A stretch of DNA of 64,000 bases, taken from contig CADAFP010000023.1 in NCBI GenBank assembly GCA_902787185.1, positions 1-64,000 of the forward strand, read 5' to 3'. Source of the DNA: an uncultured Bacteroidales bacterium. Its GTDB lineage: Bacteria; Bacteroidota; Bacteroidia; Bacteroidales; Muribaculaceae. Positions within the stretch are counted from its first letter, which is position 1, and each line of letters opens with the position of its first letter. A program made the translations under genes and the position numbers. The notes beneath the pieces are model-generated. The model made no database searches. It was not told where the DNA came from and saw nothing but the letters and a program-made list of their open reading frames with translations. Shown piece after piece: positions 1-64,000 of this stretch.

Positions 1-135
1 AAGTTTTAGAGGCACTCTCAGGGGAGTCATTGATGAAAAATTCTTCCTTTTCAGACTCACTAGGATTTACGCCTGCCCCCACTAATTTTCCGCTGAGCCG
101 GAGTCACTGGTAAAACAGCGGCTCCCTCGTTTTTT
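1..135. other. Leading non-coding stretch
   Basis: Before the first repeat array I see no convincing gene, RNA gene or promoter. The sequence may be the 3' flank of a gene lying outside the window. A long minus-strand reading frame runs through 104-499, but it only translates the repeat arrays into Pro/Ser/His-rich low complexity and is not called. Confidence 0.4.
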
Positions 136-170
136 TATAGAAGCTATAGAAACTATAGAAGCTATAGAAG
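136..170. repeat. Intergenic 9-bp-period array, CTATAG core
   Basis: Four units of 9 bp read TATAGAAGC, TATAGAAAC, TATAGAAGC and TATAGAAG. The palindromic word CTATAG recurs at every unit boundary. The same period and core recur at 26704-26739, far away in the window, so this looks like a family rather than one slippage event. Confidence 0.85.
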
Positions 171-180
171 GGGGCGGGAA

Positions 181-288
181 ACGGATGGGACGGATGAGAC
201 GGAGGTAACGGACGGGACGGATGGAACGGAGGAAACGGATGTGACGGATGAGATGGATATAACGGATGGGATGGAGATAACGGATGGG
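181..288. repeat. Intergenic 9-bp-period array, ACGGATGNG units
   Basis: Twelve consecutive 9-bp units such as ACGGATGGG, ACGGATGAG, ACGGAGGTA and ACGGATGTG run without a phase break. Units differ but the period is exact. It lies directly after the CTATAG array and upstream of the promoter of the small secreted protein. Confidence 0.85.
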
Positions 289-369
289 AGTGATGTTGGG
301 TTTTTAAGGGGGGTGATGGGGGTGGCGGTTGCCATTTTTTTAGTAAAAAAAGAAAAATTTCTTTAAAGG

Positions 370-401
370 TTTGTGCGCTCCGAAAAATAGTTATAACTTT
401 G
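370..401 (+). promoter_or_regulatory. Bacteroidetes-type promoter of the small secreted protein
   Basis: TTTG at 370-373, a 20-bp spacer, then TAACTTTG at 394-401 matches the Bacteroidetes TTTG / TAnnTTTG consensus. The start codon at 419 lies 17 bp after the element, so the leader is very short. Confidence 0.7.
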
Positions 402-418
402 TTGATTGATTCAAAACG

Positions 419-748
419 ATGAAACGACTGTTGGCCATATTGACACTGGTACTCGCTCTGGGACTGGGAAATACCGTCCTGGCCGAGATTCAATGGCATG
501 AGACCAACCGTGAGGTGACGGGCAAGGTGCTGAATGACCCGAACACGAGCGATGGCGTGAAGATCTATGGCGGCAATGGGACAATCACGATTGTGACACC
601 CAAGCGCATCAATGTAAGGGTCTATACGATCTTGGGCCAGATGGTCTCACAGGCGACGCTGCAGCAAGGCACCAGCGAACTGCGATTGGGCTCGCGGGGC
701 ATCTATCTGGTCAGGATAGGCAACTTGACACAGAAGGTAGCCATTTAG
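419..748 (+). CDS. Small secreted protein made of a signal peptide and a T9SS-like tail
   Basis: The 109-residue product starts with a clear signal peptide (positive MKR, hydrophobic core, LAE cleavage region near residue 22). After a short linker it carries a segment from about residue 65 (VRVYTILGQMV ... GIYLVRIG) that has the pattern of type IX secretion C-terminal sorting domains: the xVYxxxGQ strand, a Gly-rich turn and a final VxI strand. No catalytic domain fits in between. It has its own promoter and stands alone before ilvE. It could be a mini T9SS cargo or the 3' remnant of a larger cargo gene. The domain reading is by pattern only. Confidence 0.7.
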   Translation: MKRLLAILTLVLALGLGNTVLAEIQWHETNREVTGKVLNDPNTSDGVKIYGGNGTITIVTPKRINVRVYTILGQMVSQATLQQGTSELRLGSRGIYLVRIGNLTQKVAI

Positions 749-823
749 CCGTTTCATCGCTTAAACGAAAGTAAATGACTAAAAAACCATTTAATAACCT
801 TAACTAAACATTAATAAAAGCGT

Positions 824-1852
824 ATGACTAATTTAGAGAACATTGACTGGGCACATCTGCCTTTTGGTTACATGAAGACCGATTACAACGTGCGCTGCAC
901 GTACAAGGACGGTAAGTGGGGTGAAATCGAAGTCACTCAGGACGAGACCGTGACCCTTCACATGGCCGCCAGCTGCCTGCACTATGGTCAGGAGATTTTT
1001 GAAGGTCTGAAGGCCTTCCGCGGTCAGGATGGCAAGATTCGTCTGTTCCGTCCCGACGAGAATGCCAAGCGCTTGCAGAACAGTGCACTTGGTATCAAGA
1101 TGCAGCCGCTTCCCGAGGATATCTTCCTGGAGATGTGCAAGAAGGTCGTTAAGCTCAACGAGCGCTTTATCCCGCCTTATGGCAGTGGCAGCTCGCTCTA
1201 CCTGCGTCCCGTTGAGATCGGTATCTCGCCCCGCGTTGGTGTGAACCCCGCCGATGAATATACGGTAATCATCTTTGTTACCCCCGTTGGCCCGTACTTC
1301 AAGGAGGGCTTCCACTGCACCAAGGTCGCTGTTTACCGCGAGTATGACCGTGCCGCTCCCTGCGGTACCGGCCGTTGGAAAGTCGGTGGTAACTACGCTG
1401 CCGGTATGGGCGCTACCGCCCGTGCTAAGGAGGCTGGCTTCAGCGCAGCCCTGTTCTTGGATCCCAAGGAGAAGAAGTATCTGGACGAGTGCGGTCCCGC
1501 CAACTTCTTCATCATCAAGGGTAACAGCTATATCACCCCGAAGTCGGGTTCTATCCTGCCTTCAATCACCAACATGAGCCTCCAGCAGATTGCCCGTGAC
1601 CTGGGTATGGATGTTGAGGCCCGTCCCATCCCCCTCGAGGAGCTTGCCGAGGCCGACGAGGCTGCCGAGTGCGGCACCGCTGCCGTTACCGCTCCCATCA
1701 GCGAGGTGGTAGATATGGACAAGGATGTTCACTATGTCATCAGCAAGGACGGTAAGGTTGGCCCGAAGGTTACCGCACTGTACAACCGCCTGCGCGCCAT
1801 CCAGATGGGCGACTATCCCGACGAGCACGGCTGGGTAGTCTTTGTGGACTAA
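824..1852 (+). CDS. ilvE: Branched-chain amino acid aminotransferase
   Basis: This cytoplasmic PLP enzyme transfers amino groups between glutamate and the 2-keto acids of leucine, isoleucine and valine, the last step of their synthesis. The 342-residue length suits the longer, eukaryote-like BCAT branch. Visible landmarks are the N-terminal GQEIFEGLKAFRG segment, the phosphate-binding LYLRPVEIG region, and the PLP lysine in GRWKVGGNYAAG at about residue 186. The ATG at 824 gives the usual N terminus. The HD-domain gene follows after 14 bp on the same strand, so the two are probably co-transcribed. I could not place its promoter with confidence. Confidence 0.96.
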   Translation: MTNLENIDWAHLPFGYMKTDYNVRCTYKDGKWGEIEVTQDETVTLHMAASCLHYGQEIFEGLKAFRGQDGKIRLFRPDENAKRLQNSALGIKMQPLPEDIFLEMCKKVVKLNERFIPPYGSGSSLYLRPVEIGISPRVGVNPADEYTVIIFVTPVGPYFKEGFHCTKVAVYREYDRAAPCGTGRWKVGGNYAAGMGATARAKEAGFSAALFLDPKEKKYLDECGPANFFIIKGNSYITPKSGSILPSITNMSLQQIARDLGMDVEARPIPLEELAEADEAAECGTAAVTAPISEVVDMDKDVHYVISKDGKVGPKVTALYNRLRAIQMGDYPDEHGWVVFVD

Positions 1853-1866
1853 TCCCCTGCAGGACA

Positions 1867-2436
1867 ATGCTGGATTGCTTATCCATCATCCAACGATACT
1901 ACACACCCGGTAATGACGATTACCGGGTGTTGGTTCTTCATAGCCGTCAGGTGGCAGACCTGGCTGTTGCCCTCGCGCAGCGCCTTATCGACCGTGGTGT
2001 GCCCATCGACATCGAGTTTGTGGAGGAGGCCGCCATGCTGCACGACATCGGCATGTGCCGCACCGACGCTCCTGGCATTCACTGCCACGGCACCGAGCCT
2101 TATATCCTGCACGGCATCATCGGCCGCAAGATGCTCGACGGCATGGGCCTTTTTCGCCACGGCCGCGTGTGTGAACGCCACACGGGCACTGGTCTCACCG
2201 CTGCCGAAATCATCGCCGAGGGGCTTCCCATCGACCCGCCGCGTGACCTGCTGCCCGAGAGCCTTGAGGAGAAAGTCGTCTGCTATGCCGACAAGTTCTT
2301 CTCCAAGAGCCGTCCCGATGAGGGCGCCAGGACCATTGAACGCACTCGCCAGTCGCTGGCCAAGTTCGGCGGCGATACCTTGGCACGTTTTGACGAGATG
2401 GTCTCCCTGTTTGGCGATCCTGCCGAACTTGCCTGA
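1867..2436 (+). CDS. HD-domain phosphohydrolase-like protein
   Basis: The 189-residue protein is a stand-alone HD domain. The metal-binding motifs are VLHSRQVADLA near residue 25, the defining HD pair in AAMLHDIGM at about residues 56-57, and later His residues in HGIIGRKML and ERHTGTG. Such proteins hydrolyse phosphomonoesters or nucleotides, but the substrate here is unknown. The final helix is typical of small bacterial HD proteins. It follows ilvE by 14 bp and converges on rpsO, with a shared hairpin terminator between them. Confidence 0.85.
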   Translation: MLDCLSIIQRYYTPGNDDYRVLVLHSRQVADLAVALAQRLIDRGVPIDIEFVEEAAMLHDIGMCRTDAPGIHCHGTEPYILHGIIGRKMLDGMGLFRHGRVCERHTGTGLTAAEIIAEGLPIDPPRDLLPESLEEKVVCYADKFFSKSRPDEGARTIERTRQSLAKFGGDTLARFDEMVSLFGDPAELA

Positions 2437-2460
2437 TACTTTTTTTAGAAGCGAAAAAAC

Positions 2461-2499
2461 GAAACACCGTTGCGGCCCATAGTGGTGCAACGGTGTTTC
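2461..2499. terminator. Bidirectional hairpin terminator between the HD gene and rpsO
   Basis: GAAACACCGTTGC (2461-2473) and its exact reverse complement (2487-2499) form a perfect 13-bp stem. On the minus strand it is followed by CGTTTTTTC, a good intrinsic terminator for rpsO. On the plus strand the T run is weaker. Confidence 0.8.
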
Positions 2500-2530
2500 T
2501 TGTAGAGTTTCTTGTACTCGCTGATGTGGA

Positions 2531-2764
2531 TTACTTGCGGATACCCAGCTCCTTCTTGGCGATGAGCTCACGGTAACGGTTGATGTCCTTGCGCATCAGG
2601 TAATCGAGCAATTTGCGACGCTTACCTACCAACATCTTGAGTGCACGCTGAGTCGTATGATCCTTCTTGTTGACCTTCAAGTGCTCGGTCAAGTGGGCAA
2701 TACGGTATGAGAATAATGCTATCTGGGCCTCGGGAGAATTCGTAAAAGCGGTGCAAAGATACAA
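2531..2764 (-). CDS. rpsO: 30S ribosomal protein S15, N-terminally truncated
   Basis: From the codons for [13 protein letters not shown] to the final KKELGIRK the product is clearly S15, including the HLTEHLK and [10 protein letters not shown] stretches that contact 16S rRNA. The first 20 or so residues of S15, holding helix 1, are absent. The conserved core begins at 2743, only 10 bp after a promoter-like TATCTTTG (2754-2761, minus strand). There is therefore no room for a normal leader, an ATG and the missing helix. The upstream frame stays open to a TTG at 2824 but translates the promoter and overlaps tatD. A TTG at 2764 would give about 77 residues. It may be a real deletion, a decayed copy or an assembly join. 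The family call is sure, the start is not. Confidence 0.75.
2754..2761 (-). promoter_or_regulatory. Promoter -7 element TATCTTTG in front of rpsO
   Basis: The plus strand reads CAAAGATA, that is TATCTTTG on the minus strand, a perfect TAnnTTTG element. Transcription would start near 2747, almost at the first recognisable S15 codon (2743). This placement is what exposes the missing 5' end of rpsO. Confidence 0.6.
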
Positions 2765-2816
2765 CCATTTTTTGAAATAGCGGCACTTTTTAGCAAATAT
2801 TTTCCTAAAAACTTGG

Positions 2817-3593
2817 TTATACAAGCCCTGGCAGGTTGAACAGGCGCTGAGCGTTGCGGTCGGTAGCGTCGCTGACGGCCTCAGGAGTGACGCCTAATTG
2901 CCTGGCGATGAAGTCGTTGATGTGCGGGATAAAGGCACTCTCGTTGCGCTTGCCACGGTGGGGCATAGGCGTGAGATAGGGGGCATCAGTCTCCAGCAGG
3001 AGCCTGTCGAGTCCTATGGCGGGCAACAGAGCCGGCACGGTGCTTTTCTTGAAGGTGACTACGCCGTTAACGCCAAAGTAGAAATCACCGCGCTGGCGCA
3101 CACGCTCGACATCGGCAGGAGTTTCTGCAAAGCAGTGGAACACGCCAGGTGGCACGGGGCAGTCCAAGTGATTGATGACGTCAAGTATGTCGTCAAGAGC
3201 CTCACGGCAATGGATGATGAACGGCACTCCCAACTCGTGGCACCAGTGCAGTTGGATGTCAAGGGCATGGCGCTGCTGCTCCCGCCAAGTCTTGTCCCAA
3301 TACAGGTCGATGCCAATCTCACCGATGGCAACGATGGGGTACTGGTCAAGCATGGGGCGCATCTTGCCGAGCACGTCAAGGTAGTCGTCTTGAACATCCT
3401 CGGGGTGCAGGCCCAGCGTCATGGAGATGTAGTCGGGGTACTGCTCATGCAGCGCGGCAAGACGCGGCACGCTCTCCAGATTCTCGTTGGGAAGGATAAT
3501 GTGGCGCACACCCGCCTTACGGGCACGCTCGACAACGGCATCGCGGTCCTCGTCAAAGGCGTCGCAATAGATGTGTGAATGACTGTCGATCAT
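2817..3593 (-). CDS. tatD: TatD-family metal-dependent hydrolase
   Basis: The 258-residue TIM-barrel protein belongs to the TatD DNase family. The metal ligands are visible: HSH at residues 5-7, the Glu of the [12 protein letters not shown] segment, HCREA, the VFHCFAET histidine, and the Asp of [11 protein letters not shown]. Family members have 3'-5' exonuclease or deoxyribonuclease activity and act in the cytoplasm. Length and start are normal for the family. It sits 9 bp downstream of the polyprenyl synthase gene on the same strand, as part of a run of four minus-strand genes reaching back to 5559. Confidence 0.93.
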
Positions 3594-3602
3594 AATTCCT
3601 GC

Positions 3603-4568
3603 TTAGAACACACGGCCGGCTAGGCGGTTGGATAGAGCGATGAAAGCTTGCTTGTCGTCGTCACTCATCTTGACCTGGGAGAAGGCTGCCAGGGCGAGGT
3701 CGTTATAGTGGGTGATGGCGTCTTCGGCAAGCTGGCGCACGCCAAGCCGCTCATACAGGGCTGTGACGCCAGCCACCTTGTCCTCGCGAGAAGAGAATGG
3801 GTCGTTAAGCCAGTGCCGCAACTCGTTGGCATCGTCGCCTTGGGCCAGTTGCATGGTGTTGATGAGCAGGATAGTCTTCTTGTTGTTCATGATGTCCCCG
3901 CCGATTTCCTTGCCGAAGGTCTTGGGGTCGCCCCACACGTCGAGCACGTCGTCACGCAACTGGAAGGCGAGTCCCATATTGACACCCGCCTGGTAGAGCA
4001 GGTCGGCCTGGTCCTCGTCAGCGTTGGCGACGAGAGCTCCTGTCTTGAGGGCGCAGCCTAAGAGTACCGAGGTCTTCAGCCTGATCATGTTGATATATTC
4101 CTCGACGGTGACGTCGTTGCGGTACTCGTAGTCCATGTCCCACTGCTGCCCCTCATAGATCTCGATGGCGGTTTTGTTGAATAGGTCCATAATGGGCCAG
4201 CATGCGCAGCGTGCGATATACTGTGTGGCGATGGTCAGCATCGTATCGCCGCTCAAGATGGCCGTGTTGTCGTTCCAGCGGCGGTGCACGGTGGTTTTAC
4301 CGCGGCGTACGTCGGCATTGTCCATCACGTCGTCGTGCAGCAGGGTGAAGTTATGGAACATCTCCAGACCGACAGCCGCATCGATAGCCTTGGCCGTTTC
4401 GCCGCCCATCGCGTCACACGCCATGAGGGTGAGTACAGGGCGAACGCGTTTTCCTCCCAACGCCATGTGATAGGCGATGGGTTCGTAAAGCTGGCTGGGC
4501 TCAGCAGGGTAGGGGATGTTGGCGATAGCCTGATTGACTAACTCGAGATACTCTTGGAATGTCTTCAT
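3603..4568 (-). CDS. Polyprenyl (isoprenyl) diphosphate synthase
   Basis: A trans-isoprenyl diphosphate synthase of 321 residues that chains isopentenyl diphosphate onto an allylic primer. It has both aspartate-rich motifs: DDVMD at 79-83 and DDVLD at 206-210. GGKRVRP at 38-44 binds the substrate diphosphate. The product probably feeds menaquinone side-chain or undecaprenyl-type pools, but chain length cannot be read off with certainty. ispH, which makes its substrate, is encoded about 2 kb away on the other strand. The gap to tatD is 9 bp and to the upstream lipoprotein 5 bp, so an operon is likely. Confidence 0.93.
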   Translation of the reverse strand: MKTFQEYLELVNQAIANIPYPAEPSQLYEPIAYHMALGGKRVRPVLTLMACDAMGGETAKAIDAAVGLEMFHNFTLLHDDVMDNADVRRGKTTVHRRWNDNTAILSGDTMLTIATQYIARCACWPIMDLFNKTAIEIYEGQQWDMDYEYRNDVTVEEYINMIRLKTSVLLGCALKTGALVANADEDQADLLYQAGVNMGLAFQLRDDVLDVWGDPKTFGKEIGGDIMNNKKTILLINTMQLAQGDDANELRHWLNDPFSSREDKVAGVTALYERLGVRQLAEDAITHYNDLALAAFSQVKMSDDDKQAFIALSNRLAGRVF

Positions 4569-4573
4569 ATCAT

Positions 4574-5245
4574 TTAGTTTACGGTTTTATTCTTTTTCTT
4601 CAGTCCAGCGCGATAGGCATTCTCAAAGGTTTGGAAGTCGGCTGGAGTGTACATCCCGCGCAGCATGTTGATGCGCGCGTTGATGTCGTTGGTGTCGGCA
4701 TCGGGCTGGTTTGCATCATCAGCAAGGGCGGTGCCCAAGGCTGCGGGCCGCGAGGACTGTACGTACACGTTCATCTGCTCGCGCATCGAGAAACCATCGA
4801 CGATGGCCTGCAGTGTGCTGTCAAATACTTCGGCATGACGCTGGTAGCCAATGGTATAGCACAGCCAATGGATGAGTGCAAGGTAGTCCGAAGCCGAATC
4901 GGTGTCAAATTGCCGTTTCATCAGCAGGTCCACCATGGGAGGCGCCTTGAGTTGGGCGAGTTCACGCGGGGAAAGCACGATGATATGTGCGGCCTGCGTC
5001 AGTGAGTCGCGCCCGTCGTCGAGCAGCACGCTGGCAAAAGCGCGGTTGGCCGCCTTTGTCTCCCACGGCCAGAACAGGCTGTCTCCACGCAGGGCATTGA
5101 AGCGCTCTACCGCTTGCCGCATCGCCACAGTGTCGCCCCAAGCGGCAAGGAATTGGCGTCCTGCCGCCTCGCCCCGCTTGCTGGCGCCGTCACAGGCGGT
5201 CAGCAACAACATCAGGCCTAACAGTATTAATGGCAATCGTTTCAT
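4574..5245 (-). CDS. Predicted lipoprotein of unknown function
   Basis: A 223-residue product with a lipoprotein signal (hydrophobic segment followed by LLTAC, lipidated Cys18). The mature part is helical with no motif I can name. It overlaps the next upstream small lipoprotein gene by 4 bp and is followed after 5 bp by the polyprenyl synthase gene, so it is translationally linked to both. The function is unknown. Confidence 0.75.
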   Translation of the reverse strand: MKRLPLILLGLMLLLTACDGASKRGEAAGRQFLAAWGDTVAMRQAVERFNALRGDSLFWPWETKAANRAFASVLLDDGRDSLTQAAHIIVLSPRELAQLKAPPMVDLLMKRQFDTDSASDYLALIHWLCYTIGYQRHAEVFDSTLQAIVDGFSMREQMNVYVQSSRPAALGTALADDANQPDADTNDINARINMLRGMYTPADFQTFENAYRAGLKKKNKTVN

Positions 5246-5559
5246 TTCTCGTTGTCGGGGAATATGGAGTTGTACAATGGACGATCCTTCTCCTTGAGAT
5301 AGGAGCGGAACGCCTCGTCAAAGGCGCGTACTGCCGCTGAATCCCGCTTGAGTGCATACACGCTCTGCTTGGCCTTGGCGTCCATCACCGCACGCTCCAT
5401 CGACATCGTGTCGGTATGGTCCACCGCCACCAGGGCCGCTGCGGCTCTCATGCCACTGTCGCGCGCCTCGGCGTCCAGCGGCGACTTCTTTTCGGTACAA
5501 CCTCCCAAAAGCAGCGTTATAGCAGTCACGGTATATAAGAGATATCTCATAGCATTCAA
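5242..5559 (-). CDS. Small predicted lipoprotein
   Basis: A 105-residue product starting [10 protein letters not shown] with a lipobox LLGGC (Cys21). Translation could instead start at the second Met. The rest is short, charged and helical, with the same run of acidic and aromatic residues near the C terminus (FRSYLKEKD) that one sees in its larger neighbour. It overlaps the downstream lipoprotein by 4 bp (ATGA-type) and heads the lipoprotein-isoprenoid-tatD run. I do not recognise a family. Confidence 0.65.
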
Positions 5560-5626
5560 TCGCTTATTTGTGGCGCAAACTTACAAAAAAAGTCTCAATC
5601 TACTGCACTGTTTGAGTGCAAATGTG

Positions 5627-5634
5627 TATCTTTG
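5627..5634 (+). promoter_or_regulatory. Promoter -7 element of cmk
   Basis: TATCTTTG lies 37 bp before the cmk ATG and diverges from the lipoprotein gene that starts at 5559. No TTTG sits at the ideal distance upstream, so the -33 element is uncertain. Confidence 0.6.
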
Positions 5635-5671
5635 TCCCCAGATAATCAACATTAAATTGGTAACAACAGCA

Positions 5672-6367
5672 ATGAAAAAGATTACGATAGCCATTGACGG
5701 TCATTCGTCGACGGGCAAGAGCACGATGGCCAAGGTGCTGGCACGACGCATCGGATACGCCTATGTGGACACTGGGGCGATGTACCGGGCTGTGACGTTA
5801 TATGCCCTGCGCAACAAGCTCATCAAGGGTGAAAAGGTGGACGAGAAGGCCCTCAAGGAGCACCTCAAGCGCGGTGACATCACCATCACCTTCCGCCCCA
5901 CCAAGGAGGGTAAGAGCGTGACTGTGCTCAACGGCAAGAACGTGGAACGCTACATCCGCTCGATGCGCGTGAGCAACGTGGTGAGCGTTATCGCCGCCAT
6001 CGGTTTTGTGCGCAAGGCGATGGTCAAGCAGCAGCAGGCCATGGGCAAGGACAAGGGCCTTGTGATGGATGGCCGCGACATCGGCACCGTGGTGTTCCCC
6101 GACGCCGAGATGAAGGTGTTTGCCACGGCAAGTGCCCAGGTGCGTGCCCAACGTCGCTTTGACGAGCTGCGTGCCAAGGGTGACACCACCACGACGTTTG
6201 AGGAGGTGCTGGCCAACGTCACCGAGCGCGACCGCATTGACAGCACGCGCAAGGAAAGCCCCCTGCGCCAGGCCGATGATGCCGTGGTGCTCGATAATTC
6301 CAACATGACGATGGCTGAGCAGGATGAATGGCTGTACCAGCTATACCTGGAGAGAGCGAAGAGTTAA
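5672..6367 (+). CDS. cmk: Cytidylate kinase
   Basis: This enzyme phosphorylates CMP and dCMP to the diphosphates with ATP in the cytoplasm. The P-loop [12 protein letters not shown] spans about residues 7-18. Also visible are the nucleotide-binding [12 protein letters not shown] segment and the [14 protein letters not shown] motif. The ATG at 5672 gives a standard 231-residue protein; the frame is open further upstream, but that part covers the promoter. The stop codon lies inside the 7-bp array that separates cmk from ispH, and both genes read in the same direction. Confidence 0.95.
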
Positions 6368-6418
6368 CAGTTAACAGTTAATAGATAATAGATATTAGAT
6401 AATAGATATTAGATATTT
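6363..6418. repeat. Intergenic 7-bp-period array between cmk and ispH
   Basis: Eight units of exactly 7 bp: GTTAACA twice, GTTAATA, then GATAATA and GATATTA alternating, ending GATATTT. The palindrome GTTAAC is the core of the first units. The array starts at the cmk stop codon (TAA within the first unit) and ends 18 bp before the ispH ATG. Confidence 0.9.
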
Positions 6419-6436
6419 TGGGCTTAAGGGTTGGCA

Positions 6437-7312
6437 ATGGCTGTGATTGAGGTCGATAAGGGCTCGGGATTCTGCTTTGGGGTGACGACTGCCATTCGTA
6501 AAGCAGAGGAGGAACTTGACAACACGGGACATCTGTATTGCCTGGGCGATATCGTGCATAATACGGCCGAGGTGGAGCGTCTTGCCAATCGTGGCTTGGA
6601 AACCATCACCCATGAGCAGTTGGAGCACTTGCATGACGTGAAAGTGCTGCTGCGTGCCCATGGAGAGCCTCCCGAGACTTACGAGACCGCTCGCCGCAAC
6701 CGCATCGACATCATTGACGCCACCTGCCCAGTGGTGCTGAAGCTGCAACAGCGCATCAATGCCACCTTTACCGCTGCCGAAGCCGGTAAACCCTCACCGC
6801 AGATCGTCATCTACGGCAAGCGTGGCCATGCCGAGGTGCTGGGACTGGTGGGGCAGACGCAAGGCCGTGCCACAGTCATCGAGAACATCGACGAACTTGA
6901 CAAAATCGACTATACGCGCGACATCTACCTCTACTCACAGACCACCAAGAGCGTGCAGGAGTTTGGACGCATCGTCGAGGAAATCAAGCGTAGGGTGGGC
7001 GAGGGCGTGACCTTCCGCAGTTTTGACACCATCTGCCGTTCGGTCGCTAACCGCATCCCGCAGATACGCGAATTTGCCTCTCAGCATGAACTCATCCTGT
7101 TTGTCAGCGGTGCCAAGAGCAGCAATGGACGCATCCTGTTCGCCGAGTGTAAGGACGCCAATCCCAATTCGTACCTGATCAGTGGCGAGGGGGACATCGA
7201 TCCGTCATGGCTTGAGGGCAAGGAGCGTATCGGCATCTGCGGAGCGACATCCACACCCCGTTGGCTCATGCAGCGTGTGAGCGATGCCGTCCAGAAACTG
7301 ACTGAATCATAA
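6437..7312 (+). CDS. ispH: 4-hydroxy-3-methylbut-2-enyl diphosphate reductase
   Basis: The last enzyme of the MEP isoprenoid pathway, an iron-sulfur protein that reduces HMBPP to isopentenyl and dimethylallyl diphosphate. All three cluster cysteines are present: Cys13 in GFCFGV, Cys97 in ATCPVV and Cys200 in TICRSV. RAHGEPP and the SGAKSSNG segment are the substrate-binding parts. The ATG at 6437 gives the usual MAVIEVDKG start of a 291-residue protein; a TTG six bases earlier is less likely. Its product is the substrate of the polyprenyl synthase encoded nearby. Confidence 0.96.
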   Translation: MAVIEVDKGSGFCFGVTTAIRKAEEELDNTGHLYCLGDIVHNTAEVERLANRGLETITHEQLEHLHDVKVLLRAHGEPPETYETARRNRIDIIDATCPVVLKLQQRINATFTAAEAGKPSPQIVIYGKRGHAEVLGLVGQTQGRATVIENIDELDKIDYTRDIYLYSQTTKSVQEFGRIVEEIKRRVGEGVTFRSFDTICRSVANRIPQIREFASQHELILFVSGAKSSNGRILFAECKDANPNSYLISGEGDIDPSWLEGKERIGICGATSTPRWLMQRVSDAVQKLTES

Positions 7313-7316
7313 AAAC

Positions 7317-7351
7317 GCTAAAAGCTACCAGCTGATAGCTAAAAGCAAAAA
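7317..7351. repeat. Intergenic 7-bp-period array after ispH
   Basis: Five 7-bp units, GCTAAAA, GCTACCA, GCTGATA, GCTAAAA and GCAAAAA, fill the space between the ispH stop (7312) and the next ATG (7358). The junctions carry the palindrome AGCT. Phase is exact throughout. Confidence 0.8.
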
Positions 7352-7357
7352 TAATAT

Positions 7358-8650
7358 ATGACCAAAAAAAACCTCATCATCGTCATCATCCTGCTTTCTG
7401 TCATTGACCTGGTGGCAGCAGGCTGGTATATGTCACGCCGCATCGAGACCGGCAACAAGGGTGATAGCCTCTTTGGTGGACGCGACTCTACCGAAGTGAT
7501 TACCGAGGCCGACACCGTGGTGACCACCAACGTGGCCGACGTCTTTGATAAAGAGCAGCACAATGCCTACTATTATATCGGTAACACGCCGGCTGTCGGC
7601 GGTGACAAGAGCACCTGTTACACCAGCATCAAGCACGTCAAGGTGCGTTGGCCCCAGTCGATCAATGGCAATGAAGAAATCGAGGAACTTAACAAGGCGC
7701 TTATCAGCAAGGCTTTCGGCAACTCCCACTCACAGTTGAAGGATGCGCGCTACGTTTATCTGAACACCCCGACCTTCAATAAGCCCATGGGTGATGACTA
7801 TCACAGTTCGGTCAAGGCACCGCGCATCGTCCCCATTTATGGCAACGTGAGCCAGGTGCTCGTCTATCCCTACATGACATCGCAGCGCCTGCTGGTGATG
7901 AAGGTTGACAAGGTGGAGTATAACGGCCACGCGACCGTCGAGGATAACTATTTCATCCACTATGACCGCGTCCGTCACCGTGTGCTGTCGCGCATCGACA
8001 TCCTCACCGCCGACGTGAGCAAGGAGAATCAGCTCTTAAAGCTCATCAACAAGAAGATTGACAACCTGAACCGTAGCCGTGGCGACAGCAACCGCCTGCA
8101 ACACGCCCTCAATGTGCCTGCCGAGCTGTGCTGCAGTTCCAAGGGCATCCTGTTCCAATTCCGTCAAGGTTCGATTTCGTCAGGCCCCGTCGAGGTGCAG
8201 ATTGACTATGACGATGTCAAGCCATACCTCACTGATGGGTTTGCCCAAATGTTGGCCAACAATGAGGACTATCACATCTACAATGAAAACCTCAAACCCG
8301 AGGCCGTGAATGCGTCAAAGCCCCAACCGGCATATTCAAGCGTGAGCGCACCCGCGCCCGAGAAGGAAAAGAGCACTGCCTCAAATGCTTACAGCAGCAC
8401 TCAGCACAAGAAAAGCAGATATAATAACGGCTATTACCATAAGAAGAGCCACAGTAACCGCTATTACCGCAGCGGCAACTATTATCACCGCAACGATAGC
8501 AAGGGCAGCTACAGCAATAGCGGCAATAATTACCAGCAGCAATCAGTTAAGCAAGGATATAAAAATCGGAAACATTATAGCGGGGCAAAACGCAGATCTG
8601 GACGTTACGGTTACTCTGGAAAGCGGCATTGGAGCCGTCGCCGACGCTGA
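7358..8650 (+). CDS. Membrane-anchored protein with a DUF3298/RsiV-like middle and a basic Tyr/Ser/Asn tail
   Basis: The 430-residue protein has one N-terminal membrane segment (LIIVIILLSVIDLVAAGW). Its middle region of about residues 70-310, ending in VQIDYDDVKPYL near the end of that region, resembles DUF3298/RsiV-type extracytoplasmic domains. The last 110 residues are low complexity, rich in Tyr, Ser, Asn, Lys and Arg, ending in RRRR. The final 34 codons overlap the oppositely oriented MBL-fold gene by 104 bp, where the other frame is clearly conserved protein, so part of the tail may be fortuitous. The family assignment is tentative and the biological role unknown. Confidence 0.65.
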   Translation: MTKKNLIIVIILLSVIDLVAAGWYMSRRIETGNKGDSLFGGRDSTEVITEADTVVTTNVADVFDKEQHNAYYYIGNTPAVGGDKSTCYTSIKHVKVRWPQSINGNEEIEELNKALISKAFGNSHSQLKDARYVYLNTPTFNKPMGDDYHSSVKAPRIVPIYGNVSQVLVYPYMTSQRLLVMKVDKVEYNGHATVEDNYFIHYDRVRHRVLSRIDILTADVSKENQLLKLINKKIDNLNRSRGDSNRLQHALNVPAELCCSSKGILFQFRQGSISSGPVEVQIDYDDVKPYLTDGFAQMLANNEDYHIYNENLKPEAVNASKPQPAYSSVSAPAPEKEKSTASNAYSSTQHKKSRYNNGYYHKKSHSNRYYRSGNYYHRNDSKGSYSNSGNNYQQQSVKQGYKNRKHYSGAKRRSGRYGYSGKRHWSRRRR

Positions 8651-9575
8651 GCCCGCGGGCTTCCAGGGCCTGTCGCATGGTCTGCAGGGCAATCGCTTCG
8701 GTGTTGTTGTCCTTGCTCAGGTGGCACATGAACACATATTGCAACCCGTCGTGGTAGTTGTCGGCGACAAACTGTGCCGCCACCTTGTTGTCCAGGTGCC
8801 CCTTCTCGCCGCTGACGCGATCCTTGAGCATCTGGGTGTAATGCCCCTCAATTAACATCTTGTAATCATAATTGCACTCGATCATCAGGTGATTGGCGCG
8901 GCTCATGTAATGGGCGGCGCGCTCGGTGATGATGCCCATGTCGGTGGCGACGACAAACCGCTCACCCTCATACTCGATGCTGAATCCCACACTCTTCACA
9001 TCATGGCTCGTTTCAAAGGCCGTGATCTCCATATCCAGGATACGGAAAGGTATCTCCTTGAAGATGGAAACATGGTGGTCACGGATGCGGCTTGAGATGC
9101 GGCATCGCTGCAGCATCTGTCCCATCACGCCCATGGTGCAATATACACTGCAATGGCAACGGCTCACCGCGGCATACAGACACCGCATGTGGTCCTGGTG
9201 GGCATGGGTGAGCAGCACACCCTTGATCATGTCGGGATACACACCGTTGCGCTCCAGTACGTCAAAGGCTTGGTCGAGTGTGGGGACGTCTTGACGCTCG
9301 GGATTCTTTTTCTTGCGGTGGTACTTCACAGGCTCACGGATGCCGGCATCGATGAGGATACCGCCGCGAGGCGTGCCCAAATAGGCACAGTTACCGCTAC
9401 TGCCGCTGCCAAAGCTGATGAAGCTCAGCCCCTTGCCTAAGCCCGTGTGACGCACAGCCGGTTCAACGTCATGTTGCGGCGTCACGGCTTCTGGCGTGTC
9501 GTTCCCATCCACGTCAAAGGCAATCTTCAACGGCTTCCCGTCGTTGGTGTATCCTTTATATTTGTGACCTGCCAT
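8547..9575 (-). CDS. MBL-fold metallo-hydrolase, YycJ/WalJ-like
   Basis: The core from about residue 50 begins with SFISFGSGSSGNCAYLG and contains the zinc motif LLTHAHQDH, the FETSHDVKSVGF segment and a final LPRYNVSDFY typical of the family. YycJ-like enzymes are predicted phosphodiesterases or nucleases. An N-terminal extension of about 48 residues precedes the domain and has no match I can name. It follows the RsmI-like gene by 15 bp on the same strand, so the two are probably one unit. Its 3' end is antisense to the tail of the neighbouring membrane protein gene. Confidence 0.85.
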   Translation of the reverse strand: MAGHKYKGYTNDGKPLKIAFDVDGNDTPEAVTPQHDVEPAVRHTGLGKGLSFISFGSGSSGNCAYLGTPRGGILIDAGIREPVKYHRKKKNPERQDVPTLDQAFDVLERNGVYPDMIKGVLLTHAHQDHMRCLYAAVSRCHCSVYCTMGVMGQMLQRCRISSRIRDHHVSIFKEIPFRILDMEITAFETSHDVKSVGFSIEYEGERFVVATDMGIITERAAHYMSRANHLMIECNYDYKMLIEGHYTQMLKDRVSGEKGHLDNKVAAQFVADNYHDGLQYVFMCHLSKDNNTEAIALQTMRQALEARGLSVGDGSNAAFQSNRNVQICVLPRYNVSDFYILA

Positions 9576-9590
9576 AATGCCTCGTTACGA

Positions 9591-10313
9591 TTAATTGAAC
9601 AACAGGAAGATAGTGGGAATCTTGTGGTAGTCATACTGCGCCTGCCGCCATTGCCCGATGGTGCGGGTGACGATGCTCTGGTTCTCGCCCGTGATGTCGC
9701 TTGCCACGCACAGGCGCATCGATGCCGGCAACTGGTTGGCCAGGTCCGCAATCAGCTGGTTGTTGCGATAGGGAGCCTCGATGAAAATCTGGGTCTGGCG
9801 CTCACGCTCGATGCGGCGCGTCATCTCCTTGAGCCGCGCCTGTCGCGCATGGCCATCAACCGGCAGGTATCCCTCGAAGGCAAAACGCTGCCCATTGAAT
9901 CCCGATGCCATCAGACTCATCAGGATGCTTGACGGCCCCACCAGCGGGAACACCTTGTAGCCACGGCGCTGAGCGATGGCGACCAGGTCGGCGCCCGGGT
10001 CGGCAACCGCAGGGCAGCCCGCGTCGCTGATGACACCCACCGCCTCGCCACGACTGATAGGCTCCAACATCGCCTCCAGAGCCGCCGTGTCCTTGAGGTC
10101 GGTGTGCTCATTGAGTTCATTCATCGTCAGGCCGTCAATGTCGATGTTACGGTCGCATTTCTTGAGGAAACGCCGTGCCGACCGAAGGCTCTCGACGACA
10201 AAATAGCGAATCTCACGCACAACATCGATGTTGTGCATGGGCAACACCCTATCCAGTGCCACGTCACTCAACTGGGTGGGAATCAAGTATAAACCAGCTT
10301 CCAAGGTCATCAT
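9591..10313 (-). CDS. RsmI-like SAM-dependent methyltransferase (tetrapyrrole methylase fold)
   Basis: A 240-residue protein starting GLYLIPTQLSD and containing the family landmarks ESLRSARRFLKK, VISDAGCPAVADPG and FPLVGPSSILMSLMASG. These match RsmI, which 2'-O-methylates C1402 of 16S rRNA. This is the shorter Bacteroidetes variety that has YLIPTQL in place of the usual VATPIGN, so the exact target base is not certain. A TACCTTTG promoter lies about 30 bp upstream and the MBL-fold gene follows in the same unit. Confidence 0.85.
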   Translation of the reverse strand: MMTLEAGLYLIPTQLSDVALDRVLPMHNIDVVREIRYFVVESLRSARRFLKKCDRNIDIDGLTMNELNEHTDLKDTAALEAMLEPISRGEAVGVISDAGCPAVADPGADLVAIAQRRGYKVFPLVGPSSILMSLMASGFNGQRFAFEGYLPVDGHARQARLKEMTRRIERERQTQIFIEAPYRNNQLIADLANQLPASMRLCVASDITGENQSIVTRTIGQWRQAQYDYHKIPTIFLLFN

Positions 10314-10340
10314 TACGTGCTATCTTGTCCAGACAATATG

Positions 10341-10348
10341 CAAAGGTA
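10341..10348 (-). promoter_or_regulatory. Promoter -7 element of the RsmI-like gene
   Basis: CAAAGGTA on the plus strand is TACCTTTG on the minus strand, 28 bp before the start codon. The rest of the 261-bp gap to 10574 holds AT-rich sequence and an imperfect TTAATAAGC hairpin by the end of the next minus-strand gene. Confidence 0.6.
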
Positions 10349-10574
10349 CATAAAAGTTTTAACTTATAAAGATAATTACCCTTATCGGTTAATTTTTTTT
10401 GTAGCCTCACACAAAAAAAATCAGCACTACTCTCCCGAGCCATGCTGACAATCATGTTTAACCCTAAAAAACCTCCAAAAATTATGAGTTGTCTATGAGA
10501 CTACAATTACCGTGCCAAGTTTAATGGGTGTTTTGTTTGGAATTCTAAAAAATCATTAATAAGCCTCAGCTTTA

Positions 10575-11129
10575 TTAATAATCTCTGTTCATGAGGAGAT
10601 TGAAGGCGCTTTTCAGTTCATCGGCCTTGCGGGCGGCAAACACTTCGTCTAATTCGGCAGTGCCCTTGATGGTCTTGTGAACGCCTTGTTTGCCGTAGTA
10701 ATAGCGCGTCTCGTCGCTGCCGCCGTCCAGGGCATCATTGCTCTGGAAGAAGAACAATAGGTTGGACTCATCCTCGCCGAAGAGGAACTCTTGATAGAAC
10801 TTGCGGGCCGCCACGTTATAGCTGGTGGATATGAAGTAGAGTTTGTAATAGGGTGTTCCCAGCATGGGATCCTCGTCGAGGGTGAAATAGTAGTGGATGA
10901 TTTCCTCGGTCGGACCACATCCTGGGATGACGTAATGGCTGACGATTTCCATATCGCTGCGTGGCTGGTTGTGCTCCTGGGCATGGCTGTTGCGCTCTAT
11001 TTGCTCTTTGGCGGTGCTATAGGCGGCACGGATGCTTGCCATCTCGGCTTTAGTCATCTCCTGTGCATGTGACGGCGTGGTCGTCAGCGCCATTATCAGG
11101 GCGATGAAGGTGATGAAATATCTGGTCAT
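10575..11129 (-). CDS. Small secreted protein of unknown function
   Basis: The 184-residue product has a signal peptide (RYFITFIALIMALT, SHAQ cleavage near residue 22). The mature part has a conserved-looking block of aromatic strands (IIHYYFTL, YYKLYFIS, LFFFQ, ETRYYYGKQG), suggesting a beta-rich fold, but I recognise no family. It is the last gene of the minus-strand unit that begins with the UpxY-like antiterminator, 17 bp after the AAA+ ATPase gene. Confidence 0.7.
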   Translation of the reverse strand: MTRYFITFIALIMALTTTPSHAQEMTKAEMASIRAAYSTAKEQIERNSHAQEHNQPRSDMEIVSHYVIPGCGPTEEIIHYYFTLDEDPMLGTPYYKLYFISTSYNVAARKFYQEFLFGEDESNLLFFFQSNDALDGGSDETRYYYGKQGVHKTIKGTAELDEVFAARKADELKSAFNLLMNRDY

Positions 11130-11146
11130 GGCGGTTTGTGGTTGAT

Positions 11147-12358
11147 TTATTTTCGGGCTTTGAAGGCGTTATTGATGTCTTCTTTTGTCAGCACGGACAG
11201 TTCATCGTCGCTGATGCTGCGCTTGGCTGACAGGCGGTTGGCTTGCTGCTCGACAGCGCGCTCAAAGATGTTGCGCACATAGCGGGCGTTGCCGAAGTTC
11301 TTGGTCTTGTGGGCAACGACGTAGTCTAGGTTCTCCTTAAGCAACTTGGCCGCATCGTTGTCGATGGTGTATTGGTTCTTGTTCAGGTACAGTTGAAAAA
11401 TGTCGAACAATTCCTTGTCGGTGTAGTCGGGGAAGTTGATGTAGCGGGTGAAGCGCGACTGCAGGCCCGGGTTGGAGTCGATGAAGCGTTTCATCTCGTC
11501 GGGATAGCCGGCAATGATGACCACCAGCTTGTCGCGGTCGTCCTCCATGCGCTTGAGTAGGGTGGAGATGGCCTCCTGGCCGTAGTCGCTGCCGGCGTTC
11601 TCGGGAACGAGGGCATAGGCCTCGTCGATGAACAGCACGCCGTTGAGGGCCGAGTCAATGACGGCATTGGTCTTGGTCGCGGTCTGTCCCACATACTCTG
11701 CCACGAGGCCCGAGCGGTCGGTCTCGACGGTGTGTCCGCTCTTGAGGATGCCGAGGTCCTTGTAAATGCGTGCCACAATGCGTGCCACTGTGGTTTTTCC
11801 GGTGCCGGGGCTTCCGGTGAACACGAGGTGGAACGACATCTTGGGCACTTTCAGGCCCTGTGCTTTGCGCTGCTGTTGGATTTTGGCAAAGTTAGCGATG
11901 GTATGCACCTCTTCCTTGACCGATTCCAGTCCGATGAGCTCATCCAGTTCCTTGTAGGGGTCACCCTCCATCACCTCGGTGATGACCACGCTATCTTTGG
12001 GCTGATTAGTTTCTTGGGAGATTTCTGTGATGTTTTTGGGCGTTATATCACCGTGATTTCCCTTAAGGGCAGCCCAAATTGCAAAGAGGGTTAATGCAAT
12101 CAATGCCGCTGCTCCACAGCGCTTCACATTTTTGGTGAGTTGTACTGGTTGGCCTGGATGCAGGAACTTGTGTAGCATCACATATCCCCAATAGATGAAG
12201 GGCGACAGCAGAGCGACAAACACCAACAGTCCAAGGGCTCCATCGGCACCGTCACCCTCGGAGCGCATTTCAATGACGGCAAAGATGCCGCAGATAATCA
12301 TTAACAGCGAGAACACTAGTAACATGATGCCGCAACCGCCTGAAACTTCTCTTTTCAT
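11147..12358 (-). CDS. Membrane-anchored CbxX/CfqX-type AAA+ ATPase
   Basis: Residues 8-30, 41-62 and 81-99 are hydrophobic and look like three membrane segments. The rest is a AAA+ module of the CbxX/CfqX (RuBisCO activase-like, also SpoVK-like) class with Walker A GSPGTGKT at 182-189, Walker B VLFIDEAYA at about 241-249, and a C-terminal lid ending in KEDINNAFKA. Such ATPases remodel protein complexes; the partner here is unknown. It is translated 19 bp after fcl within an operon led by an antiterminator, so a role in envelope polysaccharide assembly is possible but only inferred from position. Confidence 0.85.
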   Translation of the reverse strand: MKREVSGGCGIMLLVFSLLMIICGIFAVIEMRSEGDGADGALGLLVFVALLSPFIYWGYVMLHKFLHPGQPVQLTKNVKRCGAAALIALTLFAIWAALKGNHGDITPKNITEISQETNQPKDSVVITEVMEGDPYKELDELIGLESVKEEVHTIANFAKIQQQRKAQGLKVPKMSFHLVFTGSPGTGKTTVARIVARIYKDLGILKSGHTVETDRSGLVAEYVGQTATKTNAVIDSALNGVLFIDEAYALVPENAGSDYGQEAISTLLKRMEDDRDKLVVIIAGYPDEMKRFIDSNPGLQSRFTRYINFPDYTDKELFDIFQLYLNKNQYTIDNDAAKLLKENLDYVVAHKTKNFGNARYVRNIFERAVEQQANRLSAKRSISDDELSVLTKEDINNAFKARK

Positions 12359-12377
12359 ATGATTATGGTTTGGTTGT

Positions 12378-13448
12378 TCAATTTTCGAGGTACCAGCGGT
12401 AGAGGGCGGGGATGCCGTCCTCGAGTTCCATCTTGTGGTGCCAGCCGAGGGAGTGCAATTTGCTCACGTCGGTGAGTTTGCGCAGGGTGCCGTCGGGCTT
12501 GGTGGCGTCCCAGTCGATGATGCCGCGGTAGCCGACTGTGGCCTTGACCATTTCGGCGAGTTGGCGGATGGTGACTTCCTTGCCACTGCCGATGTTGATG
12601 TGGCAGTTGCGCACCTCTTCGCCCGTGCCGCGCACGTCGTCAAAGTCGATGTGCTCCAGGCAATAGACGCTGGCATCGGCCATGTCCTCGCTCCACAGGA
12701 ATTCACGGATTGGTGCTCCGGTTCCCCACAGGCGCAGGCGATCGGGCAGGATGCCGTATTTCTTCATCAGAGCGATGATTTGCTCATCAGAGGCAGTGCC
12801 GTCCAGATGTTCGACGGGTCGACGGGTCAGGTCAGCTCGGATGCCGTCCATGTCGCCCTCGATGAGCATCTTGGCCAGATGCATTTTTCTGATCATCGCG
12901 GGCATGACGTGGCTGGTCTCGAGGTTGAAGTTGTCCCGTGGGCCGTACAGGTTGGTGGGCATGACGGCGATGTAGTTGGTGCCGTACTGCAGGTTGAAGC
13001 TCTCGCACATCTTCATACCTGCGATTTTGGCGATGGCGTAGGGCTCGTTGGTGTATTCCAGTGGCGACGTCAGCAGGGCATTCTCGCCGATGGGTTGGGG
13101 CGCCTCGCGCGGATAGATGCAGGTGCTGCCCAGGAAGAGCAGTTTCTTCACGCCGTGACGCCAGCTCTCGCCGATGACGTTCTGCTGGATGGCGAGGTTC
13201 TGGAAAATGAAGTCGGCACGATACTTCAGGTTGGCCATGATGCCGCCCACGTGGGCTGCTGCCAACACAACATATTCGGGCCGTTCCTCGTCAAAGAATC
13301 GCTTCACCGCCGCGGCGTCCATCAGGTCGAGTTCCTGATGGGTGCGGCCGACGAGGTTGTTGTACCCCTTGCGTTGCAGGCTGTTCCAGATGGCGCTGCC
13401 CACGAGTCCGCGGTGCCCGGCCACATATATCTTAGAATCTTTTTCCAT
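12378..13448 (-). CDS. fcl: GDP-L-fucose synthase
   Basis: The enzyme epimerises and reduces GDP-4-keto-6-deoxymannose to GDP-L-fucose with NADPH in the cytoplasm. The 356-residue protein has the N-terminal Rossmann motif VAGHRGLVGSA, the GSTCIYP catalytic serine region, the YAIAKIAG catalytic Tyr-Lys pair and the NLYGPRDNF substrate loop. It is the second step after gmd, whose gene lies directly upstream. The 48-bp gap between them is filled by a 9-bp-period array that ends at this gene's ATG. The pair supplies GDP-fucose for glycans. Confidence 0.95.
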   Translation of the reverse strand: MEKDSKIYVAGHRGLVGSAIWNSLQRKGYNNLVGRTHQELDLMDAAAVKRFFDEERPEYVVLAAAHVGGIMANLKYRADFIFQNLAIQQNVIGESWRHGVKKLLFLGSTCIYPREAPQPIGENALLTSPLEYTNEPYAIAKIAGMKMCESFNLQYGTNYIAVMPTNLYGPRDNFNLETSHVMPAMIRKMHLAKMLIEGDMDGIRADLTRRPVEHLDGTASDEQIIALMKKYGILPDRLRLWGTGAPIREFLWSEDMADASVYCLEHIDFDDVRGTGEEVRNCHINIGSGKEVTIRQLAEMVKATVGYRGIIDWDATKPDGTLRKLTDVSKLHSLGWHHKMELEDGIPALYRWYLEN

Positions 13449-13453
13449 TGGAA

Positions 13454-13498
13454 ATCGTGTGTTACGTAGATAACGGATGAAACGTAGATAACGGGTTT
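13454..13498. repeat. Intergenic 9-bp-period array between gmd and fcl
   Basis: Read on the minus strand, the units are CCGTTATCT, ACGTTTCAT, CCGTTATCT, ACGTAACAC and ACGATTTCC, all 9 bp and sharing CG at positions 2-3. The word ACGTAGATAACGG is exactly repeated 18 bp apart on the plus strand. It starts at the gmd stop codon and ends next to the fcl ATG. Confidence 0.65.
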
Positions 13499-14579
13499 AT
13501 TGCAGGTGGTAGATTTTCTTGATGTGTTGCAGGTCGTATTCCACCATGATGCGCACCAGGTCTTCAAACGAGGTCTTGCGCGGGTTCCATCCCAGAACGT
13601 TCTTGGCCTTGGTGGGGTCTCCCAGCAACTGGTCCACCTCGGCGGGGCGGAAGTACTTGGGATCCACCTCGACCAGCACTTTGCCGGTCGCCTTGTCGAT
13701 GCCCTTCTCGTCGATGCCCTCGCCTTGCCATTGCAGCTCGATGCCGGCATAGTGGAAGGCCAAGGTGCAGAAATCGCGCACCGAGTGGTACTCGCCGGTG
13801 GCAATGACGAAGTCATCGGGTTCGTCCTGTTGCAGAATGAGCCACATGCACTCCACATAGTCGCGGGCATAGCCCCAGTCGCGCAGGGCATTGAGGTTGC
13901 CCAGGTAGAGCTTGTCCTGCAGGCCGTGGACGATGCGTGATGCCGCTACGGTGATTTTTCGGGTAACGAAAGTCTCGCCGCGCCGCTCGCTCTCGTGGTT
14001 GAACAGGATGCCGTTGGCGCAGAACATGCCGTAGCTCTCGCGGTAGTTCTTCATGATCCAGAATGAGTACAGCTTGGCGCAACCGTAGGGGCTGCGGGGA
14101 TAGAACGGCGTGGTCTCACTCTGGGGAATCTCCTGCACCTTGCCGTAGAGTTCGCTGGTGCTGGCCTGGTAGATGCGCGTTACCTTCTCGCGTCCAGCGA
14201 TGCGTACCGCCTCGATGAGGCGCAGGGTGCCCACGGCATCGGTCTCGGCGGTGTATTCGGGCACGTCAAACGACACCTTCACATGGCTTTGCGCCGCCAG
14301 GTTGTAGATTTCGTCGGGCTTGATCTTCTCGATGATGCGGATGAGTGAGCTGCTATCGGTCATGTCACCGTAGTGCAGGTTGATGAGTCGGCGCTGCTTC
14401 ATGTCGCGCACCCATTCGTCGAGGTACAGGTGCTCGATGCGTCCCGTGTTGAAACTGCTGCTGCGGCGCAGGATGCCGTGCACCTCGTAACCCTTATCCA
14501 GCAGAAATTCGGCCAGATAGGAGCCGTCCTGGCCCGTGATGCCCGTGATGAGGGCTATTTTCTGGTTGTTATCGTTCAT
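13497..14579 (-). CDS. gmd: GDP-mannose 4,6-dehydratase
   Basis: This NADP-dependent short-chain dehydrogenase converts GDP-D-mannose to GDP-4-keto-6-deoxy-D-mannose, the first step to GDP-L-fucose. Visible features are the Rossmann motif [13 protein letters not shown] at residues 12-24, [15 protein letters not shown], the catalytic region [10 protein letters not shown], and [16 protein letters not shown]. The 360-residue length is normal. It lies 7 bp after the UpxY-like gene and ahead of fcl in one minus-strand operon. Confidence 0.96.
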
Positions 14580-14586
14580 TTTATCG

Positions 14587-15153
14587 TTATAAAGCGTTTT
14601 CTAATCTTTTGTCGTCATTGTCACCAATCTTTTCAATCATCGAGGGGTGAACATAGGTGGTGGCGACAGCTACAACACCCTGCACATTGATGAGCACGCG
14701 ACGGTCGCCCTTGACGCGCACAAAGATGCCCTCGGCGCCAGCGAAGTCGCCGCCGATGATGCGCACACGCTCGCCCTTGCTGAAGTCTCCCGGCTCGGGA
14801 TTGAGGTAGATGAGTTTCTCCTCGTAGGTTCCCGCCACGCGGATGAAGTTTTCCATCTCCTGGGTGGGCACTGTGATGGGTTCGTGCGTTTCGCGGTTCA
14901 TGATGTAGCGTATGGGCAGTGCGGTGGACCTCTTGTAATCCGTCATCTCGCTGGGCGTGAGATGGATAAAGATGAGGTTGTGGACGCTGGGCACCAGGCG
15001 CTTAACCATCTGCCCGTTGCGCTCCTCGCGACGGTACTGCATGGGTATGAAACAGGTGATGCCACGGGCATCGAGGTCCTCTTTGACCTTAAGCTCGCGG
15101 TTATAGGTCACGCGGATGGCGTACCATAGCTTCTTCTCGCGTCCCTTTTTCAC
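14587..15153 (-). CDS. UpxY-like transcription antiterminator (NusG family)
   Basis: The protein has an N-terminal NGN-like domain ([20 protein letters not shown], then [10 protein letters not shown]) and a C-terminal KOW-type segment ([20 protein letters not shown]). This architecture is that of UpxY proteins, which let RNA polymerase read through capsule operons in Bacteroides. A GTG at 15153, 24 bp after a TAACTTTG element, gives about 188 residues and the family's normal start. The longer upstream frame covers the promoter and is unlikely. Here it leads a short gmd-fcl-ATPase unit instead of a large capsule cluster. Confidence 0.87.
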
Positions 15154-15176
15154 TATCGTTCTTACTTCCACAAGTG

Positions 15177-15184
15177 CAAAGTTA
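15177..15184 (-). promoter_or_regulatory. Promoter -7 element of the UpxY-gmd-fcl operon
   Basis: CAAAGTTA on the plus strand is TAACTTTG on the minus strand. It favours the GTG at 15153 as the start, leaving a leader of only about 17 nt, in contrast to the long untranslated leaders of Bacteroides capsule operons. Confidence 0.6.
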
Positions 15185-15256
15185 CATTTTTTTTTGCAAT
15201 CAGGTACCATCTGCATCCAATCCTCGTTATTTAATTATATCGAAAACGTAAATGTC

Positions 15257-15814
15257 ATGGCAAAGGAAATCAAGAAATGGACCACGCTCGAGAGCCGCTA
15301 CATCATCCAGCGGCCCTGGCTCACGGCCCGCGTGGACAAGGTGCAGCTGCCCGACGGACGTATCAACCCCGAGCACTATGTGCTGGAGTATCCCGAGTGG
15401 GTTAACATCATTGCCATCACACGCGAGGGCGAATTTGTCATGGTGCGGCAGTACCGCCATGCCATGGATATTGTGCTCGACGAGTTGTGTGCCGGAGTGG
15501 TGGAAGAGGGCGAAGCTCCCATTGATGCCGCACGGCGCGAACTGCTCGAGGAAACGGGCTACGGAGGCGGCCAGTGGCGCGAAATCATGACCGTGGGGCA
15601 GAATCCCAGCATCTGCGACAACATCACCCACTGTTTCCTGGCCGAGGGCGTGGAACGCGTCAGCGGTCAGCACCTGGATGCCGGAGAGGATATTGCCGTG
15701 CTGCTCTTGTCGCGTGACGAGATTGAGACGATGCTGCGTGAGAACCGTCAGCTACAGGCACTCATGGCGGCCCCGCTGTGGCGCTACCTTGCCGAAAACC
15801 CAAAAAATAGTTAG
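15257..15814 (+). CDS. NUDIX hydrolase, ADP-ribose pyrophosphatase-like
   Basis: The 185-residue protein has a full Nudix box: Gly80, Glu86, then RELLEETGY at 94-102, following the pattern GX5EX7REUXEEXGU. N-terminal features (WTTLESRYIIQRPWLTARVD and the later EFVMVRQYRHAM) match ADP-ribose or NDP-sugar pyrophosphatases, which cleave nucleoside diphosphates linked to other moieties. The ATG at 15257 is preferred over an upstream in-frame start. The gene converges on the flavodoxin lipoprotein gene with a strong hairpin between them. Confidence 0.88.
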   Translation: MAKEIKKWTTLESRYIIQRPWLTARVDKVQLPDGRINPEHYVLEYPEWVNIIAITREGEFVMVRQYRHAMDIVLDELCAGVVEEGEAPIDAARRELLEETGYGGGQWREIMTVGQNPSICDNITHCFLAEGVERVSGQHLDAGEDIAVLLLSRDEIETMLRENRQLQALMAAPLWRYLAENPKNS

Positions 15815-15831
15815 GGATTAGGGGATAGGAG
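15811..15831. repeat. Short 7-bp-period array at the NUDIX stop codon
   Basis: TTAGGGA, TTAGGGG and ATAGGAG are three 7-bp units. The NUDIX stop codon TAG lies in the first unit. It is short and weaker than the other arrays but follows the same rule of starting at a stop codon. Confidence 0.5.
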
Positions 15832-15835
15832 TTGC

Positions 15836-15871
15836 GTGTGCCAAAATTCATCAGCTTGAATTTTGGCACAC
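15836..15871. terminator. Bidirectional terminator, perfect 15-bp stem
   Basis: GTGTGCCAAAATTCA (15836-15850) and its exact reverse complement (15857-15871) enclose a 6-nt loop, followed by ACATTTTTC on the plus strand. It separates the convergent NUDIX and flavodoxin-lipoprotein genes. Confidence 0.85.
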
Positions 15872-15881
15872 ACATTTTTCT

Positions 15882-16712
15882 TTATCTTACCACCTTGGTG
15901 AAAACGGGATTTTTGCCGTTCTCGACGGTGACATAGACCTTCAGTTCGCCTGCAGGAGGCATGTCGGGCTTGTCCTCGCGCGGGAGGTCCTGGGCGGTGA
16001 ACAGGTATTCTGAGCCCTCGGGAATGGTACGTTTGGCGGCAGCAATAGCCTTGGCATGGAGCATGGGATAACCATCGACGGCGGCGTCAAAGATAGCCGC
16101 CTCGTCGGCACTGACGGGATGTTGCTCGGGGAAATCCTCGGGCAGTACATATGCACCCTCGATAAAACCGCTAACCGTCAAGAACTGCTCAACCTCTTTG
16201 GGCACGGCATCCATGCGTGCCGCACGCACGCCGTAACCGGGCAAAATCTCGGCATTGGGCTGCTTGGCGGCTAAATCCTTCATGCTCGATTCCAAGCCGC
16301 CGCTGCCAAAGGTGCAGAACGGCACTACCTTCTTGCCACTCAGGTCCACCTTATCGAGCAACGAGGCCATCGGGGGAGCGTAAGTGCCGAACCAGACGGG
16401 ATAGCCGATGAACACCACATCATAGTCGGCAACATTCGATTTCAAGGGCTTAATCTCGGGCAGGATGCCTTTCTCGCGGTCTGCCTTGCAGCGGTCAATT
16501 GTTGCTTGGAAGGCGGTATCATACGGTTCCACAAGGGCAATCTCCTCGATGTCGGCATTCAGGCGCGTGGCGATTTCGGTTGCCACAGTCTTGGTGTTCG
16601 ACGTCTGGGAGTAATACAATACCAGCACCTTGGGTGCCTCTTTCTTAGATGAGCACGACACGGCAGCCATCAAGGCAACTGCTGCACACATGATTAATTT
16701 AGCAATTTTCAT
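15882..16712 (-). CDS. Flavodoxin-fold lipoprotein
   Basis: The first 20 residues are a lipoprotein signal ending AAVSC (Cys20). The FMN-binding start of a flavodoxin follows at once (VLVLYYSQTSNTKTVA, the phosphate loop), with IGYPVWFGTYAPPM and TFGSGGLESS as the isoalloxazine loops. The C-terminal 100 residues form an extra segment ending in a strand pair (LKVYVTVENG). Flavodoxins are normally cytoplasmic, so an exported one suggests an envelope electron carrier or FMN reductase-like role. The partner is unknown. No neighbour on the same strand is clearly linked. Confidence 0.82.
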   Translation of the reverse strand: MKIAKLIMCAAVALMAAVSCSSKKEAPKVLVLYYSQTSNTKTVATEIATRLNADIEEIALVEPYDTAFQATIDRCKADREKGILPEIKPLKSNVADYDVVFIGYPVWFGTYAPPMASLLDKVDLSGKKVVPFCTFGSGGLESSMKDLAAKQPNAEILPGYGVRAARMDAVPKEVEQFLTVSGFIEGAYVLPEDFPEQHPVSADEAAIFDAAVDGYPMLHAKAIAAAKRTIPEGSEYLFTAQDLPREDKPDMPPAGELKVYVTVENGKNPVFTKVVR

Positions 16713-16777
16713 ACAGTAGGAGTTTATTTGAAGTTATGATTGTTTTGAGAATATTCCAGAACTTCATAGACGGAATA

Positions 16778-17509
16778 CTACAGCAGGCGGCCGTGGTCGG
16801 CGTAGCTGTAATAGCGGCCGCCGCGGCACACGATGATGTGGTCCACCAGCTGGATGTCCATGACTTTACAGGCTTGATTGACGCGCTCGGTCAGGCGGTC
16901 GTCCTGCGTGCTGGGATTGGGATTGTCGCTGGGATGGTTGTGGGCAAGGATGATGCCCGATGACAGGCGCTCGATGGCGGGCCGCAGGATCATCTTGATG
17001 TCGGCCACGGTCATCGCCGTGCCCCCGCTGCTGATGCGCACGCACTCCTCGACCTGCTTGGCGTGGTTGAGCAGCACGACCATGATTTCCTCGTGGTCGA
17101 GGTCGTTCATGCGGGAGCGCAGGTAGTTGTAGGCGTCGGTGCTGCTCGTGATCTTGAAACGGTCTAGAAATTCCTCCTGCTGGTAACGTCTCGCCAGTTC
17201 CAGGGCGGCAAGAATCTCGATGGCCTTGACCTCGCCGATGCCGTGATAGTTCTTCACCAGGTTGTTGATGCCCTTACGGGCGATGAGGTAAAGTTTGTCA
17301 TCATTGTCGCGCAGGATGCGTTTGCACAGGTCAACGACCGACTCGCCCGGTGTGCCCACCCTCAACAGGATGGCCAACAGTTCGGCGGTGGACAGGCTCC
17401 CAAAGCCGTGCTTCTTGGCCTTTTCGCGTGGACGGTCTTCCTCGGGCAACGTATCTTTGATATTACGTGTTCCCACCAATCCCTGAATTATATTTCCTTT
17501 CTCTTCCAA
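16778..17509 (-). CDS. radC: RadC family JAB/MPN-domain protein
   Basis: The 243-residue protein has the RadC arrangement: an N-terminal helix-hairpin-helix-like part (LSTAELLAILLRVG, then HGIGEVKAIEILAALE) and a C-terminal JAMM metal site with His190, His192 and Asp203 in the segment starting HNHPSDNPNPS. Despite the name its function in repair is not settled; JAMM proteins are usually metal-dependent hydrolases. The start ATG follows a 7-bp array separating it from the upstream glycosyltransferase gene. Confidence 0.93.
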   Translation of the reverse strand: MEEKGNIIQGLVGTRNIKDTLPEEDRPREKAKKHGFGSLSTAELLAILLRVGTPGESVVDLCKRILRDNDDKLYLIARKGINNLVKNYHGIGEVKAIEILAALELARRYQQEEFLDRFKITSSTDAYNYLRSRMNDLDHEEIMVVLLNHAKQVEECVRISSGGTAMTVADIKMILRPAIERLSSGIILAHNHPSDNPNPSTQDDRLTERVNQACKVMDIQLVDHIIVCRGGRYYSYADHGRLL

Positions 17510-17516
17510 TCTACTA

Positions 17517-17551
17517 ACTATTCACTGTTAACTATTCACTGTTAACTATTC
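17517..17551. repeat. Intergenic 7-bp-period array between glycosyltransferase and radC
   Basis: ACTATTC and ACTGTTA alternate for five units of 7 bp (14-bp superperiod), with the palindrome GTTAAC inside. It begins directly at the glycosyltransferase stop codon. Almost the same sequence recurs at 27514-27548 between phoH and menG. Confidence 0.9.
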
Positions 17552-18547
17552 TTATTTCCCTTTGCGCATCATCACTTCCTGGTTGATGTCACGCCCGTGC
17601 TTCAACAGGATTTTCCAGACGTAGGCCTTGATGAAGCCCCAGCCATAACTGCACAGTTGCGTAAAGCTTGTGGCGACGGCAAGGGTGGCAATCTTGAGGC
17701 TGCGCGTCTCGATGAGGGCTGAAATCCACAGCATCGCGGCATACAGCAGGATGGGTAGCAGGAACCACCATTTCCATAGCGAGAGCAGCAACAGCAGCAC
17801 GCATCCGATAAGGAATACGGCGGGCAAGCAATGGACGGCTTTCAGGCTGTCAGGGTAGAGGAGTTTGAGGGTGATGCGCGACATGCCGAAGACGTAGGTC
17901 TGGCGCGCGAACTTCGAGATGCTGGTGCGGCGCTTGTGATAAACAAACGCGGGTCTGATGAGGCGGATGTCGAAACCTGCCTGACGCACACGCGTGCTCA
18001 TGTCGATGTCTTCGCTGAACATCTCGCGGAAACCGCCCACCTTATTATACACCTCGCGAGAGTAGCCCATGTTGAACGAGCGGGGCACAAACTTCTCCAT
18101 CTGCACCTTGCCGCCACGGATGCCTCCTGTCGTCAGAAACGAGGTCATTGAGAAGGATATGGCCTTCTGCACATCGGTGAAGTCGTCACTCGCCGCATCG
18201 GGGCCGCCGAAGCATGACACATAATTGTTGGCCAGTTCCCTGCCCAGCGTCTTGAAATAGTCGGGCGGGATGACGCAGTCGCTGTCAAAAAACACGAAAT
18301 ATTGTCCGGTGGCATGCTCCAGGCCGTAGTTGCGGGCAATGGAGCGTCCCTCGTTGTCTTTATAGAAGTAGCGCAGGTCCAGTTGGCTGGCATAGCGCAG
18401 CGCGATGTCCTCGCACGGGTCGGTCGAGCCGTCCTCGACCAGAATAATCTCAAAATCCTTGTCGGTCTGTCGGGTGAGGCTTTTCAACAGGTCCTCCACC
18501 TCGTCACGCCGGTTATACACCGGCACTATCACTGAAAAATAAGGCAT
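17552..18547 (-). CDS. Family 2 glycosyltransferase with C-terminal membrane segments
   Basis: The N-terminal 230 residues are a GT-A domain of family 2: VIVPVYNRRDEVEDLL, then LVEDGSTD, the metal-binding DSD in FFDSDCVIPPDY, and a late EDIDMSTRVRQAGFD acceptor motif. The last 100 residues hold two or three hydrophobic segments, so the catalytic domain faces the cytoplasm at the inner membrane. It probably adds a sugar to a lipid-linked glycan, but donor and acceptor are unknown. A TAATTTTG promoter lies about 30 bp upstream. radC follows on the same strand. Confidence 0.9.
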   Translation of the reverse strand: MPYFSVIVPVYNRRDEVEDLLKSLTRQTDKDFEIILVEDGSTDPCEDIALRYASQLDLRYFYKDNEGRSIARNYGLEHATGQYFVFFDSDCVIPPDYFKTLGRELANNYVSCFGGPDAASDDFTDVQKAISFSMTSFLTTGGIRGGKVQMEKFVPRSFNMGYSREVYNKVGGFREMFSEDIDMSTRVRQAGFDIRLIRPAFVYHKRRTSISKFARQTYVFGMSRITLKLLYPDSLKAVHCLPAVFLIGCVLLLLLSLWKWWFLLPILLYAAMLWISALIETRSLKIATLAVATSFTQLCSYGWGFIKAYVWKILLKHGRDINQEVMMRKGK

Positions 18548-18576
18548 ATCAACTCTGACTTTTGCAATTTACCCTA

Positions 18577-18584
18577 CAAAATTA
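18577..18584 (-). promoter_or_regulatory. Promoter -7 element of the glycosyltransferase gene
   Basis: CAAAATTA on the plus strand is TAATTTTG on the minus strand, 29 bp before the start codon at 18547. It lies in the short gap after the yoeB stop. Confidence 0.5.
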
Positions 18585-18633
18585 CTCATTTTCCTTTTCT
18601 CGAACTACGAATTACACGAATTTTCCTAAAACT

Positions 18634-18909
18634 CTATTTCTCGCCGTAATGCGAATGCATGGCGAGAATGTGGACAATGATACGGTCATCGTCAACAGAG
18701 TAGATGAGGCGATGCTCGCGATTGATGCGCCGGGACCACATGCCGGCAAGAGAAAACCGCAATGCTTCAGGCTTGCCGATACCGGTGTAGGGATGCTGGG
18801 CGATGTCGGTAAGCAGGAGTCTAATGCGGTTCACGATTTTCACATTACCACTCTTGACGAAGGCATTGTAATGGTCAATGGCTGTCTGGGTAAGGATTAT
18901 TCTGTACAT
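18634..18909 (-). CDS. yoeB: YoeB-family toxin, mRNA interferase
   Basis: The 91-residue protein is a RelE-superfamily ribosome-dependent endoribonuclease. The catalytic elements of YoeB are present: Glu in GKPEALRF, Arg in WSRRINREHRLIY, and the C-terminal His-Tyr pair in HSHYGEK. YoeB binds the ribosomal A site and cuts the translated mRNA. Its start overlaps the yefM-like antitoxin gene by 13 bp, the usual arrangement, so the toxin is made only with its antitoxin. Confidence 0.93.
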   Translation of the reverse strand: MYRIILTQTAIDHYNAFVKSGNVKIVNRIRLLLTDIAQHPYTGIGKPEALRFSLAGMWSRRINREHRLIYSVDDDRIIVHILAMHSHYGEK

Positions 18910-19187
18910 GAGATGCGGTCAAGCAGTTGGTCAATGGTTTCTCCCTCTTGCTGAGCGGTCACACGACCATAGGCGATGTCATCCTCGGCGGCTAGAAGCG
19001 ACTTCAATAGTTGTGGGCGTTGGAGCACAAATTCCGTTTCCATGATGGTGTTGTAGTCCTCAAGGCTGATGACAACAACACTTTCGGCACCAGGACGGCT
19101 CACGATCAGCGGCTCATTGTCTGTAGCGACGGCATCAAGATAACTTTTCAAGTTATTTCTCAAATCGGTGTAATTGGTCGTTCTCAT
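18897..19187 (-). CDS. yefM: YefM-family antitoxin
   Basis: This is the 96-residue Phd/YefM antitoxin that neutralises YoeB and represses its own operon. The N-terminal DNA-binding part is MRTTNYTDLRNNLKSYLDAV, followed by IVSRPGAESVVVISLEDYNTIMET as in the family; the C-terminal part is acidic and binds the toxin. The ATG at 19187 is chosen because a TATCTTTG promoter lies 24 bp upstream; the frame's extension beyond it covers that promoter. Two GTAC sites next to the promoter fit autorepression. Confidence 0.92.
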   Translation of the reverse strand: MRTTNYTDLRNNLKSYLDAVATDNEPLIVSRPGAESVVVISLEDYNTIMETEFVLQRPQLLKSLLAAEDDIAYGRVTAQQEGETIDQLLDRISCTE

Positions 19188-19210
19188 ATTTACATCTATT
19201 TTTAACGAGG

Positions 19211-19235
19211 CAAAGATAAGTACTTTTTTGAGTAC
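19211..19235 (-). promoter_or_regulatory. yefM-yoeB promoter with paired GTAC operator sites
   Basis: The minus strand carries TATCTTTG at 19218-19211. Just upstream are two copies of AGTAC (19219-19223 and 19231-19235) whose GTAC centres are 12 bp apart. In E. coli, YefM operators are two palindromes with TGTACA cores at the same 12-bp centre spacing (established work), so these are likely binding sites. Confidence 0.6.
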
Positions 19236-19325
19236 CTGCAAGAGTTTCGTCAATTATCAATAGAATAAAAAGGTGTGAGGATGGCCAAATCAGGTTGTTT
19301 CGGTTGTTTGAGAATGGTGTTGGGT

Positions 19326-19385
19326 GAGTTTGAAGCGTTGCATGATGATGACGGCGACGAGGAAGGCGGCGAAGTCGCTGGCGGG
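19326..19385 (-). pseudogene. 60-bp copy of the 3' end of the MATE gene
   Basis: The 60 bp match 22295-22354 with one difference (G at 19371, A at 22340). On the minus strand they encode the MATE C-terminal segment ASDFAAFLVAVIIMQRFKL. No further MATE sequence lies upstream of it. The two copies are in the same orientation and bracket the BspA-like gene. Confidence 0.85.
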
Positions 19386-19479
19386 ACCTTTCTCGGACAG
19401 GGGCACCTTGTTGCCACTTGAAAAGCCATGTTTTTTGACTAGTTGTTTTTTTAAAAAAGCCAATTCTCTTTTGGGTTGA

Positions 19480-19510
19480 TTGGATTTTTTCATTTTTGTT
19501 GTTAACTTTG
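19480..19510 (+). promoter_or_regulatory. Promoter of the BspA-like gene
   Basis: TAACTTTG at 19503-19510, with TTGG 19 bp upstream at 19480-19483, precedes the ATG at 19552 by 41 bp. Confidence 0.6.
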
Positions 19511-19551
19511 CCAACAACTAAAGCAATTATTAACCGTAAACCAATAGGACT

Positions 19552-22119
19552 ATGAAAAAGATTATTCTACAGTTTATCATGCTGGCCCTTTTGTGGCCAA
19601 CCGCATCCTCAGCCTACGACTTCAGCGTGGATGGCGTCTTCTATAACTTGAACGGTGACGAAGCGACCGTCACAGCGGGTGACTATAGCTACAGTGGCAT
19701 GGTGGTTATACCCCCAACGGTCACCTACGATGAGGTTACCCTGCCGGTGACGACCATCGACTCAAAGTCCTTCTTCAATTGTACCGACCTTCAAGGCATT
19801 CAGATTCCTCCGACGATTAAGGTAATTGAGGACAGCGCTTTTTATGGCTGCCGATATGTTTATGTGAATATTGCTGATATCGGAGCTTGGTGTAATATCG
19901 AATTTGGCGACATGTATGCCAACCCATGCATTTTTCATGGTTCATTCAACCTGAATGGCCGTTCGATTACTAACCTTGTCATTCCCGAAACAGTGACTGA
20001 AATCAAGGATTATGCTTTCATGGGGTGCAACTATATTACCAGTGTGGTGATTCCTGAGGGCGTTACCCGTATCGGCCTAGATGCCTTCCACACCTGTTCG
20101 CGTCTTACCTCGATCGTGATCCCTGAATCGGTCACTGAGTTCGGCCCAAGTGTCTTTGTCAGTTGCCGTTCACTGGTTGATATCACTCTTCCGCCTCACA
20201 TTACCAGTATTCCTGAAAATCTGCTTTTGGATTGTGAAGAGTTGCCTTCCATTAATATTCCCAACGGTGTTGTCAGCATTGGCGAACGCGCCTTTGATAG
20301 CTGCTTCAAGCTGGACAGTGTCCTCATTCCCGAGTCTGTCACTTCAATCGGTTATTTCGCGTTTTCGGCCTGCCGCGCTCTTAGCAGTCTCAGGGTGGCT
20401 GAGGGCAACCCTGTTTATGATTCCCGTGACAACTGCAATGCGATTATCGAGACGGCCACCAATATGCTGCACATTGGCACCAAAGCCACGGTGATTCCTA
20501 ACACGGTCACCGAGGTTGGGACTTATTCCTTTTACGGCTGTTATTCGCTCCCCGCCATCTCATTCCCCCCGTCTGTGACCACGATTTCCCATCAGGCTTT
20601 CAGTTATTGTCATGCACTGACTAGTATCAAAATTCCCAACACGATTACTTCGATTCCTGGTGCCTGCTTCATGGGCTGCTCGAGACTTGAGCGTGTGGTG
20701 CTTCCTGAGACTCTCACGTGGCTTGGGGCAATGGCTTTTCAGGATTGCAAATCTCTGAAAGAGGTGTTCTGCCATTGTCCCACGCCTCCTGACCCCGTGA
20801 ACTCATTGCTCTACTGGCTTTCAGATCCCGAGCTGTATGCCGGTCGCACTTTGTATGTTCCCGCTGGTTCAAAGGAAGCCTATGCATCGCAACCCAACTG
20901 GGCCCAGTATTTCGGCCGGATTGTTGAGATGGGCAATGAGTTCCACATGTCTGACACGACCATGATGCGTGGCGACGTGATCAGTATCCCCGTCAGGCTG
21001 ACCAATAGCGACACTTTCATGGCCTTCCAGACTGATGTCTATCTGCCTGAAGGTTTCACGCTGGTCACCGATGAAAATGAAGACTTTGTGGTCACGCCCT
21101 CAAACCGTTTGAGCAGCAACCACGTTATCATCTCTGATCTCATCGATAATGGCAGCGCAGTTCGCGTGATTTGTTACACGATAGAGTCCATACCGTTCAC
21201 TGGCCACGAGGGAGACTTGTTTTACCTGAATGTCAAGGTTCCTGAAGATGCAGGCGGCGACTACACTATCAAACTGAAAAACACCCGCCTGACCGATACT
21301 GAGTACGGCGAGGTCAGGGTACCTGACACCGAGGCCGTGATTACTGTACAGACCTATATGCCAGGTGATGCCAACGATAGCCGCTCGGTGACCGTGACCG
21401 ATGTCGTGGTGACGGCACAGTACCTGCTGCAACGCAATCCTGATCCGTTCGTCTTTGATGCTGCCGACATGAATGGTGACGGTGAGATTTCGGTAACCGA
21501 TATCATGCTTATCGCTAACTTGGTTATGGGTTCCTCGATGAACATGCCCAGGCGTGTGAGCGCCTTGCCTGCTGACGACTACAGCATGAGTGGCGAGGTT
21601 GCCACCCTCACTGCTGGTGAGACTTGCACTATATCCGTCGATCTCACCAATGTGAAGGCATGCAACGCTTTCCAGCTTGACTTGAATCTTCCTGAGGACT
21701 TGACTGCCAGCAACTTTGCGCTCACGGGACGCGCCAGTGGCCATGAACTTGATGTGCAGGCTTTTGATGACGGCAAGGTGAGGGTTTTGTGCTATTCGAC
21801 TGGGCTAGAGGTGATTGAAGGCTATAGCGGAGCATTGTTGACCTTTGACTTGACAGCAAATGCCAATGTTGATGATAACATCATCGTCGATGGCATTGAA
21901 CTGGTCACTGCTGATTTCCAGACCGTGTCGCCGTCATCGTTCGCCATTGCCGTGAAATCGCCTACGGCCATTACCGAGACTCAATTGGCTAAGTCTGTTG
22001 CCCGTATCGACTATTACAACCTGTCAGGACAACAGTTGACTCAACCTGCCGCAGGAATCAACATCGTTGTGACCACCTATAGCGATGGCACCCGCTCCAT
22101 CGGCAAGATGATCCAGTAA
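19552..22119 (+). CDS. BspA-like leucine-rich-repeat surface protein with cohesin-like and dockerin domains
   Basis: An exported protein of 855 residues. After the signal peptide come about ten BspA-type leucine-rich repeats (about residues 70-430), such as IPESVTSIGYFAFSAC and IPEGVTRIGLDAFHTC. Next is a cohesin-like beta domain (about 460-600). A type I dockerin-like pair of calcium loops (about 603-660: PGDANDSRSVTVTDVV and DMNGDGEISVTDIMLI) precedes a second cohesin-like domain (about 670-810). The protein ends in a type IX secretion tail (YYNLSGQQL and following). BspA repeats often bind host or microbial proteins. Having both halves of a cohesin-dockerin pair in one chain is unusual. 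Domain names are by pattern. Confidence 0.85.
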   Translation: MKKIILQFIMLALLWPTASSAYDFSVDGVFYNLNGDEATVTAGDYSYSGMVVIPPTVTYDEVTLPVTTIDSKSFFNCTDLQGIQIPPTIKVIEDSAFYGCRYVYVNIADIGAWCNIEFGDMYANPCIFHGSFNLNGRSITNLVIPETVTEIKDYAFMGCNYITSVVIPEGVTRIGLDAFHTCSRLTSIVIPESVTEFGPSVFVSCRSLVDITLPPHITSIPENLLLDCEELPSINIPNGVVSIGERAFDSCFKLDSVLIPESVTSIGYFAFSACRALSSLRVAEGNPVYDSRDNCNAIIETATNMLHIGTKATVIPNTVTEVGTYSFYGCYSLPAISFPPSVTTISHQAFSYCHALTSIKIPNTITSIPGACFMGCSRLERVVLPETLTWLGAMAFQDCKSLKEVFCHCPTPPDPVNSLLYWLSDPELYAGRTLYVPAGSKEAYASQPNWAQYFGRIVEMGNEFHMSDTTMMRGDVISIPVRLTNSDTFMAFQTDVYLPEGFTLVTDENEDFVVTPSNRLSSNHVIISDLIDNGSAVRVICYTIESIPFTGHEGDLFYLNVKVPEDAGGDYTIKLKNTRLTDTEYGEVRVPDTEAVITVQTYMPGDANDSRSVTVTDVVVTAQYLLQRNPDPFVFDAADMNGDGEISVTDIMLIANLVMGSSMNMPRRVSALPADDYSMSGEVATLTAGETCTISVDLTNVKACNAFQLDLNLPEDLTASNFALTGRASGHELDVQAFDDGKVRVLCYSTGLEVIEGYSGALLTFDLTANANVDDNIIVDGIELVTADFQTVSPSSFAIAVKSPTAITETQLAKSVARIDYYNLSGQQLTQPAAGINIVVTTYSDGTRSIGKMIQ

Positions 22120-22138
22120 GCCATGATGCCCTAACCCT

Positions 22139-22217
22139 ATCACCTGACGATACAGGTGATGGTTTAAATTCAACGCCTGCAACATTTATCGTGTAATGCG
22201 CGATAGATGTTGCAGGC
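22139..22217. terminator. Double hairpin between convergent BspA-like and MATE genes
   Basis: The first hairpin pairs ATCACCTG (22139-22146) with CAGGTGAT (22153-22160). The second pairs 22175-22191 with 22201-22217 over 17 bp with one mismatch. Together they should stop transcription from both sides. Confidence 0.75.
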
Positions 22218-22273
22218 ATCAGTTATTGTGCTGCCGAGGATGACAGGCAGGAGCGTTTTAGCTGACGGTGGCG

Positions 22274-23641
22274 TCAGGTGGTAGTGGCATGCTGGAGTTT
22301 GAAGCGTTGCATGATGATGACGGCGACGAGGAAGGCGGCAAAGTCGCTGGCGGGCAGCGACGCCCACACGCCGTCAAGGCCCCATAGCGAGGCAAATAAC
22401 AGTAACATGGGCAGCAGGAAGAGCAACTGGCGCGAGAGCGACATGAAGATGCTGATGCGCACCTTGCCGATAGTCTGGAAGAAGTTGGTGACCACGGCCT
22501 GGTAGCCGATAACAGGGAAGACGAGCATGTTGATGCGGATGCCGCGGATGGAGATGGCTATCAGCGTTTCGTCGTCAGTGAACAGGCGTGTACAGGGGCC
22601 GGGCAATAACTCACCAATCACCCAGCCTACGGTCATCGCTATCACCGAAGCGGTGATGGTGAGCCGCAGGACACGTTTGACGCGATCCATGTTGCGTGCT
22701 CCGTAGTTGTAGCCTGCGATGGGCTGGAAGCCTTGGCATATACCCATGATGACCATGAAGAAGATGAAGCCCAAGCGGTTAGCGATGCTGTAGGCTCCCA
22801 CGGCGAGGTCACCGCCATAGGTCATCAGGGCGTTGTTCATGAAGATGGCGACCACACAGCCTGTGAGCTGCATGGCAAAGGGCGAGACGCCGATGCTCAC
22901 GATGTCCTTGACGATGGTGCGGGCGGGCTTGAGGAAACGCCACTCCAGGTGCAACAGTTCGCGCTGGCGGCTGAATTGCCACAACTGCCAGCACAGCACG
23001 ATGGCTTGGGCGATGACTGTGGCGATGGCCGCGCCCTTTATGCCCATGTGCAGTGGCCAGATGAAGATGGGGTCGAGGATGGTGTTCAACACCACCGTGA
23101 CAATGGTCGCTATCATCGCCGCCCGGGGTTTGCTCGCCGAGCGCAAGGCGGCATTCAGGCCGAGGTACAGGTGGGTGATGACATTGCCCACCAGCAGGAT
23201 GAACATGTAGTCATGGGCATGGGGCAACGTCTGGTCGCTGGCACCGAAGAATTTCAGGATGGGGTCCAGAAAGATGATGGACACGATACCCACCAGCAGA
23301 CCAGTGATGATGTTCAGGGCAACCATGTTGCCCAACACGTTGTTGGCCTTGTCATACTGACGCTGGCCCAATCGCAACGACATCAGTGTGGAGCCGCCGA
23401 TGCCCACCGCCGCGCCAAAGGCTGCACCGATGTTCATCAACGGGAACGAGATGCCCAGGGCGGCCAGTGCCATCGAGCCCACGCCGTGGCCGATGAAGAT
23501 GCTGTCCACCATGTTGTAGAGCGATGACGCTGTCATGGCAATCACGCCCGGCAGGGCATACTGCCACAGCAGTTTGCCCACAGGCTGGGTGCCCAGTGCC
23601 AATGTCGCTTCCTTGTTGTCTTTCATCGTTTCAGTTTTCAA
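22274..23641 (-). CDS. MATE-family efflux transporter
   Basis: The 455-residue membrane protein has about twelve hydrophobic segments in two similar halves, as in MATE exporters that use sodium or protons to expel drugs and metabolites. Typical landmarks are QYALPGVIAMTASSLYNMVDSIFIG near the N terminus and GFQPIAGYNYGARN at the start of the second half. Its last 20 coding codons are the sequence copied at 19326-19385. It converges on the BspA-like gene and lies just downstream of the fused ATPase gene on the same strand. Its substrate cannot be inferred. Confidence 0.92.
   Translation of the reverse strand: MKTETMKDNKEATLALGTQPVGKLLWQYALPGVIAMTASSLYNMVDSIFIGHGVGSMALAALGISFPLMNIGAAFGAAVGIGGSTLMSLRLGQRQYDKANNVLGNMVALNIITGLLVGIVSIIFLDPILKFFGASDQTLPHAHDYMFILLVGNVITHLYLGLNAALRSASKPRAAMIATIVTVVLNTILDPIFIWPLHMGIKGAAIATVIAQAIVLCWQLWQFSRQRELLHLEWRFLKPARTIVKDIVSIGVSPFAMQLTGCVVAIFMNNALMTYGGDLAVGAYSIANRLGFIFFMVIMGICQGFQPIAGYNYGARNMDRVKRVLRLTITASVIAMTVGWVIGELLPGPCTRLFTDDETLIAISIRGIRINMLVFPVIGYQAVVTNFFQTIGKVRISIFMSLSRQLLFLLPMLLLFASLWGLDGVWASLPASDFAAFLVAVIIMQRFKLQHATTT
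22295..22354 (-). repeat. Direct repeat copy within the MATE gene 3' end
   Basis: This is the intact partner of the 60-bp copy at 19326-19385 (59 of 60 identical). It lies inside the MATE reading frame, so this copy is the likely donor. Confidence 0.85.
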
Positions 23642-23658
23642 ACAATTTTTACCGCATT

Positions 23659-23719
23659 GAACAACAGCAACAACAGGTTATAAAAACAATGGGTTACTTC
23701 AATTTGTTGCTTGTTGTTC
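23659..23719 (-). terminator. Long-arm hairpin after the fused ATPase gene
   Basis: GAACAACAGCAACAA (23659-23673) pairs with TTGTTGCTTGTTGTTC (23704-23719) with one bulged base. It lies between the ATPase stop (23734) and the MATE start (23641). Confidence 0.5.
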
Positions 23720-23733
23720 CTGTCGTTTGATGA

Positions 23734-25299
23734 TTACTCCTCGAGTCCGAAGCACTGCTTGATGGCGTGACGGATGGCAGCGGCATTCTCGCTGTTGCCC
23801 TTGAGGATATTGAGCACGCCACGGATGTAGTCGTCCTTGCTCTTGAAGCCGCACAGCGTGGCGACGTTGCTCTCGCTGAGCATCTGCTTCTGGTTATAGA
23901 CCTTGAGTACGCTGGCGTAATCGTTGTTGTCTTCATAAACATGGAACTCGCGGCATAGCTGGTCATACAGTCCGCGTGGGTTAATCTCGCTGACGAGCTC
24001 CACCATGTGGTTCTCCAGGGCATTGATGCTGGTGAACTTCATGTCGATGCGCATCTCCACGTCGCGTTTCACCCGATGGCGCACGTGCATGAGCGCCTGC
24101 TGCTTGAGTTCCTTGGTGAACAAGATGATGACTCTTTTCTTCACCTTAGGGAAGACGATGTCGGGGTTGCGACGCTTGTGGCGCGCCACGGCACGGATGA
24201 CGCCCTCGAGCATGAGGATGTTCTCGACCTCGGCGACATTGGGGACAAGGATGTTCTTCTTGCGCAGGTATTCCACCTCCTGGTCGCTGCGGCGGTCGCG
24301 GTCCACGATGCCGCGGCTCTCGAGCTGGTGGAAACTCTGCAGGTCGCCAAAGGAGCGCACCGTCTCGATGACCTTGTTGCAGCTGCCCAGTGGCTTGACG
24401 GTGTATTCGGGGAAGATGAGCGGGTAGAGCCTGGAGTCGATGCTGTGCTTGTCATCGCCCTCGATGAACAGGACAGGCTTGCGGCTGCCCAGCAGGTCGA
24501 GTAGGGCGGTGTCCAGGTCGCGGCTCGATGTCATCACCTCATAGTCCCACGCCATCGCCTCGGGGTCAAACTCCTTGACCCACACGCATTGGTTGTCGAT
24601 GCGTGAGCTGGCAAAATCCACGTCATGGGTGTTGTAGATGAAGGTGCAGTCGGGGCGCATCTGTTCCAGCACGTTCCACAGCGTGCGCATGATGCTAGTG
24701 TGGATAAACGTCTCGGGGTCATCGACCAGGATGGCGGCATCGGGCATGGCGTAGAGCACGGCGCCGATGTAGTAGAGCACTGACTTCTCGCCGTCGCTCA
24801 AGCTCATCAGCGGATATTTGTCCTCATAGCCTACGGTAGAGAACATCAGTTTGCCGTTCTCGCGCAGCACCTTGTTCTTGGGGAACACCTCTTGCCACTT
24901 CTTGACGGTGATGTCGAGTTTGGTCTTAGGGAACTCCATCTGCTCGTCCATGAGCTTGTGCGCCTTGAAATTCATCAGTTCGCGGAACTCGTCGTTGAGC
25001 ATGACATAGAACAGTTTGTCAAACTCGGTCTCGGCCTTGTTCTGGATCAGGGGATTGGCCGCGTTCATGCGGTTGAACAGGTCGTCGATGGAGCCGGGCA
25101 GCGGCTTGGCACTGGCTGGCGCGGGAAAAAGCGCCTTCAATGCCGAGATGCGGTAAGCCTTGCCGCCCAGTTCATCGACCAGCGCCGAGCAGAAGCGGCT
25201 CTTGCCGGCGCCATTGGTGCCGATGATGGTAATCTGCCTGGAGTCTATCAGCACTTCGGGCTGATGGCCGTCCATCCTCTTTGGTAGTCTGATGTCCAT
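23734..25299 (-). CDS. Fused AAA/ABC-type ATPase and DUF4435 TOPRIM-like protein (PARIS-like)
   Basis: The N-terminal half is an ABC-like ATPase: Walker A GTNGAGKS (27-34), signature SLSDGE (166-171), Walker B ILVDDPE (190-196) and a switch histidine in NTHD (about 223-226). The C-terminal part has DUF4435 TOPRIM-like features: Glu280 in LFIEGDDK, the DRD pair at 333-335, and VAEVENILML (355-364). ATPase plus DUF4435 is the make-up of the PARIS anti-phage system (AriA, AriB), known also as single fused genes. OLD-like nucleases share the layout. No other defence gene or mobile element is adjacent, and related ATPases occur as ordinary chromosomal genes, so a defence role is inferred only. Confidence 0.65.
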   Translation of the reverse strand: MDIRLPKRMDGHQPEVLIDSRQITIIGTNGAGKSRFCSALVDELGGKAYRISALKALFPAPASAKPLPGSIDDLFNRMNAANPLIQNKAETEFDKLFYVMLNDEFRELMNFKAHKLMDEQMEFPKTKLDITVKKWQEVFPKNKVLRENGKLMFSTVGYEDKYPLMSLSDGEKSVLYYIGAVLYAMPDAAILVDDPETFIHTSIMRTLWNVLEQMRPDCTFIYNTHDVDFASSRIDNQCVWVKEFDPEAMAWDYEVMTSSRDLDTALLDLLGSRKPVLFIEGDDKHSIDSRLYPLIFPEYTVKPLGSCNKVIETVRSFGDLQSFHQLESRGIVDRDRRSDQEVEYLRKKNILVPNVAEVENILMLEGVIRAVARHKRRNPDIVFPKVKKRVIILFTKELKQQALMHVRHRVKRDVEMRIDMKFTSINALENHMVELVSEINPRGLYDQLCREFHVYEDNNDYASVLKVYNQKQMLSESNVATLCGFKSKDDYIRGVLNILKGNSENAAAIRHAIKQCFGLEE

Positions 25300-25430
25300 A
25301 ACGATGGTGTTTTTGTTCCAATCGTGTAAAATTAGACATTATTTTTCATAGCACCAACGTTTTGACCTGCCAAACTACTGAAAAGAGTACTTTTTTGGTT
25401 TTTTAAGAAAACAAGTCTATTTCTTTTTTG

Positions 25431-25438
25431 TACTTTTG
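25431..25438 (+). promoter_or_regulatory. Promoter -7 element of the metal permease
   Basis: TACTTTTG ends only 9 bp before the ATG at 25448 (a second ATG follows at 25451). With the usual start point a few bases downstream the mRNA would have almost no leader. Confidence 0.6.
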
Positions 25439-25447
25439 CCCACTGTT

Positions 25448-26689
25448 ATGATGGACTATGTGAACGCTTTTGTGTCGATGCTGAACAGCATGTCGCCCTA
25501 CCTGCTGCTGGGATTCCTGATAGCCGGAGTGCTGCATGCGTTTGTGCCGTCGGCGATTTATAGCCGCTATCTGGCGGGCACTGGACTGCGGTCGGTGGTG
25601 ACGGCTGCGGCTTTCGGCATCCCGTTGCCGTTGTGTTCGTGCGGCGTGCTGCCCACAGCGGTGGCACTGCGTCGCAGCGGTGCCTCGCGTGCCGCCTCCA
25701 CGTCGTTCCTCATCGCCACGCCCCAGACGGGTGTCGATAGCATAGCGGCAACCTACTCGATGATGGGCTTGCCCTTTGCCATCCTGCGTCCTGTGGCGGC
25801 GCTGGTGACGTCGCTGATTGGTGGCCTTGCTGTTGGCCATTGGGAGCGCAAGGGAGCCCTCGACGACGTGCAGGATCATGCTAACTATGAATTCAGCGAG
25901 TTGCCTAAAGGCTTGTGGAACAAAGTGCTGGAAACGCTTAAGTATGGCTTCTTCGACATGATGCAGAGCATTGGTCGCTGGCTGCTTTTAGGCCTGGTCA
26001 TCGCCACGCTGATTACCGTGCTGCTGCCCGACAACTTCTTCTCGACCTATGCCCGCTGGCCGTTACTCAATATGTTCATCATCGTGGCGGTGGCGGTACC
26101 CATGTATGTCTGCGCCACGGGGTCTATCCCCATTGCTGCGGCATTGATGCTCAAGGGAATGTCGCCCGGTTGCGCCCTGGTGTTGCTGATGGCGGGTCCT
26201 GCCGCCAATGTGGCATCGATGTTTGTCGTGAACAACGCTTTCGGCCGCAAGGCTACCATCGTCTATCTGCTGTCCATCATCGGTGGAGCGATGGGCTTTG
26301 GCGTGATTGTGGATTACTGGCCGGGCTTGAGTGAGCTGTTTGTCAATGCTTTGCCCAGTCATGTCATGCATCATCACATGGATGTCTCGTGGTTCAATAC
26401 CGCTTGCAGCATCTTCCTGCTTGGTATGATAGTTGTGTCCCTGAACGCGAAATATTGGAAATCCTATCAAATCAAACGTAATAAAACCAATACAATGAAA
26501 GAATTCAAAGTCAAGGGCATGATGTGCCCCCACTGCAAGGCCAATGTGGAAAAAGGCCTTGCCGCCCTCCCTGGTGTGGAAAAAGTAACTGTTGACCTTG
26601 CCAAGGGCACCGCCCTCGTCGAAGGCTCTGTCCCCGACCAACTCATCATCGACTGCATCGAAGACCTGGGATATCAATACGTCCCATAG
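25448..26689 (+). CDS. Permease (ArsP/SO_0444-like) fused to a C-terminal HMA metal-binding domain
   Basis: About ten membrane segments make up the first 340 residues of 413. The motif LPLCSCGVLPTAVALRRSGA near residue 60 is typical of the UPF0718/ArsP-like permeases, which have been linked to metal or organoarsenic export. The last 70 residues form a heavy-metal-associated domain (FKVKGMMCPHCKANVEKGL) with the CxxC copper or zinc ligand pair. The fusion suggests that the HMA domain delivers a soft metal ion to the permease, acting at the inner membrane. An upstream in-frame TTG overlaps the promoter and is rejected. It converges on menG. Confidence 0.87.
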   Translation: MMDYVNAFVSMLNSMSPYLLLGFLIAGVLHAFVPSAIYSRYLAGTGLRSVVTAAAFGIPLPLCSCGVLPTAVALRRSGASRAASTSFLIATPQTGVDSIAATYSMMGLPFAILRPVAALVTSLIGGLAVGHWERKGALDDVQDHANYEFSELPKGLWNKVLETLKYGFFDMMQSIGRWLLLGLVIATLITVLLPDNFFSTYARWPLLNMFIIVAVAVPMYVCATGSIPIAAALMLKGMSPGCALVLLMAGPAANVASMFVVNNAFGRKATIVYLLSIIGGAMGFGVIVDYWPGLSELFVNALPSHVMHHHMDVSWFNTACSIFLLGMIVVSLNAKYWKSYQIKRNKTNTMKEFKVKGMMCPHCKANVEKGLAALPGVEKVTVDLAKGTALVEGSVPDQLIIDCIEDLGYQYVP

Positions 26690-26703
26690 GACAAAACAAG
26701 TTG

Positions 26704-26739
26704 CTATAGCATCTATAGATACTATAGTTTCTATAGAAA
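26704..26739. repeat. Intergenic 9-bp-period array, CTATAG core
   Basis: Four units, CTATAGCAT, CTATAGATA, CTATAGTTT and CTATAGAAA, each 9 bp. The array lies between the permease stop (26689) and the menG stop (26751). Core and period equal those of the array at 136-170. Confidence 0.9.
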
Positions 26740-26750
26740 AAGGAGTGTCT

Positions 26751-27503
26751 TTACTTCGCGGCGGTATAGATTGTGCAGACGCCAAGGGTGAGGCGCTTGA
26801 AGGTGGCTTCGCGCAAGCCTGCGTTGCGCATCAGTTGTAGCATGTCGTCGCCCTGGGGGACGGCGGCGATACTTTGTGGCAGGTAGCGGTAGGCACTTTT
26901 CTCGCCACTTTTCTTGGAGCCGATCCACGGGATAATGTGCAGGGTATAGAGGTCGTAGAACCAGCGGATGATGGGATTGGTGGGCGTGGACAGTTCCAGC
27001 ACGCACAACATGCCGCCGGGGCGCAGCACACGCGCCATTTCCTGATAGCCCTGCTGCAGGTGCTCGAAGTTGCGCACCCCGAAGGCTACCGTTACCGCGT
27101 CATAGGATTCGTCTTCCATCTCCAGGGCCATGCAATCGCCCTGCTCGAAACTGATATTTTTTTCCAGCCCTTTCTCCTTGACTTTGCGGCAGGCCTCGTC
27201 GAGCATCCCCTGTGAGAGATCGATGCCCGTGATGTGCTGCGGGTGCAGGGATTTGAACAGCTGGATGGCAAAGTCGCCCGTGCCCGTTGCCACATCGAGA
27301 ATGCGGGTAGGGGAGAGACGTTTTAGGCGTTTTACCGCCAACCGTCGCCACCAGATGTCGATGCCCAACGTCATGGCGCGGTTCATGAAGTCATAGGCAG
27401 GCGCGATGGCGTCAAACATCTGCCTGACCTGCTCAGTCTTGGCCGTCGCCTGGTCACCATAAGGCGTCACCCGCTCAACCCGATTCCCATTCTCGTCACT
27501 CAT
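26751..27503 (-). CDS. ubiE: Demethylmenaquinone methyltransferase
   Basis: The class I SAM methyltransferase that adds the last methyl group of menaquinone, the quinone of Bacteroidales. Visible motifs are the SAM-binding ILDVATGTGDFAIQL, the family signature DAIAPAYDFMNRAMTLGID upstream of it, GIDLSQGMLDEA, DAVTVAFGVRNFE, and the C-terminal IPWIGSK. The ATG at 27503 gives the 250-residue length expected for UbiE/MenG. It follows phoH on the same strand across a 7-bp-period array. Confidence 0.95.
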   Translation of the reverse strand: MSDENGNRVERVTPYGDQATAKTEQVRQMFDAIAPAYDFMNRAMTLGIDIWWRRLAVKRLKRLSPTRILDVATGTGDFAIQLFKSLHPQHITGIDLSQGMLDEACRKVKEKGLEKNISFEQGDCMALEMEDESYDAVTVAFGVRNFEHLQQGYQEMARVLRPGGMLCVLELSTPTNPIIRWFYDLYTLHIIPWIGSKKSGEKSAYRYLPQSIAAVPQGDDMLQLMRNAGLREATFKRLTLGVCTIYTAAK

Positions 27504-27513
27504 GACCTCCAAA

Positions 27514-27548
27514 TTGTTCACTGTTAACTATTCACTGTTAACTATTCA
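27514..27548. repeat. Intergenic 7-bp-period array between phoH and menG
   Basis: ACTGTTA and ACTATTC alternate in exact 7-bp steps, with GTTAAC as palindromic core. The phoH stop codon (27538-27540) lies inside the array. The unit pair is the same as at 17517-17551. Confidence 0.9.
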
Positions 27549-28494
27549 CGAGTTTGTCTTCCTCGTGGAAACGCTCGTAGGCCTCGACGATGCGTTGCAC
27601 CAACTGGTGGCGCACGATGTCCTTTTTCTCAAACTCCACTTTGCCGATGCCCTTCACGCCCTTGAGCACGCGCAGGGCATGAATCAGGCCCGATGTGGTG
27701 CTGCGAGGCAAGTCGATTTGCGTCGTGTCGCCCGTGACAATCATCTTAGAGCCCATGCCCAGGCGGGTGAGGAACATCTTGATTTGGTGCGTCGTGGTGT
27801 TCTGTGCCTCGTCGAGCACGATGATGGCGTCGTTCAAGGTGCGGCCGCGCATGAACGCCAGCGGAGCGATTTGGATAACGTTGTTCTCCATGTACTCCTT
27901 GAGCTTGGCCTGCGGAATCATATCCTCAAGCGCGTCATATAGCGGTTGCAGGTAGGGATCGATTTTGTCCTTCATATCGCCCGGCAGGAAACCCAGTTTC
28001 TCGCCAGCCTCGACGGCAGGACGTGAAAGGATGATTTTGCGGGCCTCGCGGTTCTTGAGCGACCTGACGGCGAGTGCCACCGCCAGATAGGTCTTACCCG
28101 TTCCCGCAGGTCCCAGGGCGAAGGTCAGGTCATTCTCGGCAAACGTCTGCACCAGCAGCTGCTGGTTGGGCGTTCGGCCGCTGATGGGCTTGCCGTTCAC
28201 GCCATAGACGATGACGTCGTCCATCTTCAATTGTTTGGGCGGCGCCCCTTTGATGGTGTCGATGATGACATCCTCGGGCAGCGTGTTATAGGTCGCGCAA
28301 TAGTCGGCCAAGGCATGGATTTTCTCCTCAAACTGGGCCGTCTCGCTGTCGTCGCCGATGACCGTGATGACACTGCCCCTTGCTGCCATGCGCAGTTTCG
28401 GGAACAGGTTGCGGATAAGTTGTATGTTACTGTTATTCACCCCGTAGAAAGTCACAGGGTCCACGTTATCAATAATAATGTGCCGTTCAATCAT
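27538..28494 (-). CDS. phoH: PhoH-like ATPase
   Basis: A 318-residue PhoH/PhoL-type protein: an N-terminal KH-like segment (LFPKLRMAARGSVITVIGDD) followed by the PhoH ATPase domain with Walker A GPAGTGKTYLAVALA and Walker B IIVLDEAQNTT. PhoH-like proteins are RNA-linked P-loop ATPases; PhoH2 relatives are helicase-RNases and others help ribosome or rRNA processing. The precise job in this organism is unknown. The stop codon lies within the array before menG. Confidence 0.92.
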   Translation of the reverse strand: MIERHIIIDNVDPVTFYGVNNSNIQLIRNLFPKLRMAARGSVITVIGDDSETAQFEEKIHALADYCATYNTLPEDVIIDTIKGAPPKQLKMDDVIVYGVNGKPISGRTPNQQLLVQTFAENDLTFALGPAGTGKTYLAVALAVRSLKNREARKIILSRPAVEAGEKLGFLPGDMKDKIDPYLQPLYDALEDMIPQAKLKEYMENNVIQIAPLAFMRGRTLNDAIIVLDEAQNTTTHQIKMFLTRLGMGSKMIVTGDTTQIDLPRSTTSGLIHALRVLKGVKGIGKVEFEKKDIVRHQLVQRIVEAYERFHEEDKLVNS

Positions 28495-28599
28495 TCAAGT
28501 CCTATTGTAATTCTCCCACAAAAGTACACAAAAATCACACAACCGCTAACAAATGCCAAGAAATATCTAACAATAACCCCAACATTCCGCCAACAAAAA

Positions 28600-28647
28600 T
28601 CGATTTCTCGATTACTCGAATAATCGATTACTCGAGCAATCGATAAA
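28600..28647. repeat. Intergenic 8-bp-period array, TCGA core
   Basis: TCGA starts at 28600, 28608, 28616, 28624, 28632 and 28640, an exact 8-bp period, with flanking words such as ATCGAT and CTCGAG. It lies between phoH and the four-helix protein gene, 11 bp after the latter's stop. Confidence 0.9.
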
Positions 28648-28658
28648 AAGTGATATTT

Positions 28659-29405
28659 TTAATCCCGCAGCGTGCCCTGGCACTCAGGATAGCCCGAGCA
28701 GCCCCAGAATTGCTGCCCTGCCCTGGTTCCGCGCTTGATGGTGCGACGAATCATGGGCTTGCCGCACAGCGGGCAAACTGGTGCACCATGCTCCACTGCC
28801 TGCTGAGCCTGCGTGTTGGTGCGTTCACGTGTCAACCCCTCGGTGAAGCCTCCCTGCTGCTTGAAGTCCTGCAGCTGCCGCTCCATCATCTTTTGCAGCA
28901 TCGAGATATTGCGGTTGATGAGCAGTTTGATGGAGTTGACCCTCACCGTGAGGTCCTCGCTCTCGACCCACGGGGCGAAACGTTGCCGCTGGGCCTGGAC
29001 GTGGAGCCATGCGTCACGCTCAATATCGGCACCATAGTTTGGACGCTCTAATTGCAGACTCTTGAACCTCTGGTAATTCACGCTATCGACAGGCCACGGC
29101 TCAATGTTGTGAGTGAGCGAGAATGCCATGAAATCGCTTAATAGTTCACTCAGGGTGGCGCGCGCCACGTCGGTCAGGCGCATCTCGGTCTCGCGGCTGG
29201 TTTGGCGCCGCGAACTCCCCTCGGCGATGTTGGCGGTAGCGCTGCGTGCCGCCATCACCATTTGGTCAAACAGGCGTCCGCCAGGGTCGTTGCCCTTGTT
29301 CAGGAACCTCCGGCAAAAGCTTATCGTGGCCTGGTGGATGATGTGAGCCATGACCCAGGCATCCAGGTAGTAATATCCCTTGACAGATTTAAATTCAATA
29401 GGCAT
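28659..29405 (-). CDS. Four-helix-bundle protein with a C-terminal topoisomerase-type zinc finger
   Basis: The first 110 residues (YLDAWVMAHIIHQATISFCRRF, MVMAARSATANIAEGSSRR) match the four-helix-bundle family related to the 23S rRNA intervening-sequence (S23) protein. A helical linker follows. The last 40 residues hold a C4 zinc ribbon (CPLCGKPMIRRT, then FWGCSGYPECQGTL) of the type at the C terminus of topoisomerase I. Together this suggests a nucleic-acid-binding protein, role unknown. 8-bp TCGA arrays lie on both sides of the gene. Confidence 0.85.
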   Translation of the reverse strand: MPIEFKSVKGYYYLDAWVMAHIIHQATISFCRRFLNKGNDPGGRLFDQMVMAARSATANIAEGSSRRQTSRETEMRLTDVARATLSELLSDFMAFSLTHNIEPWPVDSVNYQRFKSLQLERPNYGADIERDAWLHVQAQRQRFAPWVESEDLTVRVNSIKLLINRNISMLQKMMERQLQDFKQQGGFTEGLTRERTNTQAQQAVEHGAPVCPLCGKPMIRRTIKRGTRAGQQFWGCSGYPECQGTLRD

Positions 29406-29440
29406 TATTTCCTTAACTTAATAACTGATTAAACAACAAC

Positions 29441-29468
29441 TCGAGCATTCGATAACTCGCTGATTCAA
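29441..29468. repeat. Degenerate 8-bp-period TCGA array
   Basis: TCGA at 29441 and 29449, TCGC at 29457 and TTCA-like sequence at 29465 keep the 8-bp phase. It is a weaker partner of the array at 28600-28647 on the other side of the same gene. Confidence 0.5.
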
Positions 29469-29534
29469 GGAGGATAACATGTTTTGACAATCCCATTGAT
29501 GCCATCACTTTGTTCCCCTTGAGTAACACCATTG

Positions 29535-29542
29535 CAAAAGTA
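29535..29542 (-). promoter_or_regulatory. Promoter -7 element of the four-helix gene
   Basis: CAAAAGTA on the plus strand is TACTTTTG on the minus strand, about 130 bp upstream of the start at 29405. The leader would contain the degenerate TCGA array. Confidence 0.5.
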
Positions 29543-29625
29543 GTAAATTTCTTTAAATGATGTGACATCATCCCCGAAATAGCAATCTGAAAGCAGCTTA
29601 AAGAGAACATTGACACAAATGCAAA

Positions 29626-29657
29626 GTGTACCCGCGAGACACCTCCCGCGGGCACAC
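29626..29657 (-). terminator. Terminator hairpin after the 602-residue surface protein gene
   Basis: GTGTACCCGCG (29626-29636) pairs with CGCGGGCACAC (29647-29657) with one mismatch. The arms are nearly the same as those of the hairpin at 31592-31623 behind the paralogous gene. Confidence 0.7.
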
Positions 29658-29726
29658 AATTCAGCATGATACATTTCCAAGCAAGACGGCCTCATCGACG
29701 GCTCTCATGTCATATCTGTAAGGGAG

Positions 29727-31535
29727 TTAATATGGGCTTGCTTCTATTCCTCTTCCTGATACAGCAACAGTCTTGCTTGATGCGCCGCCACCGCTAACGG
29801 TGATTGTGCCCGTGTCTCGTTTATTACCTTGATGTATAGTACTGGGACTATAGGTAACCGTCACTGTCGCTCCTGCAGCAGCCTGAGCTGGGGTTATTGA
29901 AGTGGGAGATACTGAGAATACAACTTTATTAGATGAGTTCACCGTCAAATTGCCTGTTAAATTGCTTCCCGTAACAGTAAAGGTCTTCGTGTTTTGAGAC
30001 CCATGGGGAACATTGCCGCACCAAATCGAATCTGGAGTGACAGTGATGGTGGGGTCGACGCACGTTCCACTTACAATGACGGTTTTGCTTAACGTACCAT
30101 ATTTGATGGTTATAGTACCTGCATGATACCCCACAGCCGTCGGCCTGTAAGTCACAATAACTGTGGTGGTACCATTGGGATTTGAGATTTCCGTGGGACT
30201 GAAAGTGAAGTATTGACTGGCAGTTGAAGAAAACGTCATAGTTACATTATCTGTCAAGTTGGCTCCCGTTATGGTAAAAATCTTGGATTTGGAATCGCCC
30301 TTGACCACCGTGCCGAAATCTAAAGATGTTGTGCTGACGATGAGAGTTGGGGGCGGGGTAGGGGCGACGCACATACCTCTATAGGTGGCTCTTGCGATGA
30401 CCCCATCATTAGTACTAGAGACAGTGAAGAATCCTGCGTGGTTTCCGACCTCTGTTGGGTTATAGGATACTCTCACAATGCCACCAGTTGCTGGCAATGT
30501 GGTAGGATATACCGTGAATTGTCCATCGATCATTTCAGTCGATGCTAATAATAATGTTCCTGTAGTGTTGGTTCCTTTGACTGTGAAAGCATTGGTCACA
30601 GTTTCTCCTTGATTAATTGTTCCAAAATCGTATGATGATGGGCTAATCGTGATGCTGGCTTGTTGCCGGTAAATCACCACAACTTTCTTGCTCGCAGCAC
30701 CAGAACTACTGATGGTGATGTATCCAGTCATGTTACCAACAACCGTTGGGTTAATAGTTGCTCTAACAGCACACCCACTGGCAGCCTCTGTGGCAGTGAT
30801 TGTGGACGGACTTACCGCTATCAAGGAATTGTTAGTAGTAAGTGTCAGATTATTAACTAAATTGCTCCCCTTAACAGTAAACGTTTTGGTTGTAGAGGAA
30901 TCATCAAAATATAATGTGTCAGGAGTGACTGTGATTGTGGATTGTACCCCTCTTCCGTTTACAATGACCCTTACGATCTCACTGCCGCTCTTGAATGTTA
31001 ACTGTGCACTTGAACTGTGTGAACCTTCTGGTGTGTAAATTACTGTCAATGTACCACCTGTTGCGGGTAATGAAGTCGTGTTCACTGAAAATTCCCCACC
31101 ATGAGTTTCCTGAATACTCATTGTTATGGGGTCAGAGAGATTTACTCCACTTATTTCAATTTTAGCGGACTGGCTCATGCCGACAGGCACATTGCCCATG
31201 TTTATAGTCATTGGGGTGACTGTGAGGCTAGGCTGAGCGGTAGGATTCACAAGTATAAAGTCTGTGAGGTGAGTGATGTCGGCAATGGTGATATAATTGT
31301 CACCGTCAACATCGGCATTAGCAGCGATAAAGCTATCTGATACATTACCTAAGATGAAATCTATGAGCTCAGTTACATCGGCAATACCAACTTGTCCGTC
31401 GCCATTAACATCACCGTTTAAACTTTTTACTTCATTCAGGATACTCTGCTTGAAGCCCGTTCCCTGCGATGCTACCAATTGGGCAAAAGCAAGGATAAAG
31501 GTGGAGAATAATACGATTTTTTGTTTCATAATCAT
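29727..31535 (-). CDS. Secreted protein with N-terminal dockerin and five Ig-like repeats
   Basis: 602 residues with a signal peptide (QKIVLFSTFILAFAQLVAS). A type I dockerin-like calcium-binding pair follows at about 38-96 (GDVNGDGQVGIADVTELIDF and DVDGDNYITIADITHLTDF). Five similar beta domains of about 95-100 residues each open like SLTVTPMTINMGNVPVG or TITVTPDSIWCGNVP; these resemble the ASPM/HYDIN-type or choice-of-anchor-D Ig folds. It ends abruptly in VSGRGIEASPY, close to the VSGRGINAGQY end of the neighbouring paralogue. No clear T9SS tail is seen. Likely a cell-surface or extracellular scaffold or adhesin; binding partner unknown. Confidence 0.8.
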   Translation of the reverse strand: MIMKQKIVLFSTFILAFAQLVASQGTGFKQSILNEVKSLNGDVNGDGQVGIADVTELIDFILGNVSDSFIAANADVDGDNYITIADITHLTDFILVNPTAQPSLTVTPMTINMGNVPVGMSQSAKIEISGVNLSDPITMSIQETHGGEFSVNTTSLPATGGTLTVIYTPEGSHSSSAQLTFKSGSEIVRVIVNGRGVQSTITVTPDTLYFDDSSTTKTFTVKGSNLVNNLTLTTNNSLIAVSPSTITATEAASGCAVRATINPTVVGNMTGYITISSSGAASKKVVVIYRQQASITISPSSYDFGTINQGETVTNAFTVKGTNTTGTLLLASTEMIDGQFTVYPTTLPATGGIVRVSYNPTEVGNHAGFFTVSSTNDGVIARATYRGMCVAPTPPPTLIVSTTSLDFGTVVKGDSKSKIFTITGANLTDNVTMTFSSTASQYFTFSPTEISNPNGTTTVIVTYRPTAVGYHAGTITIKYGTLSKTVIVSGTCVDPTITVTPDSIWCGNVPHGSQNTKTFTVTGSNLTGNLTVNSSNKVVFSVSPTSITPAQAAAGATVTVTYSPSTIHQGNKRDTGTITVSGGGASSKTVAVSGRGIEASPY

Positions 31536-31591
31536 TAGTTTATTGATTAATTAGATATTCAATTTTTGTTGTTTTAGTGCTATAGGAAAAT

Positions 31592-31623
31592 GTGTACCCG
31601 CTTTTGTGATATAGCGGGTACAC
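31592..31623 (-). terminator. Terminator hairpin after the Ig-repeat fragment
   Basis: GTGTACCCGC (31592-31601) and GCGGGTACAC (31614-31623) form a perfect 10-bp stem, followed on the minus strand by ATTTTCC. It shares its arms with the hairpin at 29626-29657. Confidence 0.75.
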
Positions 31624-31692
31624 GATTTAGAATGGTGAAATGCCTGTCATAATCTCTGTCAAAGACAGTTTCATAGCATTACAATGTGAATA

Positions 31693-32697
31693 CTAATATT
31701 GACCTGCGTTTATTCCCCTTCCAGAGACATTAACCTTCTTGTCTTCTGCGCCGCCACCACTAACTGTGATTTCGCCAGTATCTGTTTTATTGCCTACATG
31801 TATAGTACTGGGCGTATACGTCACTGTCACCGTCGCACCTGCAGCTGCTTGGTCGGCAGTAATTGTGGTGGGTGATACGGAGAAGATGGTTTTGTCAGAT
31901 GACTTCACGGCCAAACTACCTGTCAAGTTGGATCCCGTAACAGTAAACGTCTTTGTGCTGTGAGACCCATCCCCATAGGGAACACTACCGCACCAAATCG
32001 ACTCTGGGTTGACTGTGATAGTGGGTTTTACACATTTTCCTTCGAAGGCGAATCTTGCGGAAGCGACGTGCTTGGAATCACTGATATTGATGAATCCGCC
32101 GTAGTTGCCCGCTTGATTCGGGTGGAAGGTGATAGAATAGGTTCCACCCTGTGTCACAGACGGAATGTTCCCCGGCACATTAGTGGTCACGGTAAACGAT
32201 TTCGTCAGGCTCTTGCCCGGGGTGAGGGTTCCGAAGTCCAGTGGGTTGGGCGTGACGGTAATATAACCTGCTACACACTTTCCGGTCAGAGATACAGTCT
32301 TGTTTTCTGCGCCACCGCCGCTGATTGTGATAGTTCCGTTGTCTGTGCTGCCTACAGTCGTGGGTTCATAAGTGACAGTCACGGTGCATCCACTTGCAGC
32401 CTGCGCCTTGGTAATGGTTGACGGGCTGACAGTGTATTTGCCATTGTTCGAAGCCAGACTCAGAGATCCATTCAGACCGGATACTTTCACCGTGAATGTC
32501 ATTTGTTTAGTGTAACCCTTGACAACCTCGCCGAAATTCAGTGATTCGGGATTTGGCGTGTAATTCGGAGCACATTTTCCTTCGAAGGCGAATCTTGCGG
32601 AAGCGACGTGTTTGGAATCACTGATATTGATGAATCCGCCGTAGTTGCCCGCTTGATTCGGGTGGAAGGTGATAGAATAGGTTCCACCCTGTGTCAC
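31693..32697 (-). pseudogene. Frameshifted C-terminal part of the Ig-repeat surface protein
   Basis: The 334-residue frame starts at a GTG that overlaps the TGA stop of the 893-residue frame (GTGA). It begins in the middle of an Ig-like domain (TQGGTYSITFHPNQAGNYGG), has no signal peptide, and continues the upstream protein's repeats to the end VSGRGINAGQY. It is therefore the downstream half of one broken gene. Removing the 26 bp between the two GTTCCACC words (32681 and 32707) would join the frames into a protein of a little over 1,200 residues. Reinitiation at the overlapping GTG could still make it, but it would stay in the cytoplasm. Confidence 0.8.
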
Positions 32698-33005
32698 AGA
32701 CGGAATGTTCCACCGTAAGTCGATGACAAGGTACCCGGCACATTGGTTGTCACGGTAAACGATTTCGTCAGGCTCTTGCCAGGCTCAAGCGTACCGAAGT
32801 CCAGTGGGTTGGGCGTGACGGTAATATAACCTGCTACACACTTTCCGGTCAGAGATATAGTCTTGTTTTCTGCGCCACCGCCGCTGATTGTGATAGTTCC
32901 GTTGTCTGTGCTGCCTACAGTCGTGGGTTCATAAGTGACAGTCACAGTGCATCCACTTGCAGCCTGCTCCTTGGTAATGGTTGACGGGCTGACAGTGTAT
33001 TTGCT
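32033..33005. repeat. Tandem duplication of a two-domain unit within the Ig-repeat gene
   Basis: The block from 32033 recurs at 32573 (540 bp later, one difference over 138 bp). After a 23-bp size difference near 32711 the match continues at an offset of 563 bp to about 33005. 540 bp equals 180 codons, two Ig-like domains. The 23-bp difference throws the reading frame. Confidence 0.85.
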
Positions 33006-35375
33006 GTTGTCGGATGATACGGTGAGGCTCCCAGTCAAGTTTGCCCCTGTCACAGTAAACGTTCTGGTCGCAGTATATTCTGTGACAACATCACCGAAAT
33101 TCAATGACGTTTTATCTACCGATAAATCAAGACAATTACCAGTTACTGTCACGGTGTCACTTGGCCCATAAGCACATTTGATGTAAATCGTCATGGAATG
33201 TGTTCCGGTGGCTGTAGGATTATAGGTCACGGTAAAGGTCCCGTTTCCAGTGGTAGAGTCCATGTTCTTTGTGATAGAGAACATATTTGTATTACTTGTC
33301 CGACTGATACTTACACCATCTGACACGTTAGATGTAGTGACAGTAAAGGTCTGATTAGCTGTATCTCCTAAAATGATGGTGCCGTAATCATGTGATTCGG
33401 GACTGACGACAATTGTGGGCGGCTCGGCAGTTTCATAGACAAGCACGCTGATGTTCTTCCTTTCTTCGGAGCGTTCGTCTTTTATAGTTAAAGTTGTGGT
33501 GCCTTTCTTAAGAGCAGTTATCTTTATGGATTGTCCTGTTACGTAGGCCGCACAGACTTTTGAGTCGCCAATAGAGAGTTTGTAATTTCCCCAACCACCG
33601 ATAAAATCAATGGTTCGTGTTTTCCCTTTCTGTATTAAAATCGTATCCTGAACTTCCAATGTCTCGGGAATCGTCACAGTAGAAAAGTAAGACTCATCAT
33701 TTGCTTCTACAGTTTTGCCGAAGATTTTAAAGATGGGTTTTGCTGTATAGGTGCCAGCGGGGTATGGATGTCCATCCCAAAGTTCCATCTGTAAGTCAGT
33801 ACCATTCCAATTATCATAATATTGGTAAGAACTATCTGAGAAATAGGAATAATCTCTATTATTACCTGAAATACTGATGCCTGGTTGTACAGGGAAAATC
33901 AGATTCTTGGAAATGTTGGTGGTCAATGCAGTGGCAGAGTATTCACTGGCTGTCCAGTGAGGCAAGAAAGGAGCATTGAACCTCGGGAAAAGCCAAAGTG
34001 TTCTAGGTGATAAACTTGGGAACCACTGGGCTATAGGCAACTCGCCTAAAGGCCAGTCTTTCTTAAATCCAAGAACATCTACACCTCCAGTTAGTGTCGC
34101 AGTTAACGGTTCAAAAGTGATGCTATCGTTAAAATGTTCATTATAAACTGTGGCAAGATTCGTGTTGAATCCTAGCGTTCCTGATAGCCTAGGACCAATT
34201 TTAAGCGTAAGGTTGACACTGGCCAAATCTTCATCAACAAGACAAGCACCAACCTTGAGAGCCAAACCGGCAGAAACAGTAGCATCAATATTGGCAAAAC
34301 CTTCTGTCTTGTCCCAGACTGGTTTTTTGAAATCAAGCCAAAGACCCTTGTGATCAGCATCTATGCCTTGATAATCTGAATCATAACCAACTTGTGATTC
34401 CAAGGTAACGCGTCGTTTTACACCAAAGCCAGCGTTGCCATTGAGTTTAAAATATCCACCAAGGCTGATAAATGCGTTCAGTCCGATTTCAGGCACTATT
34501 GGAATATCAAGGGAACAAAAGTCTGGATAATAATCAACATCCACATCGAAAGATTTATCCCAATAGAAACCAAGATCACAAACCATTGTGTTATTGGCAA
34601 CAAATCGGAATCTGTCTTTTGCTCCAATTCCAATGTACACAAGATAGTCAAGGTTAATTTCAGGAGTAACGTCTAATGATACATGGCTATTCCCAAGTCT
34701 TATGATATCGAAAGATTGTGTATCAAAAGGTATGGTTTTAACTCCCTCTTCGTCAACTAAGTCAAGCGCTCTATCAGACATTAGTGTAAGGGTTGAGTCT
34801 TCATTGGCCGTTACAACTTTACCAAAACGTAATAAAGATGTGAAAATATCTTCCAGATTAACATCTTCACATTCGATACTAACAATATTACCCGAAGTGA
34901 CGATATTGGTCACACGTCCAGAGAAACCATGTAAAAATGGCTCTTTGTAAGCTCTTTCGCTGATAATCACTTGGCCAATGACTGGAAGCGAATCAGCTGG
35001 GATAGATGCGTCGAATGTCACTGTGGATTCTGACACTTCTATCACATACGGGTAATGGAAATCCCTGATGTGAAATACACTATCATTATAAACGGGCTTG
35101 GGACTTTTGAAGGTGACACTGTCGATGTTAGTGATAGGAATACGGTGTGCACTACCTTGTTTCCAAACTTCCTGAACAACAACATTTGGATGCATTGTAC
35201 CATCAAGATCAACCTTGCTAAAGGTGATACTGTCCACATCGCTAAAGAGGAAAGCACTGACTTCCCCGTTGTTTTGCCAGTTGATATAACCTGGTTGCTG
35301 GGCTTGGGCCGTCATTGGGGTGAATGCGGCGATGATGGATACCAGCAGACTGAAGAAAAGACTGTACTTTTTCAT
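32694..35375 (-). CDS. Surface protein with Ig-like repeats, N-terminal part of a frameshifted gene
   Basis: The 893-residue frame has a signal peptide (YSLFFSLLVSIIAAFTPMTAQA). A long beta-rich region of about 620 residues follows with no family I recognise; it contains two VDSITFSK/IDSVTFKS-type segments near the N terminus that are common in Bacteroidales surface proteins. From about residue 650 come Ig-like domains like those of the neighbouring 602-residue protein. It stops shortly after TNVPGTLSSTYGG, inside a domain, because of an out-of-frame 26-bp duplication. The upstream dockerin gene overlaps its start by 4 bp, so the two are translationally coupled. Confidence 0.8.
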   Translation of the reverse strand: MKKYSLFFSLLVSIIAAFTPMTAQAQQPGYINWQNNGEVSAFLFSDVDSITFSKVDLDGTMHPNVVVQEVWKQGSAHRIPITNIDSVTFKSPKPVYNDSVFHIRDFHYPYVIEVSESTVTFDASIPADSLPVIGQVIISERAYKEPFLHGFSGRVTNIVTSGNIVSIECEDVNLEDIFTSLLRFGKVVTANEDSTLTLMSDRALDLVDEEGVKTIPFDTQSFDIIRLGNSHVSLDVTPEINLDYLVYIGIGAKDRFRFVANNTMVCDLGFYWDKSFDVDVDYYPDFCSLDIPIVPEIGLNAFISLGGYFKLNGNAGFGVKRRVTLESQVGYDSDYQGIDADHKGLWLDFKKPVWDKTEGFANIDATVSAGLALKVGACLVDEDLASVNLTLKIGPRLSGTLGFNTNLATVYNEHFNDSITFEPLTATLTGGVDVLGFKKDWPLGELPIAQWFPSLSPRTLWLFPRFNAPFLPHWTASEYSATALTTNISKNLIFPVQPGISISGNNRDYSYFSDSSYQYYDNWNGTDLQMELWDGHPYPAGTYTAKPIFKIFGKTVEANDESYFSTVTIPETLEVQDTILIQKGKTRTIDFIGGWGNYKLSIGDSKVCAAYVTGQSIKITALKKGTTTLTIKDERSEERKNISVLVYETAEPPTIVVSPESHDYGTIILGDTANQTFTVTTSNVSDGVSISRTSNTNMFSITKNMDSTTGNGTFTVTYNPTATGTHSMTIYIKCAYGPSDTVTVTGNCLDLSVDKTSLNFGDVVTEYTATRTFTVTGANLTGSLTVSSDNSKYTVSPSTITKEQAASGCTVTVTYEPTTVGSTDNGTITISGGGAENKTISLTGKCVAGYITVTPNPLDFGTLEPGKSLTKSFTVTTNVPGTLSSTYGGTFRL

Positions 35376-36271
35376 GGCTTCAAGGATTTAAGGATTTCAC
35401 AATCTTCTTCACTGATACAAACGCCTGCAAGCTTGTTTTCAAAGGTTACGGTGCGCTCTACGTAGCGCAGTTGTGACAGATTTTCAAGAGAAAAAGAGAT
35501 GGTGTGTGGATTGCGCGTGCCATTGTTTCTTAGTGATCCTCGAATTCGCAGTTTGCCATCAACAATATTTACCTTGGTGTTCTCATCAATCATGTATTCA
35601 TAGTTCACACCATTTGTGTTACTTACGATTATGAAGGTGCAGAGCCTGGTATCGGGAACTCCTAAGATAAGGTCTATAAGGGTACTGGCATCGGCAATAG
35701 TGACTTTACCGTCTTCATCTACGTCAGCTGCTGCTAGGTTAATGTCGGTTGGGTCACCGCTCAACAAGTAGTCAATGATGGCTGTAACATCGGCAACGGT
35801 AACCAGTCCGTCACCATCGGCATCACCCTTCAATACAGTTGCTATGCCGATAAGGTTCTTTGAAGCCACAGGCTGGCCGCTAGCGTTGTTGAGATAAACG
35901 GTTGCTGAGTGTTCGCCAGCGATTGTGGGTCGATATGTGACTTCCACAGTTGCAATATAAGTTGTCGTTGTGCTGCCAGATGCCACCATCACGTTTACTA
36001 AAGTAGCCGTGAAAAATCGGTTGCTGATGCTGACTGAGAAATCGTTCGTGCCCTTGAGTGAGGTGGGCTCTTGCTGTCCAGTGGCGTTTAATCTGACAAC
36101 CCCGTTGACTACATACTGTAGTTTGATGGTGTGGGTGTCTGATTGCCCTACATACGCTTCAAAATATTCGCCTGTCGGGTCGATGAATCCGCTGCCGGAA
36201 ACTTCTTGTGCCGCTAGTCCTTGGGATAGAGCCAGGATTAGGGCGATGAGTAATACAAGTTTTTGTTTCAT
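35372..36271 (-). CDS. Secreted dockerin-containing protein
   Basis: A 299-residue protein with a signal peptide (QKLVLLIALILALSQGLAAQ). A beta-rich domain (about 25-145) comes next, then a type I dockerin-like pair of calcium loops (about 148-207: GDADGDGLVTVADVTAIIDY and DVDEDGKVTIADASTLIDL), then a C-terminal beta domain of 90 residues. It is the first gene of the surface-protein unit and overlaps the 893-residue frame by ATGA, implying joint expression. In other bacteria dockerins bind cohesins; here the partner is unknown, though cohesin-like domains occur in the protein at 19552-22119. Confidence 0.78.
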   Translation of the reverse strand: MKQKLVLLIALILALSQGLAAQEVSGSGFIDPTGEYFEAYVGQSDTHTIKLQYVVNGVVRLNATGQQEPTSLKGTNDFSVSISNRFFTATLVNVMVASGSTTTTYIATVEVTYRPTIAGEHSATVYLNNASGQPVASKNLIGIATVLKGDADGDGLVTVADVTAIIDYLLSGDPTDINLAAADVDEDGKVTIADASTLIDLILGVPDTRLCTFIIVSNTNGVNYEYMIDENTKVNIVDGKLRIRGSLRNNGTRNPHTISFSLENLSQLRYVERTVTFENKLAGVCISEEDCEILKSLKP

Positions 36272-36360
36272 AATGGTAAATAGGTTTAATAGTGGATGAT
36301 ACTCAGTCCTATATCAGCCGGGGCATAATAAAAAAGCGTGAACTGATATTGCCACACCTT

Positions 36361-36505
36361 CGTTGGAGGTCTTAGGAAACCCAGGGACACAGATGCACAA
36401 TGAAGCAGCCCACGCATATAACGTGATTTCCGCTTTGCTGTCAATCGTGTCTCAAAATTGAAAAGTTCCTAAGTTCCCAACGAGAGCGATAAGCAAAACG
36501 CTTTT
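36361..36505 (+). ncRNA. Candidate structured RNA element, copy 1
   Basis: A stem of TTTGCT (36434-36439) with AGCAAA (36492-36497), extended by two pairs beyond a C/A mismatch, encloses a loop almost the same as that of copy 2 and sharing a 22-nt identical block. A short T run (36502-36505) follows on the plus strand. In addition, 36361-36378 (CGTTGG ... CTTAGGAA) is complementary to the loop block TTCCTAAG ... CCAACG, which would allow an alternative fold. On the minus strand this sequence would lie in the leader of the dockerin operon, so the acting strand is open. Confidence 0.45.
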
Positions 36506-36547
36506 AAATAACCAAAATGTCTTGATGCGGATTAATGCATCACATCG

Positions 36548-36555
36548 CAAAAATA
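36548..36555 (-). promoter_or_regulatory. Possible promoter -7 element of the dockerin operon
   Basis: CAAAAATA on the plus strand is TATTTTTG on the minus strand. It would give a leader of about 270 nt that includes the complement of structured element copy 1. Confidence 0.4.
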
Positions 36556-36683
36556 GTGTAATTGTCCCGAATCTTCAAAACAAATCATAAAAAAAACACA
36601 TTCTTGTTAATTTTTTTGTTATTAGTGTCAAATTTTTGGACAGTTTCGGGTTAATACGGTCGTCGGGGCGGTAAAAAGTGCAA

Positions 36684-36711
36684 TTTGATTGGTTTTCTTC
36701 AACTATATTTG
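36684..36711 (+). promoter_or_regulatory. Promoter of structured element copy 2
   Basis: TTTG (36684-36687), 16 bp, then TATATTTG (36704-36711). No reading frame follows, only the structured element and its T run, which supports a small non-coding transcript. Confidence 0.5.
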
Positions 36712-36717
36712 CACCCA

Positions 36718-36874
36718 ATGAATCTGTCGAATTCGGGATAAATGTAACTATATAACAATGTGCAGAGGATTAGAGTCCCGATTTGACAAAAATAGGCGTC
36801 TTGCCATCTGTCGTATCTCAAGATAGAAAGTTCCTAAGTTCCCAACGAGATAGAATGGCAAAACGCCTTTTTTT
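36718..36874 (+). ncRNA. Candidate small RNA with structured element copy 2
   Basis: A transcript from the TATATTTG promoter to the T run would be about 155 nt. Its 3' part is a long stem, AGGCGTCTTGCCAT (36794-36807) with ATGGCAAAACGCCT (36855-36868), 13 pairs with one C/A mismatch, then seven Ts. The loop (36811-36850) is nearly the same as copy 1, while the stem bases differ in a compensatory way. I cannot match it to a known RNA family from memory. Confidence 0.5.
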
Positions 36875-37185
36875 GATAAAATGACTTAATGACTATTTGG
36901 TATTTTTTTGCAAAATAAATGTGAGAATTCGGAACGGTCAAAAAAAATTGCAGTTTTTTTAGGGTAACACGTTTTATTTTTTCATAAAGTGTCCAAAAAT
37001 TAGACAATTTGAAGATTGGGTCTGGTGATGAGAGGTGTTGTAAGGGCGATTTTGAGAATGGGTTTAGGGTGCAATAAAGCACCAAGGGGAGGCATTGTCG
37101 ATGTTTGGTTTGAGGATTGGGTGTAAATAAACGGGCGGCCGCAGTGGTGCGGCTGCCCGTTGTAGTGGGGTTGTGGTAAATAGGT

Positions 37186-39006
37186 TTACCAGATGATGGC
37201 GCGGTCGGCGGGGTCGAGCCACATCTTTTCACCGGGCTTGATGCCGAAGGCGTCAAAGAAGGTGTCGATGTTCCTCAGAGTGGCGTTGACGCGGTAGCGG
37301 CCGATGCTGTGGGGGTCGCTCTTGGTCTGCTGGAAGATGGCCTCCTCGGTCATGTTGTCGGCCCAGATGCGGCCATAGCTCAGGTAGCCGTCGCGGAACT
37401 GCTGGGTGGTCTTGAAGGCGTCAAAAGCGATGCGCAGACCGCCCTGGTCGGCGATGTTCTCACCGAGGGTGAGGTGACCGTTGGCGTGCTGGTCCTTGAC
37501 AACGATGATCTGATCGAACTGCTCGGCGAGCTTCTCGGCAGCCTCCTGGAACTTCTGGCTGTCCTCCTCGGTCCACCAGTCGGTCATGTTGCCGTACTGG
37601 TCAAACATGCGGCCCTGGTCATCGAAGCCGTGAGTCATCTCGTGGCCGATAACCACGCCGATGGCACCGAAGTTGGTGGCGTCGTCGGCCTCCACATCAA
37701 AGAAGGGGGGCTGCAGGATGGCGGCGGGGAAGCAAATCTCGTTGGTGGTGGGGTTGTAGTAGGCGTTCACCGTTTGCGGAGTCATGCCCCACTCGTCGCG
37801 GTCAACGGGCTTGCCCATCTTGTCGAGGTTGCGGCGGGTCTCATACAGGCTGGCGGCCTTGATGTTCTCATACATGCTCTTGCTGGGATCTACCTGCAAA
37901 CCGCTGTAGTCGTACTTGTTGACGTAAATCTCGCCAACGGCCTCACCGAGCAGTGAGTTGGGGAAGCCCAGAGCGCGTTTCCAGCGGGGCTTGCGCTCCT
38001 TCTGTCCGCTCAGGGTGCGACCGTAGAAGTCAAATGACGTCTCACCGAAGTCGTCGCTCAGGTAGTTGGAAGCGCCACGGATGACCAGACCGGCCATGTA
38101 GTCGCGCATCTGCTGCTCCTTGAGGTTGGTCATCAGGTCGTTGGCAACAGCCATCACCTTGGGCTCGGTCAGGATTACCCATTCCACCTGCGGGGTGCCC
38201 ATCAGGTTGAAGTACTCCTTCCAGTTGATGGCGGGGTAGTCGGCCTGCAGCTGGTCCAGGGTGCGGATATTGTACAGCTTGGTGTAGTCGCGGGCCTCGG
38301 CGCGGTCCATCTTGGCCTGGGCAAACTTGTACTCAATGTCGTAGATGGTCTTGCAGGCGCGGGTGGCCTCTTTCTTGCTGTAACCGGCGAGCATGAAGGT
38401 CTTCACCAGGTAGTCCTTGTAGGCCTGCTGGATCTTCTTGCTGTCGGCATCGGTGTTCAGGTAGTAGTCCCTGTCGGGCAGACCGCTGGTACCGGCGCTC
38501 AGCCACATCACATTCATATCGCTGTTCTTGAGGTCGGTCTCCACGCCGATGTTGAAGAACGGGTTGCTCAGTGTCAGGTGCTGGTCGGCGATGAAGCGCG
38601 TGAGGTCGGCTTTCTTGAAGGCCTTCACCTTTGCCAGGTCGGCCATGAGGGGCTGTGCGCCCTCGCGGTTCAGGCGGTCACTGTCCATGGCCATCTTGTA
38701 CAGGTCGGCGACTTTCTGGTCCACGGTGCCGAACTTGTGGTCGGTCTTGCCCAGCTCCAGGAACATGTCGCGCAGGCGGTTCTCGTTCTCCTCGGCGAGC
38801 ACGTTAAACACGCCATAGCTTGAATACTCGGGGTGCATGCTCAGGGGGTTGGCTTTCATCCAGCCACCACCGGCATACTCATAGAAATCCTCGCCTGGCT
38901 TCACGGTCAGGTCCATGTCGGCGCGCGTAACGCCGTGAGTCACTTGTGCCTGCACACCAGGCACGGCAGCCATCATAATGGCCATAGCTAATAACATCTT
39001 TTTCAT
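37186..39006 (-). CDS. M13-family zinc metallopeptidase (neprilysin/PepO-like)
   Basis: The 606-residue protein after its signal peptide (LLAMAIMMAAVPGVQAQ) is a complete M13 peptidase. The zinc motif HEMTH is at 455-459, and GENIADQGG supplies the third ligand glutamate; NAYYNPTTNEICFPAAILQ and the C-terminal GEKMWLDPADR are also family marks. These enzymes cleave oligopeptides in the periplasm or at the surface. It has its own promoter (TACTTTTG, 39054-39061) and stands alone. Codon use is strikingly regular and GC-rich, as in highly expressed genes here. Confidence 0.95.
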   Translation of the reverse strand: MKKMLLAMAIMMAAVPGVQAQVTHGVTRADMDLTVKPGEDFYEYAGGGWMKANPLSMHPEYSSYGVFNVLAEENENRLRDMFLELGKTDHKFGTVDQKVADLYKMAMDSDRLNREGAQPLMADLAKVKAFKKADLTRFIADQHLTLSNPFFNIGVETDLKNSDMNVMWLSAGTSGLPDRDYYLNTDADSKKIQQAYKDYLVKTFMLAGYSKKEATRACKTIYDIEYKFAQAKMDRAEARDYTKLYNIRTLDQLQADYPAINWKEYFNLMGTPQVEWVILTEPKVMAVANDLMTNLKEQQMRDYMAGLVIRGASNYLSDDFGETSFDFYGRTLSGQKERKPRWKRALGFPNSLLGEAVGEIYVNKYDYSGLQVDPSKSMYENIKAASLYETRRNLDKMGKPVDRDEWGMTPQTVNAYYNPTTNEICFPAAILQPPFFDVEADDATNFGAIGVVIGHEMTHGFDDQGRMFDQYGNMTDWWTEEDSQKFQEAAEKLAEQFDQIIVVKDQHANGHLTLGENIADQGGLRIAFDAFKTTQQFRDGYLSYGRIWADNMTEEAIFQQTKSDPHSIGRYRVNATLRNIDTFFDAFGIKPGEKMWLDPADRAIIW

Positions 39007-39053
39007 TATAAAAAAACTATTGTTTAAGTGATATGTTTTTTGGTTCTAGCCCG

Positions 39054-39061
39054 CAAAAGTA
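39054..39061 (-). promoter_or_regulatory. Promoter -7 element of the M13 peptidase gene
   Basis: CAAAAGTA on the plus strand is TACTTTTG on the minus strand, 47 bp before the start codon at 39006. Confidence 0.65.
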
Positions 39062-39123
39062 ATAAAAATCCTTTTAATGCAATTTATCTTGATGGAAAAT
39101 CGCCATTGGGTGCGGTCGTGGCC

Positions 39124-40485
39124 TTATCTTCTTCTCAAGGTCTCGACGATGCGCGCCATCTGGTTGGGGATGCGGATTTGCTGAGGACACTTCTTCAGGC
39201 AGTTCTCGCAGTCAACACACTGGGTGGCCCAGGTCGAGGCATCGGGCAGTGCCTTGCGCAGGCCTTCGGCAAACTGGTCCTTGCGGGCCATGTAGTCGGG
39301 CGCCTGCTTGTCGGGCAGCGGGAGTATCTTTTGGGCAACGGCCTCGTTGTAATAGGAGAAGTTGCCGGGGATATCCACGCCATAGGGGCACGGCATGCAG
39401 TACTCGCAAGCCGTACACGGAATGACGGGGAAGCCGGCCATCACGTCGGCAATCTCCTCGAGCACCTTGTTCTCGGCCTCGGTGCAGGGCTCAAGGGGTG
39501 AGAAGGTGCGGACGTTTTCCTCCAGATGGCTCATCTGGTTCATGCCGCTGAGCGTGGTGAGGATATTGGGGTGGGAACCTACCCATCTGAATGCCCATGA
39601 AGCCGGGGTGTCGTTGGGACGCAAAGCGGTGAGCCGCTGGACGAGTTCGTCGTCCATGCGGGCCAGTGCGCCGCCGCGCAGGGGTTCCATCACCACCGTC
39701 TGCACGCCGGTTTTTTCCATCTTGTTATACAGGTATTCGGCATCGGCATCCTGCCTCCAGCCCGACTTGTTGAGCGAGGCATGGCGCCAGTCGAGATAGT
39801 TCATCTGAATCTGGGCAAAGTCCCAATGGTACTCGTTCTGATGGTCGAGCAGGAAGTCAAACACGCTCACGTTGCCGTGGTAGGAGAAACCCAGGTGGCG
39901 AATGCGGCCAGCCTCACGTTCCTGCAACAGGAAGTCGAGCAGGCCGTTGTCCAAGAAACGGGGCGTGAAAGCATCCATGCCGGTGCCGCCCACACTGTGG
40001 AGCAGGTAGTAATCGATGTAATCCACCTGAAGCTTGTTGAACGAATTCTCGTACATCCTGCGTGCGTCATCCAGCAGCCACTTCTCGTCGCGCTGGTTGG
40101 ACATCTTGGTGGCCACGAAATACTTTTCGCGCGGATAACGGCTCAACGCAATGCCCGTCATCTCCTCGCTGCGTCCGCCCTTGTAAACGGGAGCGGTATC
40201 AAAGTAGTTCACACCGTGGGCGATGGCGTAGTCCACAAGCTGGTTGATTTCATCCTGGTTGTCGGGCAAACGCATCATGCCGAAACCCAAGAGCGATACT
40301 TTCTCGCCCGAGCCATGCTGGACCCGATAGGTCATCTGTCCCTGCGAATCTCCGCCAAGGGCGGTTTGCGGCCTACTGGTCTCACCAGCCAACACTCCCA
40401 GCGGATTAACAGCCATAACGGCGGCACCCAGTCCCAGCTTGTGCAGGAACTGACGGCGATTCATGTCCGATTGCTTGTTTCCCAT
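39124..40485 (-). CDS. Aldo/keto reductase with twin-arginine-like signal and ferredoxin-type C terminus
   Basis: The N terminus has MNRRQFLHKLGLGAAVMAV, a Tat-like signal. The aldo/keto reductase barrel follows (LLGFGMMRLPDN, YFDTAPVY with catalytic Asp/Tyr, FVATKMSNQRDEKW). The C-terminal part carries two [4Fe-4S]-type cysteine groups: CTACEYCMPCPYGVD from about residue 357 and CVDCENCLKKCP from about 423. Such AKR-ferredoxin fusions are common in anaerobes and pass electrons through the clusters instead of NADPH alone. The start at 40485 follows a TATATTTG promoter by 45 bp; the longer upstream frame covers the promoter. Export is inferred from the signal only. Confidence 0.88.
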   Translation of the reverse strand: MGNKQSDMNRRQFLHKLGLGAAVMAVNPLGVLAGETSRPQTALGGDSQGQMTYRVQHGSGEKVSLLGFGMMRLPDNQDEINQLVDYAIAHGVNYFDTAPVYKGGRSEEMTGIALSRYPREKYFVATKMSNQRDEKWLLDDARRMYENSFNKLQVDYIDYYLLHSVGGTGMDAFTPRFLDNGLLDFLLQEREAGRIRHLGFSYHGNVSVFDFLLDHQNEYHWDFAQIQMNYLDWRHASLNKSGWRQDADAEYLYNKMEKTGVQTVVMEPLRGGALARMDDELVQRLTALRPNDTPASWAFRWVGSHPNILTTLSGMNQMSHLEENVRTFSPLEPCTEAENKVLEEIADVMAGFPVIPCTACEYCMPCPYGVDIPGNFSYYNEAVAQKILPLPDKQAPDYMARKDQFAEGLRKALPDASTWATQCVDCENCLKKCPQQIRIPNQMARIVETLRRR

Positions 40486-40530
40486 ATCCTTATTTCCTTT
40501 ATTGTGATTGTTACATATTCTAATAAGCCG

Positions 40531-40538
40531 CAAATATA
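40531..40538 (-). promoter_or_regulatory. Promoter -7 element of the AKR-ferredoxin gene
   Basis: CAAATATA on the plus strand is TATATTTG on the minus strand. It supports the start at 40485. Confidence 0.6.
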
Positions 40539-40632
40539 ATAAAAAAAACGGTTATAACACTAACTTACACCCAGATACTTGCTGAACAATAGAAAAGCGC
40601 CCTCGCAAAGTTGGAATATTCGGATTTTTTTG

Positions 40633-40640
40633 TAAATTTG
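40633..40640 (+). promoter_or_regulatory. Promoter -7 element of the flavodoxin-cupin-amidohydrolase run
   Basis: TAAATTTG lies 25 bp before the ATG at 40666 and diverges from the promoter of the AKR-ferredoxin gene about 100 bp away. Confidence 0.6.
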
Positions 40641-40665
40641 CAGAGATTTCAATAAGGTACAAATC

Positions 40666-41415
40666 ATGGATAGACGCGAATTTGTCAAGGACATGGCGAT
40701 GGTTGCCATCACTGTTTTGTCATCACCGCTGATGGCACTGGCTGACGCTCAATCCAACAATAGGAATAGCATTATGAAGAAAATCATGATTATCGATGGC
40801 GGTCCGCGCAAGAACATGAACACCGCCCAAATGTTGCAGAAGATTGCCGAGGGAGCACGCTCGGTAGGTGACAATATCGAAGCGAAGATAGTCCGCCTGT
40901 ATGACCTGGACTACAAAGGCTGCATGTCGTGCATGGCTTGCAAAATCAAGGGAAAGGCATCCAACGTGTGCAAGTTCAAGGACGCCTTGACGCCAATCCT
41001 GGATGAGATCGCCCAAGCCGACGGCCTGGTTCTGGGTTCGCCCATCTATTTTGGCGACGTGACCGGGCAGATGCGCACCTTCCTGGAGCGCCTGGCCTTC
41101 CCGTGGCTCTCCTATAACGACTATAGCATGACGGCTCCCAAAAAGATGCCTGTTGTCCTGGTCGAGACCATGAATGGGACACCCGAAAGGAACAACAGCA
41201 AGGGATATGGCTCGATGGAATACTGCATCAGCACCGCCCTGGGTCAGCCTGAACGCCTGATTGCCTACAACACCTATCAAGTGAAAGATTACAGCCGCTT
41301 TGAGCTGGCAGGCTTCAGCGAGGAGGAGAAGCGTCAGTACCGCGACGCCCATTGGGAGCAAGACCTGCAGAAGGCCTTCGACACCGGCAAACGCATGGCT
41401 GAGCAGATCAACTGA
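40666..41415 (+). CDS. Flavodoxin-like FMN-dependent oxidoreductase with Tat-like signal
   Basis: The 249-residue protein begins MDRREFVKDMAMVAITVLSS, a twin-arginine-like export signal. The flavin-binding domain starts near residue 38 (KKIMIIDGGPRKNMNTAQML), with a cysteine group Cys86, Cys89, Cys92 and Cys102 (CMSCMACK ... NVCKFKD) and GSPIYFGDVTGQMRTFLERL. It belongs to the NADPH-dependent FMN reductase family with a putative iron-sulfur or metal site. An internal Met at 37 could start a cytoplasmic form. It leads a plus-strand run with a cupin and an amidohydrolase. Confidence 0.83.
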   Translation: MDRREFVKDMAMVAITVLSSPLMALADAQSNNRNSIMKKIMIIDGGPRKNMNTAQMLQKIAEGARSVGDNIEAKIVRLYDLDYKGCMSCMACKIKGKASNVCKFKDALTPILDEIAQADGLVLGSPIYFGDVTGQMRTFLERLAFPWLSYNDYSMTAPKKMPVVLVETMNGTPERNNSKGYGSMEYCISTALGQPERLIAYNTYQVKDYSRFELAGFSEEEKRQYRDAHWEQDLQKAFDTGKRMAEQIN

Positions 41416-41424
41416 ACCGACACG

Positions 41425-41829
41425 ATGAAGATAATTGATGACAAATTGGTGAATGATTTGGCCGAGCAGGCCAAGGCGTCACCGCGGCTCAGGATGAACT
41501 TCAACTTTCATCAGAGCCTACAGGACAAATGTCACCGTTTCCTCAATGCCCTGGAACCGGGCACGCAGATTCCTGTGCATCACCATCCCACCAAGGACGA
41601 GACCTTCGTGATTTTAAAGGGTAGGGTGAGGGTGCTGACCTACAATGACGAGGGTGAAGTCATCGAGTCATGCGTCCTGAGCCATGAAGATGGCCTCTAC
41701 GGAGCCGACATCCCCAAGAACGTGTGGCATAGTCTTGAATGTCTGGAGCCAAGTGTGCTGCTGGAATGCAAGGAGGGGCCTTTCATCGAGCATGAGGTGG
41801 ATGGAATCCTCGAGATAAAGGCCAAATGA
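41425..41829 (+). CDS. WbuC-type cupin
   Basis: The 134-residue protein is a single cupin domain. It has the metal-ligand set HHHPTKDETFVILKG (His-x-His, Glu) and the second motif YGADIPKNVWHSLE. The N-terminal block RMNFNFHQSLQDKCHRFLNAL is characteristic of WbuC proteins found in polysaccharide clusters and elsewhere. The function is not established; metal binding is expected. It follows the flavodoxin-like gene by 9 bp and precedes an amidohydrolase gene by 126 bp in which I see no other feature. Confidence 0.85.
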   Translation: MKIIDDKLVNDLAEQAKASPRLRMNFNFHQSLQDKCHRFLNALEPGTQIPVHHHPTKDETFVILKGRVRVLTYNDEGEVIESCVLSHEDGLYGADIPKNVWHSLECLEPSVLLECKEGPFIEHEVDGILEIKAK

Positions 41830-41955
41830 GCGGGCAGGCGCTGTGTCAAACAAAATGTATAAAACAATTGAACAACATCAATCACTTAATCATAGACTCA
41901 TCGGCAGAATCAGGTATTCGCTCACTTGATTCCGCCAATGGGTTAATCTGTCTAT

Positions 41956-43230
41956 ATGAAACTGTACAAGGCTAACATCATTTATACTCGCGAGAAAGAC
42001 CACTTTGAGATTGTGGAGCATGGCTATGTGGGCGTCGAGAACGGGCGCGTCGTGGACGTGGCCAGCAGTGCCGACGCTTTTGGCCAGCAGCCCGAAGAGG
42101 TGATAGATTACGGCGACTGCCTGCTCATACCTGCCATGAACGACATGCATGTGCATGCGGGGCAGTACCGCAACCAAGGCATCTCCATGGACATGGCACT
42201 GCTGGAGTGGCTCAACAGCTACACCTTCCCTGAGGAGGCGAAATACAGTGACACGCGCTACGCAAGGCGCATGTACAGCCGCTTCGTGCACGACCTGTGG
42301 CGCTATGGCACGATGCGCACCGCCACCTTTGCCACTACCCATCTGGAGAGCACACGCCTGCTCATGGAACTGTTCCGTGAGGCCGGGATGGGTGCCATGG
42401 TCGGCAAGGTAAATATGGACCGCAACTCTATCGACGCCCTGCTTGAGAGCGTCGATGAGGGCGTGGCAAGGAACGAGGCGCTCATCGCCGAGTGGAACGA
42501 CCCTGACAGCCTTGTCAGACCCATCATCACGCCGCGTTTCATCCCCTCGTGCTCGCCCGCCATGCTGCGGGCTTGCGGCGAACAGGCACAAAAGTACCAG
42601 GTGCCCGTGCAGTCTCACCTGTCTGAGAACCTGGGTGAAATCGCCCTGGTGCGCGAGTTGGAGCCCGAGAGCCGTTTCTATGGCGACGCCTACGACCGCT
42701 ATGGCCTGTTCGGACAGACTCCAACCATCATGGCACATTGCGTCTTCAGTGCAGGCGAAGAACTGGAACTGATGAGCCGTCGCAACGTGATGGTGGCGCA
42801 TTGCCCCACGTCGAACATCAACCTTATAACCGGAATCGCGCCCATCCGCGCCTTACTCGACAAGGGCATCAAGGTGGGTTTGGGTAGCGACATCAGCGGT
42901 GGCCATGACATGAGCATCATGCGCGTGATGGTCTATGCCATTCAGGTGAGCAAACTTTACAACCAGAAGTTCAAGAACGATCGCTTCCTCTCGCTCTCCG
43001 AAGCATTCTGGATTGCCACCAAGTCGGCAGGCAGCTTCTTCGGGCGCGTGGGCAGCTTTGAGCCGGGTTACGAGTTCGACGCCCTCGTCATCGACGACAG
43101 CGACCTCAACCACGACAACTACACACTGACCCAACGCCTCGAACGTTTCATCTATGTGGGTGACGACCGCCACATCGCCGTCCGCTTCTGCCGTGGTCAA
43201 GAAATTCCCGAACCCCGAATCCTGGACTAA
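41956..43230 (+). CDS. Metal-dependent amidohydrolase of the deaminase/chlorohydrolase group
   Basis: This 424-residue TIM-barrel enzyme has the zinc ligands of the amidohydrolase superfamily: His65 and His67 in MNDMHVHAGQ, His221 in QSHLSEN, a histidine in MAHCVFSAGEEL, and Asp in GSDISGGHDMS. The order fits the SsnA/guanine deaminase-like or chlorohydrolase branch, which removes amino or halogen groups from ring compounds. The substrate is not evident. It is the third gene of the plus-strand run after the cupin and ends before the convergent AraC gene. Confidence 0.87.
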   Translation: MKLYKANIIYTREKDHFEIVEHGYVGVENGRVVDVASSADAFGQQPEEVIDYGDCLLIPAMNDMHVHAGQYRNQGISMDMALLEWLNSYTFPEEAKYSDTRYARRMYSRFVHDLWRYGTMRTATFATTHLESTRLLMELFREAGMGAMVGKVNMDRNSIDALLESVDEGVARNEALIAEWNDPDSLVRPIITPRFIPSCSPAMLRACGEQAQKYQVPVQSHLSENLGEIALVRELEPESRFYGDAYDRYGLFGQTPTIMAHCVFSAGEELELMSRRNVMVAHCPTSNINLITGIAPIRALLDKGIKVGLGSDISGGHDMSIMRVMVYAIQVSKLYNQKFKNDRFLSLSEAFWIATKSAGSFFGRVGSFEPGYEFDALVIDDSDLNHDNYTLTQRLERFIYVGDDRHIAVRFCRGQEIPEPRILD

Positions 43231-43382
43231 AACGCAAAGAACCGATAATCAATCAGTGTGGTGTTAGATGATGAGGACAAGGTTTTGCCCTCAGTTTTAG
43301 GTATTGTGCTGCTCATTGATTAGGAGTAATTTATACTCCAAAATCAATGAAATGCAACTGATTAGATATATAGCTTGTAGGC

Positions 43383-44282
43383 TTATTTCCCGAGATATTC
43401 GCTGGGGGTTAGGCCTGTCACTTTCTTGAACAGGCGGGTGAAATGGTGGGGATAGTTGAAGCCCAGCAGGTGTGAGGTCTCACTGACGTTATGGCCATGC
43501 ATCAGCAGGCTCTTGGCTTGGTTGATGACGTAGGTGTGAATGTAGCTGATGGCCGTGCTGCCTGTGGCCTTGTGGATGATGTCGCCGAAATAGCGGGACG
43601 AATAGGCCAGCTCCGAAGCGCAGTAGGCGACGGTGGGAAGGCCTTGTGTGAGCTGGCGTCCCTCGCTGAAGTATTGTTGAAGCAATCGATGAAAGCGCTT
43701 GAGCAGGTCGCTGGCGCCCGGGTCGTCCTGAGAGAGTTGCCGCTGATAGATGCGGTTGCAGTATTCCAGCAGCAGCCGCAGATAACCAATCAGAATACTC
43801 CTGAGCATGGGCGAGTCGTCATGGGCCGTCAGTTCTTGCCGCATCAGGCTAATCAGTTGTGTGATGCAGTGCCAATCGTCTGGCGTCATCAGCAGGGAGT
43901 CGGCATAGAAATAGGAGAAAAACTGGTAACGGTCCATGTGGTGTTCCAGTTCTGTGCCATGCAGCAGTTCGGGCGACCACAGCAGCACCCACCCGCTCAA
44001 CGAGATGCGTTCGCCATTATCCTCAAGCCCGCCCAACTGGCCTGGTGCGACAGCAATAATCGACGCATTCTCATCGTTCAGCTGCATGGTTTTCATGCCG
44101 TATGAGAGGAGATTGGGGAACTGGCGCTGGATGAAGAGTCCATACACACCGTAGTTGTTCAAACTGTGACGGAATGGCGACACTTCGTCATAGTGGATAA
44201 TGCTCACCAGCGGATGCAGTTCGGGCGCTTCCACAAATCGGGCATAAGCGTTGGGATTGTCAACTTTCAGAATCTTCTTCAT
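43383..44282 (-). CDS. AraC-family transcriptional regulator 1
   Basis: A 299-residue regulator with an N-terminal cupin-like sensing part (IIHYDEVSPFRHSLNNYGVYGLFI, VAPGQLGGLEDNGE) and a C-terminal double helix-turn-helix (LAYSSRYFGDIIHKATG, then LLGFNYPHHFTRLFKKVTGLTPSEY). The ATG at 44282 follows a TATCTTTG element. It diverges from the acetyltransferase-flavodoxin-hydrolase-CMD operon and probably controls it. A close paralogue lies at 55799-56698 in the same divergent layout; both begin M(K/E)KILKV and keep the HPLVS(I/V)IHYDE segment. The signal it senses is unknown. Confidence 0.9.
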   Translation of the reverse strand: MKKILKVDNPNAYARFVEAPELHPLVSIIHYDEVSPFRHSLNNYGVYGLFIQRQFPNLLSYGMKTMQLNDENASIIAVAPGQLGGLEDNGERISLSGWVLLWSPELLHGTELEHHMDRYQFFSYFYADSLLMTPDDWHCITQLISLMRQELTAHDDSPMLRSILIGYLRLLLEYCNRIYQRQLSQDDPGASDLLKRFHRLLQQYFSEGRQLTQGLPTVAYCASELAYSSRYFGDIIHKATGSTAISYIHTYVINQAKSLLMHGHNVSETSHLLGFNYPHHFTRLFKKVTGLTPSEYLGK

Positions 44283-44312
44283 CGTGAACGTGATTATCGG
44301 GGACTCGTGCTG

Positions 44313-44320
44313 CAAAGATA
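44313..44320 (-). promoter_or_regulatory. Promoter -7 element of AraC regulator 1
   Basis: CAAAGATA on the plus strand is TATCTTTG on the minus strand, 30 bp before the start codon. Confidence 0.6.
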
Positions 44321-44437
44321 TAAAAAACAAGGCAAATAAGCGAAAAATGGTATTAAATTTTGTTGACGATATTTGTTTTCGGTGAAATTGGTAGATTTTA
44401 AGCCAATTTGTGTAAGACCTGTGTCAAATACTTTGAT

Positions 44438-44445
44438 TAATTTTG
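44438..44445 (+). promoter_or_regulatory. Promoter -7 element of the acetyltransferase operon
   Basis: TAATTTTG lies 60 bp before the ATG at 44506, divergent from the AraC promoter. TGTGTCAAATACTTTGA sits just before it and is a candidate activator site. Confidence 0.5.
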
Positions 44446-44505
44446 CACTGCCATCGTGAATAGACAGCAACCATAGTAACATGATAACAAAGCGTGTGTA
44501 TTTTT

Positions 44506-45075
44506 ATGACGATACAGGAGTTCAGGGACTATATGGCATCAGGCAAGCCTATTGAAGGCGGCTCTGAGGTGCACATGATGTTTCACAAGCTTTCTCAGGA
44601 GGCTTTGCGAATCACGGCCGAGATTAACGGGAAGTACCATACCCCCGAAGAACTGCACGACTTGCTCGAGACGCTTTGGGGACGGGAGTTTCCCCATAGC
44701 GTGGGTATGTTCCCGCCGTTCTATACCGACTGCGGCAAGAACACCGTCATCGGTGAGCGCGTCTTCATCAACATGGGCTGCAAGTTCCAGGACCAGGGCG
44801 GCATCACCATTGACGAGGGGGCACTCATCGGCCATAACGTTGTGCTGGCGACACTCAACCACATGATTGACCCGAGCAAGCGTGCCGGGATGACCTATGC
44901 GCCCATCCACATCGGCAAGAATGTTTGGATTGGTGCTAACGCCACGGTGCTTGCTGGAGTGACTATCGGTGACGGTGCCATTGTTGCCGCTGGTGCAGTG
45001 GTCTCGAAAGATGTGGCACCCAACACCGTTGTTGGCGGCGTCCCTGCCAAATTAATCAAGAAGATTGAAGTTTAA
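44506..45075 (+). CDS. Hexapeptide-repeat sugar O-acetyltransferase
   Basis: The 189-residue protein is a left-handed beta-helix acyltransferase. It has an N-terminal helical cap ([16 protein letters not shown]) and imperfect hexapeptide repeats ([48 protein letters not shown]), ending in [11 protein letters not shown]. The histidine in ATLNHMID is the probable catalytic base. It matches the maltose/galactoside acetyltransferase group, which uses acetyl-CoA; the acceptor is unknown. It is the first gene of a four-gene plus-strand unit diverging from AraC regulator 1. An in-frame GTG 12 bases earlier is possible. Confidence 0.9.
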
Positions 45076-45090
45076 TAATTAAATAGTGAC

Positions 45091-45630
45091 ATGATGAAAA
45101 GAGTTATAGTTATTTCGACGAGTCTGCGCCATGGATCAAACAGCGACCTGCTTGCCGATAAGTTTGTGGAAGGCGCTCTGGCAGCCGGACATGAGGTGGA
45201 GAAGATTTCCCTGGTGGGCAAGAACATTCAGTTCTGCAAGGGCTGTCTTGCCTGCCAGCAGCTGGGCCGGTGTGTCATCGATGATGATGTGAACGCCATC
45301 ATGGCCAAGGTGTTGAAGGCCGATGTCGTGGCATGGGCAACTCCCATCTATTATTATGAGATGAGCGGCCAGATGAAAACGCTCATCGACCGCATGAACG
45401 CCATGTATCCGCTGGATTATCAGTTCCGCGACGTGTATCTGCTGACCACTGCGGCCGAAGCTGAGGAGCAGACTCCCAAGCGTGCCGAGGCTGGCCTGAC
45501 GGGATGGATTGACTGTTATCCCAAGAGCCGTTTGGCAGGCACCCTGTTTTGCGGCGGCGTGAACCAGTCCCGTGATATTGAGGGTAATCCCAAGCTTCAA
45601 GAGGTTTTTGAATTAGGTAAGAAAATATAA
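45091..45630 (+). CDS. NADPH-dependent FMN reductase family protein with cysteine cluster
   Basis: A 179-residue flavodoxin-fold protein: MKRVIVISTSLRHGSNSDL binds FMN phosphate, and WATPIYYYEMSGQMKTLIDRM is the flavin ring loop. Cys49, Cys52, Cys55 and Cys61 (CKGCLACQQLGRC) form the cluster typical of iron-sulfur flavoprotein-like members. It is cytoplasmic by sequence, unlike the related protein at 40666. It lies 15 bp after the acetyltransferase gene and 1 bp before the lipoprotein hydrolase gene, clearly one operon. Confidence 0.88.
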   Translation: MMKRVIVISTSLRHGSNSDLLADKFVEGALAAGHEVEKISLVGKNIQFCKGCLACQQLGRCVIDDDVNAIMAKVLKADVVAWATPIYYYEMSGQMKTLIDRMNAMYPLDYQFRDVYLLTTAAEAEEQTPKRAEAGLTGWIDCYPKSRLAGTLFCGGVNQSRDIEGNPKLQEVFELGKKI

Positions 45631-45631
45631 G

Positions 45632-46726
45632 ATGATGAACAAAGTTTTATTTGTCGCAGTGCTGCTGAGCGTCATGCTCGCTGCCTGCACCACTAAAGGT
45701 AGTGACAATAAGGAGAATATGGAGACAACATTGAATTTGACGCAAGAGTGGGACAAGACGTTCCCCAAGAGTGACAAGGTGGACCACAAGAAGGTCACGT
45801 TTAAGAACCGTTACGGCATCGAGCTTGCTGCCGACATGTACCTGCCGAAGGACGCCAGCGGCAAACTTCCCGCTATTGCCGTGAGCGGTCCGTTTGGTGC
45901 CGTCAAGGAGCAGTCCAGCGGCCTCTATGCCCAGCACATGGCCGAGCGTGGCTTCATCACCATCGCCTTTGACCCGTCGTTCACGGGCGAGAGCGGCGGC
46001 GAACCGCGTCGCATGGCGTCGCCCGACATCAACACCGAGGACTTCCTCGCTGCCGTGGATTTCCTCAGCGTGCAAGATAATGTAGACCCTGAGCGCATCG
46101 GCATCATCGGCATCTGCGGCTTCGGTGGCATGGCAGTGAACGCAGCCGCCCTCGATCCCCGTATCAAGGCCACTGTCGCCTCGACGATGTACGACATGTC
46201 GAAGGTGAATGTGGAGGGCTATTTCAAGAGCGAGGATTCCAAGCAGCAGCGCATGGAGAAACGCAAAGCCATCGCTCAGCAGCGCACCGAGGACTACAAG
46301 GCTGGGACCTACAAGCGTGCCGGTGGCGTCATCGACCCGCTGCCCGACGACGCGCCTTTCTTTGTGAAAGACTACTATGACTATTACAAGACCAAGCGTG
46401 GCTATCACGAGCGCAGCGGCAACTCTAACGACGGATGGAACGTCGTCGGCTGCCAGTCGTTCATGAACCAGCCGCTGCTGGCTTGGGCGCATGAGATTGA
46501 GACTCCTGTGCTGCTCATCCATGGCGAGAAGGCCCATTCACGCTACTTCAGCGAGTACGCTTTTGAGAAGATGACGGGCGTCAAAGTCGAGGGCGAGAGC
46601 AAAACCGTCGGCAACAAGGAGCTCCTCATCATCCCCGGTGCGGTGCATACCGACCTCTATGATGACAAAAACCAGAAGATTCCCTATGACAAGATGGAAC
46701 AGTTCTTCAAGGAGAATCTTAAGTAA
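45632..46726 (+). CDS. Alpha/beta-hydrolase lipoprotein with a cysteine in the nucleophile elbow
   Basis: A lipoprotein signal (VLLSVMLAAC, Cys19) is followed by an alpha/beta-hydrolase domain of the dienelactone-hydrolase-like or DUF1100 group. Landmarks are LAADMYLPKD, SGPFGAVKEQSSGLYAQ, the elbow GICGFGG with Cys162 where serine is more usual, and the late histidine in PGAVHTDLYD. A cysteine nucleophile is known in dienelactone hydrolase. The enzyme would act on the outside of the inner membrane or on the outer membrane. It overlaps no gene but follows the flavodoxin by 1 bp. Confidence 0.85.
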   Translation: MMNKVLFVAVLLSVMLAACTTKGSDNKENMETTLNLTQEWDKTFPKSDKVDHKKVTFKNRYGIELAADMYLPKDASGKLPAIAVSGPFGAVKEQSSGLYAQHMAERGFITIAFDPSFTGESGGEPRRMASPDINTEDFLAAVDFLSVQDNVDPERIGIIGICGFGGMAVNAAALDPRIKATVASTMYDMSKVNVEGYFKSEDSKQQRMEKRKAIAQQRTEDYKAGTYKRAGGVIDPLPDDAPFFVKDYYDYYKTKRGYHERSGNSNDGWNVVGCQSFMNQPLLAWAHEIETPVLLIHGEKAHSRYFSEYAFEKMTGVKVEGESKTVGNKELLIIPGAVHTDLYDDKNQKIPYDKMEQFFKENLK

Positions 46727-46737
46727 AAATCAACACA

Positions 46738-47742
46738 ATGAGAACCATCGCATTAATTATCGCATTATTGACCATGGCAACAGTTAACGGACAGATGCTG
46801 ACCGAGCGTCAGCAGGGATTGGCGGCATGTGCCTGCCTGATGGCACAGGGTGATTTGGTACGCTTGGAGCCGGCAGTAAAGCAGGCCCTCGACAATGGCG
46901 TGACCATCAACGAGCTGAAAGAAGCATTCTCGCAACTCTATGCCTACACGGGATTCCCGCGTTCGCTGAATGCCCTCGGCGTATTGGGCAAGGTCTTGGA
47001 AAACGGTAACCCTGCATGGCAGGAGGGTAAGCCCTGGACGCGCCCCGCCGAGTGGGACGATGCCCGCAAGGCCTACGAGCTGGGTGTGAAGAACCAGACG
47101 CAACTCTCGGGCCGTCCGTTTGACTACACTTTCTGCCCTCAGGACGACTACTATCTGAAGGCGCACCTCTTTGGGGACATATTCGCTGGCGACCAGCTGA
47201 CTGCTGCCGACCGCGAAATCGTCACCGTGGCCGCGTTGAGCGGTCTTGTGGGGGTGGCACCTCAATTGGCGGCACACAAGCAGGGCGCGGTGAACATGGG
47301 CAACAGCCGTGAACTGGTTGACGAGCTTTGTGCATGGCTTGACAAGGAGGGCTACACCTTGCGCAGCAACTGGCCTAAGGGCGAGCCCAATACCGCCTAC
47401 GCCCAGTACTTTGTCGGCAACAGCTACCTGGCGCCTATGGAGGGCGGCATGGCCAACGTCACCTTTGAGCCTCGCTGCCGCAACAATTGGCACATCCACC
47501 ACAAGCAGGTGCAGGTGCTCGTCTGCGTCGCTGGCCGCGGCTGGTATCAGGAGTGGGGCAAGGAGCCGGTCGAGATGACTCCCGGCACCGTCATCGCCAT
47601 TCCCGCCGAAGCCAAGCACTGGCACGGAGCCGCCAAGGACTCTTGGTTCCAGCATCTGACCTATCACAAGGACGTTCAGGAAGGCGCTTCCAACGAGTGG
47701 CTGGAACCCGTGACCGACGAGATCTATAACCAACTGAAATAG
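46738..47742 (+). CDS. Exported carboxymuconolactone decarboxylase-cupin fusion
   Basis: The 334-residue protein has a signal peptide (RTIALIIALLTMATVNGQ). Two carboxymuconolactone decarboxylase/AhpD-like helical domains follow (about 25-95: ACACLMAQGD, LYAYTGFPRSLNAL; about 120-205: DREIVTVAALSGLVG). A cupin comes last (about 215-320) with the metal set NWHIHHKQVQVLVCVAGRGW and AEAKHWHGA. CMD-cupin fusions of this kind occur in anaerobes next to aldo/keto reductases and flavodoxins. CMD proteins can have peroxidase-like or decarboxylase activity; which applies here is unknown. It is the last gene of the AraC-1 operon. Confidence 0.87.
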   Translation: MRTIALIIALLTMATVNGQMLTERQQGLAACACLMAQGDLVRLEPAVKQALDNGVTINELKEAFSQLYAYTGFPRSLNALGVLGKVLENGNPAWQEGKPWTRPAEWDDARKAYELGVKNQTQLSGRPFDYTFCPQDDYYLKAHLFGDIFAGDQLTAADREIVTVAALSGLVGVAPQLAAHKQGAVNMGNSRELVDELCAWLDKEGYTLRSNWPKGEPNTAYAQYFVGNSYLAPMEGGMANVTFEPRCRNNWHIHHKQVQVLVCVAGRGWYQEWGKEPVEMTPGTVIAIPAEAKHWHGAAKDSWFQHLTYHKDVQEGASNEWLEPVTDEIYNQLK

Positions 47743-47803
47743 AATCTGAATCCATCGACGGTAACAGCAGTGAAATAAAGGTCACGCACCCTATCCAACG
47801 GAA

Positions 47804-47844
47804 CTGCACCCCAAAAGTTAGAAACAAATACTTTTGGGGTGCAG
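47804..47844. repeat. Perfect 15-bp inverted repeat resembling an IS3-type end
   Basis: CTGCACCCCAAAAGT (47804-47818) and its exact reverse complement (47830-47844) flank TAGAAACAAAT. The arm plus TTAG resembles the terminal repeats of some IS3-family elements as I remember them. No transposase is present. It could be a solo remnant or mini element that now works as a terminator after the CMD-cupin gene. Confidence 0.6.
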
Positions 47845-47957
47845 CTCATAATGCTAAAGAATGTGGATGTTGATTTCTTTAATCATTGGAATTTATAGTA
47901 AATGAATAAAACTTGGGATTTTTCTTAAAAAAAATCTCATATTTGTATGGATTGTAG

Positions 47958-47965
47958 TACCTTTG
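47958..47965 (+). promoter_or_regulatory. Promoter -7 element of the esterase gene
   Basis: TACCTTTG, 26 bp before the ATG at 47992. Confidence 0.55.
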
Positions 47966-47991
47966 GTGCCTTAGCAAGTTATTATTAATTG

Positions 47992-48960
47992 ATGACAAAG
48001 GTAATAGAAATGAAAAAGAAAAATAAAACGGTACTATGGATGTCGCTGGGCATCTTCTTTCTCATCTTATCATTTGCTCTAACAGCCTGGGTAATTGACG
48101 GACGCTCACTACAAGCCATCTTTGTCAGCCATGCCTTATCACAGACGACACTGGAGGACTATGCTCAGCAGCGCGGTGACATGACCGACAAGAGCACCGT
48201 GGAAATCCCTGATGATGTGAACTTCCCTCGCGAGATGCGCCAGTACCGCGTGGGCGGCATGCAGGTGTTTCACATGGAGCCTCAGGATGACAGCAAGCCC
48301 GTTGTGCTCTACATCCATGGCGGAGCTTATTACCACAACTATTCCTCGCGGCATTGGGCGGCAATGGCCGAGTGGGCCGCAATGACGGGCTGCGGCATCG
48401 TTACGCCCAACTATCCGTTGCTTTACCGCTTCACGGCCAGGGGTGCCCATCCGCTGATGATGCAGCTCTATCAGCAGCTCATCAAGAAGTACCCGGCACG
48501 GCGTCTCATCATCATGGGCGACTCGGCAGGTGGCGGGTTCACGCTGGCCTTGGCCCAGGAGATGCGCGGTGACTCCATCGAGCCGCCCAGCCGCCTGGTG
48601 CTCATCTCGCCTTGGGTCGATGTGCTGGGAGGCGATGACGCGTTGCAGCAGCACGACACCTTCCTCAATGCCGAAGTGCTCAGGAAAGTGGGTGCCGATT
48701 GGGCTGGAGAGATGGATCCGCGTGACCCGATGATTTCGCCCCTTTACGGTGACATGGAGGGTCTTCCGCCCACCGACCTCTTCACGGGCACATGGGAAAT
48801 CTTCTACACCGACATCGTCAAGACTTATCACAAGATGGAGACAGCCAGTGTGGACGTGCGGCTGCATGAAGCCGAAAAAATGGGTCACGTCTATCCCCTG
48901 TGGCCTTGCCCCGAGGGGAAAAAGGCCCGTCAGGAAATCGCCGAGATCATCCTGCAATAA
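47992..48960 (+). CDS. Membrane-anchored alpha/beta-hydrolase (HSL-family esterase)
   Basis: An N-terminal membrane segment (about residues 14-34, VLWMSLGIFFLILSFAL) anchors a hormone-sensitive-lipase-type esterase. The oxyanion-hole motif HGGAYYHNY starts at residue 109, the nucleophile Ser178 lies in GDSAGGG, and a late ligand histidine is in EKMGHVYPL. Such enzymes hydrolyse esters of short acyl chains or acetylated sugars. A second Met at residue 7 could start translation without changing the anchor. It has its own promoter and lies downstream of the inverted repeat. Confidence 0.88.
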   Translation: MTKVIEMKKKNKTVLWMSLGIFFLILSFALTAWVIDGRSLQAIFVSHALSQTTLEDYAQQRGDMTDKSTVEIPDDVNFPREMRQYRVGGMQVFHMEPQDDSKPVVLYIHGGAYYHNYSSRHWAAMAEWAAMTGCGIVTPNYPLLYRFTARGAHPLMMQLYQQLIKKYPARRLIIMGDSAGGGFTLALAQEMRGDSIEPPSRLVLISPWVDVLGGDDALQQHDTFLNAEVLRKVGADWAGEMDPRDPMISPLYGDMEGLPPTDLFTGTWEIFYTDIVKTYHKMETASVDVRLHEAEKMGHVYPLWPCPEGKKARQEIAEIILQ

Positions 48961-49020
48961 TTGCGTGTTTAGCAAGACAAAACAATCTCTTTGTCTTTTA
49001 TCAACTGAATCAGAACTGTG

Positions 49021-49051
49021 TTTGGCGTTTAGCGAAAAAATTGTATCTTTG
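49021..49051 (+). promoter_or_regulatory. Promoter of the MBL-fold gene, near-consensus
   Basis: TTTG (49021-49024), exactly 19 bp, then TATCTTTG (49044-49051). This is the best match to the Bacteroidetes consensus in the window, with a leader of about 50 nt. Confidence 0.75.
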
Positions 49052-49108
49052 CCCCTGGAAAGAAATCAATTGGGAATTAACTCACCATCTAATAGTATAA
49101 GTAGAATT

Positions 49109-49855
49109 ATGATTATCAAAGCAATCCGCATGTTTGACGGTGGTTTTATGAACCAGCCGTTCGCCTTTGGTGGCGAGGAGGGTAGGGATGCCTTCGACGA
49201 CCAGATTATCTATCGCAGCAGTCTGCAGAATTTCCTCATCGACACGGGCGATGAGGTGATATTGATTGACACGGGCTTCAAGACAGGCTATGCAGCTCCC
49301 GCCAAGAAGTATGGCGCTCCGCTATATATGGGCGACAAGGTGGCCGACTACATGAAGGCCTTTGCTGCCACAGGCTACCAGCCCGAGCAGGTGACCAAGA
49401 TTCTCATCACCCACAAGCACCCCGACCACAGCGACTGCATCGGCGAATTTCCCAATGCCAAGATATATATCGCCCCCGAGGATGCTGACGCGATGAAGTT
49501 GGAGGGCGACAATATCGTCCGTGCCGAGTATGGCCAGCCCTATCACAACTTCCCCAACGCGATGCAGGTGGCCGAGGGCCTGTGGTTCATCGAGGCCAAG
49601 GGACACACCAAGGGCAACAGTATCGCCATTCTGGAGGATGACGGCCTCTACTACATGTTCCATGGCGATGTGACCTATTGCGACGCTGCCCTGAAGGCCA
49701 ACAAACTCTCCATCGTGTTTGAGGACGTGGCGGCAGCCCGCGAGACCCTCGACCGCGTGCGCGACTTCATCAAGCAGAATCCCACCGTCTATCTCTCGAC
49801 CCATTGCCCCGAGGGCTATGAGAACCTAGAGATGAAACGTGTGATGAAGCTCTAA
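49109..49855 (+). CDS. MBL-fold metallo-hydrolase, lactonase-like
   Basis: The ATG at 49109 gives a 248-residue metallo-beta-lactamase-fold enzyme with the motif ITHKHPDHSD (His102, His104, Asp106, His107). FLIDTGDEVILIDTGF forms the first strands, and AKGHTKGNSIAIL and FHGDVTY supply further ligands. It is closest in style to N-acyl-homoserine-lactonase-like and related cytoplasmic hydrolases; the substrate is unknown. A long frame joins it to the esterase region upstream, but the strong promoter between them fixes the start. Confidence 0.88.
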   Translation: MIIKAIRMFDGGFMNQPFAFGGEEGRDAFDDQIIYRSSLQNFLIDTGDEVILIDTGFKTGYAAPAKKYGAPLYMGDKVADYMKAFAATGYQPEQVTKILITHKHPDHSDCIGEFPNAKIYIAPEDADAMKLEGDNIVRAEYGQPYHNFPNAMQVAEGLWFIEAKGHTKGNSIAILEDDGLYYMFHGDVTYCDAALKANKLSIVFEDVAAARETLDRVRDFIKQNPTVYLSTHCPEGYENLEMKRVMKL

Positions 49856-49945
49856 TCCACGCTGCCATCAGTATAGGAACATTGGTGTCTATAACAACAC
49901 CAATGTTTTTTTCGGTAATTTGTTCTCTAAATTGATAAGTTTCAG

Positions 49946-49953
49946 TACATTTG
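49946..49953 (+). promoter_or_regulatory. Promoter -7 element of the large T9SS protein
   Basis: TACATTTG, 35 bp before the first ATG at 49989. Confidence 0.6.
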
Positions 49954-49988
49954 CGGTGCGTTATATTTTACTTATTTAATCGACATTA

Positions 49989-52900
49989 ATGCGTTTTTTT
50001 ATGAAAAAGGGAATTCACAACTCTTTTAAGGCCCTTTTTGTGGGTCTGATGGCGTTTGCCGCGACTTCTGCGTGGGCAAACCCTGGTGATGTCCTGCTCG
50101 AAGAAACCTTCGACACGCAGGAAGCTTTTGAATCCTGGACCATCGTGGATCAGAACGGTGGCCGCACCTGGGAGTTTCTCAATGGCATGGCTGCTTACAT
50201 GCTCGACTACCAGACCGGCCTTCCGGGCGATGACTACTACATCTCGCCGGAATTTGAACTGGATGCTGACCATGTGTATGAACTGACGTTCTACATGGGC
50301 GTGCTGTCCAAGACCGAGAACCTGCGCGTCCTGCTCGGCACGAGCACCGACCCCGCCTCGTTCACCCAAGTGCTCGCCGATTATCCCAATGTGGTCCGTA
50401 GCGACTCGGGCAACAAGACGGTCAAGGTGTATGCTGCCACAAGCGGCACCTATCGCCTCGCTTTCTATGCCTACAGTGAGCCCGAGCAGCACCGCGTCGA
50501 GATTGACAACGTGAAGCTTATCGAGAAATCGTCCAAGGGTGTTCCTGGTGAGGTGACCGACGTCATGCTGACGCCTGCCGACCTCGGTGCCAACGAGGCC
50601 ACTTTGGCCTTCACCGCTCCCGTGGTGAACGCTGCTGGCGAGGCCTTGAGCGAACTCACCGCCATCGATGTGTATGTTAACGGTGTGCTCGAGAAGACCT
50701 TTGAGAATCCTGCCGCTGGTGAGTCGTTAACCTATAACGACACCGAGGTCGAGAACGGCTTTAACACCTACCGCGTTGTTGCCCGCAATGGCGAGGGCGA
50801 GGGCAGCGCTACCGAGGTGACCGCCTTTGTCGGCATGGATATGCCCGTGGCTCCCACCAATGCGGTGGCCAAGCTGAATAACGACATGAGCATCACCGTG
50901 ACTTGGGACGCTCCCACGCAGTCGGTCAACGGCGGTTATGTTGACTATAGCGCCATCACCTATCGCGTGGAGCGCAACAGCGAGTCGAGCGGTGTGGTCG
51001 CCGAAGGCACCAGCGAGACGTCCTATACCGACAATATCCCCGTTACCGAGGGACAAGTCAATGCCAGCTACACCATCACTCCGCTCTATAACGGTAATGA
51101 GGGTGAGGCTGTCGAGAGCAACAGCGTGGTAACCGGCAAGCCCCTTGACCTGCCCTATAGGGCTTCGTTTGCCTGGGGTGAGCAGGAAAACTGGACTCAG
51201 GATGGCGAGGTGCACGATTTTGACTTCTATGCCACGGGCGACATCTATGATGACTGGACTGGTGAGCCGCTCATCGAAGCTCCCGACTATGACGGCGGTT
51301 TCCTCGTTGCCGAGAGCCAGTATGCCGACTATGACACCTATAGCCGCATCGTTTCGCCCATGCTCAACCTGAACAGCGTGAACGTACCCACCATGAAGTT
51401 CATGTTCCACTATGGCCGCAGCGCGTGGTACGATCCCGAGTGGGATGGCGAGATCGATGACAACATCCAGGTACAAGTCTCCTTTGACGGCGGCGAGTGG
51501 CAGGATGTCGAGAACGCCCGGTTCTTCCTCAACGAGATGACCGACCAGTGGGTGGAGTGTGAGGTGATTCTGCCCAAGAACGCTGACGCCAACTTCGCCA
51601 ACATCGGTCTGCTGGCATCGGCCTTGAGCGACCAGATGGGCGCCCGCCGTGACATGTATGTGGACAACATCCGCATCGCTGAGGCCAGCGTTGAGAATGA
51701 CCTCGCCGTGACCGCCTTCACCATCGACCCGAAGCGTGTCAACGTGGGCGAGGACTTCGTGATGAAATACGACATCATGAACCGCGGTTCACAGGATGCT
51801 CAGAACTACACGGTGAACATCTACCGTGACGGCGAACTCTATCAGAGCGTTGCCGAGCAATCGCTTGCCGCAGGTACTTCGACCACGGGTACCGTTGCCT
51901 ATACCGCCACGGTGGCCGATGCTGACATGGAGGCCATCAACTGGCAGGTCGAGGTGGTTTGGACCGACGACATGATGCCCGAGAACAACGAGAGTGCCGT
52001 TGTCGCTACCTCGGTTCGTCCCAATGAGTTGCCGGCACCCGAGAACCTCTCGGCTGCCACCAGCGGCGATAACGTCATCCTGATGTGGAACGCTTGCCAG
52101 TCGGTAGAGCCTGCACAGGGCGAAATGGAGTATGTGACCGATGACTTCGAGTCTTATCGTCCCTTTGCCATCGACGAAGTGGGCGACTGGACCCTCTATG
52201 ACGGCGACCAGGCCACGACGCTCGTCACTCCGCGCATCCCCGTTAATTACGAGAACCAGGGTGCTCCCATGGCCTTCCAGGTGTTCAACACGACCGAGAG
52301 CCAGACATGGGTGGACGGTAACATGGACAATGCTTTCATGCCCCACAGCGGTGAGCAGTACATGGCTGCTCCCAGTGTCGATTACCCCTACGAGAACGAC
52401 GACTGGCTGATTACTCCGCGTCTCGACGGCCGTGCACAGACCATCAAGTTCTGGGCTAAGGCTGCCACCTTTGACTCGGAGTGGATCAACGTCTATACCT
52501 CGACGACCGACAATCACCACGACAGCTTCGTGAAGCTGAACAGCGAGGAGCGCATCTACGTTGGTGACGGTTGGCGTGAATACTCGTTTGACGTGCCCGA
52601 GGGTACCAGCTACTTCGCCGTGCGCTGCATCCGCCGCAGCGTGATGCTGATGGTTGATGACTTTACCTTCGCTCCCGCAGCCACCGACGAGGCACCCCGC
52701 ACCTTGACGGGTTACAACGTTTATTGTGATGGCAAGATGATTGCCTTTGTTCCTGTTCCCGAGACGAGCTACACTGGTGAGAAGGCCGACAACAGTGCCA
52801 CTTACTATGTGACCGCCGTTTACGAGCAGGGCGAGAGCCTGCCCAGCAATGAGGTGAACGTTCTGGCTACCGCCATCGAGGAAGTCATGGCCGACATGCC

Positions 52901-53012
52901 TGCCGATGCTCGTATCTATGACGTTCAGGGTCGCCAGCTCAGTGAGCTGCAACCCGGTGTCAACATCATCCGTTACAGCAACGGCACCGCCCGCAAAGTC
53001 CTCGTGAAGTAA
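49989..53012 (+). CDS. Large secreted choice-of-anchor-J / FN3-like protein with T9SS tail
   Basis: A 1007-residue exported protein. After the signal peptide (cleavage near residue 34, AWA-N) comes a cleaved-adhesin or choice-of-anchor-J-like domain (about 35-180: EETFDTQEAFESWTIVD). Two fibronectin-III-like domains follow (about 185-380), then a second anchor-J-like domain (about 390-560), a CARDB-like stretch (about 565-680) and a third anchor-J-like domain (about 715-900). The end is a type IX sorting tail (IYDVQGRQLSELQPGVN, RKVLVK). Such proteins are surface adhesins or glycan-binding modules in gingipain relatives, without peptidase here. Translation may start at either Met1 or Met5. 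Confidence 0.83.
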   Translation: MRFFMKKGIHNSFKALFVGLMAFAATSAWANPGDVLLEETFDTQEAFESWTIVDQNGGRTWEFLNGMAAYMLDYQTGLPGDDYYISPEFELDADHVYELTFYMGVLSKTENLRVLLGTSTDPASFTQVLADYPNVVRSDSGNKTVKVYAATSGTYRLAFYAYSEPEQHRVEIDNVKLIEKSSKGVPGEVTDVMLTPADLGANEATLAFTAPVVNAAGEALSELTAIDVYVNGVLEKTFENPAAGESLTYNDTEVENGFNTYRVVARNGEGEGSATEVTAFVGMDMPVAPTNAVAKLNNDMSITVTWDAPTQSVNGGYVDYSAITYRVERNSESSGVVAEGTSETSYTDNIPVTEGQVNASYTITPLYNGNEGEAVESNSVVTGKPLDLPYRASFAWGEQENWTQDGEVHDFDFYATGDIYDDWTGEPLIEAPDYDGGFLVAESQYADYDTYSRIVSPMLNLNSVNVPTMKFMFHYGRSAWYDPEWDGEIDDNIQVQVSFDGGEWQDVENARFFLNEMTDQWVECEVILPKNADANFANIGLLASALSDQMGARRDMYVDNIRIAEASVENDLAVTAFTIDPKRVNVGEDFVMKYDIMNRGSQDAQNYTVNIYRDGELYQSVAEQSLAAGTSTTGTVAYTATVADADMEAINWQVEVVWTDDMMPENNESAVVATSVRPNELPAPENLSAATSGDNVILMWNACQSVEPAQGEMEYVTDDFESYRPFAIDEVGDWTLYDGDQATTLVTPRIPVNYENQGAPMAFQVFNTTESQTWVDGNMDNAFMPHSGEQYMAAPSVDYPYENDDWLITPRLDGRAQTIKFWAKAATFDSEWINVYTSTTDNHHDSFVKLNSEERIYVGDGWREYSFDVPEGTSYFAVRCIRRSVMLMVDDFTFAPAATDEAPRTLTGYNVYCDGKMIAFVPVPETSYTGEKADNSATYYVTAVYEQGESLPSNEVNVLATAIEEVMADMPADARIYDVQGRQLSELQPGVNIIRYSNGTARKVLVK

Positions 53013-53034
53013 AACTTCACGACGCACAACAAGT

Positions 53035-53066
53035 AAACGAGCCGGGCTTTAGAGCCTGGCTCGTTT
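53035..53066 (+). terminator. Terminator of the large T9SS protein gene
   Basis: 53035-53048 pairs with 53053-53066 in a 14-bp stem with one G/T pair and a 4-nt loop. Confidence 0.75.
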
Positions 53067-53112
53067 ATTAATATAAGGAATTCTCTTTTTGGGAATTGAT
53101 GAATGTACCTTG

Positions 53113-54146
53113 CTACTTGTTCTTAGCGGCCTGCACCCACACGGGTTCGGTGTCCATGACGGGTTTGTTGACGGCCATCACGCCCGAGAGGTTGTGCGGC
53201 ACGTAGGGTTCTTCCAGATAGCGGATGTCCTCGGCCGTCAGACGGATGTCGAGCGAGCGCACGGCGCCCTCGATGTGGTGGAGTTTGGTGGCTCCCACGA
53301 TGGGCGACTCCACCTTGGTCAGCAGCCAGGCCAGCGAAATCTGTGTCATCTCCACGCCGTAGCGGTCGGCCAGTTCCACAACGCGCTCCACGATGCGGTT
53401 GTCCTGCTCGGCGGTGGCGTCATATTTGAAATGCATGAAGGCGTCTTTCTCCTGACGTGCGGAAGTCTCGCCCGGGCGTTTTGCCAGCTTGCCTGAGGCC
53501 AATGCGCTGTAGGGTGTCTGTGCGATGTTGTCCTCGCGGCACAGCGGCTGCATCTCGCGCTCCTCCTCGCGCATGATGAGGTTGTAGTGGTTCTGCACGC
53601 TGATGAACTTCGCCCAGCCGTTTTTCTCGGCCAGGGCGTTCATCTTGGCCAGCTGGTAGGCATAGGCGTTGGCGATGCCGATGTAACGGGCCTTCCCGTG
53701 CGGACAGCCTCGTTCATGCCCTCCAGGATTTCCTCGGCAGGCGTCTTGTAGTCCCAGATGTGGTAGATGTACAGGTCCACATAGTCCATGCCCAAATGCT
53801 GCAGGCTGCTGTCGATGTTGTTCAGCACATGCTGGCGCCCGTTGATGCCGTTGGCAATCTCCTCGTCGGTGCGGGGCAGGAACTTGGTAGCCACCACCAC
53901 GTGCTCGCGCCGTGCCATGTCGCGCAGAGCCCGTCCCACATATTGCTCCGACGTGCCCAACTGATAGGCGATGGCCGTGTCAAAAAAGTTCACGCCCAGG
54001 TCGAGGCTGCGGCGGATAATCTCCCGTGTCGGCTCCTCGCCGATGGTCCATGAATGCTGGCCGATGGTCGGGTCGCCGAATCCCATGCAGCCCAAACAGA
54101 TGCGCGACACACGCAAGTCAGAATTTCCCAGTTTTACGTATTCCAT
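53113..54146 (-). pseudogene. Aldo/keto reductase gene broken by a one-base frameshift
   Basis: Residues from MEYVKLGNSDLRVSRICLG to GMNEAVRTG are a normal aldo/keto reductase N-terminal half (GVNFFDTAIAYQLG, VVVATKF) in the frame ending at 53640. The rest (NGWAKFISVQNHYNLI to EPYVPHNLSG) is in the frame 53113-53643. One base missing in the run read ACGGGAAGGCCC on the minus strand (near 53691-53700) explains the break: restoring it gives GK-ARYIGIANAYAYQLAKMNA, the usual family sequence. Full length would be about 343 residues. It is either a fresh pseudogene or a sequencing error. A TATCTTTG promoter at 54176-54183 is intact. Confidence 0.88.
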
Positions 54147-54175
54147 AACCCAAATGATTTATCGTTTCCAAGACA

Positions 54176-54183
54176 CAAAGATA
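54176..54183 (-). promoter_or_regulatory. Promoter -7 element of the broken AKR gene
   Basis: CAAAGATA on the plus strand is TATCTTTG on the minus strand, about 30 bp before the start. It diverges from the promoter of the tannase-like gene. Confidence 0.55.
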
Positions 54184-54227
54184 CAAAAAAATAAAAATTT
54201 GTGAACCGCCTATGTCGATTTTTTGAT

Positions 54228-54235
54228 TACTTTTG
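54228..54235 (+). promoter_or_regulatory. Promoter -7 element of the tannase-like gene
   Basis: TACTTTTG lies 26 bp before the ATG at 54262. It lies within the longer open frame, which is why the start at 54262 is preferred. Confidence 0.55.
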
Positions 54236-54261
54236 GAGCAAGTAATCAATTCAAGAATGAT

Positions 54262-55797
54262 ATGAAGAGGATATTGACATGGATGCTGGCGCTGGCCGTG
54301 GTGGCTGGCGCGGGCGCTAAGACCAAGGCGGTGAAAACGCAGCCGCAACTGAAGTTTGACCCGACGATAGGGGAGACGAGGACCTTGACGATGCCCGATG
54401 GCCAGGAGGTGAACTACACGGCCTATGAGGGCATGTTTTTCGTGACCAACGTGGAAGACTCCGCCTATCAGACCATCAACGTGTATGTGCCCGATGGAGC
54501 GACGCAGCAGACGCCTATACTGTTGCGCACCTATGTGGGCGGCTATATGGCGGCTCCCGCTCAGCAGCCCAAGGCCAGCGACGCCACGGGCAGGGCTTTG
54601 AAGGAGGGCTATGTGGTCGCCATCCCGGGCAGCCGTGGCCGTAACTCGACGGTGGTCGCCACAAGAACCGACAAGAAGGCGGGTATCAAGAAAGGACAGA
54701 CCATCTACACGGGCCGTGCTCCTGCCGCCATCTTGGACCTGAAGGCCGCCATCCGCTATCTGCGTCAGTTTGACGACGTGATGCTGGGTGATGCCGAGAC
54801 AATCATCACCGACGGCACGAGCGCCGGTGGAGCGATGTCGAGTCTGATGGGCGCCACGGGCAACAATCCCGCCTATGAGCCGCTGCTGTGTGCCATGGGT
54901 GCCGCCCAACAGCGTGACGACGTGTTTGCTGCGGTGTGCTATTGTCCGATTATCGACTTGGACCATGCCGATATGGCCTACGAGTGGCTCTATAACGGTA
55001 CCGACAGCCGTCAACAGGGCGATGCTGACGTGCTCGCCGTGAGCGACGAACTCAAGGCGCAGTTCCCTGCCTATCTGGAAAGTCTGAACCTGCACACGCC
55101 CGACGGCACACCCCTCACTGCCGACAACTACCTGGATTACATCAAGCGTGAAATCATCCGTTCGGCACAAATCGCCAAGAATGCCGGTGCCGAGATCCCC
55201 GACAGCCTCGGCTTCACGTTCAGCAAGGAAGAGATGGGCGGAATGCCACCCATCAACGGCGGCGTGCGTCCAGGCGGAGGCCAGATGCCGCCCATGATGC
55301 CACGTGGTGGGCGTGGCGGTGGCAAGCCGGGTGATTACATCATCGATCTGGACATGGACAAGTATCTGAATTATGTCGTATCCACCCAGCCGCTGAAGAC
55401 CGCGCCCGCCTTTGACACCCAGGGTGTGGCAGGAGGCCGTGCCTCGGGCGAGAACGAGGAGTTTGGCGACAAGAGTGGCAGCAGCGTCAACTTCACCGAT
55501 TACAGTGCCGCCAAGACCGGCTCGACGGTGACCGATGAAATCCGTGAAAACGTGCGCCTGATGAACCCGATGAACTTTATCGGCGACGGTGTGACCGACG
55601 TGGCTCCCCACTGGTACATCCGTCACGGGGCCCGCGACCGCGACACCTCATTCCCCGTGCCCATCAACCTCGCCCTTAAACTCCAGAACGCGGGCAAGGA
55701 CGTCAACTTCCTGCTGGCATGGAACCGTCCCCACAGCGGCGACTACGCCCTCGACGAACTCTTCGAGTGGATAAGCAGCATCGTGAACGGTAAATAA
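54262..55797 (+). CDS. Exported tannase-like (subtype B) alpha/beta-hydrolase
   Basis: The 511-residue protein starts with a signal peptide (KRILTWMLALAVVAGAGA). The hydrolase domain has the nucleophile Ser187 in DGTSAGGAMSSL, NVYVPDG and LLRTYVGGYMA early on, and a C-terminal HSGDYALDELF with the catalytic His. This layout and length match bacterial subtype B tannases and feruloyl-esterase relatives, which release gallic or similar acids from plant esters. A Gly/Pro/Met-rich insert lies at about residues 330-355. It converges with AraC regulator 2 and is divergent from the broken AKR gene. Confidence 0.82.
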   Translation: MKRILTWMLALAVVAGAGAKTKAVKTQPQLKFDPTIGETRTLTMPDGQEVNYTAYEGMFFVTNVEDSAYQTINVYVPDGATQQTPILLRTYVGGYMAAPAQQPKASDATGRALKEGYVVAIPGSRGRNSTVVATRTDKKAGIKKGQTIYTGRAPAAILDLKAAIRYLRQFDDVMLGDAETIITDGTSAGGAMSSLMGATGNNPAYEPLLCAMGAAQQRDDVFAAVCYCPIIDLDHADMAYEWLYNGTDSRQQGDADVLAVSDELKAQFPAYLESLNLHTPDGTPLTADNYLDYIKREIIRSAQIAKNAGAEIPDSLGFTFSKEEMGGMPPINGGVRPGGGQMPPMMPRGGRGGGKPGDYIIDLDMDKYLNYVVSTQPLKTAPAFDTQGVAGGRASGENEEFGDKSGSSVNFTDYSAAKTGSTVTDEIRENVRLMNPMNFIGDGVTDVAPHWYIRHGARDRDTSFPVPINLALKLQNAGKDVNFLLAWNRPHSGDYALDELFEWISSIVNGK

Positions 55798-55798
55798 C

Positions 55799-56698
55799 TT
55801 ATTTGGACCGTTGCTTCAGATAGGTGCTGGGTGAAACACCGTAGAATTTCTTGAACATGCGGGTAAAATGTTGCGGATAGTCGAATCCGAGTTGTTCGGC
55901 TGTCTGTGCAATGCTTTCGCCGCCGATGAGCAGTTTCTGCGCCCGCTGCATGACGAAACGACGGATGGCATTGCTGGCTGTGTCGTCGGTCATCTGATGA
56001 ATCAGGTCGCCGAAGTAATTGGGCGACAGAAACAATTCCTGGGCGCAGTACTTTACTGTGGGCAGTCCATGATTGCGATAGATGCCCTCGGCATAATACC
56101 TGTTCAGCAGGTTCTCGAACCGTGTCAACAGGTCGTTGGTCTTTGCCGTTTGCAGTGATAGTTGCTTGGCGTAGAAACGGGCCACATGTTCAAGCACCAG
56201 TTCGATATAAGACACGATGATGTGTTGCTGGTGTTCATCATCATTGCCGCTCAGTTCATTTCTTAAGGCTTCTAACAGGGTAACGATATTCTGTCGCTGG
56301 CCTTCGTCCATGAGCAGGGCCTCGTTGGTGTTATAGGAGAAAAAACTGTAGACATGCATCCGCCTCTCCAGGTCGGTGCCATGTATCAGTATGGGGTCAA
56401 ACAACAGGGCCCATCCCTTGGTCTGAATTTCCTCTCCGATGTCTGCCTTGCCGCCTATCTGACCAGGCGAGACGCACATCAGGGCATGGCGGTGCAGGTC
56501 ATAGGTTGTGAGGCCATAGGTCAGTTCCTCCAATGTCTCGTCGGCAATGAATAGCCCATAGACATCGTAGTTGTTCAACGAGTGCCTGCAATGCTCCAAC
56601 TCGTCGTAGTGGATGACCGAAACGAGCGGATGCAGCACCGGAGCACCGATGTACTGGGCATAGTCGTTGACGTTATGAACCTTTAAGATTTTCTCCAT
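55799..56698 (-). CDS. AraC-family transcriptional regulator 2
   Basis: A 299-residue paralogue of the regulator at 43383-44282. It has the same N-terminal region (IHYDELEHCRHSLNNYDVYGLFI, SPGQIGGKADIGEE) and C-terminal helix-turn-helix pair (LFLSPNYFGDLIHQMTD, LGFDYPQHFTRMFKKFYGVSPSTY). The start at 56698 lies only 8 bp after a TATTTTTG element, so the mRNA may be nearly leaderless. It diverges from the AKR-amidohydrolase-cupin operon, which it probably controls. It ends 1 bp after the tannase-like gene, convergent. Confidence 0.9.
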   Translation of the reverse strand: MEKILKVHNVNDYAQYIGAPVLHPLVSVIHYDELEHCRHSLNNYDVYGLFIADETLEELTYGLTTYDLHRHALMCVSPGQIGGKADIGEEIQTKGWALLFDPILIHGTDLERRMHVYSFFSYNTNEALLMDEGQRQNIVTLLEALRNELSGNDDEHQQHIIVSYIELVLEHVARFYAKQLSLQTAKTNDLLTRFENLLNRYYAEGIYRNHGLPTVKYCAQELFLSPNYFGDLIHQMTDDTASNAIRRFVMQRAQKLLIGGESIAQTAEQLGFDYPQHFTRMFKKFYGVSPSTYLKQRSK

Positions 56699-56706
56699 CT
56701 CAGGTG

Positions 56707-56714
56707 CAAAAATA
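56707..56714 (-). promoter_or_regulatory. Promoter -7 element of AraC regulator 2
   Basis: CAAAAATA on the plus strand is TATTTTTG on the minus strand, with 8 bp between it and the ATG at 56698. Confidence 0.55.
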
Positions 56715-56765
56715 ATCATTATTTTGTGATAATCGGTAAAAAAGGTTGATTTATCAGTAATTCGA

Positions 56766-56799
56766 TTTGGCCCAGAGATTGGATTTCGTCATACCTTTG
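56766..56799 (+). promoter_or_regulatory. Promoter of the AKR-amidohydrolase-cupin operon
   Basis: TTTG (56766-56769), 22 bp, then TACCTTTG (56792-56799), 39 bp before the ATG at 56839. It is about 80 bp from the divergent AraC-2 promoter. Confidence 0.6.
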
Positions 56800-56838
56800 C
56801 ATCGAGAAAACTAACATTCATTTTAATCAAGAATCACT

Positions 56839-57783
56839 ATGATGAAGGAGACAAAGATTGCTTTGGGTACCTGGGCTTGGGGTGCAGGCGCATTTGGCGG
56901 TGATGCCGTGTTCGGTTCCAATACCGATGTTGAGAATCTGAAACCCGTGTTTGAGGCGGCGATGAAGTCTAGACTGAACCTGTGGGACACTGCCACGGTT
57001 TATGGTATGGGCGAATCGGAGCGCATCCTCGGCACGCTTGCCAAAAGCGTGAATCGTGACGATTTGATGATTTCTACCAAGTTCACCCCTCAACTTGCTG
57101 AGATTTATGAGAACAGCGTCGAGAAGATGGCCGATGCATCCATCGAGCGCATGGACTGCCGCTACATCGACATCTATTGGATTCATAATCCGATGGATGT
57201 GGAGCGCTGGACACCAGGGCTTATCCCCTTGTTGCTGAGTGGTAAGGTGAATCGCGTGGGCGTTTCCAACCATAATATTCAAGAGATTGAACGTGCCAAC
57301 GAAATCCTGGGTAAGGCAGGCTTTAAGGTATCGGCCGTTCAGAATCATTTCTCGTTGCTGTACCGCTCCAGCGAGAAAGGCGGCGTGCTTGACTACTGCA
57401 AGAAGAACGGCATCGAATTCTGGGCCTATATGGTGCTGGAGCAAGGTGCGCTCAGCGGCAAGTACAACAAGGCGAACCCGCTGCCCGAGGAGAGTGACCA
57501 CGGCAAGAAATACAACCCCGTACTGCCTCAGTTGGAGGCCTTGACCAATGAGATGACCGCCATCGGTCAGAAGTATGGCGCATCGTGTTCACAGATTGGC
57601 ATCGCTTGGGCTATCGCCAAGGGAACGCTGCCCCTCATCGGAGCGACCAAGGAGCGCCACGTCATTGAAGCAGCCGAGGCCGCAAAGATTCAGCTGACAG
57701 CCGAAGAGGTGGCAAGGTTAGAGCAACTGGCGGATGCCACTGGCATCGACACCCGTGGCGGCTGGGAACACAGTATGGAATGA
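56839..57783 (+). CDS. Aldo/keto reductase
   Basis: A complete 314-residue AKR barrel: KIALGTWAWGAGAF, the catalytic region LWDTATVYGMGESE (Asp and Tyr), IYWIHNPMD (active-site His), RVGVSNHNIQEI and the C-terminal LPLIGATKERHVIEAAEA. It reduces aldehydes or ketones with NADPH; the substrate is unknown. No signal peptide is present, in contrast to its two operon partners. It is the first gene of the unit facing AraC regulator 2, and its stop is 1 bp from the next start. Confidence 0.93.
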   Translation: MMKETKIALGTWAWGAGAFGGDAVFGSNTDVENLKPVFEAAMKSRLNLWDTATVYGMGESERILGTLAKSVNRDDLMISTKFTPQLAEIYENSVEKMADASIERMDCRYIDIYWIHNPMDVERWTPGLIPLLLSGKVNRVGVSNHNIQEIERANEILGKAGFKVSAVQNHFSLLYRSSEKGGVLDYCKKNGIEFWAYMVLEQGALSGKYNKANPLPEESDHGKKYNPVLPQLEALTNEMTAIGQKYGASCSQIGIAWAIAKGTLPLIGATKERHVIEAAEAAKIQLTAEEVARLEQLADATGIDTRGGWEHSME

Positions 57784-57784
57784 T

Positions 57785-58768
57785 ATGAGAATCAGCGTCA
57801 CGTTACTATACATGGCTATGGCCATAAGCATGATGGCTCAGGGAGTGATGGATGTGCACAGCCACATCATCACTCCTGGCTTTGTCTCAGCGCTGGAGCA
57901 GGAAGGCAGGCTCATGGAGGAGGGCTTCCCGTTGCCCAAATATGACGTGGAGAGCCATCTGCGCTGGATGGATGAGGCGGGCGTCGAGACCTCGGTGCTG
58001 ACGCTGGCGGCCCCTCAGCCGAAATCGGCTGCGGTCGTGAGGGCAACCAACGAGGAGGCTGCCTGCATCAAGCGCGAGCATCCGGGACGGTTCCTGTTCT
58101 GCGCCGCATTGCCGCTGCCCGACGTGCAGGCGGCTATCCGCGAGGCCGTCTATGCGCTCGACACCCTGGGGGCTGACGGCATCAAGTTGGCGACCAATGT
58201 CCAGGGACAATACTTAGGTGTGCCGGAATTGGACACGCTGTTTGCCGTGCTTAACGAGCGGCAGGCGGTCGTTATCCTGCATCCGCATTGCCCTAATCCC
58301 GTCAACCGTGAGGTGATGGCCCAGACACCGCTCGCCATGCAGGAATACCTGTCGGAGACCACCCGTGCCGTGAGCAACATGATCAGCCGCAATGTGCTGG
58401 CCCGCTATCCCCATGTGAAGGTCGTGGTTCCCCATTGCGGAGCCTATCTGCCGCTGGCTGTGCCGCGCATGAAGTCGCTCGCCCCCGTCATGCAGGCCAA
58501 TAAAATGGTGGGCGACATCGATTGGGAGGCCAACCTGTCCGCACTCTACTATGACCTGGCGGGAGCTCATTCGCCCGAGACCATCCGCATGATGCTCACC
58601 ATCACCACACCCGACCATCTGCTGTATGGCTCCGACTATCCCTATGTGGCCCCGCAGGTGCTCACACAGAGCCTGGCGAGGATGAAACAGTACCTCACCG
58701 ACGAGGCCGACCTGGCCCCGTACAAGGAGATGTTCCTCTACAAGAATGCATATCAATTATTTAAATGA
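57785..58768 (+). CDS. Exported amidohydrolase (ACMSD-like)
   Basis: The ATG at 57785, one base after the AKR stop, gives 327 residues with a signal peptide (ISVTLLYMAMAISMMAQ). The domain is of the amidohydrolase-2 / ACMSD type: MDVHSHIITP with the His-x-His ligands, GADGIKLATN, ILHPHCPNP, VVPHCGAYLP and YGSDYPYVAPQ with the catalytic Asp. The family contains decarboxylases and hydrolases of aromatic acids, and export is unusual. The C-terminal end overlaps nothing, and the cupin-ABM gene starts 10 bp later. Confidence 0.86.
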   Translation: MRISVTLLYMAMAISMMAQGVMDVHSHIITPGFVSALEQEGRLMEEGFPLPKYDVESHLRWMDEAGVETSVLTLAAPQPKSAAVVRATNEEAACIKREHPGRFLFCAALPLPDVQAAIREAVYALDTLGADGIKLATNVQGQYLGVPELDTLFAVLNERQAVVILHPHCPNPVNREVMAQTPLAMQEYLSETTRAVSNMISRNVLARYPHVKVVVPHCGAYLPLAVPRMKSLAPVMQANKMVGDIDWEANLSALYYDLAGAHSPETIRMMLTITTPDHLLYGSDYPYVAPQVLTQSLARMKQYLTDEADLAPYKEMFLYKNAYQLFK

Positions 58769-58778
58769 CCATAAGCTG

Positions 58779-59558
58779 ATGAAGAAGCTATCAATCCTGT
58801 TATTGGCTGCCTTGCTGAGCCTGTCTGCCGCAGCTCAGGCACAGACCATTTTCCCTGCCGAATTCACCGCTCCCGCCGAGTTTAACACGGGCACTGTCCA
58901 CATCTCAGTCCTCAGTCGCAGTGAGCGGCAGATGACCACCAATTTCCTCTTTGAGCAGGGTAGCCGCAACTCATGGCATTACCATCCAAATGCCACTCAA
59001 GTGCTGATGGTGCTCAGCGGCGAGGCCTACTATCAGGAGGAAGGCCAGCCCAAGCAGCTGCTATGCAAAGGCGACTTGGTGACCACAGCGCCCAATGTGC
59101 GCCATTGGAATGGAGCCACGCCCTGGAGTGCGGCCGAGTGTATGACCGTTACCGAGATAGCCGAAGGTGAAGAGCATGCCGTGCAGTTGCGCAAGGTGAC
59201 AGATGAGGAATTTTCAAGTCCCATCACCTGCGAGAATATGATTGTGCGCATTGCCGAAATCGAGGTCTATCCTCAATATTTGGAAGAGTATCTGGCGTTT
59301 GCCAACGAGGTGGACCGCCTGAGTGTGGAGCGTGAGCCGGGCGTCATCTGCCTGTTCCCGATGCAGAGTGCCGACGATGCGACACAAATCTGCATCCTCG
59401 AGATTTACGCCTCGGATGCCGCCTACCAGGCGCACTTGAAGACCGAGCATTTCCAGAAGTACAAGCAGGGCACATTGCACATGGTGAAAAGCCTGAAGTT
59501 GCCCACCATGCAGCCCCTTGACCCCGAGACAATGCGACTGATCTTCAAGAAGAAATAA
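58779..59558 (+). CDS. Exported cupin fused to an antibiotic-biosynthesis-monooxygenase-like domain
   Basis: A signal peptide (KKLSILLLAALLSLSAAAQA) leads a cupin (about 30-130) with SWHYHPNATQVLMVLSGE and LVTTAPNVRHWNGA as metal motifs. An ABM-type dimeric ferredoxin-like domain follows (about 160-250: ENMIVRIAEIEVYPQYLEEYL, then AYQAHLKTEHFQKYK). ABM domains often hold quinone-oxidising or haem-related activity. The upstream in-frame start is rejected because it lies in the preceding gene's coding end. It is the third and last gene of the AraC-2 operon. Its cupin resembles the cupin part of the CMD-cupin protein of the AraC-1 operon. Confidence 0.85.
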   Translation: MKKLSILLLAALLSLSAAAQAQTIFPAEFTAPAEFNTGTVHISVLSRSERQMTTNFLFEQGSRNSWHYHPNATQVLMVLSGEAYYQEEGQPKQLLCKGDLVTTAPNVRHWNGATPWSAAECMTVTEIAEGEEHAVQLRKVTDEEFSSPITCENMIVRIAEIEVYPQYLEEYLAFANEVDRLSVEREPGVICLFPMQSADDATQICILEIYASDAAYQAHLKTEHFQKYKQGTLHMVKSLKLPTMQPLDPETMRLIFKKK

Positions 59559-59569
59559 CAACGGGGTGT

Positions 59570-59647
59570 TATGCCATCATTCAACTAAAATATCATAACC
59601 GCGCGTGCGTTAGCACGGTTATGTTACGGAGAATGAATGATGACATA
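59570..59647. terminator. Nested inverted repeats between convergent genes
   Basis: Outer arms 59570-59583 and 59634-59647 match over 13 of 14 bases. Inner arms CATAACCG (59594-59601) and CGGTTATG (59616-59623) pair within. It lies between the cupin-ABM and flavin reductase genes and probably ends both. Confidence 0.6.
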
Positions 59648-59712
59648 CCGTCTTATGTTACCAAAATGTTTTTTTTGGTGCACCAGCCTGATTTTATTGT
59701 AGTGTGGGAATT

Positions 59713-60294
59713 TTACTTTCTCCAGGCGCCGATGACTTCGCCGATATAGACGGCGTGGATGCCCGCGTCAAACCTGCTGTAGAATTTGCGGGGAGTGTCG
59801 TTGCGGAAGTCCTTCTCCTCTTGATGGAAGGCGGTGATGATTTCGCACTCGATGACGGTCTTGGCCTCGGTGTAATAGGGCGTTCCGCTGGGCGTGTAGG
59901 CCACATGCAGACCTAATGCCGCCGCTTTGTCGCCGTCACGGCCGCTGTGGCTGCCCATGTAATTTGCCACCTCCTCGTCGTCAAACTCCATGATGGTGAA
60001 CCTCGGGTAACGCTCCATGAACTCATAGGTGTAACGCGCGGGGGCGACATAGACACTCACGGTCAAGCGGTTATAGCCCAGATAATTGCCCAAACTGCCC
60101 CAACCGATGGTCATGGCGTTGTGTTCAGTCTTGTCGCCGGACAGCAGGATGGGTGCGTGGGAAAAGAACGTGAACGCATTGTCGGTGAACTCCTCTTTCA
60201 GGTTCATCTCCTTGTAGCCCTCAAGGGACTGGGCGAAAGCGTCTTGCAGCGAAAACATAGTCAAAATAAAGGCTAAAATGATATACTTCTTCAT
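59713..60294 (-). CDS. Exported flavin reductase-like (split-barrel FMN-binding) protein
   Basis: The 193-residue protein carries a signal peptide (KKYIILAFILTMFSLQDAFAQ). A flavin-reductase split barrel follows (ILLSGDKTEHNAMTIGWGSLG, LTVSVYVAPARYTYEFMER, YPRFTIMEFDDE). Members bind FMN and reduce flavins or act as flavoenzymes; most are cytoplasmic. Its start codon directly follows a nine-unit array of 9 bp that takes the place of a normal leader, downstream of the HMA gene on the same strand. Confidence 0.85.
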   Translation of the reverse strand: MKKYIILAFILTMFSLQDAFAQSLEGYKEMNLKEEFTDNAFTFFSHAPILLSGDKTEHNAMTIGWGSLGNYLGYNRLTVSVYVAPARYTYEFMERYPRFTIMEFDDEEVANYMGSHSGRDGDKAAALGLHVAYTPSGTPYYTEAKTVIECEIITAFHQEEKDFRNDTPRKFYSRFDAGIHAVYIGEVIGAWRK

Positions 60295-60299
60295 ATTTT

Positions 60300-60380
60300 C
60301 TAGTTTTTCTAGTTTTTCTAGTTTTTCTAGATGTTCTAGATGTTCTAGATATTCTAGATATTCTAGATTATCTAGATAAG
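60300..60380. repeat. Intergenic 9-bp-period array, CTAG core, nine units
   Basis: CTAG starts every 9 bp from 60300 to 60372: CTAGTTTTT three times, CTAGATGTT twice, CTAGATATT twice, then CTAGATTAT and CTAGATAAG. Neighbouring units are more alike than distant ones, as in stepwise duplication. It ends 6 bp before the flavin reductase ATG. Confidence 0.95.
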
Positions 60381-60399
60381 TTAACTCCTAACCTAAAAC

Positions 60400-60729
60400 C
60401 TACATATTTGGGCACTCTTCTTCCCCGTCGGTGGCAATCTGCTCGTCTTCCTTGACTTCGCGGGCGTTGTAATTGATTTTCTCAAAGCCCTTGATGATGT
60501 TCTCGACGGTGGTCTTGTCGGCGTCATAGGTGATGGTGACCGTTTGGTGCTCGACGTCGGTCACGATTTTCTTGATGCCCTTCTCAAAGCGGATGTTTTC
60601 CTTGATGCGCTTCTCACAACCCTCGCAGTGCATCTGTGGAACGGTGGTGAGTACAACGGTCTTGATGTCCTTGGCGCTGGCCATGATCATAGTCAGCAAC
60701 ATGACGGTCAACAGAATTAATTTCTTCAT
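60400..60729 (-). CDS. Secreted HMA-domain metallochaperone
   Basis: 109 residues: a signal peptide (LILLTVMLLTMIMASA) then a heavy-metal-associated domain with the metal-binding CxxC at Cys35 and Cys38 (MHCEGCEKRI) and a typical GIKKIVTDVEHQTVTITYD core. The C-terminal tail is acidic and ends ECPNM. It probably carries copper or a similar ion in the periplasm. It lies 46 bp after the TonB receptor gene on the same strand and is likely co-expressed with it. Confidence 0.9.
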   Translation of the reverse strand: MKKLILLTVMLLTMIMASAKDIKTVVLTTVPQMHCEGCEKRIKENIRFEKGIKKIVTDVEHQTVTITYDADKTTVENIIKGFEKINYNAREVKEDEQIATDGEEECPNM

Positions 60730-60754
60730 TTTATCTCTTTTTTAAATTGTTATA

Positions 60755-60782
60755 CTAGGGACTAGAAACTAGAAACTATCTA
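60755..60782. repeat. 7-bp-period CTAG array at the TonB receptor stop codon
   Basis: CTAG at 60755, 60762 and 60769, then CTAT at 60776, each 7 bp apart. The receptor's stop codon (TAG on the minus strand, 60776-60778) is part of the array, which leads into the HMA gene. Confidence 0.8.
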
Positions 60783-62833
60783 AACAGATTGATGCGTATT
60801 CCCAAATAGGCCATCGCGCCGCTCACGGGGCCCCACACCATGGTGGGGTCGAACAACTGGCTCCAAGGCTGGTCAACGGCGATGATGGGATTGGGTTGTC
60901 GGTAGTTGGTCAGGTTCTCTCCACCCAGATAGACAGAAAAATGCCTGAACCAGCGTGTGACTTGGGCGTTAAGCTGGCAATGGGCGGGGAAGCGGGGCTC
61001 CCATGACAGCTGGGCAGGGTTGTCAATATAATAGGGATCGGGCATGCGGCCGCTGCCGTTGACCTGCAGTGTCACGTCAAACTCCCAAAGCCCGAGCGGT
61101 GTCTTGTAGGACGCTGCTACCAGGCCCTTGAAGCGTGGCGTGAGGGGTTTCTCGCGCAACTTGCCGTCATAGGTCGTCTTGACGTCGTTGTGACGATAGG
61201 CAACGGTCAGTTCCAGTCCCTCGACAATGGGATAGGACACATCCACCTGCCAAGTGTGGGAGCGGGATTTGCCGTCCAGGTCGTTGATATAGGTGACTAA
61301 CGGATTGCTGTCCATGTCGATGACCATCTGATGCTCAAAGCGGGTGTAATGGTACTCGGCATTGATTTTCAACAGTTTGCCCCACAGCGGGATGTCCCAT
61401 GCCGTGGTGAAACCGTAGTTCCAGGCGCTCTCCTGGTGCAGGTCGCCGAAGACAAGCCGCCGCCCGCTGGCCAGCAGGTAGTGGTTCTCGGCCAGGGCGT
61501 GTGCCGTGCGGTAGCCCTTGCCCGCCGATAGGCGCAAGGTGAGAAACTGCGCCGGATGCAGGCGCAGGTGCAGGCGTGGCGTGACAAACGTGCCGTGCAG
61601 GCTGCTGTGGTCCACACGCACACCTGCCATCAGCGTCATCACGTCGCTGGCGGGTGTGAAGGTGTATTGGCCATAGGCACCCGTGACGGTCTCTTTCTCC
61701 ACCAGATGCGTCAACGGCCCCTCGGCAAAGTGCTCCAGGCGGTAGTCCTGCGACAGATGGTCGTGGTTGAGGCTCAGGCCCAGCGACAGGGTGTGCGGGT
61801 CGGTAAAATGGGTCTCGAACATGAGCTGTCCATAGGCATTGGTCTCGTTGACGTCATAGCGTTTGTAGCCATAATTCCCGTCCAGGTCGTGGCTGGCGGC
61901 CGAGGCCATCAGGGCGATATTGGTGCCATGCTCTGCGTTGAGCACCACGGCATGCTTCATGTAACCCTCATATCGGCGCGTCTTCAGGTCGATGGCAAAG
62001 GGTGTTGCCCCCTCGTGATGGGCCTTTGTCTGTCCGCTGTGGCGTTTTTCGTCAATCATCGCCACGCCGCCGTGGAAGATGTAGCGGTCGCCCAGCCAGT
62101 CCCAGCGGCTCTGCAGGTTGACCTGGCGCACATTGGGTTGGTCCAGGAAGTGGTCATGGTTATGGTCCATGTCGGCCAGATTGTCCTCATAATGGGCCAG
62201 CACGTTGGCATTAAGGCGAGGCGTCAGGTGCAGGTTACCGTCGGCATTGGCCTCGATGCGGCCGTCGCTGTTGCCGTACAGGTTGAGCGTCACGCCCTGC
62301 TCATCCTCGGGTTTGAGGTACTCCACGTCGATTTGTCCTGTGATGCCCTCATAGCCGTTGCGCACGCTCGAGGCCCCCTTCGACACCTGGATGCTCTTCA
62401 TCCACGGCCCTGGCACATAGCCCAGGGCGAAGGGTAGGGCAGCGCCCCGCCAATCGGGCAGATTCTCGGCCAGCATCTGCACGTAGGTGCCGCTCAGCCC
62501 CAGCAACTTAATCTGCTTGGCTCCAGTGGCAGCGTCGCTATAGTTGACATCGACCGACGGGTTGGTGGTGAAACTTTCGCCCAGGTTGCAGCAAGCGGCC
62601 TTGAACAGTTCCACCTTGTTGATGCGCATCGAGTTCTCGGCTCCCGCGACGCGGCTCATGCCAGGCCGCCGCGACGTCACCGTGACCTCGTTGATGGTCT
62701 GCATGGGTATTGAGTCCACGCGCTGATTCACCGTCGTGGTATCAGCATCGTAGCCAACGACGTGCGTCTGGCCACCAGCCTGCAATAAGGCGGCAGCCAT
62801 GCTCAGCACCACTATAATCCGGCGAAACGTCAT
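60776..62833 (-). CDS. TonB-dependent outer-membrane receptor, probably metal-related
   Basis: The 685-residue receptor has a signal peptide (IIVVLSMAAALLQAGGQ). A plug domain follows (INEVTVTSRRPGMSR, KLLGLSGTYVQMLAENL, IQVSKGASSVRNGYEGITGQIDVE), then a 22-strand-type barrel ending in YLGIRINLFR with a terminal aromatic. Histidine-rich loops (DHNHDHFLDQ, KAHHEG) and the linked HMA chaperone point to a metal or metallophore cargo, perhaps copper; this is inference. No SusD partner is present, so it is not a glycan system. Confidence 0.92.
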   Translation of the reverse strand: MTFRRIIVVLSMAAALLQAGGQTHVVGYDADTTTVNQRVDSIPMQTINEVTVTSRRPGMSRVAGAENSMRINKVELFKAACCNLGESFTTNPSVDVNYSDAATGAKQIKLLGLSGTYVQMLAENLPDWRGAALPFALGYVPGPWMKSIQVSKGASSVRNGYEGITGQIDVEYLKPEDEQGVTLNLYGNSDGRIEANADGNLHLTPRLNANVLAHYEDNLADMDHNHDHFLDQPNVRQVNLQSRWDWLGDRYIFHGGVAMIDEKRHSGQTKAHHEGATPFAIDLKTRRYEGYMKHAVVLNAEHGTNIALMASAASHDLDGNYGYKRYDVNETNAYGQLMFETHFTDPHTLSLGLSLNHDHLSQDYRLEHFAEGPLTHLVEKETVTGAYGQYTFTPASDVMTLMAGVRVDHSSLHGTFVTPRLHLRLHPAQFLTLRLSAGKGYRTAHALAENHYLLASGRRLVFGDLHQESAWNYGFTTAWDIPLWGKLLKINAEYHYTRFEHQMVIDMDSNPLVTYINDLDGKSRSHTWQVDVSYPIVEGLELTVAYRHNDVKTTYDGKLREKPLTPRFKGLVAASYKTPLGLWEFDVTLQVNGSGRMPDPYYIDNPAQLSWEPRFPAHCQLNAQVTRWFRHFSVYLGGENLTNYRQPNPIIAVDQPWSQLFDPTMVWGPVSGAMAYLGIRINLFR

Positions 62834-62953
62834 ACCAATGTAATCGTAAATCGCAACAAAATTACTACTAATTTACAAACTAAAGGCTTAATATTTCAAG
62901 AGAATTCTTTCTTTTTTTTTACAGTTTCCTGTTTGATTATTAATAAATAAGAT

Positions 62954-62961
62954 TAATTTTG
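62954..62961 (+). promoter_or_regulatory. Promoter -7 element abutting the start of the His/Cys-rich protein
   Basis: TAATTTTG ends 4 bp before the ATG at 62966 (a second ATG follows at 62969). The usual start point would fall on or next to the start codon, so the mRNA is probably leaderless. Confidence 0.6.
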
Positions 62962-62965
62962 CGGC

Positions 62966-63343
62966 ATGATGAAGCGCAAGTTAACGCATAACGGCATCAC
63001 ACGCAAGCAACAACTGTTTGCGTGGATGATACTGTTGGTCTATGTGCCGATGGTGTTGCTTGCCTCGCTTCATGTGCATTCCCCCAACGATTTCTCCAGG
63101 GCTATTGACTGCGACCAGTGTCATACTGCTGTCCACCATTCGGGCCACATCACCGCAATCAACCACCACATCGATGATTGCTTGTCATGCCGTTTCCTCA
63201 GCATGCAAATCGATGTTCCCCGCACGGTAATCAGTCAGGCGGTCAAGCAGGCTACAGTCCATTTGGAGTTTTTTCTGGCCAGCGTGCCTGTTGTCAGGGC
63301 CGTGGCCCAGCCGTCGTTGCGTGCACCCCCGTTCATTCTGTGA
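62966..63343 (+). CDS. Small membrane protein with a His/Cys-rich periplasmic segment
   Basis: The 125-residue protein has one membrane segment (about 20-38, LFAWMILLVYVPMVLLASL). A stretch of 55 residues follows with many metal-type ligands: HVHSPNDF, CDQCHTAVHHSGHITAINHH and DDCLSCRF. The C-terminal part is plain. Such proteins occur in Bacteroidetes upstream of metal-type TonB receptors; binding of copper or zinc is likely but unproven. It precedes the second TonB receptor gene by 81 bp on the same strand. Confidence 0.72.
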   Translation: MMKRKLTHNGITRKQQLFAWMILLVYVPMVLLASLHVHSPNDFSRAIDCDQCHTAVHHSGHITAINHHIDDCLSCRFLSMQIDVPRTVISQAVKQATVHLEFFLASVPVVRAVAQPSLRAPPFIL

Positions 63344-63424
63344 TACCTCACAATCAGCCAGATAGTCTGCAACAGATTATCCGGCTCTATCAACATCCCT
63401 TTTATTCATTAAAACTATCACAGA

Positions 63425-64000
63425 ATGAAATCATACTTATCGATTCTGCTGCTGACGTGCGCGTGCACGATGGCGGCTCAAGAAACGGTCGTGCTCGACT
63501 CGACCGACGTGTTCTTTCGCCACATAGAACTCAAACAAGTGGTTGTCACCGGTCCCACCGGTGCAGTAAAGATGCAGGACATGTCGATGCCTGTAGGTAT
63601 CGTTGACCACAACAGGTTGCGCATGACACCGGCAACCAACATTGTCGATGCGGTGGCCAAACTGCCCGGCGTGGCTCAGGTGAGCACCGGTAGCGGCATC
63701 TCCAAGCCCGTCATCCGCGGACTGGGATACAACCGCGTGGTCGTCGTGGCCGACGGCGTGCGCCAGGAGGGGCAGCAATGGGGCGACGAGCACGGCGTGG
63801 AGATTGACGGCAACGCCGTGAGTTCGGTCGAGGTGCTCAAGGGACCCGCGAGCCTGCTCTACGGCTCGGATGCGCTGGCGGGCGTCCTCAAACTCAACAC
63901 CGACCCTGTGGTGCCGCTGGGCAAGATGCGCATGAATGTGAACAGCGAATACCATTCCAACAGCGGCCTCGTGAACTACTCGTTCAACTATGGCGGTAAC
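63425..64000 (+). CDS. TonB-dependent receptor, N-terminal part, cut by the window end
   Basis: The frame opens at ATG 63425 and runs past the last base. After a signal peptide (KSYLSILLLTCACTMAAQ) comes a plug domain with VVVTGPTGAVKMQDMSMPVG, NIVDAVAKLPGVAQVSTGSG, KPVIRGLGYNRVVVVADGVR and VEVLKGPASLLYGSDALAGV. The segment QWGDEHGVEID is typical of metal- or haem-type receptors. Only 192 residues are visible, so barrel and end cannot be judged. It probably shares a transcript with the His/Cys-rich membrane protein gene. Confidence 0.9.
   Translation, partial: MKSYLSILLLTCACTMAAQETVVLDSTDVFFRHIELKQVVVTGPTGAVKMQDMSMPVGIVDHNRLRMTPATNIVDAVAKLPGVAQVSTGSGISKPVIRGLGYNRVVVVADGVRQEGQQWGDEHGVEIDGNAVSSVEVLKGPASLLYGSDALAGVLKLNTDPVVPLGKMRMNVNSEYHSNSGLVNYSFNYGGN

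Follow-up and report, generated by a model that had tools for sequence, protein, structure and literature searches.

Intergenic tandem arrays of 7- to 9-bp units in a Muribaculaceae genome are probably arms of small elements bearing a four-helix-bundle gene

The analysed stretch of DNA from an uncultured Bacteroidales bacterium of the Muribaculaceae (64,000 nucleotides, hereafter the window) contains short tandem arrays between its genes, and the question is what these arrays are and how they came to lie there. The initial annotation listed 13 of them as a family with fixed periods and different units, an observation that is partly confirmed here; its interpretation, a conserved period with free sequence, is partly supported.

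Each listed interval was compared with 1000 dinucleotide shuffles of itself by the best score at any period from 4 to 15, and an array was termed strong if a shuffled score was as good in at most 1 of 1000 replicates. Nine of the 13 arrays are strong, two are marginal and two fail (Table 1). The interval 29441-29468 alone is at chance level (834/1000 shuffles as good), and 13454-13498 is matched by 955/1000 shuffles within a period range that stops short of 18; its orthologous spacers hold 9-mer-like sequence or have a length of -1 to 2 nt. The exact period 14 of 17517-17551 and 27514-27548 consists of two alternating 7-mers, and the array at 6353..6417 includes the cytidylate kinase stop codon. 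An Rfam search of the window gave no match at gathering thresholds, and PADLOC gave none for four genes of the low-GC stretch.

Table 1. Tandem arrays and element gene of the window (differing intervals of the initial annotation in brackets).
Feature	Position	Strand	Remarks
Period-9 array CTATAGNNN	136..170		Strong; unit also flanks a long four-helix gene at G000:C67
Period-9 array ACGGANNNN	178..289 (181-288)	+	Strong
Period-7 array, AGTTAAC then TAGATAW	6353..6417 (6363-6418)	+	Strong
Period-7 array AGCTNNN, weak	7314..7351 (7317-7351)	+	Marginal, 32/1000 shuffles
18-bp duplication of ACGTAGATAACGGATGAA, 9-mer type	13454..13498		By eye
Period-7 array GATTAGG, three units, weak	15811..15831	+	Marginal, 39/1000 shuffles
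Period-7/14 array ACAGTGAATAGTTA	17515..17551 (17517-17551)	-	Strong; stop codon immediately before
Period-9 array CTATAGNNN, convergent spacer	26704..26739		Strong
Period-7/14 array ACAGTGAATAGTTA	27514..27549 (27514-27548)	-	Strong; contains stop codon of PhoH gene
Period-8 array TCGANNNN	28600..28647		0/1000 shuffles; arm 3' of gene 28659-29405
Four-helix-bundle gene, 248 aa	28659..29405	-	Long-type element gene of the window, between two period-8 arrays
Period-8 TCGA array, decayed	29441..29468		Arm 5' of gene 28659-29405; accepted from position and unit, by eye
Period-9 array TTCTAGNNN / TCTAGANNN	60296..60377 (60300-60380)		Strong
Period-7 array ACTAGRR	60755..60782		Strong; overlaps 3' end of TonB-receptor gene

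A census of the window and 40 further stretches of the same genome (853,446 b, 82% coding according to our own hexamer gene caller) revealed 121 intergenic arrays, versus 10 in coding sequence. Period 7 accounts for 87 and period 9 for 16 of the intergenic arrays (together 103/121), period 14 for four and period 8 for two, with one or two arrays at each remaining period. Shuffled spacers yielded 0.4 arrays per replicate, so that the family survives this check and is borne out as real, fixed in period and mostly intergenic. A separate exact-run test gave 28, 11, 34, 11, 21 and 11 intergenic runs at lags of 7, 9, 14, 18, 21 and 28, respectively; the remaining lags, to a maximum of 30, gave 0-2 runs each. 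As the initial annotation held, the arrays are not CRISPRs, since units of 7-9 bp adjoin head-to-tail with no unique spacers between them.

Three arrays lying mostly within called genes bring the period-7 arrays to 90, and these comprise 30 consensus units. The earlier statement that the units differ holds only in part: a few families dominate, and the tetramer YTAR is present in 77 of the 90 arrays (17 expected from shuffled units). Many units contain short palindromes, as also stated. The sequence is, however, not free: unit families recur at dispersed sites, and the 8- and 9-mers at long four-helix-bundle genes follow the protein clade. YTAR as a transposon target leaving footprints was set aside because some units lack it. 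A six-frame stop-codon spacer (YTAR provides a stop on both strands, and 7 is prime to 3) suits the 7-mers, fails for the 9-mers and was rejected; it explains nothing of the origin of the arrays and is a possible reason for the tolerance of 7-mers.

The arrays occupy the 3' ends of genes and hardly ever divergent spacers, being present in 66 of 407 co-directional, 12 of 69 convergent and 1 of 73 divergent spacers of the census. The array start lies no more than 3 nt from the upstream stop codon in 39 of 88 co-directional arrays, against 17.2 for random placement (maximum 28 in 2000). Where a co-directional spacer contains two or more 7-mer arrays, a plus array precedes a minus array in 21 of 21 cases, and a 9-bp core, GCGGATGCC, was found in 13 of the 21 linkers between inverted arrays, versus 27 of 3265 control windows. 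The median folding z is -3.1 for spacers that have both arrays and core (n = 14), -1.8 for those with 7-mer arrays lacking the exact core (n = 40) and -1.0 for array-free spacers (n = 248). Strict hairpin pairing in gene-less pairs was rejected, because their own partner is only weakly better than a swapped one (523/5000 permutations as good; 26/2000 in a second test); for 8 of 21 such pairs, flipping one arm leaves the pairing at least as good. For many arrays, no partner was called.

Orthologous spacers pointed to small four-helix-bundle genes as a likely source of the arrays, and the window has one such gene, enclosed by its two period-8 arrays. The product of this gene comprises an N-terminal PF05635 / TIGR02436 part, a four-helix "suffix" region and a C-terminal topoisomerase-type zinc ribbon, and scores 26.4 bits against PF05635 (below the cut-off of 33.8) and 28.2 against TIGR02436 (above the cut-off of 24). 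Its match to the PDB is weak (2gsc, E 0.11); the four-helix fold was assigned from Pfam/NCBIfam and the PDB sequence matches (2gsc, 2rld) of a short relative. The protein clusters with those of genomes G011, G015 and G030, which also have TCGA 8-mer arrays, and the TCGANNNN unit of its 3' arm is also present in the orthologous spacer of G035. Likewise, in six relatives long four-helix genes are flanked by the ACGGANNNN unit of array 178..289, and TCTAGA units, as in array 60296..60377, flank such genes in G025, G063, G021 and G017. To our knowledge, PF05635/TIGR02436 "four helix bundle proteins" have no assigned function and no transposase motif.

PF05635, named "23S rRNA intervening sequence protein", was detected at E 0.001 in 193 of the 247 Bacteroidota genomes that were searched; 182 of them have a match above the cut-off, and one genome has as many as 16 matches. 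The genome of the window (assembly 81% complete) has four weaker matches and none over the Pfam cut-off, and its 853 kb sample contains no short-type four-helix gene. Both in this genus and in other Bacteroidota, small PF05635 genes, as well as longer members of this group, are often enclosed by inverted arrays of this kind. In the genus, short proteins of about 120 aa (PF05635) are accompanied mainly by 7-mers, and long relatives of about 180-260 aa by 8-, 9- and some 10-mers. Arrays were found on both sides of 16, one side of 9 and neither side of 5 of 30 short genes (reading frames located by HMM), and on both sides of 11 and one side of 9 of 20 long genes, none lacking them within a wider 150-nt window; among control genes of 80-300 aa, both sides carry arrays in 5/278 and 6/225. 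At the 30 short-gene loci, 3/22 other genes are flanked by arrays on both sides and 12/22 on one side, because neighbours share the arms of the element. The arms match each other within elements: the cognate duplex has -64.5 versus -40.2 kcal/mol for swapped arms in 29 of the 30 genus elements (L300, too near a contig end, was left out), and -48.0 versus -36.2 kcal/mol in 30 elements of 30 other genomes of the phylum (0/10,000 permutations in each), the loci being the best-scoring PF05635 loci, one per genome, rather than a random draw.

The unit also tracks the protein. On a tree of 39 long proteins (L372 and L375 left out; long branches; 9 of 38 inner branches open), 14 unit labels require 14 changes, against a minimum of 13 and a shuffled mean of 30.0, and a 21-protein tree with 9 labels (including "other") takes 8 changes; in both trees the labels were assigned by eye after viewing the flanks, not blind. 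In a held-out test of 20 proteins, with the observed unit taken as the commonest of nine preset motifs, the unit was predicted correctly for 8 of 12 scorable cases (nearest identity 71-96%), and the four misses had nearest identities of 47-58%. The "TCGA" counted in three of these misses is an artefact, the actual arrays being AAGGTCCTTA; the eight unscorable cases (predicted "other" or motif count below 4) include L375 and L372, whose nearest identities are 71% and 68%, respectively. For the short proteins, Mantel tests against units gave rho of 0.46 and 0.38 (0/2000 each). Since a gene and its flanking arrays are physically linked, shared descent alone could yield much of this match.

Orthologous spacers, compared where both flanking genes remain adjacent, provide the same site with and without the gene. 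At the site bounded by the orthologs of 25448-26689 and 26751-27503, G009 and G018 have array, gene and array; in G032 and G025 there is a solitary array belonging to the unit family of the G009/G018 element; G033 and G021 have TCTAGA-type 9-mers, and the window CTATAG 9-mers; the window was counted as empty there (26704..26739) because the array score of 11.5 is below threshold. In the spacers compared, units and periods turn over at the same site, and many relatives have no array. At the site of array 27514..27549, no array was called in 9 of the 13 genomes compared. G006 and G009 have CTATAG arrays, and their PF05635 matches (3 and 4) are all of the short type; therefore, arrays need no resident matching gene now. 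Called 7-mer arrays are patchy, with none in 80 kb of G025, none in 54 kb of G012 and two in 59 kb of G005. The initial annotation had asked whether relatives lack the arrays: close relatives have them, often with different units at one site, and genomes of the same order almost none (2 period-7 arrays in 261,701 b from 20 genomes). No target-site duplication was identified.

The period rule, the position, the matched arms of each gene-bearing element, the unit tracking the clade and the site with or without gene are directly supported, and we consider it probable that the arrays represent arms, in part solo arms, of small, selfish elements that form a family and encode a four-helix-bundle protein. 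A complete element, placed in a spacer at the 3' end of a gene, would consist of 7- to 10-bp units repeated in tandem, the four-helix-bundle gene and the array repeated in inverted orientation, and gene-less remnants would be a lone array or two inverted arrays around the core; the gene-less arrays of the window may derive from such elements. The protein could bind its own unit, as DNA or in an RNA hairpin, and help to copy arrays into new spacers, where they would grow longer through slippage and through duplications spanning one to four units, and selection would purge copies harming genes or promoters. A shared generating process, as first suggested, is likely. More tentatively, as a serious possibility, these may be an unrecognised class of Bacteroidota selfish elements, in which a four-helix protein of the 23S-IVS/Avd kind recognises a unit of 7-10 bp and either spreads inverted tandem arrays of it at gene 3' ends or builds them there, both with and without its own gene, clade and unit co-evolving with one code per clade. 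If this is one system, the puzzles of the four-helix proteins and of the heptamer arrays become testable at once, with the clade predicting the DNA or RNA unit; it would also join 23S rRNA intervening sequences to a wider element class and help to explain the gene-end location of the arrays and their turnover from species to species.

Neutral slippage would make the arrays simple polymerase products, with 7 nt favoured by polymerase geometry and the four-helix genes merely among them. Heptamers are described as the commonest class of long repeats, for which slippage has been proposed (Mrazek 2007, cited in PMC4679880 and PMC4692102), the runs at lags 14, 21 and 28 suggest multi-unit duplication, and the near absence of period 7 from genes (3/90 arrays) is expected under frameshift removal. 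We nevertheless regard this explanation as unlikely, given the recurrence of unit families at dispersed sites, the inverted pairs, the matched arms around each four-helix gene with a unit following the protein clade, and the near absence of period-7 arrays from the 20 sampled same-order genomes. Equally improbable in our judgement are REP-like RNA elements, that is, transcribed intercistronic hairpins kept because they stabilise or process mRNA, the four-helix link being secondary. Position and stop-codon overlap agree with REPs (PMC3733652), folding is better in spacers that contain arrays plus core than in array-free spacers, and RNase III cuts 23S intervening sequences with the S23p protein family (PMC4990558); against this stand the weak matching of cognate gene-less arms, the many arrays with no called partner, the turnover of units and periods at the same site, and the lack of arrays in many relatives.

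A Y1/RAYT transposase or a reverse transcriptase as maker of the arrays is very improbable. RAYT is a Y1 (IS200-like) transposase, and 37 of 41 genus genomes have a PF01797 transposase match above the cut-off; Y1 was rejected as partner, since at the five loci examined the core is absent and no 7-9-mer array was called in the 400 nt around the gene on either side. The reverse transcriptase DRT10 produces tandem-repeat DNA (PMC12632851), RVT_1 matches are present in 17 of 41 genus genomes, including that of the window, and short four-helix proteins distantly match the retroelement protein Avd. A reverse transcriptase or telomerase-like origin is, however, largely refuted by the array-bearing G009, G021, G024, G032, G033, G036 and G061, which have no RVT_1 match.

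The four-helix elements can be compared with several known systems. That no named family fits holds insofar as no paper linking such arrays with four-helix genes was found among those listed from open-licence PMC (titles and abstract beginnings), where matches to TIGR02436, TIGR04258, "four helix bundle suffix" or "S23 family protein" were plant-related by title; it is weakened by the likeness to known heptamers. Heptamer arrays in bacterial spacers have long been described, and slippage is a leading proposal for their origin (PMC4679880, PMC4692102): TAACTGA in Beggiatoaceae, Cyanobacteria and Bacteroidetes (PMC4679880), GGGAATC in Xanthomonas and GGGGAYT in Nostoc (PMC4692102). They share period 7, intergenic location near ORF boundaries and species specificity with the 87 intergenic period-7 arrays, and differ, as far as these sources describe them, in being families of direct repeats of a single fixed heptamer with no described inverted partners, 9-mer sisters or linked gene, unlike the many families, inverted pairs and 8-/9-mers seen here. 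BrickBuilt, a Porphyromonas gingivalis MITE, also has a minisatellite repeat within an inverted-repeat element of Bacteroidota spacers, but with a 23-nt unit, 19 copies in one strain and promoter activity, and with no gene mentioned in the part of the source at hand (PMC4596501).

The 23S IVS of Coxiella and others share with the elements a protein family of the same name (S23p; the name of PF05635 is 23S_rRNA_IVP) and a gene between complementary flanks (PMC4990558). A PF05635-family frame is present at the 30 genus and 30 phylum loci, which were chosen by PF05635, and inverted complementary flanks in 29 genus and 30 phylum elements. IVS, described as selfish, with a mobility role once proposed for the reading frame, differ in sitting within 23S rRNA and, in the case described, in a single 28-bp stem (PMC4990558); here, the compared sites lie between protein genes, units of 7-10 bp that vary with the protein clade make up the flanks as tandem arrays, and dispersed arrays occur that have no gene. 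REP/BIME with RAYT are likewise dispersed inverted repeats, mostly in co-directional and convergent spacers and with many gene-less copies, and GTAG types often provide a TAG stop codon; REPs are, in contrast, single palindromes rather than tandem arrays (PMC3733652), and the partner genes here encode PF05635-like four-helix-bundle proteins instead of Y1 transposases. By analogy, the element would resemble REP/RAYT in its working, but with a protein of the 23S-IVS type.

The array census covered the window and 40 further stretches of its own genome (853,446 b, 614 genes, 549 spacers), the assembly of which comprises 3.22 Mb at 81% completeness. Intergenic arrays numbered 121: period 7 accounts for 87, period 9 for 16, and eleven further periods for the remaining 18. 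Another 10 arrays lie in coding DNA. Shuffled spacers gave a mean of 0.4 arrays over 20 shuffles, against the 121 found, indicating that the array family is not a product of chance. Within spacers, exact runs of 14 or more matches occurred at lags 7, 9, 14, 18, 21 and 28, with 11 to 34 runs each, and at every other lag up to 30 only 0–2 were present. When the 13 arrays of the initial annotation were shuffled 1000 times each, 9 were strongly and two marginally supported; 29441-29468 and 13454-13498 were unsupported as written. It described the units as different; genome-wide they belong to a small number of recurring families: A[CT]AGT[TG]A, ACTARRR, AGTTAGR, CCTAANR / TTTAGGC, GATTAGN and TAGATAN among the 7-mers, and CTATAGNNN, TCTAGANNN, ACGGANNNN and CTCYGAGNN among the 9-mers. 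YTAR lies within 77 of 90 period-7 consensus units, against 17 expected. Read by eye, the unit of the GTCNGAC arrays (loci L364, L382, L353 and L360) seems to be about 10 bp long, so that the period is not confined to 7–9 bp in all element clades.

Arrays occur in 66/407 co-directional, 12/69 convergent and 1/73 divergent spacers of the census. Of 88 co-directional arrays, 39 begin no more than 3 nt from the upstream stop codon (random placement, 17.2; maximum 28 in 2000 placements) and 28 overlap it. Proximity to the next start codon is not enriched (31, with 33.3 at random).

Two or more 7-mer arrays were called in 21 co-directional spacers, and in every one of them the order is plus (TTAG, AACAG type), then minus (CTAA, CTGTT type); one of these spacers carries a second minus array. 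The linker of 13 of the 21 contains the 9-bp core word GCGGATGCC or its complement with at most one mismatch; among 3265 windows taken from spacers without arrays, 27 do. The exact word has 36 of its 59 copies in spacers, 18 of them beside 7-mer arrays, and the reversed word has 5 copies, none in spacers. The two partners of such gene-less pairs match each other poorly. The core was also seen beside degenerate 9-mer-like sequence in several spacers of the own genome, most of them not called as 7-mer arrays by the detector (see table).

In several long array-bearing spacers of relatives, the reading frame between the two arrays encodes a four-helix protein of family PF05635, the 23S rRNA intervening sequence protein. 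Among 30 such loci of the genus, the best-scoring of each genome, arrays flank the gene on both sides in 16, on one side in 9 and on neither in 5; for other genes of 80-300 aa, both sides carry arrays in 5/278 cases (relatives) and 6/225 cases (own genome). Pairing of the 120 nt upstream with the 130 nt that span and follow the stop codon gave -64.5 kcal/mol for the true partners of 29 genus elements and -40.2 for swapped ones (0/10,000 permutations), and in 12 cases the true partner ranked first among the 29; 60 control genes of the own genome gave -39.8 kcal/mol. In a phylum set, made up of one locus from each of 30 other genomes, true partners gave -48.0 and swapped ones -36.2 kcal/mol (0/10,000), with the true partner best of 30 in 5 cases and among the top three in 14. 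The arms of this set include 7-mers and 9-mers, many of them uncalled as arrays. Reading by eye showed PF05635 genes elsewhere in the phylum (loci L342, L343, L316, L323 and L340) to be flanked by arrays of nonamers, for example CTCTGTGCC and ACTTAGTAT.

The repeat unit follows the protein clade. Among 20 further long relatives, the detector found arrays on both sides in 11, on one side in 9 and on neither in none. Nine unit labels on the tree of 21 proteins require 8 changes (shuffled mean 14.3, 0/200 as low), and on the combined tree of 39 proteins 14 labels require 14 changes, the minimum being 13 (shuffled mean 30.0, 0/200). In a held-out set of 20 more long proteins, each was assigned the unit of the known protein nearest to it; of the 12 predictions that could be scored, 8 were correct, at nearest identities of 71-96%, and the four misses lay at 47-58%; 8 proteins were unscorable. 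Units resemble each other between related clades (ACGGA and CTGGA; CTCYGAG and CTNAGA). The more alike two short proteins are, the more alike are their arms (Mantel rho 0.46 for the genus and 0.38 for the phylum set, 0/2000 each).

The window carries one such gene, which matches PF05635 weakly (26.4 bits, cut-off 33.8), TIGR02436 above its cut-off (28.2 against 24) and the four-helix suffix at 33.4 bits (cut-off 40). A zinc ribbon of topoisomerase type in the same protein scores 36 bits against a cut-off of 32. The unit TCGANNNN is common to both flanking arrays, the second of which is decayed. Relatives of the protein in G011, G015 and G030 have TCGA arrays too, in other flanking DNA. The topoisomerase/recombinase-type ribbon, at residues 211-246 in the window's protein, is carried by TCGA-clade proteins, and its cysteines are missing at the ends of the other long proteins in the alignment. 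No defence-system match was obtained for the neighbouring four-gene run.

Coordinates of the window element and of related features
Feature	Position	Remarks
Four-helix gene, window	28659-29405	between period-8 arrays 28600-28647 and 29441-29468
Four-gene run, window	29727-36271	low GC, low coding score; dockerin type I and ASH/Hydin-like Ig domains
Broken four-helix gene	G025:C17:30609-30922	
Broken four-helix gene	G009:C19:23614-23925	
Core beside 9-mer-like sequence	L037 9811-13909	
Core beside 9-mer-like sequence	L044 18474	
Core beside 9-mer-like sequence	L019 2648 and 12616	own genome

Twenty-one window spacers were compared with as many as 12 relatives, giving 166 genome-sites, of which 34 carry arrays; 10 of the spacers have an array in no genome compared. 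Arrays are present before ispH in 7/13 genomes (6 different calls), in the spacer between the genes starting at 16778 and 17552 (16778|17552) in 5/8 (5 calls) and in the spacer between genes 25448-26689 and 26751-27503 (25448|26751) in 6/9 (5 calls), the window's own weaker CTATAG array being below threshold in the latter count. Some genomes have spacers of only -1 to 10 nt at array sites, showing that arrays are both gained and lost. Site 25448|26751 has array-gene-array in G009 and G018, a plus array alone of the same 7-mer family in G032, a minus array alone in G025, TCTAGA-type 9-mers in G033 and G021, and CTATAG 9-mers in the window. The broken four-helix genes, one a frame split with stops and the other with a single in-frame stop, suggest decay of inserted elements.

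The core with the first arm unit was found in 14/41 genus genomes (control 0). A scan of 84,980 species, each represented by a single genome, yielded at least 98 stretches, the 80 listed being labelled Prevotellaceae, Muribaculaceae, Porphyromonadaceae or Bacteroidales. At one locus per assembly, IspH was present in 20/23, always at 85-92% identity, and three gave no match. The family-A pattern occurred with four units in 10/36 genus-mates and 1/24 same-order genomes, and with three units, among matches listed as pure repeats, in at least 10/295 other genomes of the phylum. Absence from relatives, considered in the initial annotation, does not hold for genus-mates G009 (11 period-7 arrays in 80 kb), G015 (5 in 80 kb) and G005 (2 in 59 kb); G012 (54 kb) and G025 (80 kb) have none, and 20 same-order genomes (261,701 b) yielded two period-7 arrays and one of period 8.

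The comparison demonstrates the architecture and position of these elements, their matched arms, the link between protein and unit, and the occurrence of forms with and without the gene at one site. Because gene and arms are physically linked, co-inheritance could follow from that alone, although unit identity is kept across clades and sites while arm sequences diverge. In the own genome, at least 11 contigs carry CTATAG arrays, and one CTATAG-clade gene (contig C67) is located there among the matches listed, which include two of the genome's four weak PF05635 matches. Arrays also occur in genomes lacking the matching gene (CTATAG in G006 and G009, 7-mers in the own genome), indicating that they outlast the gene or originate otherwise. 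The four-helix protein is inferred to bind its array unit, and an oligomeric form, multivalent on an array, would account for the fixed period. Copying to gene 3' ends may proceed via DNA or a transcribed hairpin (compare rRNA insertion elements), and slippage could afterwards alter array length. No target duplication was identified.

Arrays joined to four-helix genes do not appear in the available text of the cited literature on REPs, 23S IVS and heptamer repeats. As described there, REPs resemble the present arrays in position and stop-codon overlap (PMC3733652), 23S IVS resemble the elements in protein family and inverted flanks (PMC4990558), and heptamer repeats share the period of the arrays (PMC4679880, PMC4692102).
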